Source of the DNA: Owenia fusiformis
Lineage: Eukaryota > Annelida > Polychaeta > Sabellida > Oweniidae
Length of the DNA: 64,000 bases
Reading direction: 5' to 3'
Assembly: GCA_903813345.2 (NCBI GenBank)
Contig: CAIIXF020000006.1
Span: 15,320,348-15,384,347, forward strand
The translations under genes and the position numbers were made by a program. Positions 1 through 64,000 of this stretch are shown piece by piece. The notes beneath the pieces were generated by a model, which was given only the letters and a program-made list of their open reading frames with translations, did not search any database and was not told the origin of the DNA. The stretch's first letter is position 1. Each line of letters opens with the position of its first letter.

Positions 1-3000
1 ATGAATGTGATGTTTAGATCACCATCAGCTGTGTAGTCTTCTTGAAGAAGGAAATTCTGATTTATCCACATTAGCACCTACAAGACAAGAAATATCTATT
101 AAAGAACATTTTCTAAGTTTTATATTTCAATTTCTTACATAGGCGTCAAGCAGGATCACAAATAATTCAACTTTTCAGACATTTTGGGAGACATTTATTA
201 TTTTAATAGCACTTGATTTGTTGAATATGTATTTCAGACTCAAGAAATATTCAATTTAAAGGTTCCAGTTACAAATAATATGATTTAATAATAAATCACT
301 ACTAGCCAAAATGCCTTACTCGATTTATTCTGTCGTTGATGTGGAAGGACACCATGCTGATTGGTTTAGGGGCCTCAACATGGTAAAGCGCGTACATGGA
401 GAATCTTGGCAGTTGTCTAGTCAACTCAAACACATGATATTGCGAACTGAAAATAGAAAATGTATTTTGTAAAAGTCATTGATTATTTCATTGAAAGTTC
501 TAATATAACATCTTAATTTAATATTTTAATACTGTTTTTCGTGTAATGGTTGATTAGATGATTTCATAACTTTTTGATAATCAATAAAACTTAGTATTAT
601 GAATCCCTCAAGAAACACATATAAACATACCTATTTTTATAACCTACAAAAGCTTTTATATGTAAGTCCACAGGGACATCTTTAGGTGGAATGATTGGAA
701 CTTTTATTTCACTAGATAAGCTACTCTGTGGTGGATGAACTACATGACTTTCCCCCTCAAATATTCCTTCAGCAAATATAAGGACAGATCGTATCTGACA
801 ATCGTTTGTTGTTGATATGGTTAGTTCTACATGTGGTGGTTTCTTCTCTGTTCCGGGATTCACACATAGTGTGGTCTGTAGCTGAGTGTTGGCCTGGAAT
901 ATACAGTTTTTATCTGCGCAGTCAATTTTTATATCATACTGCATTGTTTTAAGTAGCTTATTAACTTACTAGGGAATTAATTGAGAAATTATAGGAGCAA
1001 TGGTCTTGCAATATTCAAATTAGGAATTTTTTTTATTAAAACTAACATCGAAACATTGAAATGGTGCTTTAAGTTCCATTACCACATGTTGGCTTTTCAT
1101 GGTTTCATGTTTTTATGCTTCTACACTCAAAAACAAACATATACTTACAGGGATTATACCCATCTGTTGTGAGTCTAGATCTCCAAGACCTGATGGACGG
1201 TTTGAGTGGGCAGCTTTCACATTCTCTTCATAATTCTTTAACTCTAGTAATAGATTCTAAAAATGAAAAATGAACAAAATTACATTTGAGTGTCCACATC
1301 ATTCTTTATAATTAAGCTTCCTGGACATTTTTTTGTAATGTGGGTATCATATCTAACTGGGTTTGAAATTCCCTAAATTCAATTATGTTTCACAATTTAT
1401 TAGTTGCATCATAAGACATTTCCTGAGAAAGAGGGTACATCATTTCAAGATATTGTTCCAATGAACATAAGGGTTTTTCAGAATGTATTTCATAATTTGA
1501 AAACCTTGAATTGCATGCTAAGGCCTGATGTCAGTCATTTTATTCCAATTTAAAAAATTTAGTTTTGGTGCATGCTGAAACAGTATACTAGTTAATGAGA
1601 AAATGAATGATTCATATTACCATTGTTGATAATCTCACCTGTTTTCGTTGACTTAGTTCTCTAATTGTATCTTGTTCTATGTTGTTGTCCATGAGGTTTC
1701 CCTTCATTTCAGGACGTGCAGCTTGGTAGCCCCTTATTTCCCCCTCTATTGAGCAACAAATCAGATGTTGGTTTCCATCCATTCTATAGTCACCCTGTAA
1801 TGAGAATAAACGGGAACCATGAGTGACACGGTCAGTTAGCTAATTATGAGCAAATCTGTTTGGTTTGAGGGAACTGTAGGTGCCCGCATGAAGCCCAGGT
1901 TTCATTTGAGAATCACAGTGCAGAATTGATGATGGTGAGTGTGGCCATTCACTAGCACAGAGAAATTATTTCTATCACTTTATTTTTCAGATCTTTGAAT
2001 GCTCTTTATAAGCATCTAGACCTAAATAGGTCTGGGCATTAATTGATTACTTGTAACTATGTTGTTTGCAAAATCTCTTGCATATTTCATCTTACCTCTA
2101 CTATGCCAGCAACAGCAGTTGAGAAGTTATCCTTAAAGACAACTTCACCTGTCCTATCACTCCTCGCATCAATCTGGAATAAAAAAAGATGTGTTTTTAG
2201 CATTTTTGATTTATACTGTTAACATGCAATTTATCACATAAATTTGACAGTTTTGAATTGTCTTAACTACATTGGGAGACTAGATACATTTAGATAGGTA
2301 TCTGACTGCCATTACTCCAAGAACAAAAGTACCAGAGGTATTAATTTTGTACCAAGTTGAAATTATTAAATTGTGCTGCAGAATAGATTCAAATTGATTT
2401 GCGTAAAAATAACATGTTATAAAGTTATATACATATAATTTATTTTGCAAATAAAAACAATAAACCTAGAAAAAGATAGAAATAGCAAATCCCACCAACA
2501 AGACATATTTTATCAGAATTTAACATGATATATATAGAGGAATATATAGGGACAGACGAATGAAAGGAATTAATGATCAAAAGAATGAATAAATGGATGG
2601 ACGGATGGATAAACAAACAGCTTCTCGATATTCCTACTTCATTCAGTGTAATAAAATTCCCACAAGTATGAATTCTGTCCCAAGATGAGAAACATTGAGT
2701 GTCATCACTAAATTAACATAAAATGATGGTCTCATACCTTGCCATTACTCCAGCCTGTGATCAGTTCGGGAACACCATCAGAGTCAAGGTCAAAACTGTG
2801 GATTGTCACTGCATGATTCTTAGACTACAATGAACAATGACTACAACTGAACACATATGTTGGACTTAGCTCATGCATGGTTATATTGTTTACTAAACTG
2901 TCAAAACTGACAATGCTTTAATCCAAGCTTAGTGTGAAATATAAAATGAATTGATTTTGTCATAAACAATTTTTTAATGTTTTAATTCTTTTTTAATGTA

Positions 3001-5189
3001 TTTTTTAGTTGATTTCTGTTATATGATCATATTCAAAATCATGATATATAAGGTGATCATTAAATGTTAAATCTGACAATTTCAGTGTACACAAAATGAT
3101 GTCTATATTTATTTATATCAAGTCCCTTTAACTAACCTTTATTCGCCAATATCTTGCTGTTTTATCGTAAACGCCAACTGTTCCATTTGCAAGTGCATAG
3201 CCAAATCTTGACCCCTGCATTGGGCAGAGTGATGTTATAGCCTCCGTCTCTGTCATCTCAGACATTATGATATCCTCTTCAAAGACACGGATGTCAAAAT
3301 CCTCAGATCCAACTATCAACTAAAGAAAACAAAATATTGTTCAACAAAGATGTTACTATGGAATAATATAACAAAGATGTCAATTGTCCACCCAATCATC
3401 CTCAAATCTTCATCAGCTAGACTTACAGTTTGTGTTATAAATAAATATGTTGGGGATATGCTGAAGTGAGGATTTCTTATGTTAAAAATTAGAGAATTTT
3501 CAAGAGGCCATACATAAGTAGATGAGATTATACGAAATGTAAAATATACTTATTTTAGGGGATATGTATCTTGACATTATTGGAAACTTTGGACTTTCAA
3601 ACCTCCATGGTTTGGAAATGGTGATAGAAAATCGACTACTCATTCATCTAGGGTCCACTGTACTTCCTTTTGATAATTTCAGATAATTTAGACAGTTTTG
3701 ATGCTGATGCTGATGATGCTTATTACCTTAATAAATTACAGGGCCATAGCCCTGGACAAAATTCTTTCAAAATCTTGCAATTTTTCACAATCCTGAGCAC
3801 TTTAAAGTGACATTGGGCCAAAGTTATCAAATGTGAACCCCCCTTGAATTTTCTGAAAAAGCTTCTTGGGAAAAGCTGGCTATTGGCATGACTTAACAGT
3901 AGAATTTGTAGCTTTCATTTGCTTTTATGGGAGTTACCATGTGAAATAAATGTTAGCTAATTTTATGACTAGAAATTTTATAAGGCATAGGATACATCAA
4001 AGAATGATTCCTAATTTACAGAGTATTTACAGGGTTGATGTCTTGCAAAGGGTTACCTCATCCTTTCCATCTCCATTGAAGTCAACGAGTGCTAGGGAGC
4101 ATACATTGTCCCCAGTGACAGTCCAGAACTTGTCTTCTCCCTCTATGTCATAGCCCATGATTGAACAGTTACCACCCACTATGGCTAAAGGGGAATCTAT
4201 GGAGCCAAGGGTACCTAAGACTATAGAGTTTGCCCCATCTGGAGTCTGAAATATACAGAGGTATATAGCTTAGGGTATTTTAATAAGGGAATTATTTCCC
4301 CTTAATATACATCAGCGAGCAATTACAAAACATATATTTTTTATTTAGTTAAATTTCCCTAATTAATGTGTTTTATTGAATATGACTCATCACATTCTTT
4401 TGAAGTCACTTATTAAATAGGCATCATCCTTTTCAAAAAAGCAAAGCAATGATAATGAATCACAGAATTTATAGATATTATAAAACCTTATGTTACAGAA
4501 CATACAGTAATTGAAACCCAAAAATACAATAAACACAAAATGAGAAAAATCTTACATCTTTGTAAAATACATCTGAATTTTTATTGACATCATATGCCAG
4601 AACATTAGTTTGAGTTCCAACTGCGAGGAGATCATTTTCTGAATTTACATCTAATTTTCCAGAGCTAACCGCGCTCACTGATTGGTTAATATTGAGTAGT
4701 GTGATGTCATTGTCTGTTGTACCCGCAAGTCTACCTCCCGTCTGAGCTCTAGTGTGAGGGTTATGAATAAATACCTGTAAATAAAACATGCAACGGGTTA
4801 TGCTAGAATAAATAATTAGTTGTGAACTTTTAAGAGCACAATTTATACCGGAAAACAACCAAGGGCTACATGTATAATCCAAAGGGCAACAATTGCACAG
4901 TAAAAATTATTTTTTCACCTCGTTGAAATTTTGGTAAATCCTGAACATTTTCCGGCTAGTTATCAGGATGTGTAAATTAACTATTCTAGGAAACCCAAAT
5001 TTTCAAACAATTCTCAGTAAAAGCCCATTCCCTACCTTAATGACTTATTACTGACAATAAAATCCTACTCACTTTGCCTGCAGTTGTAGCACAAGTTAAA
5101 CATGGATGGCTTCCATCATATTTCCCTACTGTGACCTGACGTGGGTTGATCTTGTGATTCAGCCTCAATGTGAATATCGGCACCAGCAT
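1..5189 (-). CDS. BBS2: BBS2, BBSome subunit, exons 1-11 (3' end off window)
   Basis: BBS2 is a core subunit of the BBSome, the coat complex that moves membrane proteins into and out of cilia. Exons read on the minus strand: 5189-5073, 4774-4556, 4245-4057, 3319-3137, 2824-2738, 2173-2096, 1794-1639, 1256-1149, 893-631, 446-320 and 77-1 (partial). All junctions have GT/AG and keep frame, giving about 534 codons; human BBS2 has about 721 residues, so roughly the last quarter is missing. The start [13 protein letters not shown] matches the family N terminus. The beta-propeller is recognised from [57 protein letters not shown] and ITGWSNGK. A helical segment (exon 8, [15 protein letters not shown]) follows, then the gamma-adaptin-ear-like part ([35 protein letters not shown]). 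No frameshift was seen. It faces away from the KIAA2013-like gene. Confidence 0.95.
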
Positions 5190-5399
5190 ATTGAGGCAAG
5201 TTCTACTGAGTGGCACTAACCAACTGGACCTGGCTGAATAGTGTGACTCCTGGCTTGATCTATTTCCTGTAATAAAATTGAAAATTGAAAACAGAATCTG
5301 ATCCAGGAAACAGCCAAATACAGTAATTAGAGGACATGCCATTGCTCCAAAACCATATATTCCCAAAACCCATTACTCTAAAATCTGAATCCCCTTATT

Positions 5400-5508
5400 T
5401 AAAAGCCAGTTGGTACTATAGCTCAGTGGTAGAGCAATTGCCTTGTAAGCGATCACATCAGCCCTTAGCACAGGATTTTATTCTGTGTTTTCATTAACCT
5501 AATACTAT
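5400..5508 (+). repeat. tRNA-Thr-derived SINE copy 1 (5' part plus tail)
   Basis: The copy begins with a tRNA-like A box (TAGCTCAGTGGTAGAGCA, about 5419-5436) and an anticodon arm whose loop would read TGT (Thr). The sequence breaks after GTAAGCGA and jumps to the tail shared with copy 2 at 6139 (CAGCCCTTAGCACAGGATTT and TTCTGTGTTTTCATTA). The B-box half of the tRNA is deleted here, so this is a decayed SINE and not a tRNA gene. Confidence 0.6.
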
Positions 5509-5580
5509 TTCTCTTTTAGGGAATGGCCCGTGGGAAAGTCCATGTGACATCATGAATAGAATGATTGACAACCTGGACAC

Positions 5581-6053
5581 TAGTGTTGTCGCGATTAATC
5601 GATACATCGCGATATACATCGCCAAAGCTGATTCTGGTGATGCATCGATGTCTGAAACAAAACATCTATGTTTTTAAAAAAATTAATTTGCTAAAAATCA
5701 CCCTTTCTTTAATATCTTTATCTTATTTTGACGCAAATCGCTTACCTTTCTCATGTCTTATTTCATTTTCCAATGTTTTCTGATATTCTTTCGCTTTTAA
5801 ACTGTTTTAGCTTGTCGAAATGAACTATTAATCTAAAAAAATTACTTTCACTTCACCGTTACTAGAAGTTCCCGGATGTACCAGCGTACTCTTATTAATT
5901 TGTTCTGTTCGGTATTTTAGTGCATTAGCGTTGGGTATTTCAGTGCACTTTTCTCGGACATTTTCTCGATGTACATCGCGATGTGCATCGATGTTTACTA
6001 CTGAAAATTGCCGATGCATCGATGTACGATTATGGCACATCGCGACAACACTA
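5581..6053. mobile_element. Non-autonomous hAT-type MITE, 473 bp
   Basis: Both ends are the 14-base inverted repeat TAGTGTTGTCGCGA. The element is flanked by a perfect 8-bp direct repeat CTGGACAC at 5573-5580 and 6054-6061. An 8-bp target duplication and YAGNG-type termini are hallmarks of hAT elements. Subterminal zones are dense in ATCGATG/CATCGAT/ATCGCGAT motifs in both orientations, as expected for transposase-binding repeats. No transposase frame is present. Confidence 0.85.
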
Positions 6054-6138
6054 CTGGACACAGGTAACTTATATGGGGCCCAGTAAACTGGGCATTTAAA
6101 GACATGGCTGCAATGCTATATATGCAATGTTGATGTGG

Positions 6139-6275
6139 AAAAGCCAGTCGGTCCTGTAGCTCAGTGGTAGAGCAATCGCCTTGTAAGCGAGGGGTCATGG
6201 TTCCCCACTGGGGTGGATTGACTTTTTCATATCAGCCCTTAGCACAGGATTTCATTCTGTGTTTTCATTATCCTA
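6139..6275 (+). repeat. tRNA-Thr-derived SINE copy 2
   Basis: The copy starts with the same AAGCCAGT lead as copy 1 and has an A box (TGTAGCTCAGTGGTAGAGCA). Its anticodon arm CTCGC-type stem has loop CTTGTAA (anticodon TGT). A degenerate B-box region (GGTTCCCCACTGG) follows, then the shared tail CAGCCCTTAGCACAGGATTT and TTCTGTGTTTTCATTA. The B box is mutated and the acceptor stem does not close well, so it is a SINE and not a working tRNA gene. Confidence 0.65.
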
Positions 6276-8960
6276 GCATTGTGGATATTTTCAATGATGT
6301 TTACCATCAATAAAATTGTCAAATCTGACAGAATTGAGTATCTGATGATGATCATTACAAATATCTTATATAATCCCATGGGCTATCAAGAGAGGACCCG
6401 TCATCTGGGCTCGCATCGTGTATGCTCTACAGTCCGTATTGCATTGGCAATGTTGTGATATACCCTCATGTTAGTGGCCCTAAAATATTCAGTGGGCAGT
6501 GGCTTTAAAAAAAATAAAAAATTTAAAATAAATTATTTATTTCAAAATTACTTACTAATAGGCCATTTGTGAAGTCTTTGTATGGGTTGCTGTTAAAATG
6601 ATGCGTTCGTCATATAAATCGTATACTCCGATTTGATTCAAATTACTTATAATTGATATTGAGTGAGAAAATACTGAAATATGACCTGAAAAGTAAAATA
6701 TATTTCTCAGGGAGAAAATATTCAATATGGCGGAATCAACAAAACAGGCTCACACTGAATATTTTGCATCAAATTTAAATATATAATAATTTTCTTCAGG
6801 CTTATCGGAATTTCAACTTAGCTCTGATTTAAAATACATATCATTCAATATCAAAAATGTTTTTTAATACTTAAAATCACACTAATATCGACTAAATAAT
6901 TATTCATTTTACAGCCAAGGTCAAGGTCACTTTGTGATGCTGAAGAGATTCTTAAATGTAATCGCTGTTATTATTCGTTTTGTGTTGTTTCGATTGTTAC
7001 TTCTGGCCCAAATATGTCGTAGAACACCAGAACAAATGTTTCTGCAACCAGCTGTACAGAGCTCTTGGACTTTTGTTACCAGGTTTGTAACAATAACATA
7101 CCGATTTGAAATTGAAATATTTTTGAAAACTTTTTGCAAAGCCATGTCCACATCATCAAATCCAGACGGAGGTGTTACCAATATATTGTGGGCTTTAAGC
7201 CTAGTAGTACTCGTGTGAAGACTGACTAAATGATAGCAGACCAAGGCAAAATAAGAACTATGAAAATTTATAGAATATCAGACTACATGTTACATGGTTG
7301 TACATGCCTTGTGCAAGGCGTTCGACTAGCATTTCATCATTAGGATACACACCGGGGATATACAACTTGATCAATTTTACTGATCATTATAATGCGGTCA
7401 TTTGTCTATTTTTACAATTTGTGTATTGTGTCCAACACAATATCCAAATTTTAAAAATAGACATTTGGAAACAATATTCAAATTTTAAAAAAGACAAATG
7501 CTAATGCCTTGTACGAGGCTAGTACATGTATAGCCCTTCTTATAGGTCCTACTTTTATTTGGTACTCAGTTTTAAGGTAATATATCAATAGATCCCCATT
7601 CTTCACCTCTGTTAAACCTACCCTAAACATTCATTTATACAGTGTAGTGACTGCTTTCTGTTCAGTTTTACTGTTTTACATATTTTGTTTCAAATAGGAT
7701 ATCGTAAAATGATTTTTGTTATGCAGCCATTTAGGATGAGCAAGGATACCAGGTGTTTTAATTGTCGGGTAACAGAGGAGGGGGGACATTCTTTCTTGTA
7801 TTCTTTATGGAGAATAGAAAACAGGTATACTGGTACAGCATCTTGTTGTGTTTTCTAGATTTTTAGTTAGCCTGAGCTTTATATGTGGCACTCTCACGGA
7901 CTCAGGACACAATTTGTTTTCTGTCTTTCTAAAAATATTCAACTTTTGGGATGGGGTTTACCTTAGAACTTACCATGCTGACAAGCTACATTCATAAATT
8001 ATTTCAAAACTTTGTCTTCTACTTTAGCTCTTTATAGTGTAGATGTTGCAAAAGCTTTAATGGAATTTTTGACCAATTTTTTTTACCTTTGAGAATGTTA
8101 TAACTGACTAAATAATTTGATTAAGTTTGGGGAGAGACGATGTTGACAGGATTGAAGATCATAATGATATTGTGAATTAATAAATATCATAATACTATTG
8201 GAAATGACTTCCTAGTAAACACCTCCCTAATGGTTCAGAGGACACATCATAAATATACATTCCTGTGATAGAATGTTAAACAGCTTGGCCCCAAATCTGA
8301 ATTTGTAGCTAATACTGACATATGATATGTGAGGTTTAAAGAATGGACAAAAATATATTTCTTTGATGGGCTGTTATTCAGCTTTCACCCAAACCAGATA
8401 TTACTAATTCTTTATCGTATTTAAACCATATATTTAGTCACCAGGTCAAACAATAAATATATCATGTTTATTTAATAAGTAATGATAAAAAGTTCTCCAA
8501 TAACATGTAGAGATCATATTTGTACTACGTGTATTTGCATTTACATGTATATGCTTGACATGCTAATTTCAAGCTGTGTTTAGTTTGGGAAGAATCTTGC
8601 CTTAATTGCAGTCATCATATATTTCAAATCCTGTGAAATTTAACATGACAATGATGTGGAGCATGGTTGTCTTTACTTATCTAGCATGGGTTTATTTAAA
8701 GTATTTATATTATCTTTTATAGTTTATTAGATTGATTTTTTTTATTTAAAGGGTCATTCATCGGTATAAAGGATTGATAGCGATATGATAAACTAAATTG
8801 AACAACTTTTTCTTACCAGTCATTAAGAAATTCTGAAAAAATTACACACCATCAATATCATGGTCATCTTTTGAATGGTAATAATTTAAAAATGTGTATC
8901 TATCTTTATAAATTGTTTTATTAAATACACCTTTTGCACCGTAATGCCTTTTGATCTTAT
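6276..8960. other. Intergenic DNA, no gene recognised
   Basis: This is AT-rich sequence upstream of the KIAA2013-like gene. Short open frames at 6927-7244 occur on both strands, but neither resembles a protein I know. The missing first exon of the KIAA2013-like gene should lie in this stretch or the following repeats. It would be short, encode a Met and a few residues before the membrane anchor, and end in phase 2. I could not identify it. Confidence 0.4.
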
Positions 8961-8962
8961 TA

Positions 8963-9385
8963 ACATATGTTTGGAATAAAATGAATTTGATGAAACATCT
9001 ATCTGAACCTTGTTGGAACAAAATGACATATACACAACATAATTAGGTCTCTCAATATTGTAATTACCATAAAAAAGGAAAGTTTGTTTCATTTAAAATA
9101 ACTATCTTAAGAATAAGATAGAAGGTTAACTTTAATTTTCTCTATTTTTGGGGTATTTATTTTATTTTTTTTAGATACTTTTTAATGAACCAAACTTTCC
9201 TTTCTATAACTACTGTATTGAGAGATGTAAGTACACTGCATCTTCGTTCACTTGGCTCCTGTTGCTCGATGAACGCAGTGAAGACCGAGCGTGCGAAGAT
9301 GAGTACACTGTGTATATGCCATTTTCTTCCAACAAGGTTTGGATAGATATTTTATTTCATTCTCAAGAATTGTGATAGGTTTATG
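8963..9385. repeat. Imperfect inverted repeat (hairpin region)
   Basis: The stretch at about 8963-9100 (with ACCTTGTTGGAA, GTCTCTCAATATTG and AAGGAAAGTTTG) recurs as a reverse complement at about 9180-9385 (CAAACTTTCCTT, ATTGAGAGATG, TTCCAACAAGGTTT). The right arm carries an extra segment at about 9232-9312, itself flanked by inverted CACTGCATCTTCG / CGAAGATGAGTACACTG. This looks like a decayed foldback element with a nested smaller one. Confidence 0.55.
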
Positions 9386-9399
9386 ATTTGTTTAGTTTT

Positions 9400-10861
9400 T
9401 ATGTCCCCACCACAAAGTGTGGGGCCATATTGTCGGCCTAGGCGCGTCCGTCTGTCTGTCCGTCTGTCCGTACGTTCGGCAGTTTTCTCCAAAACCGCTA
9501 CAGATATCACCTTCAAATTTTCAGGGATAACTTATGAGTGCATACAGATGTGGATGAAAAAAAATTAACTCGATACCTACTTCCTGTCGGCCATTTTGAA
9601 GTCGAATGCTAAGATCCTTGTCTGCAAACTTTAAGAAAAACTGCTTCACAGTTGCTTTTAAAACTTTAACATCTTGTTCAGCTCACTTCATTCTAGATCT
9701 GATTAGGTTTTGGACCTGCTAGCTCAGTCATGTAAGCCATTTTGAATGTCTTAAGAAAAGTTAGCGCGCGATAATACTTTGTATCATATTGAATGGTGTT
9801 TTTGAGTTTTCATACTTTAACTATTTAGTAGCTTTATAAATAATTTCAGATGTACTTTGCTGTAAAAGCCTACTTTATTGTTAACAGTAGTTATATGTGA
9901 TAATTTTGTAAAAAGAAATCAGCAAAAACTCATAAGGACTTTTTTATTGTCGGCCATTTTGGATTTTTCGGTCCTAAAATCTTGTCTGTGAAGTCTTGTC
10001 TGCGCGTTTTCAGGTGAACCGTTTGGTGGATCAATTTCAAATTTTCAGGGATGATTCTTAGTATAAAAATCTAGATCTCATTAGTTTTTTGGCATTCTGG
10101 GTAAATGTCAAGGCAGCCATTTTGGATTTTCCGTCCTAAAATCTTGTCTGTAAAGTCTTGTCTACTCGTTTTCAGGTGAACTGTTTCGTAGATCAATTTC
10201 AAATTTTCAGGAATGATTCTTAGTATGAAAATCTAGAACTGATTAGTTTTTTTGCATTCTGGGTAAATGTCAAGGCAGCCATTTTGGATTTTCCGTCTTA
10301 AAATCTTGCCTGTAAAGTCTTGTCTACGCGTTTTTAGGAGAACGGTTTGATAGATCAATTTCAAATTTTCAGGGATGATTCTTTGTATTAAAATCTACAT
10401 CAGATTACTTTTTTTGCATTCTGCGTAAATGTTAAGGCAGCCATTTTGGATTTTCTGTCCTAAAATCTTGTCTGTAAAGTCTTGTCTACCCGTTTTCAGG
10501 TGAACCGTTTGGTAGATCAATTTCATATTTTCAGGGATGATTCTTAGTATGAAAATCTACAAACAGATTAGTTTTTTGACATTCTTGGTAAATGTCAAGG
10601 CAGCCATTTTGGATTTTCCATCCTGAAATCTTGTCTGTAAAGTCTTGTTTACATGTTTTCTGGTTTACTGTGTGACGGATCAATTTCAAATTTTCAGGGG
10701 TGGTTCTTAGTATGAAAATCTAGAACTGACTAAATTTTTGGCATTCTGGGTAAATTTTAAGGTGGCCACTTTGGATTTTCCGTCCTCAAATTGTGTTGGT
10801 AAAGTCTTGTCTACTCATTTTCAGGATAACCATTTCACGGCATCACCACTTGGTGGGGACA
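9400..10861. mobile_element. TIR element with ~162-bp internal tandem repeats
   Basis: The ends are inverted copies: ATGTCCCCACCACAAAGTG on the left and CACCACTTGGTGGGGACAT on the right. Near the left end is the pyrimidine/G tract CCGTCTGTCTGTCCGTCTG. Inside, a unit containing GCCATTTTGGATTTTCCGTC, TCTTGTCTGTAAAGTCTTGT and TCAATTTCAAATTTTCAGGG recurs with starts near 9953, 10116, 10278, 10440, 10603 and 10765, a spacing of 162-163 bp. No long coding frame is present. I did not find a clear target duplication. Confidence 0.7.
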
Positions 10862-10892
10862 TTTTGTACACATTTGTGTTCTTGTTTTTATT

Positions 10893-11650
10893 GTAGGAAC
10901 TGTAGAGTTGTTATAGACATATTGATTGTCTTGGCCTATTTTTTATAATTGTAGAGATCATAGAGTGGTGATAGGAATATTAATTATGCTGGCCTACTTA
11001 TGATTGTCAACTGTACAATGGTTATAGCAATATATAAATTGTCTCGGCCTAATTTTTATGATTGTAGTAACCAAAGAGTGGTAATATTTATATTAATTAT
11101 CTTTGCCCAATTATGATTGTAGGAACCGTAGAGTGGTATATTAATTGTCTTTGCCTAATTATGATTGTAGGAACCGTAGAGTGGTATATTAATTGTCTTT
11201 GCCTAATTATGATTGTAGGAACCGTAGAGTGGTATATTAATTGTCTTTGCCTAATTATGATTGTAGGAACCGTAGAGTGGTATATTAATTGTCTTTGCCT
11301 AATTATGATTGTAGGAACCTTAGAGTGGTATATTAATTATCTTTGCCCAATTATGATTGTAGGAACCGTAGAGTGGTATATTAATTGTCTTTGCCTAATT
11401 ATGATTGTAGGAACCGTAGAGTGGTATATTAATTGTCTTTGCCTAATTATGATTGTAGGAACCGTAGAGTGCTATATTAATTGTCTTTGCCTGATTATGA
11501 TTGTAGGAACCGTAGAGTGGTATATTAATTGTCTTTGCCTAATTATGATTGTAGGAACCGTAGAGTGCTATATTAATTGTCTTTGCCTAATTATGATTGT
11601 AGGAACCGTAGAGTGGTATATTAATTGTCTTTGCCTAATTATGATTGTAG
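10893..11650 (+). repeat. 48-bp minisatellite abutting an exon, plus older ~55-bp copies
   Basis: Eleven near-identical 48-bp units run from 11113 to about 11640, each holding TTATGATTGTAGGAACCG and TAGAGTGGTATATTAATTG. Four diverged units of about 55 bp precede them (10893-11112). Because 48 is a multiple of three, one frame stays open for 184 codons; this is a repeat artefact. The last unit runs straight into the exon at 11651, so each unit carries a copy of the splice acceptor (TTGTAG) and the first exon bases (GAACCGTAGAGTGG). Confidence 0.95.
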
Positions 11651-14600
11651 GAACCGTAGAGTGGTGATAGGTATACTTGTAGTGCTGGCTCTGCTGCTGT
11701 ACCTCTGGCCCTCTCTACCAGGTTTTAGCCGCAAAAGTACTTATGGTAAGTAATATACCATTGTAAGATAGGATTGAACATATCAGCCATACCTAATACA
11801 TGTACACTGTATATTTCTATGTTCAGATTGTATTGATGAAACATGTATGTATGGTACATACCCTTAAAAAACGCTTGTTTTCTCCTCATGTGGTTAAAAG
11901 ATGACCTTTTTTAACCACATTTTTACCACTCAAGATATGTTTAAGTGTGGTTGTGGTCACCTGTTTTGACATTCATAAAAGTGTGGCCCCTGCTGGTATT
12001 TCTTCCACAATTCCAAGAAATATCTCCCCATAGTTTCTCCTCATAATGAGAAAGTGTGGTTAAGGTGTTCCTGAAACTATGGGTGAGCAGGACATTAACT
12101 TAAATATGATTTAAGGTTACCATATTGTTAATAGGGGTTAAAAGGGTTAATGCTTGTTAAAAATATTTTTTATTTACTGTACATGATAAGTCTGTTATAC
12201 CTGTTATTCTGGCATCTAAATTGTTTTATGCATCTTCTATGAAATATTCCATTAAGCATGTGACAACTATGAGAATGTTGTATGATTGAAGCATAGGGAG
12301 ATGGGTTAATTTGATCACATATACATTTTATACTCTGACTGAGGTTAATTGGTTTAATCTTTGCAAAATATTTCAGTAAAATGATATAAGGGTTAGAGTC
12401 AAATGAATGATCAGTGGTTTCAGTAACTTTGTGTACAAGGGGCAGATGAAAAATACAAGAGGCGGCATTCAAAATAACCAATTTTACGCTCCCGACAATG
12501 CAAATTCTTGTTATTTTAGAGTCCATGGACTGAAAGAAAGATGTCCAAGGTTTGTCAAAGTCATTTCAGCGTGTGATTTGGCAAGACATGGGCTCCACAA
12601 AATAACACCTGGAACTGTGGAATGACTAGGGCAACTTATATAGAATGTCATTTACCTTTTATAAGATAACTTACCCTTACACAGGTTGCATTTCACAAAT
12701 CCAAATGCACCTGTTGAAATGAACACTTTTGATATAAATCAAAATCTAGAATTATCATTATTAAAATGAGAGTGATGTATTAATAGATGATTCACTTGTG
12801 ATTATGTGTATATCAGATTCATTTTAGTTTTTACCACCTCCAGACATTGCCAGAAGTGGTGACATACAGAGTGTTCCAAAAGTAACAGGACTGGTGCTGG
12901 TACTGGAGAGGTTAAGCTTTGCATATATAATCGAAACTGAACCTGTACGTATCACTCGACCATATACAAATTCATGTAGCCTTCTCATATAAATAGCCGT
13001 TCAAATCCAGTGTTTGTTTAGACTACACCATAGCGTGTAATGATTCTATAGTATGTCATTGATGCGGTTTTATAGCTGGTTTTCTAATACATATTTTAAA
13101 CGAGCTTGTTTCGTAAGATTTTTGGCGCTGAATCATGCATGACATACATCATCGTGTTCAGCAAGAATTCAACTGTGCATCAAAATCAAAATTGACAGCA
13201 TAGTATTCAATAGACACGAGTAAAATGGTTCCCGTTGACCCAACGTCAAATATTCAAATCTCCCGTTCTAAACCCGAAACTCTGAAGCTGAAAGAGTATC
13301 TGAAGTAGACTAAGCGCGCATAAAACTATGAGCGCTCGATACATTCCTTTGTTAATTTTTGTACTTTGCGTTCACGGTTACGTTGTGAAAAACATCGTTA
13401 GCTTAACCTCTCCAATTTGTTAAATATGCACCAATTGTCTTCAAAATTTTACATAATGTAACATCATGTTTTTTAACTAAAATTGCCGAAATTACATAAT
13501 TTTTGTCAAAACTGATTTAGAAATCGGCCGATGACTACTCATCGGTCGGCGCCCGGCGCATATGTGGCCTAGGTATTAGAGAGAGACCGAGGTGGGAGAT
13601 ATCCCCCTCCCCTCTACACCAAACTTGTTCTCACTACGTTTTCGAAAATTGGCTGAAAGACCTCCTCACACATTATTAAGGAAAACATATCTACACATTT
13701 TGCGCATTTAACCATTTGATAACATATTGTGGATCTTATCTTAATTTGTTAATGTGAATTCGCACCTTCATTTGCATGGAAGACTTTGATAAAATCCTTT
13801 TTTGATGATTTTTGAACAGTCTACTAAGAATACCATGTTGTAAATATTGTTTTCTTTATAATATGTCGAGCTAGGACTGCTCAAACAAATTCACTTTTTG
13901 TAGCTACAAGTATTTAATTTCAATAGATGATAAACTTCTCAATATAAGAAATTACCCTCATAAGACATTGTTGCAAGGTGTGTTGCAATGAATGTGGCAC
14001 CCCGTATTCCCGGGCCCGCATTATGTATTCTCAAAGAAAGCCATCATGATAAACCATGACATCTCATTTCTTCTTAGCCCTGTGTTGCAGGTGAAACAGA
14101 AAGATGCCATGAGTATCAGAATGGAAGAAAGCATATATTTGCATTGATGGTGTATAGATAGTTATTTTATATAGTGTTTTAGTCGTACATGGAAACCGAT
14201 TCTAACCAGGAAGGATATTGCAACTTTTTTCAAGATCCTAAAGTTGCAATTCTCGTTATTGTGTTTCATTGTAAAGACGCACCTATGAAAGTGTGTCTCT
14301 GGTACAAAGGCGTAGTTCTACATTAATTTAAGATACACGTTTTTTAAACTTGTACGTGAACATGTAGAATTATGGACCTGGTGGATTTTTTCTCCATTTT
14401 GTACTGTTAATACTTCGCCGGTTGAGTATATAAAGGTATGCATGTCCCAGCTTTTGGTAAGTGGGGGTTCAAACCTCCCCCCCCCCATTCACACATACAC
14501 TTTTTATCATGCTTAAGTAACTTCGCATTGTAATTACAAGGGTGTTATAAACGAGACACCAGGATGATAAAGTAGGTGTACAATATATTTCCGCGTTTGC

Positions 14601-17600
14601 GCGCAAGAAAATTAGGGCCCAAATCTTGAGAAAGAGTCGGGGGAATGCGAGGCGAATCCTGGAAACTCGGGTTCGGGAAAGCGGGGTTCACTGTTTGGTT
14701 CCGTTGACACCTGTGCGAAACTACATTCATAATTTATCCGACAGTCGCTTTGATGTTTCTTTATCTCGTCTGCTACTCGATAAAGAACAATTAACAAAGC
14801 TCATCAAGAATGGACGATCTTGCACAGGTACTCATATAAGAACCTCTATATCTTTTTAACACCAATATATAACGGACACACCATGTTAAAAATAAAATGT
14901 TATATCTAATGTGCCAATTCAATGATTTAGCATATCGAAAATATTTTCAACCTAAGTGACCTCATCGTGACATCACTTAGGCGGTGGCAACATTTTTCAA
15001 TGTCAATCTTTTCTTAATATGCTAAACTTAAAAAATAAAACAATTTTGACTGTCTGACCAGGTTAAAAGGATGAATATGTTTTTAATATTATTTTACCAT
15101 TGGTTTCTATGAGAATTAAAATTTGGAAATGCATCTTTCTCTGAACCACTTTCATGCATGGATGAGTTCATTGCTCGCCCATCTACCAACCAATTTTCTT
15201 GATTTTGTCGGCAAAAAACAAGTGAGGATGATTGCTATGCATCGGTGTGAATTATCGCTTTAAAAGATATAAGTGTAAACAAAAAGTCCTTCAAAAACAT
15301 TTTTGAAATTTATAAAAAGTTTCACATTTCACGCTTTAATAATATTGGATAAGACAAAAATATAAGCCAAAGTGGTTTAAACTTTATATGGGGCCTTTAA
15401 CTGATTAATAGTACAATTACGTCATTTCTAAGGGCAATATAGTGAAATATTGGACCGAGGTCCAATATTTCACTATATTGCTCGCAGAAATGACGTTATA
15501 AGTATTATTATACCAAAGGTTATTTTGATTATCATGCACATGATACTGGTTAGATAGTGATCTAAAATGCACAGCCCAAACGGGAACAAAATTGGACGGT
15601 GTTTACTACTATAATGAGATCAAGTGATCTTTACGATTATAGTGAGTTCCATTGCAGTTCGAAACTGAGGTACAAATCATAGACAAGGAAGTGCAAAACA
15701 AGATCGCTGAATAAAATAAAGGATAGTCTATAGAAGACTTTTATTTTCCCCCAAAACTATATTTGACTTCTAACAAACGGCGGATTATCGAAAACAAATG
15801 GCGATTTCGGACACTCGCCCCGTGCTATTGAAAGCCCAGATGATGCTTGACTTTTCTATTTAGGGAGATCAGAAGTTTGCATGAATATAAAACAAAGTAT
15901 TAGTTATTCTAAAGGGACGCTTATTTTGACTGAACTGACTAATCTTATTATAAGACTAATTAAAGAATAACAGGATGTGTCTGCTGTACAAATACATGTA
16001 ATCAATGTTAAAATATAGTCCAGACATGATTTTATTATTTCTTAGACATCAAAGACTTTTATTTAACTTTAATTTCAGTATATTTTCCATGACATATTTT
16101 GTACTTAATCACCCTTAAAGCTACAGTTATATGGACAGATTATTAAAAGCAGTTTTAGTGAAAACTGTGAGATTCTGAAAAACACATCTTAAGTTGATAC
16201 CAAAGGTTGATAGTAGGTTGTTCTATAGCAACAACCCAAGTTGATGCATTTTGTGGGAGATATTTATATTCATAATCATGTGATCTTTTTTCGTGAACTG
16301 GTCAAAGTTTATTTTTCATCTACATTATTATTATCATTTTCAGTGAAGGTCTTACATATCTTTCCTTTATAGTAAACATTTGTAATGTACATTATTGTGC
16401 TTGGGGACCATATTCCTGATTTGTAAGGAGGTTAACTGATAATTCAATTCATCTACAGAGCTTTAAATGATACTTTTCTGTATCTATCTAGATGGCATGT
16501 TCTGATTGCCTCTGTATGTTCAGTTAAGGCTCCTAACTTCAATGTGTCCATTTTAATTAATACTTATTTGATAATAATTAATCATTTGCTTAATAATTAT
16601 AAGTTTAATTGTGGATCTTGGATGCTTATTTTCATTAAATCTATATCTGAGCTAGATCTGAGTAAACTCATTTTGTCCTAGCTGTGGAACTGAATATTGT
16701 TGCTATAACTTATGTAAACAATTTTGGGTTTGTTGACTTAAATACCACACTTTTCCCACATTTTACACTACACTTTTTATTCATATTATATATCACCCAT
16801 ACCTGTACTGCTCTTATACCATCTCCAAACCACACTCATACCACATCCGACCCACACCTTTGAATCTCATGGTCAGTGGTTTTTATATATAATGGAATTC
16901 TTTTAATTCAATTTAGTTTTTACACTGCTTAAAATTGTTAGATTTCTCATAATAGAACAACCCACCCTACTTCAGCAATAGACTCAATCTTAACCTTGGT
17001 ATGAATAGCAAATACTCATTTTATTTACTGTTATTAATCTTCAGAGCTTACACTTTTTATATATTTTACAAAGTTTATTGCAGAATTGTCATTGGTCACA
17101 GTCAGGCGAAAGGTGCCAAGCAGCCTTCAATGAACGTTGAATAGTCATATTCAAATATCATCCTCTTTGATAGCTGAGACTAACATAAAATTTTTTATGA
17201 TGGTGGCATGGTCTCAGTTGATAGTGAATAAAAATTGAGGTAGATTTTAATTGTTTCCCAGATATTTGGTCTTATATTTAGACAATTAGTTTGATATTGG
17301 GTCCCTATTTGACATTTGATATGGCTTTGTGGTGTAATACTATTGTACAAATTAATTGGTATGGGAGCATATTGAAATTTAATTGATTGGTATTGTCAAC
17401 AGTTCACTTTCATAGGTCACCAGTTTCCACAAATTGAGGCGTTTCACTGAAATATCCTGTAAAGATTAAACTCTGGGATAATCAAAGATTAAAATATACA
17501 CCAATAAATCAATAATAATTGAGACAAATAATTCATGCTTCAATCATACAACATTCTCATTTGTGTCACATATGTTTAATAAAATATTTGTTTGATGATG

Positions 17601-20600
17601 AAAAAGATGCATGAAACAATTTAGATACCAGAATAACAGGTATAACCGACTTATCATGTACAGTAAATCCAAAAATATATTTAACAAGCATTAACCCTTT
17701 TAACCCCTATTAACAATATGGTAACCTTAAATCATATTTAAGTTAATGTCCTGCTCACCCATAGTTTCAGGACCACCTTAACCATACTTTCTCATTATGA
17801 AGTGAAACTATGGGGAGATAGTTCTTGGAATTGTGGAAGAAATACCAGCAGGGGCCACACTTTTATGAATGTCAAAACAGGTGACCACAACCACACTTAA
17901 ACATATCTTGAGTGGTAAAAATGTGGTTAAAAAAGGTCATCTTTTAACCACATGAGGAGAAAACAAGCGTTTTTTCTTAAGGGCGAGTTTGAAAAAGATG
18001 TGCTTTTTATCATTTTTTGTTCAAATTGGACGCAATTAAATTGCCCCGGGTACCCCCGACTCCGGTTGCCATAGTAACTATAATATTAACCAATCAGATG
18101 GCAGAAGTTATATATTTATATGTTTTAATTTAGAAATGTACAAGGTATATTCTGACCAGATTTCAGGATGTTTGGACCAATATTTACAAAATGCCAGATA
18201 CTTTTACCTTATTTATTGATCACCCTGTACATAGATAATACATTGTTTGAAAAAGAGATTAAATACCTTATAGAGTTGAGTCTGAATGAATTTATTCTAC
18301 TAGATTTATTTATTTCTAGACAAATCCAACCAGCTGGTGACCTGTGTTGAGGAGAAACTAGAAGCATTCCAGGATCAGGTGGGGCAGTTTGATGCCTCCA
18401 TACAACACATTCCAGCCTCAGAACAGGAGGCGGCGTACATTCCATTTGTAGGTTAGTAAATTGACCTCTGTTGTCATAGCAACTGTATCTTTCTTTTAGT
18501 ATTATTGTTAATAGTCTCCAACTTTTTTGTGGCGGCGGTTGGTGATAGGTATTTGGCATCCGTAACAAATGACAGGTGGTGACATTTTGCCTGGTTATTC
18601 CTTGTTATTTTCTGTACTTGCCTATGGTGTATTAAGAATTCAAGATATATTTGTCTACTGTTCTTATCTTAATTTGGCATCAGGTTTCATTTCAATTTTA
18701 CGGATTTAGACTTGGAGGATCAACTTTTTTGCTTCATACTTTGAGAATGATGGAATGATAATTAAAATCATACATATTTTAGGTAATGGTTACATAGGTG
18801 TAACATACAAGGGTGAACATGGGTTAACACTGAAGTATGGTAGGGCCCTATCTGTTTTTCTTCCCTACTACCCAATGGTGCTCAGTCAGATGGAGGGACA
18901 TGACTCTAGGGCAGCTACAATCTCAGAATACAAGAATGGGGTCATTTACACCATAGACTGCTTCCAAAAAGTAAGATATAAGACATGTTTATAATATAAC
19001 AATTCTCAAGAAGTGTTGACATATTTTTTAGCCAACATTTTTGAGATACTGTTGTTAGCAATTGCTATTTGGCATGAGTAACAATTGTCACATTTTTCCA
19101 GGTTGTGACATTTTGTCATGTAATGCTTTGTACAACATGTGAAGGCCCTGTAATTATTTTAAGATTGTCTTTGAATGAGAGATTTTGTTAAATAGGAAAC
19201 CACAAAACATACGAGTACAATATTGAAATTACAATATTGGTTATAGTTTATGAAGCATAGTATCTTGCTGAGCATTAAGATTGAATATTGAAGTGAATAG
19301 AACTTACTTCATTCATTTACATTTCTTTAGATATATTATTAAAGCCTGTATAAACAGATTCAAAAATTGTCTTTTGATTGGCATTTTGAATAAATGACCA
19401 TTTGCTATGTAAAATGTATACAAATACATAAAATAAGAAGATGAAAGCAAATAATTCATGAATTTGGTTATAATTTATTGTGATGTTATTGTAGACTACA
19501 TTATGTATGACAAGTGGTAGTCAGATATATGCCCACAGGTCACGTCCCTCCATCCTAGTTCAGGACATCAGAATATACAACCCATCGGTAGGTATTTTGA
19601 ACTAAATAAGAACCTTTTATTAAATACAGTGGTTCCTCAACTGATTATTCCTGTAATAATAGAGCATGCAACATTCAAAGTGTTTCTAATGTTTTATTCA
19701 GTAAAGTAGTGAAAAGTTACCTTTTGAGAATTTGGATGCACACAGTATTCTCAACGTTGTAATAATTTATTTAGTATCCTTTTATATTATCAGACAAGTA
19801 TATTACAATTGAATTGATGAATAGCTTTCTTTGCTAGGACAATGCAATGACATTAGATCTACTGCAAGTCGGAACTTCAGACTGGAAGGATTCTTCAACA
19901 CAGACATTTAAGTAAATTAAGATATTTTACTTCACACATTTATTTTATCAACCTTGCAAATACATGTATATCCAAAACCTGCATTCTCATTTCTCAGTCC
20001 ATAGTGCCATACCAGCATTTTTAGATATAAATATATCCCTCTATATCCTCTTGGGACCGGATACTAATACGTTGTACTTGCTCAACACATTTTCATCACT
20101 TTTAGTCCTATTTGTTCACTTGCATCAAATGTACACACATTTTGAAAAAATAACAGGAGAACTTTTTTTCAATTTTTCTCACAAGATATATCTCCAATGC
20201 AATACAAAATTCCATTCAGAGAAAGATATATGCAGTTGAATTTATCTGGCTCACTCCTCAGACTTATCTGCAAGTATTGCAGGTCTATTTCCCATTGTTT
20301 ATTTCAGGACATCATCTAAGTTGGAGCAAGATGTAGACTGTCTTTTAACAACAGGCACATATCCTGTGCCCAAGTCAGATAGTCTTGTTTTTGTGGTTGC
20401 TATAGCAACAGTCAAAGTTCCTGATACAGTAGAAGTCAAGTCTGGTGGGTAAGTAAGGCCATTCACCAAATAGGCTAGATATGTTAGAATTTAATGATAC
20501 AATGTACTAAAATTGATATTACATCTTAATTGAATTTGATACTTCCTCCAAGAGGAAGGATGGCAAGGGATTTGTAATATTAATTTATTGCATTTTTTTC

Positions 20601-23600
20601 CTCATACTGAAATCTAAATACTAGTACTGTGCACTGTTATATTATTTATCTATAACAATTACAAAATCCAAAGTTTGAGATTTATTTTCTTTTAAATCTA
20701 ACTGTTAACAGTGTGCTGTTGAGGATACTTGCCTTTCTCTGATTTGAACTGACAAGTATATAGCCCTACTTGTCCAAAATGCATGTTTGACAAATAGCTG
20801 ATCATTTGTGCAAATCTGGTGAAATTGTTCAAACTGTGCCCAAGTTTTGAGTGTAATTATGTTATTATTATAGGACAGTAAAGTATCACGTCGTGACATC
20901 AGTGCAATATTCAACTCCAATCTCACATGGAGAAGTTGAAGAGAAAAAGAAAGAATTGGAAGAAAGTGCCAAAAATGTAAGTACCTAATTGTACAGGAAA
21001 AATGTTTTCATTTTTGTAAAGATCACATTACACTTTAGATGTAAATAAGTGAGATCAATAATATACAGCCAAAGTAACATTGTGAAAGAAACTTCAATTA
21101 ATCATAGTTTATATAATGGGCCTATACATTAATTAGAATATCCCCTTTGTGTAAATAACTGGGTTTTGACATTAAGTACAAACAGGGAATCAAAAGTCAT
21201 CCAGCCTCACATACGCGTATATGACTTAAATATTCAGAGTTATGATCTCACATTGTAATCCCTCTTGTACAGTAAATGTACTTCCAATCAATTCATAACA
21301 CCTAAGTTTGTATCCAATACTTCAGTGCATCTCCTATAAAGTTTCAAAATCTTAATAATGTACAGCTGTATGTTGAAATAAAAACTTCTAAAATGCTATT
21401 AAACATAATCCCCTGCACTAAATATCTTGGGCAGCTCACTGGATATGTAGGCTAAAGCTATATCATTATATATAATATTACTTTAGGATCTGAGCAGTAC
21501 ATTGAAGATTGATGTAGTAATGCTGCGGAATGAACATACCAAAGTGTGGAACCAGGTAAACTCAGGAATATTATGCTCAAAATGTACCAGAATATCAGTT
21601 TCATAATCTTCAGGACATGAAAAAAAGGTTTTCATATATAAAGTCGGCATTTGGCATCTGTAACAAATGGCAGGTGGTGACATTTTGCATGTTAGTGCCC
21701 TGTTAGTATTTATTTAATTGTAGCAAAGTAATTAAAAAATATAAAAAATATAAGGTGAACCATTAAAATCAAATAACCGCAACCCGTGGGTTTCGATGGG
21801 ATCCTCTATTCAAATGTTTATTGAGCTAGCTAGATCTATGAACAAATGTTTCTGTTTCAGCTCTGGGAATCTGGCTTCAGTATTAGCTACTCACTAGCCC
21901 CCGGGGCTATAAATGGGAACCGTATCAACGCAACCATGTACTATGTGATGAGCAACCTACGATCTCTCATACATGAAGTTAATGTTAGTCCAGTGAAGAA
22001 ACTTGAACTACAGAAACTACTTTTCTTTCCTGATAGATGCTATAGTGGACATCATACTCTGTAAGCATCTGTACTTACTTGTTGAGAGTTTTCTGCTAGT
22101 TATAAAGGTGAAAAGATAATGCCTCTGTCATATTTGCCTTGGTGGATTGGCGTATTAAATATCTCAGCCAATAGCAATTATAATTTATAGGGCAACTGCA
22201 ACATTCCAACAGTCACTTACTGTAACAGTCACATATGCTAGGGTAAAATCTGTAACTGCCATAAGGCCTTTGAAGTATTGAAATACTGTCGCTTTAGGAC
22301 CAATGTAGATAATCTGCAGCTGGCAACACCCATTGTCAACTCAAATTAATAATTGTCTTACTAAGATTTATCTCTATGAGCTAAATTACAGTACTTATTA
22401 AGATTTTTTGAAAGAAAGTCTAAGATACATTTTAATTTTTAAAGTCATTGTGATTACTCCTTAACGAAACAATTAAAATATGACAGCCATCATGATGAAC
22501 ATTCATACATTTACATTTTTTTTTCTTTTCAAGACAAGCACCAGGCCTATGGATAGATACGCCAACTCAGGAAGATACTCTAGAGGTGGTCAATAGGTGG
22601 ATAATCACACTAGAAAAGCAGGGGTGTATTAGTATGCTGCAAGCAGGTTTGTATATGTCATGTTACATTCAACTAAAGGCAAACTATCCATTATGTCAAA
22701 ATATTTGAGGAGCCTAGTATATTTTTATCTTGAGCTTTTGTAGAATTTAATTTCAATTCTTTTAGTTTGTTTAAGTGTATTCCTCCACTTTTGTGAGAGA
22801 CTTTCAACAAATACAACTACATTATCTTTATTTGCAGGAGCTGATGGTGCCTTACAAGCAATGATCTTAAGTTTTGGTGCATTTCAATTCACACACCACC
22901 ATTTAGAGTTCAAAACTGATCCTAAAGACCTCCATAGGGACTATTTGTTCAGGCGTATAAACTATGGTAATAACACACATGTTAATGTTACTGTGGAGGT
23001 TGGAGAGGATAATAGGGCTATGTTATATGCTGCTCTAGATAAGAATGACAAAGAATATTATGCATGTGATGCTGGATGCCTTGACCCACCTGTTAAATTA
23101 AGGTATGTTGTATTTTAAATAAGAAATATATGTATTATATCGACGAAAAAATACCACAGGACAAGGCACAAATGTTTTCTTCGAAACCTTTGTATTTATT
23201 ACTCGACATAGTATCTGATCTGAAAACTCACCAAAATTTTGCAAAATAACCCAGATGCGAGTAGAAATAATCTTGATTTACGTCATTAAAAATTCAAAAT
23301 TCAGTCAAAGTAATATCATATTTGAAATCTACTTGTAAAATTACATCTAGAAATGTGGTTTTAAAAAGTGTTTATCAACTTTGAAAAATTACTTTTCTTC
23401 GAAAATGTGACTTCTAACTCGGGGAGATTCCCCATAGACCCTATGCTATAAAATCACAAAAAATGAAATATCTTTTCTTTTAGTGGACAGATAATATTTT
23501 GCTTTACTGGACATATTTTCATTAGTATAAGTATTAGACACATAAGGGTTATATGAAAATTGAGCCACTTAAATTGATAATATTCAAGTTTAAGGGAACT

Positions 23601-25011
23601 TTCTTATATACCTGCCATGTTAATTGACCCGAATCAGCCACCTGGTGGTGAAACTGGTAACTACCTACTCGCATTTGGGTAATTGTCACTTTATTTCCTA
23701 CTTCTAGTTTAGCATTTAGCACTGAATGAAACACTTAGTACAGAACAGGTATTGTGTCAACGAATAATAACTGGGTGAAATATTGACTTAAAGAAGGCTT
23801 GAATACAGTCATGTTCGAATTAAATATAATGTTTAGAATTTCTCATTGAATCATTTTTTATTTGGACTGCTTCATAAGTGGCCGAATCCATTACCCCCAA
23901 ATGAGTTGCAATATCACACTAGGTTCAATTTAGTTACCTAGATGTAATGACAGTGGAGGCCTTCACAATTATATGGAGTAGAAAACATCATTCATTTAGC
24001 CCATACTATGATATTGTAATTCTTCATCTTATATTCTAATTGTAGTAAGCAGCAGACATATTTCCCTGTGAAGCTCACTCAGCCCATGACAGCTGTACTG
24101 TACATAACTGCAGACCATGAGCACATGCAAGAACTGAAGGTTGCCATAAATGTAAAGGAGGTCAATTATGGTAATTTAGGCTATTGTTATTACTATTCTC
24201 TATCTGAAATATTGTATAAATTAAAATGAATATGGCCATTGATTTTGACTTGATTTTAATTTCTTATTTTCTGTCATATAAAAAGCCATCTGCGAGTGAG
24301 GAAGAAAAAACACACAAAATCATCCATAGGCTTGCACGGGTATTAACCAATGTCCCTTGAATTCCTGTACACAACAGCGTATTTAATTTCATTGGCCTGT
24401 CATTGTTTTAAGGAACTGTAATCTCATTCAAAATTTCTAAAACTAAAGTTTCTTCTTGGGATTCCTACAAACATGGAATGTCAAGTGAATGTATTCATTT
24501 TCAGCACCTGGGAATGGCAGAGAATTTTGAACCAAATGAATAAAATTTGTGTGGGAAATGGCAGGGAGTTTCGTGTCAGAGTTGAAAACCTAAACTTTGA
24601 TAAAATAGCGTAACTGATTATAAAGTTGTGGATAAGATACATTGACATTATGAAGTGTGTGTGAAGCAAATGATTCAAGAAGTAATAGTTTTGCCCGGAA
24701 ATGTCAGGGAATTTCAGTCTTAAGGATGTACAATTGTAAGAATCCTACTCATAGTGATATACCTATATGTAACCATATATTGCCTTCATTGTGTAAGTTA
24801 AATGTGACGTTTTTGTTTTTCAGCTCCAGCTCATGAGCACCATGTCATTGCTGTGCATAAACATGGCCACTCATATGGTGGCTTACCAGCTATCTTTTGG
24901 GTTTCAATCATCGTTCTCATCATCATATTTCATCTTTTCCTCTTCAAACTCATCTTCAATGAGTATTGCCAGGGACAAGCACGATTTACAAGTGGGCGTT
25001 ATAACCTCTGA
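11651..25011 (+). CDS. KIAA2013: KIAA2013-like (DUF2152-type) membrane protein; first exon not found
   Basis: Exons: 11651-11745, 18320-18451, 18783-18970, 19495-19587, 19838-19911, 20308-20448, 20874-20976, 21487-21555, 21861-22060, 22534-22646, 22838-23102, 24046-24170 and 24824-25011. All keep frame, giving 594 codons and a TGA; human KIAA2013 is about 634 residues. The first exon encodes a signal-anchor-like helix ([16 protein letters not shown]). The last encodes a C-terminal membrane helix and tail ([20 protein letters not shown] then FNEYC), very like the human end. Other matches are [22 protein letters not shown] and [14 protein letters not shown]. Cysteines in the latter suggest a disulfide-bonded lumenal domain. 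The molecular function is unknown, so none is assigned. The first visible exon starts in phase 2, so a short upstream exon with the Met is expected. The gene is convergent with CNGK. Confidence 0.9.
11866..12297 (+). repeat. Left arm of ~430-bp inverted repeat
   Basis: This arm begins AAAAACGCTTGTTTTCTCCTC and contains GGTTAAAAGGGTTAATGCTTG and GTTGTATGATTGAAGCAT. It is the reverse complement, with few mismatches, of 17533-17981. It lies in the first visible intron of the KIAA2013-like gene. Confidence 0.9.
12905..13413. mobile_element. Candidate 509-bp MITE
   Basis: The ends are inverted copies: GGAGAGGTTAAGCT at 12905 and AGCTTAACCTCTCC ending at 13413. The size and position inside an intron fit a miniature inverted-repeat element. 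No convincing target duplication was seen, so the family is not assigned. Confidence 0.5.
15419..15496. repeat. 78-bp palindrome (strong hairpin)
   Basis: Arms of 23 bases (GCAATATAGTGAAATATTGG plus ACC) at 15434-15456 are exactly reversed at 15459-15481 around a 2-base centre. After a 4-base mismatch, ACGTCATTTCT / AGAAATGACGT extends the pairing. Weaker pairing continues outward (TAATAGTAC / GTATTATTA), suggesting a small MITE. It is intronic. Confidence 0.85.
17533..17981 (-). repeat. Right arm of ~430-bp inverted repeat
   Basis: Reverse complement of 11866-12297 with scattered substitutions, ending AAAACAAGCGTTTTTTCTTA. The two arms enclose about 5.2 kb of intron with no coding potential that I recognise. 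The outer ends share CCCTTAA-like sequence, but no clear target duplication was found. Confidence 0.9.
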
Positions 25012-27505
25012 GTACTCACTCTGGTTATTTCAATTACTGTCAAGGAGAGCGTTGCGTTATGAGTAAAACCTGACTAACCAGAAGTCACTGTGTACCCATC
25101 AGGGACAGGCAAGATTCTCAAAATTAACGATGCTATCACTGATGGTCGATAGAAGTATGTCAAGGAATAAGGATAGAAGTGGTAGAATCATATCGTTTTT
25201 TTCGGTATGTGTACAAAGTACATGATTCGTTCCATAAGATATGACATCAGCCAATACAGTAGAACCCGCTTCTGACTTGATTGCGAAGAATCAAGTGCCT
25301 GGGACTAGGTTTGTAGGATAATAAGCAGTATCAAATAGGCCTACTCTGAATTAAAAACACATGGATTATTAGCAGTCAAGAAATCAACTGATTTGCAAGA
25401 TTTAATTGACTGGAACTAAAATGGCAGAATGAGAAGGCAAGATTCAAATTATCAGTATCCTTTTGAGTAAAAAGAACTGGATTATTAATGCAGTAATTGT
25501 GTAAAATTAGGCCTAGTTGTCAGTGGAACAATTTTGGAAGAACCAAAGGTATTCCACTTACACAATTTTTACTGAATTTCTATTTGTATGCTCTGCCTTA
25601 GGTGGCAAAGCTCTACGTCTAGCTCATGGTTTTAAGTCGATTATTGTTGTGATGATTATGATGCAAATACATGTAACTGAATATGCTGTTATAATCATAT
25701 GTAATAGGTTGTGTCCTGTGTGTCAGAACAATGAAAAGAAGACTGTACGGAAGATGTGAATAACTATGCAATTTTTTAGTTCAGATAAATAAGGGTTATG
25801 TACTGGGAGGTTTTGGATATGGGGTTTATCCAGAGGGAGATATGCATATCTACCTGAGGGACCGTAGGGACCGAAGGTAGATGTACATATCTCACGAGGG
25901 ATGAACCCAATATCCAAACCGACGGTACATAACTGCTTTATCCTATACCAAGTAGAGTCTTCAGGGGCATATGGCCATTTCAATAGTACACGGTGTAAAA
26001 ATAAACAAATCATTCATATGCAAAGTCATTTTATTGCATTACCGGAAGCGGGAAGATATGCACCGGAAGTGGGAAGATATGCACCGAAGCGGGATATATG
26101 GCGGGAGATATGGAGGTTCTGGATATGGAAACCTCAAAATCAGGATACGGGATATATCTTACCAACTTATCTCCCTAAAACTCTACTTGGCATAGGATAT
26201 ATAGGCCTTATGATGAAGTTCCAAGATACGAGGAAAGAATTCATGCATTATAACTAGAACAAGGAAGATGAGTGTATATTTCAGAAGTAGGTAAATTCTG
26301 TAGATCAATTTCTAAACCAAAGTTCGAACTTCCCTGTGTGTGTCAGACCAACATATTCCACTGGCCTGAGTTATGGTCAGATCAGTGAATCTGATCATAG
26401 TGGAAGCAATTCTGTCTCATACATGTCATAACTTATTGAACCAAACTCATGATCTGACTGAGGGAATCCCCTTTTTTATTTGGTTTCAGAGTTTTTGCTC
26501 ATTGTTACTAGGCCTAATGTTAGATGTACAGTGAGGTCTGGTCACAAGGATCAGTTGGTTGTAATAAAAGTCTTATATTATCTTGATACCAGGTCTTCCG
26601 GGACTGCATATCAAGAGAATCAAAGAAAATTGTGTCAATTTAACATGTTTAATATGTGACCAATGTAGGGTGTCCAGGAAGTTCCCTGATTTTGGTTTTA
26701 ACAAAATGGGAATTAAATCAATTAGATTGAAGGTTGATGTTATTTGATTACTCACTTTTTAGCACATAATCTTAACATATTCATATAACATCAAGCCTCA
26801 ACCCGTGTTTTATTCCCATTTGATTGAACACTTCAATGAGAGCACTTCTTTCTTTCCTTTCTTGACACTCTGTTATATCATACCAGAAATTCAATTATTG
26901 AATTACTGATTAAAATTATTTTTATTTTTATATAACATGTTTTAAATGTACTGCTAGGTAAACCATAGAGAAGAATTGAATGGATAAACTTTGAAATGAT
27001 GTGTCCAATTTGTACATATTTTAGTTTGTGATATAAAGATGAAATGATTATGTTATGAAGATTGAAGGTTGATTGTATATTTATAATTGTAAAAAATATT
27101 AAATGTATAATTATACATTGCAGTTTGTATATATTAGGCTATGGGGAAATGTATATAAAACAAATGGTTTATGTGCTACACTTAGATGTAGCACTACGGA
27201 GTACAGGATACAGGATATGTAGAATAATGTCATACAGTTCACATCCAGCATCATTGCTGTGTGTAATGTAATAACATATAGAGACACCAACATCAATTAT
27301 TGTGTTCTACCTTTAGGAAAATAAGACAAGGCAAAATAAGCCAATACAGCTGAGAACCATGGGTAGGCAGGTGACGGTTCAATGCATGTTTCGGGCCGAC
27401 TGCTGTCTATATGGCTGTCTATCATTTCATATTTAGATCGGAGAAAAAACTCATTTAGTGGTCAATTATTGGAATAAATGTTTCATTTGATGAATTGAAA
27501 ATAAA
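25012..27505 (+). other. Probable 3' UTR of the KIAA2013-like gene
   Basis: No coding exon follows the stop at 25009-25011. Candidate polyadenylation signals AATAAA occur at 27473-27478 and about 27500-27505, shortly before a change to repeat-like AT-rich DNA. The true end could be closer; transcript data would settle it. Confidence 0.4.
25796..25934. repeat. Imperfect ~140-bp palindrome in the 3' UTR
   Basis: The left arm (GTTATGTACTGGGAGGTTTT, then GGATATGGGGTTTATCC and GAGATATGCATATCTACCT) is matched by the reverse complement of 25876-25934 (GGTAGATGTACATATCTC, CCCAATATCCAAACC, GTACATAAC). The arms are about 60 bases around a loop of about 20 bases rich in GGGACCG. It could be a MITE or a folded RNA element. 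Confidence 0.65.
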
Positions 27506-28109
27506 AGTTGAGAATAATCAAACAAACAAAAAAGTTTATTTTCTATAATGATATACTGGCTTTATATACAATTCAATATACAATAAGTAAATATTACTGG
27601 TAACATACATAAAGTGTAGCTTAAATCTTATTGTGATTATATACAAGAAACCAATGTTAAAGTGATTTTTCATGTTCTTTTTTACAGAATATTTGTATAT
27701 AAAAATATATAAATAGTTTTTAAATGGGAGTATAACAGCAGTGACTGATTGAATCATTTTAACTCATACGGGGTGAATTGGGCTGTAAAAATTACATTTC
27801 AAACAATAGATGCACCTAAATCTAATTAATCACATGACTGATTCTATCATAATCATGCAAGTCTGCAATATTTCTGTGCAGCTACTACATTTTGTAATTT
27901 TTTTTAATAACACAATCATTAATATATGGAGTTTTTTTTATTAAAACTTATCTTAAAACACAGCAAATATAAAGTTGAAATTCTAAGCATGTTTGACAAA
28001 ATGTTAAGAAATCTCTTTGGAAATATAACATCTCCCTGACAGTAAATCTTGAGAAGGCGATAGGTTTAATCTTAAACAAGAATTCCAAGTCAAAATAATA
28101 AAGACATTA

Positions 28110-30240
28110 AACACAAGTCAAATCAATTCCATATACTCAATCAAGCCACATGTTATGATCCAACCCAAGCCACAAAGATTACATTTTAAGTACAATATCA
28201 AAGATTCCACGTAATAATCAACCTGCTAAAACAATACATATATGTTAAACTATCAAACTGCTAAAACTATTCAATATCAAAACAATTAGTCCACTAAAAC
28301 ATCAATTCCATGTCAGAACAATCAATCAACGACAGCAATTCAATGTTACAACAATCAATCAAAATCATGAATTTCATATTAAAGCAATCAATCAAGTAAA
28401 TGAAGAATCATTTCAAAGTAACAATGATCAACTTAAACATCAATTCTATGTTTAAACAATCAATTCACCTGAACAATAATACCATGTCAAAACAATCAAT
28501 CAACAACATTAGTTCCATATTAAAACAATCAATTGACATAAACAATAATACCATGTCAATACAATCAACTTAAACATTAATTCCATGTTAAACAATCCAT
28601 TAACCTGAACAAAGATACCATGTCAAAACAATCAATCAACTCAAACATCTGTTCCATGTTAAAACAATCAATTGACATGAACAATAATATCATGTCAAAA
28701 TAATCAACAACTTAAACATCAATTCCATATTAAAACAATCAATTGAACTAAACAATAATACAATGTCAAAACAATCAATCAACTTAAACATTAATTCCAT
28801 GTTAAACAGTCAATTAACTTAAACAACAATATCATGTCAAAACAATCAATCAACTTAAACATTAATTCCATGTTAAACAGTCAATTAACTTAAAAAACAA
28901 TATCATGTCAAAACAATCAGTCAACTTAAACATTAACTCCAAATTAAAACAGTCAATTAACCTAAACAACTATATCATGTCAAAACAATCAATCAACTTA
29001 AACATCAGTTCCATATTGAAACAATTAATTGACCTAAACAATAATACTATGTCAAAACAATCAATCAACTTAAGCATCATTTCCATATTGAACAATACCA
29101 TGCCAAAACAATCAATCAATTTAAAAATTCCATGTTAAAACAATGAGTTGTCCTAATCAATAAAACCATCTCAAAACAATCAATCAACTTCACCATTAAT
29201 TCCATGTTAAAACAATCAATTGGCCTAAACAATAAAACCATCTCAAAACAATCAATCAACTTCACCATTAATTCCATGTTAAAACAATCAATTGGCCTAA
29301 ACAATAAAACCATCTCAAAACAATCAATCAACTTCACCATTAATTCCATGTTAAAACAATCAATTGGCCTAAACAATAAAACCATCTCAAAACAATCAAT
29401 CAACTTAAACATTAATTCCATGTTAAATCAGTCAATTAACCTAAACAAAAATACCATGTCAAAACAATCAATCAACTAAAACATCAGTTCCATGTTAAAA
29501 CAATCAACTGACCTAAACAATAATAAAATGTCAAAACAATCAATCAACTTAAAGATCATTTCCATATTGAAACAATTAATTGACCTAGACAACAATACCA
29601 TGTCAAAACAAACAATCAACTTAAACATTAATTCCATGTTAAAACAGTCAATTAACCTAAACAACAATATCATGTCAAAACAATCAATCAACTTAAACAT
29701 CAGTGCCATATTGAAACAATTAATTGACCTAAACAATAATACAATGTCAAAACAATCAATCAACTTAAACATTAATTCCATGTTAAAACAGTCAATTAAC
29801 CTAAACAACAATATCATGTCAAAACAATCAATCAACTTAAACATCAGTTCCATATTGAAACAATTAATTGACCTAAACAATAATACAATGTCAAAACAAT
29901 CAGTCAACTTAAACATTAACTCCAAATTAAAACAGTCAATTAACCTAAACAACTATATCATGTCAAAACAATCAACTTAAACATCATTTCCATATTGAAA
30001 CAATTAATTGACCTAGACAACAATACCATGTCAAAACAAACAATCAACGAAAACATTAATTCCATGTTAAAACAGTCAATTAACAACAATATCATGTCAG
30101 AACAATCAATCAACTTAAACATCAGTTCCATGATAAAACAATCAATTGGCCTAAACAATAAAACCATCTCAAAACAATCAATTACCTTAAACATCAATTC
30201 CATGATAAAAACAATCAATTGACCTAAATAATAACAATAA
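28110..30240. repeat. 72-bp minisatellite
   Basis: A unit with CCATGTTAAAACAATCAATT, CCTAAACAATAA and CATGTCAAAACAATCAATCA repeats. Best copies start at 29201, 29273 and 29345, exactly 72 bp apart. The 5' part (28110-28600) is diverged. Since 72 is divisible by three and stops are rare in the unit, both strands show long open frames (29116-30222); these are artefacts. It lies between the convergent KIAA2013-like and CNGK genes. Confidence 0.95.
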
Positions 30241-30259
30241 AACCATGTCAGGTCAGGTC

Positions 30260-31625
30260 AGCACAAGCTCTCCAACAAAAAAAACATGAAGACAATATTT
30301 TCACTAAAGTATTCAAAGCAATAAAATGAACAGCACAAGATGTCAAACAAAAAAAAGGCACTGATACAATGTTTCCACAATAGTATCAAAAGCAATTAAC
30401 TAAGAACAGCACAAGATCTCAAACAAAACAGAAACTGAGACAATATTTCCAAGAAGGTTTTAAAAGCAATCGAATTAGAACAGCGCAAGATCTCCGACAA
30501 AAAGCCATTGATGTAATATATCCAAGAAAGTATTAAAAACAATGAATTAGACTACAACAAAATAGGCCTTGGAAATAACCATGAAGATAGTAATTAAAAC
30601 AAAAAATAGAACAGCACTAAATCTTGAACAAAAATAAGCCACCAAGACAATATTTTCGCGAACGTATTCAAAACAATAGAATTAGAACAGCACAAGATCT
30701 CCAACAAAACAAAACCATGATAATAGCCATGAATGAAGTATTTAAAGCAATGAAATTAGAACAGCACAAGATATCCAACAAAAAGCCACAGAGACCATAT
30801 GTTTACGAAAGTATTCAAAGCAATAAATTAGAACAGCACAAGATATCCAACAATAAGCCACAGAGACCATATGTTCACGAAAGTATTCAAAGCAATAAAT
30901 TAGAACAGCACTAGATCTCCAGCCAAAAGCCATGAAGACAATATTTTCAAGAAAGTATTTAAGCATTAAAATTAGAACACCACAAGATCTCCAACAAAAA
31001 GCCACTGAGAAAATATTTTCAAGAGAGTAGCAAAAGCAAAAAATATAACAGCACAAGATCTCCAACAAAAAAGCCAGATAATATTTTCATGGAATATATT
31101 CAAAGAAATAGAATTAGAACACCACAAGATCTCCAACAAAAAAGCCATTTAGACAATATTTTCATGAACTTTTTCAAAGAAATAAAATTAGAACAGCACA
31201 AGATCTCCAACAAAAAAGCCACTGAGACAACATTTTCATGAACATATTCAAGGAAATAAAATTAGAACAGCACAAGATCTCCAACAAAAAAGCCATTGAG
31301 ACAATATTTTCATGAACGTATTCAAAGAAATAGAATTAGAACACCACAAGATCTCCAACAAAAAAGCCATTGAGACAATATTTTCATGAACGTATTCAAA
31401 GAAATAAAATTAGAACAGCACAAGATCTCCAACAAAAAAGCCATTGAGACAATATTTTCATGAATGTATTGAAATAAATAAAATTAGAACAGCACAAGAT
31501 CTCCAACAAAAAAGCCATTGAGACAATATTTTCAAGAAAGCATCAAAAGCAATAAAATTTGAACAGCACAAGATCTTCAACAAAAAAGCCACTGAGACAA
31601 TATTTTCATAAATGTATTCAAATCA
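30260..31625. repeat. 74-bp minisatellite
   Basis: The unit contains AGAACAGCACAAGATCTCCA, ACAAAAAAGCCATTGAGAC and AATATTTTCATGAACGTATT. Copies at 31275, 31349, 31423 and 31497 are 74 bp apart. Copies before 30700 are more diverged. It directly follows the 72-bp array, but the unit sequence is unrelated. Confidence 0.95.
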
Positions 31626-33012
31626 AATCCATAAATGAAAAAAAATATCATTGATTATTAATAGGCAAAAATCAATGACTTTTTATCATGTTGGCTAATT
31701 GGTATTCTGTAGTTCCCATTTACAAATATGCCAATAGGCTAGTTTGAGGTAACGTTTTCCAACAAACAGTGTGGAAAAATATTCAACCAACAAACCACTG
31801 ATAAACACAATTATAAGAAATATAATAAAAAAAATCAACAACCAAACAACCCCAATACTATTAAAGGACAACTGAAATAGCTTTTCTCAACTTGCAGCTA
31901 CAAAAATGCGGTTTTCTCTATTGTAAGCCCACTGTAGAGTTCTTGCGGTAGCCATTATAAAATAAATGTTAGATAACTGCTAACGGTCATAGATAACGAA
32001 ATAAAACTAACTGATAAATCAAATTGGCCCCCACGTGATTAGTAACGTCATATACAAATTATAGCTTTGGTTTATTGGTTCCATAGTAATCACAACGTCA
32101 CGGCAACCATAGGATTGTTGTGTAAACAAATAACAAAACATTTTGGCATTATGACGTCATGATCTAATGGACCAAAACGGTCCACGTGGGGGCCAGTGAG
32201 AGATCAGGTCGGGGCCAATAACGTCACAACCAATTCGAATATTGCTTATTAAGCAGCTATAACGATCGTTAGAGTGAAATAGTTTTCACACTACTGATTA
32301 GAAAACATGTCCAAATACATCTATCAAAAAATTATATTGATTCCTTTAGGTTAAAAATACCATTTCATATCTGCTTTAATAGTGGAAATAAATGTACTAC
32401 TAGAAAACGAAATAAAATGAGACAAAATATCCATCCAAGAAAACAATGGGCAAATCATAGCTTGTTTGGGCAAACCCAAAACTAATCATTAAACGAGATT
32501 GCAAGAGGATGATGTGTAATTGTACAAATGTATCATACCAAATCATAACAATGAAAACAAACAAAACAACAACAAGTCCACAAACATTTGAGGCACATTT
32601 TGTATGAACCTATCAACAATTTGGAACAAACCACCACTACCAAACCACAAGCATCTCACACGTAGCAGAGGACATTCAATACCTTGAATTATACCTTCCA
32701 GATACAACAGTAGTGCCTGCATGCCTAAACAACAATTCCAATCAATCAGAATAAAGTTCCAACAATTACCCCCTCTAGTCTACTCTTCCTGTAACAATTT
32801 CAAGCGCACTCAAACACATAACAATGGACACAATATAAACCTATCACAAATTATGCCAATACTTGCTTAGAGAAGATCTACTATTTGTAACCCTCCATGA
32901 ATACTACTAAAAGTTTTGTTTCACAATGATACAGAGTTTGATTAAATTAAACTTTTTACTATGATATTTTGAGTTTGTTCGATGTTTGTATGTTCTTAGT
33001 TTATCTTCACAT
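31626..33012. other. Unique spacer, includes CNGK 3' UTR
   Basis: No gene is seen. The part nearest 33012 should be the 3' UTR of the CNGK gene on the minus strand. I found no unambiguous polyadenylation signal. Confidence 0.4.
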
Positions 33013-36000
33013 TTATACTGTGAGGGTATTCCCATGTCTGCTAACTTTCTTTTGTTTGGCTTTTCCTTGGCTCAAATGACTCATTGTACTGGCTCGTCTC
33101 TCCATTATTTTACCGAATCTTGATTCAACACTGAATCGAATCTTGTCTTCCATGATTGGGTAACTGTGCATCACCTCATCTAAGTCTTTCTTAGCAAGCA
33201 CGAACATGTCTACATGACTGATAGCCTGGACAGACTCCTGTCTGGGGATATCATAAATGATGTTGATTTCACCAAAGAAGGCTCCTTCAGCCATATATTC
33301 ACTCTCACTGCAGCTATTCCCTGTAACTTTCACCTAAAATGGGCCAAATCAAAACATTTAGAGATCTACTCTGCCATGTTTTTTCTCTTTGTCTATTGAA
33401 TGCTGGTCGAATATCATGAGAGGAATGTGAACTTATATAGTGACTATAAAGATACTGTCTTACCTCTCCTTTGTAAATGTAGTACAGTTCTGAGCCCACA
33501 TCACCCTCCCTGACAATGCAATCACCAGGGACAAACAGCATTGTGTTGATTTTCATAGAAAGAAGACGTGAGAAACTTGCCTCAGCATCTTCAAACATTG
33601 GAATCTGTATAAGACAATTATGGAACATATACAAGCTATTTATTGTATTAGGCATGCATTTACTTTCATTTATATTGACAAACTTTGTTTCTCCTTTTAT
33701 GTTGATATTATACGTAGTTTGTTTTATCCTACATCAAATTCTCTATCATGAATATACATGTATTAAAAATGTCATCGTTGAAGTGGTTTCCTTGAAACAT
33801 AGAATCAATGGACATTTCAAGAGATTATGGTTTGAAACCATTCTGATTTATCAGAGTCTCTTTTTATCTAAAGCTTGTGAGAGATCTCTATTCCAAGAGA
33901 TAGTAGAGACTATGGATCGCACTATGATTTGAAACAAAATATGGAATTCATGTATAATGTAAAGTCGTACATACTGTATCAATCATACACTTGGTGAGGC
34001 TCAGATAGATCTCAGCTAGGAATGGCTCTGGACAGTCCATCAGATTAGTCTTTACATCAACACCCTTATTCCTTGTCCACAGGTAGTCATAGTAGGAAAT
34101 AACACGATTTTGCAGGCTTGATGTCACTCCTTGGTCTACTAAGTAGTCCTATAATTTTAATATGACTGTATGTAGAGCTTAAATTCATATGATAATACAT
34201 AAAATGAATTATGAAAGTTGAGTTGCAACAAATAACTACATTTTGTTTACAATGGTGCAAATGCAACATCAATCTGTTAATAATATAAGTCAAAGAACAT
34301 CAGTTTAGATGATACATTCTGGTTTTAGTACTTGAGGTCATGTACATATCCTGTATTTACACTTTCTTACAAGATAAATCAAAAGAATTTAATTTTTTGT
34401 GGTTGATTTTCTTCTTGTTGTTCTAATGTTCCATTCACTGACCTTTATTGCCTCTAGTTTGTTGTCATAGTTGACTCTCTGTGTTTCTGCATTGGCCAAT
34501 GTAGAAGCAACGTTTCCAAGGATGAAACCAAACAACAGTTTACCAAGCACCATTACAAAACTTGCAAATACTGGAATGGAAGAATGTAAGAGAGTGAATA
34601 TTTACAAGTCAATCTCAGGTCCTGTTGTAAATGGAACAGAGCAGTCAACAGATGTGACAGGGACAATTAAAGAAAACAACCAATTTAGCCAAGGCGACAT
34701 TATAACTTCAAATATATTATCATTAATTCTAAGAATCATAAACTAAAACCATAAGATACTCCAAATGAAAAATTGCTACTAAATCTATTATGCTTGAGAA
34801 CAATAAACTTGATGAATATTGATGAAGTTATTTCATATTTAAAATTAAAGATGAATAATGTAGGTAAATATAATTTACTGTAAATAAAATATTTTACTCA
34901 TTTCTAAAAGGCTGTAGGCATGTATATCCCCATATCCAGTAGAAGTCATGGTTGCCACTGTCCAATATACACAGTCACAATATTTCTGCATTGGTGGGAT
35001 GGATGGAGAAGTAAGATCTATAAAATGAATGAACACACATTGGATACAAAGAATTATTGTCATTGTATTGAGAAAAATGTGAGAAAGATGCATTGAGAGT
35101 GAGACAGATAATGCAAATGAGATAAGTCCAATGCAAGTGAAAAGATCTAACGAATACAAGTGAACAAAGGTGTGATGCCAATTATTTAAATGAGAAAATT
35201 GTGATGCCAATTATTTAAATGAGAAAGATGAGATGTAAGTAAGAAAGATACAATGCAAGTGAGAAAGATGTGGAGTAAGTGAGAAAGATGTAATGCAAGT
35301 GAGAAAGATATTGAGTAAGTGAGAAAGATGTATTGCATGTGAAAAGGATGTGGAGTAAGTGAGAAGGATGTAATGCAAGTGAGAAAGATATTGAGTAAGT
35401 GAGAAAGATGTAATGCAAGTGAGAAAGATGTGGAGTAAGTGAGAAAAATGTAATGCAAGTGAGAAAGATGTAATGCAAGTGAGAAAGATGTGGTGTAATT
35501 TAGAAAGATGTAATTCAAGTGAGAAAGATGTGGAGTAAGTGAGAAAGATGTAATGCAAGTGAGAAAGATATTGAGTAAGTGAGAAAGATGTAATGCAAGT
35601 GAGAACAATATTGAGTAAGTGAGAAAGATGTAATGCAAGTGAGAAAGATATTGAGTAAGTGAGAAAGATGTAATGCAAGTGAGAAAGATATGGTGTACGT
35701 GAGAAAGATGCAATGCAAGTGAGAAAGATATGGTGTGAGAAAGATGTAATGCAAGTGAGAAAGATGTGGTGTAATTGAGAAAGATGTAATGCGAGAAAGA
35801 TATGGTGTATGTGAGAAAGATGCAATGCAAGTGAGAAAGATATGGTGTGAGAAAGATACAATGCAAGTGAGAGAGATATTGTGTGAGAGATATGTAATGC
35901 AAGTGAGAAAGATTTGGTGTGAGAAAGATACAATACAAATGAGAGAGATGCAATGCAAATGACCAAATTACAATGAAAGTGCAATGCAAGTTAGAAAGAT

Positions 36001-37704
36001 TTATGAGTCTCAGAATGGTTAAAGTTGTAAGTTGTACCTGAATGTTGGGCCCATGATCCTGCAGTACATACACCTCCTGGGCATGCAATGAAGTACCAGA
36101 CACAGCCACCCACATGAATGATTAATAGGAGCTGCATGACAAACTTCAGCAAACGCACCATCAGCATGCTACAATAATGAAGTAACATAAAAACATAGCA
36201 AGGGTGTACTTGGAGGCTGACAAGTGGGGAATGATTTATCATTTTTCAAAAATGTCATATAGGTCTACAAAATAAAAGCCAGGGAGCTCAAAATAGCATC
36301 TTTTGCCCCCTTTTTTAATTGAACATAATCATAATTCTAATTAAGTTACAAGTCTTACTTGATGTTAAGCTCCTTTTCCCAACTTGCAAAGAACTGGGAC
36401 ACTCTGTAGAATCTTATTATGTGTAGAAGTCGCAGATAGGAGAGTATCCTGAATCTTTCGTCCCCATTGAATGCCAGACAGATGATGTCAATGGGGAATA
36501 TGGCAATGAGATCAAAGGCAAACCCATTGAATCTACGCATATAATGCTTGAAGCTGATCTTAAAATCTGTTACCATATCGCCATAGGTATCAATATAGCT
36601 CATGTGGCAATTGATGAAAATCTGAAAATGCATTTGGCTACATCTGTAAAAGACAGTGGGTACATCTGTAGATGGCGATATATTTGCATGCTGGCAGTTA
36701 TTTTCTTTGATCTTTTTCCTTGTTCATGTGCAGTACATGTCTTATCTCCTAATATATTATGCAGATCATGGTAAAATATATACAACTATTTTTACACTGA
36801 ACAAGCATTATGAACAACACAATTCGGTTCATAATTTACAATCTAATTAGGCAATGGTAACTTACATCATAAAGGAAGATGGCTTCACAGGTATAGTTGA
36901 TCACATAGAAAACAATGCTGTGATGCTGATATGCAGCCTAGAAAACAACAAGTTACATCTAAATAGGTTATCTACATCATTTCAAGGGCATTTTTAGAAC
37001 TCCCTTTCCCTGTTTGAAATAAGCTAAATGACAATGTACATATAATATTTCAATGTTTTATTCATATAATTAGGCATAGACTGAGACATTATGCGTTTAA
37101 TTAACATGGACGCATTGAATGCATTCACTGCACATTCATTGCATAAGTTTTCCATATAAGTAGCATAGAAGTACAGTAAAGTACCTTAGTTTGTTCAACC
37201 TTACCTCATAAGTGATGGTCCAAGCAGTAATAAGAATCAACAATGATATCAGTCTCACATGGACCCTTGCATATGTCTTGTTTGGATTAATAGTAAAACT
37301 ATTCAGTTTTGAGATTCTGGTCACAATGTTGTTGAGTCCTCTTGCAAAACTACCCTGTCTGATCTCTACTTCACTATCATCTGGCTTTTTGTCATCACCC
37401 TCATTGTTATTGATGTTATCTTCATCATCGTTGGCACTAAGATAGTTGTACATGTCCCCATCACTGTCCTCAGTGAAATTACTGTCATCATTGTTGTTGT
37501 TTAAGTCATCATCATTGTCTGTATTACAATAATGACAGTTCATGTTGTCATGCCAACAATTGCTGTTGTTATTCTTGTTGCTGCTGCTGTTGTTATTAGA
37601 GTTATTTGTTTCATCAGGAAGGTTTGTTGTTATATTAACAACAGCCTCCACAACCTCATCTTGTTCTTCTGAAACCAGTTCATTATGAATTTCAATTTCC
37701 ATGT
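33013..37704 (-). CDS. CNGK: CNGK repeat 4 (acidic linker, S1-S6, C-linker, CNBD4, C terminus)
   Basis: Exons 30-38: 37704-37205, 36937-36866, 36621-36359, 36168-36038, 35017-34898, 34570-34443, 34148-33975, 33604-33464 and 33333-33013. The first exon encodes a roughly 100-residue Asn/Asp/Ser-rich linker (NNNSSSNKNNN, DNDDDLNNNNDD) before S1. The S4 region is LSYLRLLHIIRFYRV. The pore reads MTSTGYGDIHAYS. CNBD4 holds GEINIIYDIPRQESVQA: the Arg (2166) is kept but Gln-Glu-Ser replaces Thr-Ala, suggesting weak or no nucleotide binding. The tail is basic (GKAKQKKVSRHGNTLTV) and ends in TAA. Confidence 0.93.
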
Positions 37705-40700
37705 CTAAATTAGTGTATTTTTGCCAGTGACATTATCAAAAGGGCAGTGTAGGGTTTTGGCAATATTTAGTTACACAAAACAAATATTTTTTAGAAGCAC
37801 TAATTTTGCATCCTCGGTTGCAGTGTTTAATGTAAATGCAAAGTGTATGACAACATTTTCTTTGGGTGCTTTGGAAATGAACAATGTGGAGCTGACAAGT
37901 GAGAAGAATGCAAAGGGTTACTCTCCAATTAAGTGACTAACAGTACCTCAACAAAACGAAAAATTGATCGAGAATAGTATTTGTTTTAGATTGTACCTTG
38001 GGTTATTGTAGAATCAGTGTGTGGCTTAATCAAGTGGACTGATGGTGGAGGCTCAGGCTTTGGTTGTGGGGGTGGTGGCTGCATATCAAATAAATATTTT
38101 TACATTTTTATTTCATATCATACCTAAAATACACATGACAAGGTCTAAAGCATTGTTCACTCTTTTGTTAAAAATACAACGCAGAGTTTAGAAAATAAAA
38201 AATAAAGGTAACTTTCCACTTACATCAACAAAAACAAATAGTTAATATACATACTGGTAAATGTTTCCAGGCCTTTTATGTTGTGGTGGATCATTTATAA
38301 TGCATTGCTTACTATATTTATTTTAGCTGCACTCCTCTTCTTAGCCTGCTCTCTTCTCTCCTCTGCTGTCTGCAGCACCTGTTCACGTATGGCAGGATAG
38401 AATGCCAATACCTCATCAAGATCTTTCTTGGAAAGCACAAACACATCAGCATTGGTGCCTGCTCTGGAATCAAATAAACTCAAATGTGCTTCAGCGATGA
38501 CATTATTTTTTTCATCACTCAATTTGATTGTGTTTTGTTAAACGACTAGTGTTAGATATTGCATTGTAATTTGTACCTTATGGATGCAGTTCTAGGGCAA
38601 CTAAACAACAAAGCAACTTCACCAAAGAATCTTCCAGGCTTCATAGTGTCAAATATCATTGTTCCATCCTCTGACACCACATCTACTGAGCCACGATGTA
38701 TGAAGTACATCTAGAAAAGGAAAGGCATAATGTAGCCAGGCGAGAGACAAATTTTACCCAAAACCATTTTCAAATTTTTTTCAATTGAAACTGTGAAAAT
38801 AAGGTCCAATAGTAGTATTATATCCCCTGTAGATTGCCTCACTAATTCAAATTAACATCTCCTACTTTTTAATTTTGACTATGGCATTAATTTTTAAAGG
38901 ATTTAAGTCCAGGGCTCGATGAATTGTGGATGATTTTAATCATGAATGTCTTGTTTTAAGTCTTTGAATGAGAGTGGTAGCACAAATCATCCCTATTCAT
39001 TCTACTCCCTTTATTGAATAAATACTACCATTACTTTTTTAATTTTGACTATGGCATTAATTTTTAAAGGATTTAAGTCCAGGGCTCGATGAATTGTGGA
39101 TGATTTTAATCATGAATGTCTTGTTTTAAGTCTTTGAATGAGAGTGGTAGCACAAATCATCCCTATACATTCTACTCCCTTTATTGAATAAATACTACCA
39201 TTACTTTTTTAATTTTGACTATGGCATTAATTTTTAAAGGATTTAAGTCCAGGGCTCGATGAATTGTGGATGATTTTAATCATGAATGTTTTGTTTTAAG
39301 CCTTTGAATGAGAGTGGTAGCACAAATCATCCCTATACATTCTACTCCCTTTATTTAATAAATACTACCATTACTGAAACAATTGCTGTAAAGGAAACTA
39401 GACTTACAGTGCTTCCAATGTCAAACTTTCTCACAACATATTCTCCCTTCAAGAACAGCATTGGCTTGATGCATCGGGACAACATTTTTGTGAAGCCTAC
39501 TTCTGTGTTTTGAAAGAGTGACACCTAAACGATTCTAGCATAAATAACTTCATATATTGATCGAGTAATACTGTATCAATTAGGGTGGCTCAAAATAATT
39601 TTTTTTTGGAAATGTTATGCTCCCTACGTGAATCGAGTTGTATTTTGGGGTTAATATCACCTGTGATTTTTTTCAAATTTTTTAGTCAACTTTTAGGGGT
39701 CCCCCACAGCCTTTGAAGTTTGCCCATAGGCTTAACATTAGTGGGCGTCGCCCGAAATTGTACTTTGTAGAAGTTTTCTTCTAGAGTGATTTATATATGT
39801 TGTTTGAAGAAAAACAACATTGTATATGATATGATTAGATGTTTAAATCATCATATTACTCAGTTTCATCATGTGAACTTATATAAAAGGTTATACTTAC
39901 AATATCCTATTAACAAAATATTAGGTACATTCGACCAGTATAATTATTTGAACAAGTAAAGTTTTAGGGAATCATATCTCATATATGATTTGGTAAACTG
40001 TAAAAGGTATATTCATTCTTGACATTTGATGTTTTAAACATGGTTCAGATCAGCTTTTCTTATATGTGACACTCTTCCTCTAAGATCTGAGAGTACAACA
40101 CATACACTGTCACGATGCGCCACGTCACAGGTTATTTGAGATATTCCTGCAGATGATACCAGAACTTGAGACTGTGAAGAGGTGCTGTGGTTGTCAAGGG
40201 GGCACTTAGGAAATACGATCCGTAGAGACAGACCACATATCCCACAAGTTGTGTTATCCTCTGCAGTTGCTGTGGAGTAAGTTGGACAAATAAGTGACTG
40301 AGCATGAATATCTTCAAGAGGTAGAGACTCTTCCCCATGAACCTGGTACAGTGGTAGGCTCCAGGTTGGTTGCAGCTCTTCGCAGTGTAAGACAGAGCAA
40401 GAGAGGAGAAGCAGGAGCTTGCTACAGCACTGCTCAACATCCCACGGCCTGTACAATTTGCATCTGGCAAACCAGGACAGCCTGAATTCAACCCAGTTGC
40501 TGCTCACTTAGGCAATGTTAAACCATCACGAGCAATGTTTGTAACTGAGAGATCTTGGCTCTTATCGTGACGATGTATGTGTTGAACGCTCAGAGCAACT
40601 TATGTTCAAACCCAGAATTTCTGTCAAGACCTGCATTCTGTTAATGATCCAGCTGAACAAGCAGTGAAGCTGGTACAGGAATGCTCTCAAATGACCCGTG

Positions 40701-43700
40701 ACGTGGCGCATCGTGACAATGTATGTGTTGTATGCTCAGATCATAGAGGAAGAGTGTCACATATAAGAAAATCTGATCCGAACCATGTTTAAAACATTAA
40801 ATGTCAAGAATGAATACACCTTTTACAGTTTAAACCATTAAATGTCAAGAATGAATACACCTTTTACAGTTTAAACCATTATAATGACAATACCAAATCA
40901 TATATGAGACATGATTCTCTAAAACTGTACTTGTTCAAATAATTATACTGGTCGAATGTACCTGATATTTTGTAAATAGGATATTGTAAGTATAACCTTT
41001 TATATAAGTTCACATAATGAAACAGAGTAATATGATGATTTAAACATCTAATCATATCATATACAATGTTGTTTTTCTTCAAACAACATAAATAAATCCT
41101 TCTAGAAGAAAACTTCTACAAAGTACGATTTTGGGCGACGCCCACTAATGTTAAGCCTATGGGCAAACTTCAAAGGCTGTGGGGGACCCCTAAAAGTTGA
41201 CTAAAAAATTTGAAAAAAATCACAGGTGATATTTACCCCAAAATGCAACTCGATTCATGTAGGGAGCATAACATTTCCAAAAAAAAATTATTTTGAGCCA
41301 CCCTAGTATCAATTCAGTCCTTTTATACGCCTTTTTTTATATTTTTGATTCCTGTGAATGAAGCTTATTTATATCGTGTGTGGTTGTTACTCAGGGTTGT
41401 ATATATCTATGAATTGATTTGATTTTACAATTTGATTTATATACTAGCCTAGTACATTTCATTGTTCATTGTTGACTAAAACAAAATGTGATGCAATATA
41501 TTAAACTTTCCAAGCCACCATGAATAGGTGTTATGAGCGAACTCAATTTCACTTTTAATGGTATAAATGCAACATACTTTTAATTTGACAGACTAATCTG
41601 TATGAGTTTTATGCTTTCAAAGATTATAATTATGAATTGTCATCATCAACCTACCTTGCTGATAAGATCCTCATAAAGACTAAGTGTGACATCTCCCCAA
41701 AGTGAGATTGGCAAGCCATCAAAGATTTTCTCTGGATCCACTCCTTTAGTTCTTACCCACACATACTCGTAGTACTTTATAAGTCGATCTTTTATTTCAG
41801 AATCCATCTTCGTATCCTATTTGGGAAAATAGAATGACAGGGAAATAGTTTTGTTTTCTAGAATTTATTTAACCTCATATGCTTATTTTGCTCTAACAAA
41901 ATTTGGTAGGTACATAGCAAAGGCCTCCAATAATCAGTTCATCCCGATGTGATAGATCAAAGGCCTATATACCTATGGACTGATTTTGATGGCTGTTGCA
42001 TTATCATTATACGTATAGTTGATCCTAGTGATATGTTTCACAATTACCTGTGCAAAATTATTAATAGAATCTAGCTTTTCTTGAAATCTGGCTCTCTGGG
42101 CATCAGCGTTGGCCAAACTGGCAGCAATACTAGCGATAATATAGCCAAAGAACAGGACGCCAAGGATCATGATGATGAGAGACACGATCATCTCTATCTC
42201 CGTGTGAGCATTGATTTCACCATAACCCACAGATACTGATGTGGCCGAGGCCCAATAGAAACACATGACATACAGCACGCTAGTATCTACTGTACCTAGA
42301 ATAAGAGAGCACAATACTAAAGTTAGATTCTGAATACTTTACACACAATTCTTGACCATTTCATCATACTCAATTGTGTTGAATCATAGACTTTATAAAA
42401 AACTCTATAAAAGACTATACATAAAAAGTAACTTACTGATATCAATATTGAAGTCGGATTTGACAATCCATGAGTCTGCTTTGCACTTATGTCCACCACT
42501 AGTAGTTATGTAGTTCCCTACAACTGCACTTAGCTCTGGGATACAAGCCATCATAAACATGGCACATGTCAGCCAGTTTAAGAAGATCAAAATATACACC
42601 AAGAATTTACCAGATCTGAAAGGTATGAGAAATAACATTCAACTTGTCTCTGTATAGTCTTTGTTGCCCCTTTATGGCTTTAATGTACATTGGTATACTG
42701 TATATCATCATGCTTTGAATGCTAGCCTGAATATTTCTCTCCATTTTCTACAAGTTCATGGATTTATATAATTATTGAATATCATATCATTGTATTGAAA
42801 ATTATAATGTCTTTTTTACTTTCCAATGGTATATAGTAAGTGAATGAATAAATGATTTCGTAAATAATTATATTAATGCTTAGAATTTATAGAAAATACT
42901 TAAATACTTTAAAGGGTATTTTTATTGTCCCACCCTGCAGGGCTGTACATCTATTGAAAAAGAAAAACCTGTGTGTTTTGAACATTTTTTTGCCAGATTA
43001 TCTCCAAAGCAATCAATTCTTGACAAATATCCTGTCCTTCAAAAAAAGCTTATTAAGAATTATAATAAGTCACAACTGTTTCAATAGAGGAGGTGATCAG
43101 TATCTCAAATTGACCATTTAAATATTTTTTGCAGGTAATATAAACATAAGCTGCTTACTCTTATGAGGCAGTTGCAGAAAATCTGCAAGAAATCTCCTAT
43201 CTAGTTCAACGTTCACTAGAGACAGGATAATTCAATTGATTTTGCCAAGATTTAGTGTTCACTGCCCACAGTTAAAGTAGGTGTTTGCTACAGAATTGTA
43301 CTTTAACATGGGAGTCAATGGGAGAGGTTTTGCCCAAAAATTTCACTGTTGATAGGTCTGTAGCTGTTCCCTAGAGAGATGCGTTTGTTCACTAACTCAG
43401 CTTTTACTGTATTGACATAGTATTTACATATAGATTACCTTATATTACCAGTGTCTTTCTCAACAGAAGACTCTATATAGTTGAAGGCAAGTGGAATACG
43501 GTAGACCTGGATCAACCTGTTCAGTCTGCATAGTGCAAGTAGATGTAAGCATTCAGCTAGTGAAAGAAAAAAAGAATGTTCAAAAATGTGTTCTTGGCAA
43601 TGGGCAGAATAAAATCTAAGGCATTTGCCATTAATCATAGAATCAGGGTCTTCATTCCAATTACAATATGAAAAACAAAGCAGAAAAACAACAATTTGCA

Positions 43701-46700
43701 TTTATGAAATTTAGAGGTCATACATACCCATTTATAGGCCAGTAAGTTTTATTTATCATAACCTCACCTATAATCTGGAATAACAAATCAATTTTTTCAA
43801 GGAGAGTGGTGATATGTTAGTTGCTATACTCACATGAGAAGTTAGGACATGCAGCTAAAGCAAACACCTCTATTGGGAAACAAGCAATCAGGTCCAGTGT
43901 AAATAAGGACTTGAAATAATGTTTAGACGTTGAGAGTGGATGTGCCACTAGAACATGCTCCTCATTGTAGTAAGATGTATGGAAGCCAATGTACCTGCAG
44001 AATAACATTTAAAATAAGTAAATACGCATATATTAATATATAATGTTCTTATTTTAGAACAACTCTATTCTGGAATCATCTAATACAATGCACTTCTACA
44101 ATTATAGAATAAAACAACTACAAAATGCAGATACCAGAAAAATGCTGTTTATTTTAGAATGATTCTATAATAAACCAAAACAAACAATAAGAGCAGCCCA
44201 GGAAAAACACTCTCTTGGGTGATCCAATATAAAAAATAGATACGAGACTGCAAACATTAGGCTGCCAGTTAAAGAAATCACAATTTAACTAAACCATTTC
44301 AAACTACAGATATGCAGTCCATTTTGGAATTATTCAACGCAAGAGATCACTATTGTGCATAATACTTACAGGTCTATATATGCAATGATATCAAAGATGT
44401 AGTTGATGATCCACAGTGTTGTACTTGTGTGTTTGAAGGCTGCTTGAATGGGAATGGTGAATGCTAAAATGATCACAATCAGGGTCCGCATAATTTCCCA
44501 GCGCTTCAGGAACTTCCCAGTTGGCAACAATATGTGTCTGGAAGGATATGCATGGAATTTCTCAAAACATTGTAACTACAAAATGGTTTTACCGCTACTT
44601 TGATTCATTGGTTTTTTATTAATTATATAATATAATATCAGACATCGCATAATATTATATTACAATTATAGTATATCATTATTTCATATGTTTTATTACT
44701 ATCATAATATTATGGTAATGGCTTACCTCATAAGCATGCATGATAATGTCCTACTGAGAATGTTTAACTGTTGAAATGGTGTTATGTAGTCTTCTTTATG
44801 TTTGTTGAATGTGACCTTGGATGCTTGTTTCTTGTGTTCTCTCTCTTCTTTTCTTACGACTATAATATTCAAATATATATATATATTTTTTTTTACATTT
44901 TACTTATTAAATACAGAGACTTTCTTTTGATCGGTAATCAATTATTAGTTTAATGATAATTCAAATGAGTGACTACATTTCAAAAATGAAATGCATGTGT
45001 TTTGATTACTTTGTACTTCATTGGTTATGTATGGTCATGGGTGACACAAAAGTTGTTCAGATTCTTGGAAGTTGGAACATGAACTTACTATCTATCATAG
45101 ATGTGATTTTTTGATTACTATGAATCATTTCCAAGTTCAACCTCTTCTGGACATTCAGCAATCTCTCTTTGTTCTTTTCAGCTTTTGTAAATTGGCTGCA
45201 ACAAAGATCATGTAGGCTTCAACGTTTCTGTAATTGGCAATTAGTAAAAGACAAAAATTCAATAAGGTGAAAGCTGATTTGACATTTTCTTGTAATATTT
45301 TGATGAAGTAGTTGGTTCATGGTTGGCTACATCCATGTAAGTAGATCAATAATTACTTACTCAGCAATCAGTGGAAAGTCTTCCAATACTTCATCCAAGT
45401 TTTTCCGATTCAAAACCAGTATCTCACAGTATGTTTTAGCTCTTACTGTGGCCATTCTGGGATCGCCAAAGATCATTCCAATCTCTCCAAAGTATTGCCC
45501 TGTCGATATGACTGCAAGACACGTCTCTAGGTCATCTGACATAATCTGCAGTAAGGTACAAATTCGTATAACATCAATGACTCACTATTTGGCCATTATT
45601 TCAGCTAATAACCAGTACTCATGGTTTATCCCTTACATAATGAATTCATGACCCATTAATCTTTGTTTCATATTTAGTATACTGTTCATTGTGTTATCAT
45701 ATTTATTGGACAAACCTCTAGTGTTCCCCTCCTCACACAATATATCTCTCTGCCCATATCTCCAGCATACACAACTATATCATCTGGGGAAAATGTGTAG
45801 ACATGGGCCTTTAATGACAGCCTCCTCATAAATGTCTCATCTGTATCCAGAAACAGGGGAATCTATCAAAAAAAGAATATAACTCCATCCTTATATGCAT
45901 CACTGGATTGTGATTGTGATTAGTCAAGTGGTCAGTATTTATAAACCAAAAGCAGTTGGTAACACATTGTGTCAAATGAGACCATTGCTAATCTGATTCT
46001 GGTTGATAAGTTCTTCTTTATTAATATCATAGGGTTACAGCATTAGCGTTGAGCTAGTATGGTACTGCATAATAAAATATTAATTTATTTAACAATTGTT
46101 GCCTCGTTATTGCTTTTACCTTTCCAAGTGTGGACATTGCATCTTCAACAGCAATATCCTGTTGTAGCGAGACTGGCATGTCATGCATGATCGATTCGTG
46201 GCCTGGAATGTATTCACCCCTAGAAAAAGCAAACCCTTAATTTTAAATGAATGTTGCTTAAATCTGAATTTCAGGATTATTTTCACGTTGGCTCATGTTT
46301 ACAAAGCATTGCTAAGACATGTAAGAGGCAATGGGAATTAATCTACATATTGCACTGGTTTCGTAAATTCAATTTGACAATTTTACTCATGTTTTATGTT
46401 TACCTATTTTTCTGCCACAAAATACTTAGATATTTTGTCACACGTTTCTGGATGGATTTATTGAGGTTGTTCTCCTTCATGAAGGCTTTCACACCAAAAA
46501 TATGACTTTGATAATTAACTCTGAAAAATACAAACAAGGTGCGTGTAAGTGGCACATCCTCTTGTTACCACATTATATTGGCCATTTATGTATTTATTTA
46601 TCAGACTGCACAACAGAGAAAAATAATTCAATATAGGCTAAAATTCAAAAACGTTCAAAAGTTCAAAAACATATAACAGAGACTACACAAATTATATTTT

Positions 46701-49700
46701 AATGTTCTACTGTAATTATACTTGTAGTACGTAATTACATACCTGTTTGCATCCAAATTAGCTAAAGTTGCAGCAATGGCTGCCAAACAGTAGCCATACA
46801 GCAGAAGTCCACATAGCATTGCACACAGAGCAATAACTCGTCCCAGTGTGGTACTAGCACTGATATCGCCATATCCAGTACTGCTCATTGTTGCAGCAGC
46901 CCAGTAAAGTGAGAGAACATACTCAGTCAGTGGATGAGTCGCACTGTCGATTCCTGCCCCCGTAGCCCAACTATCTACCACACATCTGTAGGCGTAATGG
47001 AAAACTGTTTCACATGGCCTATAATTAGCTTATATCGGTTTCGTTTAGTATATCTTATGTAGAGATCTATGGTTTCAGTATGATATCATTTTTATCAATC
47101 AAGCTTTTGTGTTAAGGTATGGACAAAGTCATTAAAATTCAAGATTCGAGAACAATTTTTTCCACTGGAACTGAATTTTTATTAAACATTGTTATAAGTA
47201 ATTTGGAACTATATTTTGGCAGTCCATCACTGAAGGCTGTGATGTGTCAAATTGACACTTTTAGCAGCCAAAAACGGAAATAATATGCAACAGAATGAGA
47301 TGCGAATGGAAAACATATTTTTAGACAGAATTATTTGGATACGACTTTACAGACCATACTAGAAAAGTTACAACTAAATATAACCACTTTTCAGACAGCT
47401 CCACCATGTGCAAAGCATCGAAGATTACAAATAAATGTAACTTGTAACCCCTTTCTTGACAATTCCATCGGATACCAAGTATTGAATATTACAAATAAAT
47501 GTCACCCTTTACCGGCAGCTCCACCATATACAAAGCAATGAATATTACAACTAAATGTAACCCATTTACAGTCAGTTCCATCCGATACAAAGTATTGAAA
47601 CATACAACTAAATGTAACCAACCCCTCTACCAACAGCTCCACCATAAACAACGTATTGAAGATTACATCAATAGTACCCCTTGACTGGATACAATGCAAT
47701 GAAGATTACAACTTAACCTTTACCGACAGCTCCACCAAAATACAAAAAGCATTGAAAAATATCACCACTTCATAACAGTTTCTCAAGTATGTATAAAGCA
47801 TATTAAGAATTAGTGATAAACCAGAGTCCATGAATCTAAAACGTCTCTTGCGACTTCCCCATTTAAAATCTTCCGATATTATACATACAGGGTGGACAAA
47901 AACGAAGATATTTTTATTTGGACATAACTTTTCTAATAATGCATATATTTTTGATAATGTAGGAATTTACTTTTGCGATTGTTCCTGAAACCATGTGCTG
48001 AAACGGAATAAATAAAACACCAGCGATTTTTGAGTAAGAAAGGATAACATACACTAGTAGGCGGGCGGAATTGGAGGTCCAAAAAAAAGTTTAATGTACA
48101 GTTGCAACATATTCTCGTATTTGGTACCGTTGGAAAGCTTGTGGTGCCTAGATTTGAGATCCACTTGTTAGATATTACGAAATGTGGGCCGAATGTGTCT
48201 AAAACGCCCGTTTCCATGGTAACCACAAAAATATGGTGTTAATAAGCAGAAAATTGTTTTTATGCATAACTTCACTTATATTGCTCTGATTTTAATGAAA
48301 TTGGTATCAAATTAAAGAGAATTAAAAGTTCGATTTTTGAAAATAACATTTATGCAAATTAGCTCATTTGCATATTGATTGTGACGTCATCACTGCATTA
48401 TTTTGCGTATTTTTTGATAAATGAGTATATTTATTTCAGTACAGTAATTTACAGTTGCAACATATTCATGAATCTGGTACCATTGGAAAGCTTGTGGTGC
48501 CTAGATTTGAGATCCACTTGTTAGCAATTACGAAATGTGGGCCGAATGTGTCTAAAACGCCTGTTTCCATGGTAACCACAAAATATGGTGTTAATAAGCA
48601 GAAAATTGTTTTATGCATAACTTTACTGAAATTGCTCCGATTTTGATGATATTGGTATCAAATTAAAGAGAATGGAAACTTCCATTTTTGAAAATAACAT
48701 TTATGCAAATTAGCTCATTTGCATATTGATTGTGACGTCATAACTGCATTATTTTGCATATTTTTAGATAAATGAGTATATTTATTTCAGTACGGTAATT
48801 TGAAGTAACAACATATGAATGAATTTGGTACAGTCAGAAAGCTCATGACTCCTAGTTTTAAGATCTGCTTAATAGCAATTCTGAAAAGTGGACCGAACGC
48901 GTCTAAAATGCCAATTTCCATAGTAACCACAAAATATGGTGTTAATAAGCAGAAAATGTTTTCTCATGCATAACTTTACTAATATTGCTCCGATTTTGAT
49001 GAAATTGGTATTAAATTAAAGAGAATGAAAAGTTCTTATTTTGGAACTTACTTTTATGCAAATTGGCTAATTTGCATATTGATTGTGACGCCATCACTCC
49101 ATTATTTTGTATATATTTTCGAATACATGAGTATATTTGATTCAGAATTTCTGATTGCAAATCCAAAAAAACTACACTACATGTACAAAAAAACTACACT
49201 ACATGTACGTTCATTTTGGCATCGCTAAAAATGGGCATAACTTTGATGTTCTTTGCTGCAGTCAACTTACAAATGATAAAAAGGGACTCATTTGGAAAAA
49301 CCCAACCATCTGTCTCAAGGTGGTGGGAGAGGTGTCCACTACTATGTCAAGGTCACTGTTCCACAGCTGGATGACTCTAACTGCCGTTAGCTTCATTCAA
49401 GATGGTTGCCGAAATTCTTTCGTTTTCGATAAACCCCCGTTTCAGCTAAACTAAGTTGAACCTGGATTCCAAATGTTTCGCCATCCAAAGTAATAAAGCT
49501 ACGACAGTTAATAACCACAAATAAATGCTCAAACAACCGCGATATTAGAGAATTTTAAAGAAATGGCTTCACTTAGAATGACTCTAACTGAGAGAAAACG
49601 GCTTCACTTAGAATGACTCTAACTGAAGTTGATGATCTACGTCTTCATTACGTCATCATCAACTTCAGTTAAAGTCATTCTAAGTGAAGCCGTTTTCTCT

Positions 49701-52700
49701 AAAATTCTCTAATATTGCAGGTATTTGGGCATTCATTTGTGGATGAATACAATCATAGTTTTATTGATTTGCATTGCGAAACTTTTGGAATCAAGATTCA
49801 ACGTAGTTTAGCTGAAATCGGGGGTTTATCGAAAACGAAAGAATCTTGGCAACCATCTTGAATGAAGCTAACTGCAGTTAGAGTCATCCAGCTGTGGAAC
49901 GGTGACCTTGACATAATAGTGGACACCTCTCCCACCACCTCGAGACAGATGGTTGGGTTTTTCCAAATGAGTCCCTTTAGGTATAATACATGCTATGTAA
50001 CATTGAGGTATAGTATATTGTAATTTTCGATAGGCACTGACCTCAGTGAATCAATTATTTTCTATTTCAAGGCATTATTCGAGTTTGCTTTTCTTGCTGG
50101 GTTCTTAGGTTTTAGTCTCTTCCCTTTGGTGCTTGTGCTTAGATTTTCACTAAATATTGCACTGATTTTGATGAAATTGGTATCAATTAAAGAGAATTAG
50201 GGAGTTCATTAGGAGAAGTTACATTTATTCATGTTAGCTTATTTGAATATTGTTTGTGACACCATAAGCTCATAATTGCTACATAGTGAAATCTTTTTTT
50301 GTAAAAAGTGTTCCACTTGCGAGGTGTTTCACATCAGGGATTTATAGTACAGATTAAAAGATAAAAGACAAATGTCAAGACTTTTATACGTTTATTTGTC
50401 AGAAAATTTCGAGCAGGACATTGACAAAATGTATCTATGTGTGCAATTAATTTATGCATATCTTGAAAATAATAGGTTGTTCATTAAATCAACTTCAAAA
50501 TGACAGTTTAATTTATGAAAATGAATAGGCTAATCCTGTGGCCGACAGCCGATAGTTGCACAAGTGAACACAAGCTAAGATTGCAATTTTAAAGTTTCCT
50601 TTGTCATTTCAAATCTATTAAGTACAAATGTATAGTGTAAATGGGGATTTTTTGTTTATTTTCTGAAAACGACAGTGACATTGTCTATTGGTATGTTTAT
50701 ATCTTAATCAAATATAACGATTTGAATGGCCTAAGTATGTTAACCCTCGTGTGTACATTGGGGGTCGGATTTTCCCCGGTACTTCTCTGCCAAGAAAATT
50801 TGAGGTGATTGGGGGTAATTTGGCTGAGTTAGGATGGTGGGAACTTTTTCAGATATTGCTAGAAAATCACACCATCTCTATGGTTTCATAGAATAAAAAT
50901 ATAAGCTGGCTCTTTTTACTTTCTTTTGGATAAAGACCATATAGTATACTAAATACCTTTACAAATAAGGCATATTACAAGGTAATCTGACTTTTATTGA
51001 CTGAGATATGAAGTTTTCAATATTATATTGTCTGGGTTAGGAGGATGTAGAAGAGAGATGTTGGGAGTCCCCCATTCGAAAATTTTGATATGATCATGTT
51101 ACATAGCATGTATTATATTGCACAGTATATAGCATGGTAGCATAGCATGTACCAAGGTAGCATATCATGTAGCATAGTAGCATAACATATAGTAGCATAA
51201 CATGTAACATAGCATGAAGCATGGAAGCATAACATGTAGCATAGCTGGTAGCATAGTAGCTTAACATGAAGCATAGCATGTAGCATAGTAGCATAACGTG
51301 TTGCATAGCATGTAGCATTGTAGCATTACTTATTGCATAACATGTAGCTTGGTAGCATTACTTGTTGCATAATATGCAGCATAACTGGTAGCATAGTAGC
51401 ACAACATGTAGCATAGAATGTAGCATCGAAGCATAACTTGTAGTATAGCATGTAGCATAGCTAATACCATAGCAGCATAACATGCAGGATAGCGTGTAGC
51501 ATAGTAGCATAACATGTAGCATAGCAGCATACTTTGTAGCATAGTTAGTAGCATGGTAGCATAACATGCAGCATAGCATGTAGAATAGTAGCAAAACATT
51601 TAGCATAGCATGTGGCATATCAAGTAGCATAGCATGTAGCATAACATGTAGCATAGTAACATAGCATGTTGCATGGTAGCATAACGTGTAGCATAGCGTG
51701 TAGTATAGTAGCCTAACATGTAGCATCGCATGTATCATAGTAGCAAAACATTTAGCATAGCACGTGGCATGATAGCATTACTTGTAGCATTGTATGTAGC
51801 ATAGTAGCATTGTACGTAGCATAGTAGCATAACATGTAGCCGGTAGCATTACTTGTAGCATAGCATGTAGCATGGTAGCATAACATGTTACATAGCTAGT
51901 AGCATTGTACCATAACATGTAGCATAGCATGTAGCATAGTAGAATAACATATAGCATAGCATGTAGCATAACTTGTAGCTTAGCATGTATGCATGGTGGC
52001 ATAACAGGTAGCATAGCTAGTAGCATAACTTGTAGCATAGCATGTAGCATGGCACCATAACATGCGGCATAGTAGCATAACATGTAGCACGATAGCATTA
52101 CATGTAGCATAGCATGTAGCATGGTAGCATAATATGTAGCATATTTAGTAGCACAGTAGTATAACATGCAGCATAGCATGTAGCATAGTACACGTGAGTA
52201 GAATAACATATAGCATAGCATGTAGCATCAGGCCTGTCAACTGTCCCGCAATTTGCGTATTTGTCACGCATTTGCTGAAGAATTTGAAGTCACGCCAGTT
52301 ATTTTTGCATGACAAAAAATGTCACGCAAATACGCATTTTACCTGGTAATTGTCAAGCAAAAATATTTCTGTAGAAAAATTTCTAAAAAAGATCGTCTAC
52401 ACAGCAAAAATACGAACGCCGGAAAAAAACGTACGCATTTCGTTCGGACTTTTCACGCGAATTACGTATATGTCACGCATTCCGTTCGAAATTTTTCGTA
52501 GCTACCCCCCCCCCCCCCCCCCCCCCCCCCCGTTTATGGATGTTTGAAACGCGAGCGTAGTGAGCGCGAAAAATTTGAGGTGTTCAAAATCTGGCAAGAT
52601 GTAATAAAATTTAAACCAAGGTGTTCAAAATTTGGATCAAGATGTTCAGATTTGGACCAAGGTGTCCACATTTTGAGGGGAGGTGTTCAACATTTCCAAG

Positions 52701-55700
52701 TCACTCAGGTTAGGTGTTCCCAAGTTGACAGGCCTGTAGCATGGTAGCATAACTTGTAGCATAGCATGTAGCATGGTGGCATAACAGGTAGCATAGCTAG
52801 TAGCATAACAAGTAGCATAGCATGTAGCATGGTAGCTTAACATGTAGCCTAGTGAACATGGTAGTGAACAATAGTAAACATGCTAGTGAACATTAGTGAA
52901 CACGCTAGTGTGCAATAGTGAACATGCTAGTGAACATAGTGAACATGCTAGTGAACAATGGTGAAGATAAGTGAACACGCTTGTGAACATGCTTGTGAAC
53001 ATAAGTGAACATGCTAGTGAACATAAGTGAACATGCTAGTGAACATAAGTGAACATGCTAGTGAACATATGTGAACATGCTAGTGGACATAATTTAACAT
53101 GCTAGTGAACAATAGTAAACACCTAGTTAACAATAGTGAACATGCTAATAAACAACAGTGAACGTGCTACTCAACAATAGGTGGCATGCTAATGAACAAT
53201 AGTATACATTACATAATCGTAAACAATAGTGAACAGGCTTCCCAAAATATTAAGAATTTAGGATAAAATATTTGCAAGGGACTTAACTTTTTTGCGAGGT
53301 CTTGGGTCGACAAGTATTTACAAATGGTTATTCTTTACACTATGACCCTTTGTTTGATATACTATATGTCTTTATTTCTAAATATTCAATTTCAAATTTC
53401 AAACCCGATTTGATTTGCGAGGGCTAACATTTTATGCTAGGGTCGTGGATTGACAAGTAATAATAAATATCTAATCTATGAACGATGCGCTTTCGTTTGA
53501 TATACAACACGACTATATTTATTTATCTTCAATTTTTAACCTATTCCAAACCCGACCCACGGGCCGTCATTAGACTCGATATGGAAATAAGCTCATCCGG
53601 GTACTTTTCCTACATCTTCTATTCACAATTCCAATTCATTTGAAATGCTACACAGCCATACTCTAGCTAGGCAACTTAACTTTTCAAGATTTTTAAATGT
53701 GCCCCTTCCCCGGGCGCTGTCGAGTGACATTACCATCGTCATACATATCACTCGTGTTTGAATAGGTCGGGGGATTCCGGAAGTCGTCAACACAGTCAGA
53801 ATGAGACAATAATGACCTCAAAATACAGATAGACAACCGATAAACGTGTAGACGTGAACACCTTTTCACAATGTATGGGGAGGGGGGCACGATCGAGGGT
53901 GTTCCATAGATGGCGCACTCTCAGCCATCTCGTAACGTTAGTACACCTTCGGTACAGTCAAACCTACATTTAGGCACTGGTTACCTCTCGGTATTTTCCG
54001 TAATTCTACAAGAAAAGCCCTATACTACTCTAGCCTACTTTGTACATTTCTTTCCAAACCGCCATTCTGATTTCTCGCTAGAAAATGTCAACTTAAGGAT
54101 AACAACAAGTTCTGGTTGATACAAAATGAGCTGATAACTTAGACTTTTGAAAATTGACTTATAATATTACTGTGACCCAAATGCAGAACCCTCCAAAAAT
54201 ATCCTTTATTATAACATATGTAATCAGCTCAATTTTTATTTCAAAATAACCTCATGAACGTTTATTACGAGGGAAAGAATCCATTCAAACTGACCTTGTC
54301 CAAGTATGCCATTAAGTGAAACTCCTATATGTTATATACATAAGAGTATTTGTTACTTATTACAGATCTCTACAATACTTGCAATGCCTTGAAATAGAAA
54401 TACCTTGATTCACTGAAGTCAGTGCCTATCAAAAATTACAATATACTATACCTTCACAGTTCCACAGCTGGATGACTCTAACTGCAGTTAGCTTCATTCA
54501 AGATGGTTGCCAAGATTCATTTTTCGATAAATCCTCGATTTTAGCTAAACTACATTGAATCTTGATTCCCTATGCGAATTAATAAAATACGATTGTATTC
54601 ATCCACAAATCAATGCCCAAACACCTGCAATATTAGAGAATTTTAGAGAAAACAGCTTCACTTTATAGAATGACTCTAAACATGGGCTTTCAACCAGCTG
54701 TAGAACAGTGACCTTGACATAATAGTGGGGTTATTCCAAACGAGTCCCTATTTGTCATTCGTAAGTTGACTGGGGCAAAGAACATCAAAGTTATGTCCAT
54801 TTTTAGCGATGCCAAAATGAACATACACGTAGTATTTCGTTTTCTTGGATTTGCAATCAGATTGATTGAAGCACTTTCGAAAAATATAAACTAACTTTTT
54901 ATTACACGTCACCTTAAGAAAAGAACATACTTACGCAATCAATAAAGAAACTCTTAGATTGACACATTTGAAATAGATAACAATTGTCTTAAAGATGAGT
55001 GATATTTGCGATTGATTTGCGGCAGGGTAAGGGCTATCGCAACTATTTTGCCAGTTGCGATTGGAACATCTTTCAAATTTGCGATTGTGTTGCGCATAGC
55101 ATACAGGCTTAGAGGATGATACAAATCCTGATTGTGATTCTCAAAAATTGCTTTGCGTTATGTTGCACTTGCGAATCAGCATTGCGATGAGCGGGTGATG
55201 AGGCATTATAAGTTTTCTAAAGGTACAAAATTAATTCATATATCGTAACTGTACAGTACCATACTCAATCAATATACTCATTTATTTGAATATATGCAAA
55301 ATAATGGAGTGATGACGTCTCAATCAATATGCAAATAAGCTAATTTGCATAAAAGTTAGTTCCAAAACTAGAACTTTTAATTCTCTTTAATTTAATACTA
55401 ATTTCATCAAAATCGGAGCAATATTAGTAAATTTATGCATGATAAAACATTTTCTGCTTATGAACACCATATTTTTGTGGTTACTATGGAAATGGGCATT
55501 TTAGACACATTCGGTCCAATTTTCATAATTGCTAACAAGTGGATCTCACATCTAGGCACCACAAGCTTTCCAACGGTACCAAATTCATGAATATGTTGCA
55601 ACTGTACATTACTGTAATGAAATAAATATACTCGTTTATCAAAAAATATGTAAAATAATGCATTGATGACGTCACAATCAATATGCAAATGAGCTAATTT

Positions 55701-58700
55701 GCATAAATGCTATTTTCAAAAATGGGACTTTTAATTCTCTTTAATTTGATACCAATTTTATTAAAATAAGAGCAGTATTAGTAAAGTTATGCATAAAACA
55801 ATTTTCTGCTTATTAACACCATATTTTGTGGATACCATGGAAACAGGCGTTTTAGACACATTCGGCCCACATTTCGTAATTACTAACAAGTGGATCTCGA
55901 ATTTAGGCACCACAAGCTTTCCAATGGTACCAGATTCATGAATATGTTGCAACTGCAAATTACTGTACTGAAATAAATATACTCGTTTATCAATAAATGC
56001 GCAAAATAATGCAGTGATGACGTCACAATCAATATGCAAATGAGCTAATTTGCATAAATGTTATATACAAAAATCGAACTTTTAATTCTCTTTAATTTGA
56101 TACCAATTTCATTAAAATCAGAGCAATATCAGTAAAGTTATGCATAAAAACAATTTTCTGCTTATTAACACCATATTTTTGTGGTTACCATGGAAACGGG
56201 CGTTTTAGACACATTCGGCCCACATTTCATAATTGCTAACAAGTGGATCTCAAATCTAGGCACCACAAGCTTTCCAACGGTACCAAATTCGAGAATATGT
56301 TGCAACTGTACATTAAAAAGTACTTTCCTGGCACTTTTGAGCCATCATTCCGACTACCTATAGGGGTATATACAGGATAATAGTGTAAGCAACAATTTTA
56401 CGTCCTCCAAATGCTTCAATTTTAAAACAAATGTGAATATAAAAGGCGCAAGAACCCTACACAATTTGTCTCTCTGATAGACTGCGAAAGACATCCGTCT
56501 GTTCAAATATATATAGTAGTATAGTGTATTGGGTAACTATAATCACTGAAAAGTCGTAATTGTCAATTATTACCTTGAAATCAGGAGTTTTGATTCACAT
56601 CCTTGTTGACTGTTAAACCTAACTCATTCAAATTCCACTAAATGTATAATTATGCCATTTTAGGGTTCGATTTTATAAATGCAACCCTTGCGAAAATATT
56701 ATTGAAATCCATACATTATAAAAAAATTATGGACGTTTTTAAGTGCCACCCTGTGTATTCATCTATCTATACTTACTGAAGGGAATTGCATGCCTGAATG
56801 TACCAAGCACAAGCATACATATGAGACAAGATAGTGATGTAGAAGGCGAATTTGAAAATACGAATGTTTCCAATAGACACGTTGATAGATTTTTCCATTT
56901 TACTTGTCAAGTGCACAACCTATAAAGAGTACTAAAAGTTAAATACTGATATATTTCTAATGTTTTATTAACAGACTCGAAAATCGAGGAAAGAAATTAA
57001 AAATATCAATATGATTTGATAAGGTAGGCCAATGCCTGCTAATATAAGACATTCAGTAACAAGTGTTACCCCTAAACCTGTAAACGACCCTTTTGGATAT
57101 CGAATATGTCACAATTTAGCATTTCATATTTGCATGTTATGCAATACAACAGGAAGAGTGAAAAAAGGCATTAACATGCAAAATGACACCACCACCGAAC
57201 ACCAACCGCCGAACAACGTCAACAGAATGCAACTTGTCATCTAAAAAGAGTCCATAAGACCGTCGCATTTGTTTTTGTTTTTTTATTGAAATATAGTTTG
57301 TATTTCTGCTCAGTCCACGCTACATTACCTTGTATATTTTCAGAAGTCGGTTGAGCCTTAAGAATGCGAACAACACCCATTTCCAATTTTCATCGGTAGC
57401 TGTGAGGCAAAAGATTTCAAGAGGAAAAGCTGCAGCTACGTCAAACCAAAACCTGTAGGAGCTGATGTATCTCTTCACGATTAATTTGAAATCTGTTTCA
57501 ATGCCTGAAGTATTGTAAATGATTCATTTTATAGGGATGATCCTTCTCTAACCGAAAATGGAAAGTACGAATGAGTGTGAGGCATTACCCTGAACGTCTT
57601 TATCAATGGAATTGTCCTTACGTGTTGAATATGAGTAAAAGGGAGGGAATAGAACTGAAAATAATGTTTCGTGCATTTTAATAATGAAGGGCAAACATAG
57701 CAAAATGAATTGAATTTTATTCATCATTCACCTATAGCAATATAGTACCTAGAGTAGAGTAAATATAATATCAAACCCATTTACCAGTGTCCACCACAAT
57801 TCCAGTTTTGAAGTGTATCACAATGTCCATGACCAAGATGATATCAAACAAATAGGAAACCACCAGGAATATGATACCAAGCGTGCTGTCAACGTAACCT
57901 AGAATTAATTATATTAATTATTTGTTATTACATGTATTATCAGCGTGTGTTTAGTACAAAGGTAAAACGATGAACCCATTTCGCTCTAATCTGATTTTAT
58001 ATTATATCAATGTGAGATAAACAATAAAGCTAAAGTACTATTTAGCGTGTTCCTCATAAATATAAGAAAAATTGTATATTCTCAAAAGCAAGAAAATATG
58101 GTATTGATGAAATAAATGCTGATGTTTTAAATGAACTAAAAGAATCATGTCACTTATACTCTACAATCTTTACGAAAAACACCCAAATTATGATGATTAT
58201 AGCACTACAATGGATGAGACCTTTGCCATTAACTCGAAATACAAAGGTATGGATTTTTGTGATATCATTATAATCCACTCATTTATATCAATATCTGCAC
58301 TCATTCGCTACGCTCATGATCACTTGTCCATATACTGATATCAACTCGTGGATAAAAACGATATCAAACCATGGAATACTTATTCCATGGTTGCAAGGAT
58401 ATAGATCACGTAAAGATGTATTTGATATGTGGATAAAGATATCATATTTTAGGAAAAAACTCCCCAAACCATCGAATATCTTTTCTTAAAAAAGTGTTAT
58501 TCGATGGTTTCAAAAGTTATATTCGATGATGGTTTCGATTTTTTCTGCGCACTCACACTTCACAGTGAAGATATCAATATCCAGTCTTGGATATAAATTA
58601 TATTTTTCCAAAACCATAGGCTATTCCGATATTTCTCATTAACACTTACCGTGTCTCGGAGAGTATGCAGTAAATGCTGCCATATAAGTGTAAAGAAAGG

Positions 58701-61700
58701 CAATCAATATTGCAACAACTGAGACTGTTTTCTCCCAATTCCTGTAGAACTTTCCCACTGGGTCAATGTACGTGTTACGTATGTACTCCATGTAACCCTC
58801 TTCATTAGTATCTTTCTGAAATTAGTGAAATGTTTACAATTCAATAACAGCCATATGGTAACCAACACAATTGATGTACCCAATGGACGTGCTTTTATAT
58901 TCGTAGATGATAAAATGTCAAAACATGCACTGAACTTCATTTTTCTTTTTCTCTTAATCTGATGCTATTCTGCAATAATATCATCTTAGTTGATTTTACC
59001 TGATCTGTAAAATCCCCTTGTTCTTCAGAAATGGGCATCAGTTCCAGTTCATCATTAACAGATAATGAGGTCCTGCGATGTGTGTGAATTGCACTTTTGT
59101 GTTGGGAGTTGGCGACAGGGCGATCAGCGGTCATCTCTGCGAAGGCCTTATGCGATTCCCTATGGTCAGAAGTGAGATCACTTTTTGGTGCTTGCACAGC
59201 CTAGAAATTATGATTATGTCTAATAAAGTATATTTATTGAAGTTCAACATTCTTTATCGTATTTGTCCCAAATCATTATACTTTACAGTGACCAACACAT
59301 ATTGAATACAGCCAGACACCATACTACAAATATTAATATGTAGATCTATATATTACACGTACAAGCTAGTTTGCAGATTGAACAGGATCAAGGCTTACTT
59401 TGAAATGGACATCATCGGCAGCTTTTGGGATGTCAAAATCGTGAATGTCATCTGCACCACTGCATCTAGTTTCTGCTGCCACCTGAAGCTTGGGTAATAC
59501 TGCAAATAAAATTTAGCTAGTGGTACAAAAAATCAGCTTCGTGTGACTATATATCGTTTTTATACATTTTATGTTTTGTTGTAGTGGTTAATAATCCGTT
59601 TCATCATATAGGTTTGAGACCAACTCGATATTTTTTCCAAAAATAATTTACAACTGGAAAATATTTACATTGGTTCACTCCATTGACGTTTTGGCTCTTT
59701 GGTTTCAGTCAATGTTCATTCAAAGTTGATTGGAGGTATTTTTACATCTGGCTGCCTGTTGTCTTATTCTATTACTTGTTTTGAAGTAAAATGAAGAAAG
59801 AATTTGTAAAAATATGTATGCTATGGATTTCTCCTTAAAAATATATGATTTTGGAATTTAGGTATAGACTTATGCTGGTGGTTGCGGTCGTGTTGGGGTA
59901 AAAGGAAGTTCATACACGTACTCACAAATCATGCTAACGGTTGATTTGATATGCAAGAGGTTTAAGAACTACTCTTGTTAACGTTTTTTCAATTACTTCT
60001 GTTATATAACATCAGGTCTTGTTTTCATGATTCGATCAACGTGTGTAATGTCTCTTTTAGGCTTTTTAATTTTATTTATTCGGTTTCTTTTATGTATGCT
60101 TTTAAGTTTAGGTTCCATCAGCCATCACAGTATGTCTCCTGTTAGTCATTCTTTCAATCTGATAACTACTTACTTTCGGGATAGTGCGACAATACCAAGT
60201 TCAGATCAGACTTATCCAATACCATGATGTCACAATGTGTTGCAGCTCGAATGGTTGCGGTTCGGGGCAAACTGTATATCAAACTAACTTCCCCAAACAG
60301 TTTACCAGATTTGAGAACAGCGATGGGAGTGTCATCGTCATCTTCAGACAGTACCTGATAACGTTTGAAATTCAATTTGAATAATATGCGTGTGCCTATG
60401 CATACTGTGTAAGTGTCAAAATTAAGAGTCGTTGTATTTGTAATGATCATTAAAATGTATATTGCGAAGTATAAATCTCATAAACCATTTTAAAAAGATA
60501 GCTCACCTCAACTTCCCCTCTATGAATAAAAAACATCTGATGTGCAACATCTCCTCGACTCACGATGATTTGGTTTGGTAGGAACATCTCCGGCTTGATA
60601 CTCATTGCCAGCATTCTCAAGAAGCCTGGGTTCAAATCTTTGAATATGGGAGCCTGGAAAGAAAAATATATCATGGTAAACACAATTCGTCGTTTCATAA
60701 GTAATCATATGGATCGATTCCATTGGTATACTATGGTTGTCAATGGAACGAAAATAAGGTTTAATATTATCATTATCCCTTTATTTGACTTTTTAAGTGA
60801 AAACATAAATATATCATTTGAATAATCAATTTCTACGATTTTATATCAAACGAACACGAATGATGGAACAATCCAAAGAAACATTCATACTTGCATACCT
60901 TTTGAATAATAATACCATTTATAGTGTATGAAAGTTCTGCCAAGAACGTCATTGGCAGGTCACTGAACAAGTTTTCAGTTGATACACCTTTCTTTCGTAG
61001 CCACAAATATTCGTAGTAGCCAACAACTTCTTTTTGTAGGTCCTGACTGACACCCCAATCTTGCTGAAATCAAATCAAATGAGATATTACAGAAATCATC
61101 ATGACTAATTAAATATTCACACATAGCTAGGCATGATATATCGAATTCTAGTATTTGAATAAGCTGCATCTTAAGATTCCAACATACTACATGATGGATA
61201 TTTTCAGATTCAGTGAAATTTCATCAATATCATAGTTTTAAGTTGGCAGTTGAGTGAGAACCTATAAAAAACTTTAAAAATTCAAACCTTACCATATGAT
61301 CTTTAATGGCGCCTAGCCTGTGTAGATATCTTGCTCTGTTTGTGTCAAAATTTGTCAACATTGACGTCATACCACCCAGCAACATCCCAAAGAAGACTGA
61401 TATTCCCGCTAACATTCCTATAACTGAATACCACTTTTCGTTTAAATTAACTGGGTAGATGTCACCATATCTGAAAAATAAGAGCAGTACCTTTCAGATA
61501 ACGTTGGCAGCTCCACCCGTCTTATGTACTAATGGTATGACTGATAATAAAACTGGCATAAATCTTTTACATCAAAGCTTACCCAGTAGAAGTGGCAGTT
61601 GCCATAGCCCAATATAAAGACACTACATAAGTTGTCATTGCGTCAGCTTGTTCTAGGTTTAGTCCGAATGAAGGATGCTTTGCCCAACTGCCATCGGTGC

Positions 61701-62554
61701 ATGTTCTTGTCATCCCCGCATGCATCCCTTCGCATGCAATAGCGAACCAACCACAGGTCAAGGCATGGGTTGTAAAGAGACATAAAACTAGGTATTTGAG
61801 GGCTCGAATGATGATAGTATTCGAACCAAGTTCAGCTTCCCTGTTATCTGAAAAGTATTCACATTGGTTAATTCTACTTTAGCTGTTAGTATTATTCAGC
61901 TCTATGATTTTTTGTTTGACTGTTTGACTATTTTAGACTGAGGTAGAATGTTAATTGCTCTACGTTAAGCAGTCGTGTGTATTGCTTCGCCTAAAAGCAA
62001 TACACAAGAAAGAGGTGATACAAACCCTATAAATAATTAAAGCACTCCTACTTACCAAAAAAAGATGGGATCTTATAGAAGCGAATATATCTGTTTGTTC
62101 TCAACTGGGTTAATGTTTTCCAAATAGGTTGTCCAACCACAACAAATGCAAACAAATCAAGTGGCAAGATTGATATGGCATCTAAAACAAACGTTGTCCT
62201 CAAATATCGTATTCCAATTTGCCTCTTTTCATCAACAAGAATTCCCTTGTCGAGATAGCCAGTGAAAAATGTAAGAATGATGTTGATTATGAAGACAGCA
62301 TCACAAAAGTAGACGAGTATCCAAAGGGTGAGAACTTGTGATGTAAAAGCCGCCATAAACATGTCTATGATGACTGAGAGAACGATGGTCCATACAACAA
62401 AGGCTTGCCATGTTCGCATAACAGGATGCAATGGTGAAATGACTCCGTTTTTCAAACATTTTGGTGCGGATGTTGAAACGTCGACTTGATTGTTCAAGCT
62501 TTCAACTACGACTGGAACTTCTGTCGACATAGCCGATATGTCGGTAAACTTCAT
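33013..62554 (-). CDS. CNGK: CNGK, four-repeat K+-selective cyclic-nucleotide-gated channel (complete)
   Basis: Plasma-membrane K+ channel opened by cyclic nucleotide. In sea urchin sperm the family member is the cGMP-gated channel of chemotaxis. Thirty-eight exons join in frame from ATG (62554) to TAA (33013), giving 2,241 codons, close to the length I recall for sea urchin tetraKCNG. The chain holds four repeats, each with S1-S6, a GYG selectivity filter, a C-linker and a cyclic-nucleotide-binding domain (CNBD): about residues 1-579, 580-1074, 1075-1598 and 1626-2241. Filters are TGYGD (255), TGYGD (812), VGYGE (1351) and TGYGD (1975). One chain therefore makes a pseudotetramer. No stop or frameshift was found. 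A classical HCN or CNG subunit has only one repeat, and CNG pores lack GYG. Exon lists are in the four repeat entries. Introns total over 22 kb and are full of repeats. Confidence 0.95.
35180..35995. repeat. 20-bp minisatellite in a CNGK intron
   Basis: The 20-bp unit GTGAGAAAGATGTAATGCAA alternates with the variant GTGAGAAAGATATTGAGTAA, forming a 40-bp higher-order pattern for much of the array. The minus strand gives spurious open frames up to 309 codons rich in Leu/His/Ser. It sits between exon 36168-36038 (S5) and the pore exon 35017-34898 of repeat 4. Confidence 0.95.
37997..44859 (-). CDS. CNGK: CNGK repeat 3 (S1-S6, C-linker, CNBD3)
   Basis: Exons 19-29: 44859-44727, 44537-44370, 43994-43834, 43556-43439, 42615-42437, 42295-42048, 41816-41655, 39524-39408, 38710-38577, 38463-38313 and 38078-37997. 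A basic lead (VRKEEREHKKQASKV) precedes S1. The S4 region is LCRLNRLIQVYRI. The pore reads ATSVSVGYGEINAH, the only filter with Val before GYG and Glu after it. CNBD3 holds GEVALLFSCPRTASIRA with cassette Arg 1543 and Thr-Ala-Ser, the most canonical of the four. Its end is a basic helix (EERREQAKKRSAAK). The last exon is a proline-rich spacer (PPPPQPKPEPPPS) that leads into the linker. Confidence 0.93.
38866..39375. repeat. Triplicated 170-bp unit
   Basis: Three near-identical copies lie head to tail, with AATTTTGACTATGGCATTAA starting at 38871, 39041 and 39211, exactly 170 bp apart. Only a few substitutions separate them, so the amplification is recent. They are intronic, ending about 33 bp from the coding exon 39524-39408. 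Confidence 0.95.
39581..41305. mobile_element. Long-TIR (foldback) hAT-like element, 1,725 bp
   Basis: The termini are TAGGGTGGCTCAAAATAATT and its inverse, flanked by a perfect 8-bp direct repeat GTATCAAT at 39573-39580 and 41306-41313. The inverted arms are about 550-600 bp each (39581-40132 and about 40700-41305), far longer than usual. The right arm contains an extra tandem copy of a 45-bp piece (AAATGTCAAGAATGAATACA at 40799 and 40844). The core (40133-40700) is relatively GC-rich with open frames up to 157 codons but no domain I recognise. It is in the CNGK intron between the repeat-3 C-linker and CNBD3. Confidence 0.9.
45089..58815 (-). CDS. CNGK: CNGK repeat 2 (S1-S6, C-linker, CNBD2)
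   Basis: Exons 9-18: 58815-58650, 57898-57785, 57492-57329, 56919-56777, 46985-46743, 46520-46404, 46219-46120, 45862-45716, 45545-45361 and 45195-45089. The S4 region is FAFLRLNRLLKIYK. S5 ends at CAWYIQACNSL and the pore reads MSSTGYGDISAS. A 9.8-kb intron separates S5 from the pore. The C-linker is split over two exons (46520-46404 and 46219-46120), unlike repeats 1, 3 and 4. CNBD2 holds GEIGMIFGDPRMATVRA: the cassette Arg (1007) is kept but Met replaces the usual Thr/Ser beside it. A charged helical segment (FTKAEKNKERLLNVQKRLN) follows. Confidence 0.93.
47340..47790. repeat. ~60-bp degenerate minisatellite
   Basis: Repeating pieces are CAGCTCCACCA, ACAAAGCA/TTGAA and GATTACAACTAAATGTAACC at roughly 60-bp spacing, seven or so copies with many substitutions. 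Confidence 0.75.
48090..50080 (+). repeat. Left arm of large inverted-repeat complex with ~352-bp tandem units
   Basis: Three tandem units of about 352 bp begin near 48101, 48454 and 48805. Each has GTTGCAACATATTC, AAGCTTGTGGTGCCTAGA, GTTTCCATGGTAACCACAAA and GCTCATTTGCATATTGATTG followed by TGACGTCA. A further decayed copy lies near 50150-50280. The arm continues into a palindromic segment (49280-49978) and matches 54380-56320 in reverse complement. Confidence 0.85.
49280..49978. repeat. ~700-bp palindrome
   Basis: AAAGGGACTCATTTGGAAAA at the left is matched by TTTTCCAAATGAGTCCCTTT at the right. The inverted match continues inward through GTCCACTACTATGTCAAGG, AGCTTCATTCAAGATGGTTG and TCACTTAGAATGACTCTAAC to a centre near 49645 (AACTGAAGTTGATGAT / ATCATCAACTTCAGTT). 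A short direct duplication of the GGCTTCACTTAGAATGACTC segment lies left of centre. Confidence 0.85.
51080..52228. repeat. TAGCAT-type minisatellite, continues at 52737-52855
   Basis: Short units of about 10-13 bp built on TAGCATAGCATG and GTAGCATAACATG run for over 1.1 kb and resume on the far side of the inserted element. The minus strand reads as Met/Leu/Cys/Tyr-rich spurious frames of up to 147 codons. Confidence 0.95.
52229..52736. mobile_element. 508-bp MITE nested in a minisatellite, with 27-base poly(C)
   Basis: The ends are inverted: CAGGCCTGTCAACT on the left and AGTTGACAGGCCTG on the right. TAGCAT flanks both sides, which fits a target duplication but is ambiguous because the host array is made of that motif. 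A run of 27 C residues occupies 52505-52531. CACGCA-type motifs recur in the left half and GGTGTTCA/AAGGTGT motifs in the right half. No coding frame was recognised. Confidence 0.75.
52850..53235. repeat. GTGAACATGCTA minisatellite
   Basis: Units of about 22-24 bp such as AGTGAACATGCTAGTGAACA with ATAA or ATAGT spacers repeat for nearly 400 bp and decay toward 53235. It directly follows the TAGCAT array and may have arisen from its edge. Confidence 0.9.
54380..56320 (-). repeat. Right arm of large inverted-repeat complex
   Basis: Reverse-complement copies of the ~352-bp unit end near 55597, 55950 and 56300 (GAATATGTTGCAACTGTACA), with CACAATCAATATGCAAA and TTTGTGGTTACCATGG in each. The inner part (54394-54830) matches the left arm at 49200-50080 in reverse, including CAGCTGGATGACTCTAACTG and AATGCCTTGAAATAGAAAT. 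Confidence 0.85.
58999..62554 (-). CDS. CNGK: CNGK repeat 1 (N terminus, S1-S6, C-linker, CNBD1)
   Basis: Exons 1-8: 62554-62056, 61847-61583, 61470-61293, 61063-60899, 60653-60507, 60354-60174, 59499-59399 and 59200-59000. The N terminus is short (MKFTDISAMSTEV), followed by S1 after HPVMRTWQAF and an S4 with spaced charges (LRTNRYIRFYKI). The pore reads MATATSTG-YGDIYP; an intron splits the first filter glycine codon. The C-linker has DLQKEVVGYYEYLWLRKKGV. CNBD1 runs from PIFKDLNPGF through GEVSLIYSLPRTATIRA, with the phosphate-cassette Arg at residue 449 followed by Thr-Ala. Exons 7-8 encode a polar linker to repeat 2 without recognisable domains. Confidence 0.93.
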
Positions 62555-64000
62555 ACAGACAACATATGCTCACTTTCAAGTAAATCTACAATAAATTGAT
62601 TTAATCTATTCACTTTTTTATACCATCCTCCTGAAATAAAGATGCCTCCATTTTCGAAATTCTATCTAATGCGTATATTACGTCACATATAAATATCAGT
62701 TCTTGGAACATAACGTCATTGCCATAATGTTTTGTCAAAACAATTATAATGACGTCATTCCTTTTTCATTAGTTGCCAATGACAATAAAACGACGTTGTT
62801 GTGGAGATGAAGTATTTGCAAGGTGTCCAAACATCTTTAAAATGTCATACGAAATAGTCATTTACACCTAGTAAGGAATCAATTTTATTAAACAATGAAT
62901 AGGATAGTTTCTAAATAGCAGAAAAATCAATGAAATCTCGTGCTGCCATCTTTTATTCAGCTTTTAACTTGGGCTAGAGCTCCATTCATTTACATGCTAA
63001 AATCTTGGAAAAGTTGCTTAATTTCATGATTTATCAAAGTGTGTTTGTTGAATCTGTATAAAACTTGAATGATATACCATATGATGACCCTGTTTATGTA
63101 CATGTTGTGATTAAACATGCAAATGTTGATTGACATACAAATAATCCACGGATTTAAGGAATTTTAGCATTGCATATATGGACATTTGGCCCAAGTTTTT
63201 TTTAAATTGTTATAGAAAATTATTCAAATTACATAACTGTGTAAATCAAAGCAATTGTAGGAGAAAACATTTCACTGGATTCAAATATGCCATTTAAAAA
63301 AAGGTAATGTAAGTCATTAGAGGTCTAATATGCAAGTCTCTTGAAATCTCACGAAAAACGAGATTTAGCGAGATTTCAAAAGCTATATGGAAACTATACT
63401 ATTCTGCCCGCCCCTTGGCAAAGAACGCTGTGCAGCCATTCGGTCTTTCAACAATGGTCAGAAAAAATCATCGGTCTTATTTATAATATAATATATTATT
63501 ATAAATCATTAAAGAATATACGATTCAAGCATTCTTTTGTCCCACCAAGCTGCAAATTTAATGTTTTTATCAAGCGTAACATGTCCTCGTCCTAGAATAT
63601 TTGTTTAAAAGAGATGTACTGGTCTCACTTTTTAATTTCCGTGGCCTGGCTAGATTTGAAATTAAAAATTTAAAGAAGTTACATAGTTAAAACATGTAAT
63701 GGGTCAGTGGTGCATACTCGTTTACCAGTTTTGATGTTCAATATTTTTTTTTATTTTTTTATTTTTTTATAATTTTTTTTATTTCAAAGAATAAGCATGT
63801 TAAAGCAATTGCAAAAAACAATTACAGTACAGTTACATGGTAAACCTACATTTAACAATTTTACAATACAGTACAGTGGTTAAATATTTCGTCTTAAGAG
63901 ACGTTATACCATTGGCATTTTTTTTTATTTATTTAAAGGAAAAAAATCATCAGTTTCATTTGTTTAATTTTGTTTCCATGATTTTCCACTTATCGCCTCT
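62555..64000. other. Region upstream of CNGK, no gene recognised
   Basis: This should hold the CNGK promoter and 5' UTR. I see no clear TATA box or further coding exon. A/T homopolymer runs occur at 63747-63785. A small inverted motif GAAATCTCACGAAAAACGAG / GATTTAGCGAGATTTC lies at 63341-63380. Confidence 0.4.

Follow-up and report, generated by a model that had tools for sequence, protein, structure and literature searches.

Does one gene in this stretch of Owenia fusiformis DNA encode all four repeats of a CNGK-type potassium channel, and what would open such a channel? An earlier note had read the locus as a four-repeat channel gene of 38 exons and 2,241 codons. The window (the whole stretch analysed, 64 kb) sits on contig C6 (40.8 Mb) of a 498 Mb assembly. 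As described in excerpts of PMC4749565 and PMC7576140, CNGK is a K+ channel with four repeats, each with a cyclic-nucleotide-binding domain (CNBD), in one chain. Our splice model predicts a complete-looking single gene for such a four-in-one CNGK (tetraKCNG) K+ channel in a lophotrochozoan host, a reading to which we give a probability of roughly three in four.

Gene model, pores and nucleotide-binding domains

Exon cores were picked by eye from minus-strand open frames and joined by a dynamic programme using splice-site and codon scores; in the final model the cores of the R2-R3 and R3-R4 linkers were placed by hand. Splicing and translation, the check proposed with the earlier note, yielded one uninterrupted frame of 2,199 codons over 37 exons, with zero internal stops and GT-AG borders at each intron. 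The predicted parts are:

33013..62554, minus strand: CNGK gene, coding span, ATG at 62554 and TAA at 33013-33015; 37 exons predicted by the splice model, 36/36 introns GT-AG
60174..62554, minus strand: repeat 1 (S1-S6, C-linker, CNBD), exons 1-6; splice model and Pfam
59000..59499, minus strand: linker R1-R2, exons 7-8; splice model, codon test p 0.001 each
45361..58815, minus strand: repeat 2, exons 9-17; splice model and Pfam, exon 14 weak (codon test p 0.23)
56776-46986, minus strand: intron 12, 9.8 kb, within the S5-pore turret of repeat 2; splice model
44727..45195, minus strand: linker R2-R3, exons 18-19; support is weak, with codon-test p 0.08 and 0.19
38333..44537, minus strand: repeat 3, exons 20-28; splice model and Pfam
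37304..37668, minus strand: Asn/Asp-rich linker R3-R4, occupying the start of exon 29, whose acceptor is uncertain; codon test of the exon p 0.001
33013..37303, minus strand: repeat 4, end of exon 29 through exon 37; splice model and Pfam

Start and stop matched those of the earlier note exactly, but the counts differed and varied with the intron penalty: with a penalty of -6 the model grew to 39 exons (2,282 codons), and with -9 or -12 it had 37 (2,199). Because the lower penalty yields the larger count, the 38 exons and 2,241 codons given earlier fall within the uncertainty of the linkers. Each exon was scored in a leave-one-out codon test, with stop-free intronic segments as background: 27 of the 37 exons reached p<=0.025 and the remaining ten lay between p 0.032 and 0.23, values that are somewhat favourable since the codon model was trained on exons picked by the same programme. 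Codon usage looked coding-like in exon 29 and in both exons of the R1-R2 linker, but not clearly so in the pair that makes up the R2-R3 linker. When the cores of the R2-R3 linker were removed, both of its exons were recovered at a penalty of -6, and exon 17 joined exon 20 directly, in frame, at -9. Some splice sites scored poorly, chiefly those of the R3-R4 junction (donor score -2.8, acceptor -1.4) and the exon 33 donor (-3.3); about 20 bases beyond the poor donor of exon 28 there is an alternative GT. An extra R3-R4 linker exon, proposed by the first splice run, is possible at 38078-37997. For repeat 2, a 179-nt exon at 47684 and a GC donor were tried and dropped, an in-phase GT donor after 56777 being preferred.

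The HMM search suggested for the claim of four ion-transport domains and four CNBDs bore it out. All four repeats passed the Pfam thresholds for Ion_trans (E 2.7e-15 to 2.4e-26), cNMP_binding (E 4.8e-14 to 6.8e-18) and Ion_trans_2, and pairwise identity among them was 27.9 to 33.5%. The four GYG pores reported before were also recovered, the selectivity filter being GYG in every repeat. Filters and phosphate-binding cassettes lie as follows:

61455..61590, minus strand: selectivity filter R1, STGYGDIY, interrupted by intron 2
46865..46885, minus strand: selectivity filter R2, SSTGYGD
42216..42233, minus strand: selectivity filter R3, SVGYGE
34920..34946, minus strand: selectivity filter R4, TSTGYGDIH
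60244..60297, minus strand: phosphate-binding cassette of CNBD1, FGEVSLIYSLPRTATIRA
45438..45491, minus strand: phosphate-binding cassette of CNBD2, FGEIGMIFGDPRMATVRA
38460..38626, minus strand: phosphate-binding cassette of CNBD3, FGEVALLFSCPRTASIRA, interrupted by an intron
33223..33276, minus strand: phosphate-binding cassette of CNBD4, FGEINIIYDIPRQESVQA, with Gln-Glu at the Thr-Ala position of CNBD1 and CNBD3

Every CNBD retains the cassette Arg, which is followed by Thr in CNBD1 and CNBD3, by Met in CNBD2 and by Gln in CNBD4; a Thr after this Arg would favour cGMP. Between the end of S5 (Ala-Cys) and the Tyr-Trp of the pore helix we counted 39, 30, 48 and 31 residues in R1, R2, R3 and R4, a series of long, short, long and short turrets in which those of R2, R3 and R4 are crossed by introns that could conceal an exon. 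A GT donor further on, which would lengthen the R4 turret, was looked for and none was seen in the 80 bases inspected. The predicted protein suggests turret differences between the repeats of Owenia CNGK, contrary to a review that, in the part available, describes CNGK channels without such differences between domains (PMC6259924).

Relationships, gene structure and shared introns

We built an unrooted tree of 14 sequences over 405 columns. Its members were the four repeats, three CNGA sequences from the PDB, the genome's four CNG sequences, HCN4 and the genome's HCN (both partial) and SthK; other species' CNGK, KCNH and plant channels are not among them. The four repeats were split from the seven CNG-type, two HCN and one SthK sequences at 97.2/96 support. 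The grouping with HCN or classical CNG that would have spoken against the earlier reading did not appear, and that reading, a four-repeat CNBD K+ channel in one chain, is supported. HCN channels are alike in having six transmembrane segments (6TM), a CNBD and GYG, but they carry one repeat per chain and a CIGYG filter and fall on the other side of the split from the four repeats found here. CNGA and the prokaryotic SthK/LliK-type channels share the C-linker/CNBD fold and similarity over S4-S6 and provide the best PDB matches, CNGA3 for R1 and R4, SthK for R2, and 5v4s followed by SthK for R3; no chain named CNGK appeared for R1-R4 among the PDB matches listed. These channels too have a single repeat per chain, and the tree sets them apart from the four repeats; the CNGA sequences used lack GYG. 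Where a classical CNG has a single repeat, a non-GYG filter and a place with CNGA, the Owenia gene has four repeats, GYG and a separate position.

How the repeats pair among themselves was compared by topology tests, with AU p of 0.416 for 13/24, 0.393 for 14/23 and 0.0488 for 12/34; AU thus narrowly rejects the last of these, while none was rejected by KH or SH. The published pairing, with repeats 1 and 3 related and 2 and 4 related (an excerpt of PMC7576140), is on these sequences neither favoured nor rejected by the tree, and the placement of introns gives no decision either.

These results bear on two other ways of reading the gene. Two neighbouring two-repeat genes, R1-R2 and R3-R4, could form a dimer of dimers: the codon test gives the R2-R3 linker exons some of its weakest values, these exons are skipped at -9 when their cores are withheld, and reading through the exon 18 donor meets a stop just past 45060. 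However, GT-AG sites join R2 to R3 in phase with or without the linker exons, the distance from the last CNBD2 exon to the first R3 exon is only 823 bases, and the CNGK channels described in the available text of PMC4749565 and PMC7576140 are four-repeat; we judge separate genes for the two halves very unlikely. Less probable again, and in our judgement very improbable, is that four tandem one-repeat CNG or HCN genes were joined wrongly by hand. The repeats' best PDB matches, among those listed, are indeed CNGA or prokaryotic CNBD channels, yet the linkers can be spliced in phase to give a single frame, every filter is GYG, and the tree places the CNG and HCN sequences of this genome apart from the repeats.

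We next turn to the introns of the preferred single four-repeat gene, 34 of whose positions fall on the repeat alignment. An intron at column 398, in phase 0 between C-linker and CNBD, is common to all four repeats, and one at column 447, also in phase 0, is common to R1 and R2, that of R4 lying two columns off. Exact coincidences numbered 7, of which 6 are pairs at column 398, compared with 0.28 on average, and at most 5, in 5,000 simulations. Inspected by eye, the place equivalent to column 398 is uninterrupted in the genome's four CNG exons that run from S3 to the CNBD, in the CNG exon on C4 and in the HCN exon. Because the intron is common to the four repeats and the frame is unbroken in the genome's CNG and HCN, we favour a single intron-bearing ancestor for the four repeats, and the shared intron can serve as a marker for the origin of the repeats.

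In a genome search in which only the best candidates were scored, the CNGK gene held 19 of 31 matches with the R3 query and 19 of 29 with the R4 query, and no second four-repeat set was seen in the genome among these candidates. The non-CNGK loci were read, leaving out matches on C7, C9, C8:6727620 and C10:21151; they comprise four CNG genes, another CNG on C4 represented by its CNBD part, one HCN and two CNBD proteins that are not channel-like (L006 and L008). The four CNG genes (L002-L005; C2, C11 twice and C6) are of the CNG alpha type, with the S3-to-CNBD part in a single open frame. L008 (C6:34267000-34276900) contains, at 1078-3293, a CNBD piece GSLAVLTGEPSFFTTRARTDVRIILISKNDFYG in many tandem copies, mostly 110 bp apart; we take this gene to resemble a neuropathy-target-esterase type protein.

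Predicted gating and sperm-pathway partners

Sea urchin sperm respond to cGMP with opening of CNGK and hyperpolarisation, followed by alkalinisation through SLC9C1 and opening of CatSper (excerpts of PMC6660944 and PMC4749565). A single cGMP at CNBD3 gates the sea urchin channel, and alkaline pH opens the zebrafish channel, whose R3 C-linker carries a 42-residue insert, according to the available text of PMC4749565. The Owenia gene resembles the sea urchin sperm channels (ApCNGK, SpTetraKCNG), a likeness drawn from their published description in that same excerpt, in its four 6TM-CNBD repeats per chain, K+-type filters and R3 C-linker without an insert, and also in having SLC9C1 and CatSper as candidate partners; it differs in its lophotrochozoan host, and its CNBD4 cassette reads PRQESVQ. 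With zebrafish DrCNGK it shares the four repeats and a CNBD in each, but neither that channel's R3 insert nor its missing R2 cassette Arg (PMC4749565, excerpt). In that stretch of the C-linker, R1, R3 and R4 of Owenia align free of gaps and R2 has three additional residues.

From the absent R3 insert and the R-T cassette in repeat 3, we infer that the Owenia channel would be gated by cGMP and not by pH as in fish. A zebrafish-like CNGK gated by internal pH would accord with the deviating CNBD4 cassette (PRQESVQ) and with Met in place of Thr in CNBD2, and CNBDs are no proof of ligand gating, as zebrafish CNGK has four and answers to pH (PMC4749565, excerpt). Against this, the R3 C-linker insert is absent, CNBD3 and CNBD1 retain R-T, the cassette Arg stands in all four repeats whereas zebrafish has lost that of R2, and the assembly holds SLC9C1 and CatSper auxiliary genes of a sea urchin type pathway. 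We regard pH gating as rather improbable.

For the cGMP-gated channel, the proposed sequence of events is as follows. The four linked 6TM-CNBD repeats would fold as a single-chain pseudotetramer whose four GYG loops form the K+ filter. Binding of cGMP at CNBD3, and possibly at CNBD1 too, would open the pore, and exit of K+ would hyperpolarise the sperm. This hyperpolarisation could activate the voltage-gated exchanger SLC9C1 and alkalinise the cell, alkalinisation would let Ca2+ enter through CatSper, following the sea urchin model, and HCN might restore the membrane potential. Sperm expression, K+ selectivity and ligand of Owenia CNGK are presumed by analogy to be those of its relatives. Because R1 and R3 are alike as a pair in turrets and R-T cGMP cassettes, two gating sites rather than one may apply. 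On this reading, which we hold less likely than not, the channel can be pictured as a 2+2 pseudotetramer, with long turrets (39, 48) and R-T cassettes in R1/R3, short turrets (30, 31) and altered cassettes in R2/R4, and the C-linker/CNBD intron as a relic of a one-repeat ancestor. Owenia CNGK permits testing whether CNBD1 besides CNBD3 can gate.

Candidate partners were found in the same assembly. SLC9C1 lies on C295 as NHE, voltage-sensor (VSD) and CNBD pieces, all on one strand. The NHE piece matched sea urchin sperm NHE at 4e-23 versus 4.9e-11 for the next protein. The voltage-sensor piece alone matched T-type Ca channels (1e-14) better than sperm NHE (1.2e-8), so the SLC9C1 call is based on the combined pieces; and since C295 is only 25 kb, assignment of the gene to the host is less secure than for genes on large contigs. 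CATSPERB matched at E 1e-66 at C5:4551305-4552072, within one uninterrupted frame of 1,148 codons; the gene is perhaps intronless, contrasting with the many-exon CNGK. CATSPERD is probably present, with a match in one exon on C4 (E 4e-5). The HCN exons matched HCN4 at 1.3e-105 and have the filter CIGYG.

The earlier description of such channels as rare proved too strong: CNGK is listed from choanoflagellate, sponge, sea anemone, sea urchin, acorn worm, amphioxus, tunicate and fish. It is an already published family, of which the Owenia gene is a good new example and not a new kind of channel. In the available text, the published CNGK tree set names no protostome (PMC4749565) and PMC6259924 names no annelid CNGK; PMC6660944 implies that Mollusca may possess CNGK. 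Among the matches listed from the open PubMed Central literature, nothing on point was found for lophotrochozoan CNGK or CatSper. Excerpts of PMC6660944 place Mollusca among groups with sNHE and without CatSper, and Brachiopoda among those with both; elsewhere the paper lists Mollusca with groups that keep CatSper. The presence of CNGK, SLC9C1 and CatSper auxiliary subunits in a lophotrochozoan would fit a sea urchin type sperm chain in the bilaterian ancestor that survives in some protostomes.

Other features of the window and genome

Downstream of CNGK on the same strand we observed a gene for the ciliary protein BBS2, a BBSome subunit (window 600-4906, minus strand; BBS2_GAE and BBS2_N matches). 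Exons of a DUF2152 protein lie at 18710-23115 on the plus strand, one matching at 6e-26 and one weakly at 1.3e-4, below the cut-off. Rfam at gathering thresholds gave no match in the 64-kb window, and a genome search for COX1, meant to reveal the mitochondrial code, likewise found none. Intron 12 is swollen by an inverted-repeat element:

48090..56317, no strand assigned: inverted-repeat element in intron 12, ~8.2 kb, with ~1 kb arms, each of about three 351-bp units, flanking minisatellite-like DNA

Both of its ends begin TTTAATGTACAGTTGCAACATATTC, and its longest open frame, 149 codons, lies inside the minisatellite. Across the genome the arm recurs, with at least 108 matches (best 40 of 522 candidates scored), and at least 11 other places carry a pair of arms in opposed orientation, spanning 6.7-11.3 kb in total. 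Elsewhere in the assembly, the homeobox exons form a single run at C1:17.97-18.47 Mb. One of them has KLTGP after the homeodomain, as in Lox5, and two resemble Lox4 and Lox2, signatures that put the host among the Lophotrochozoa.
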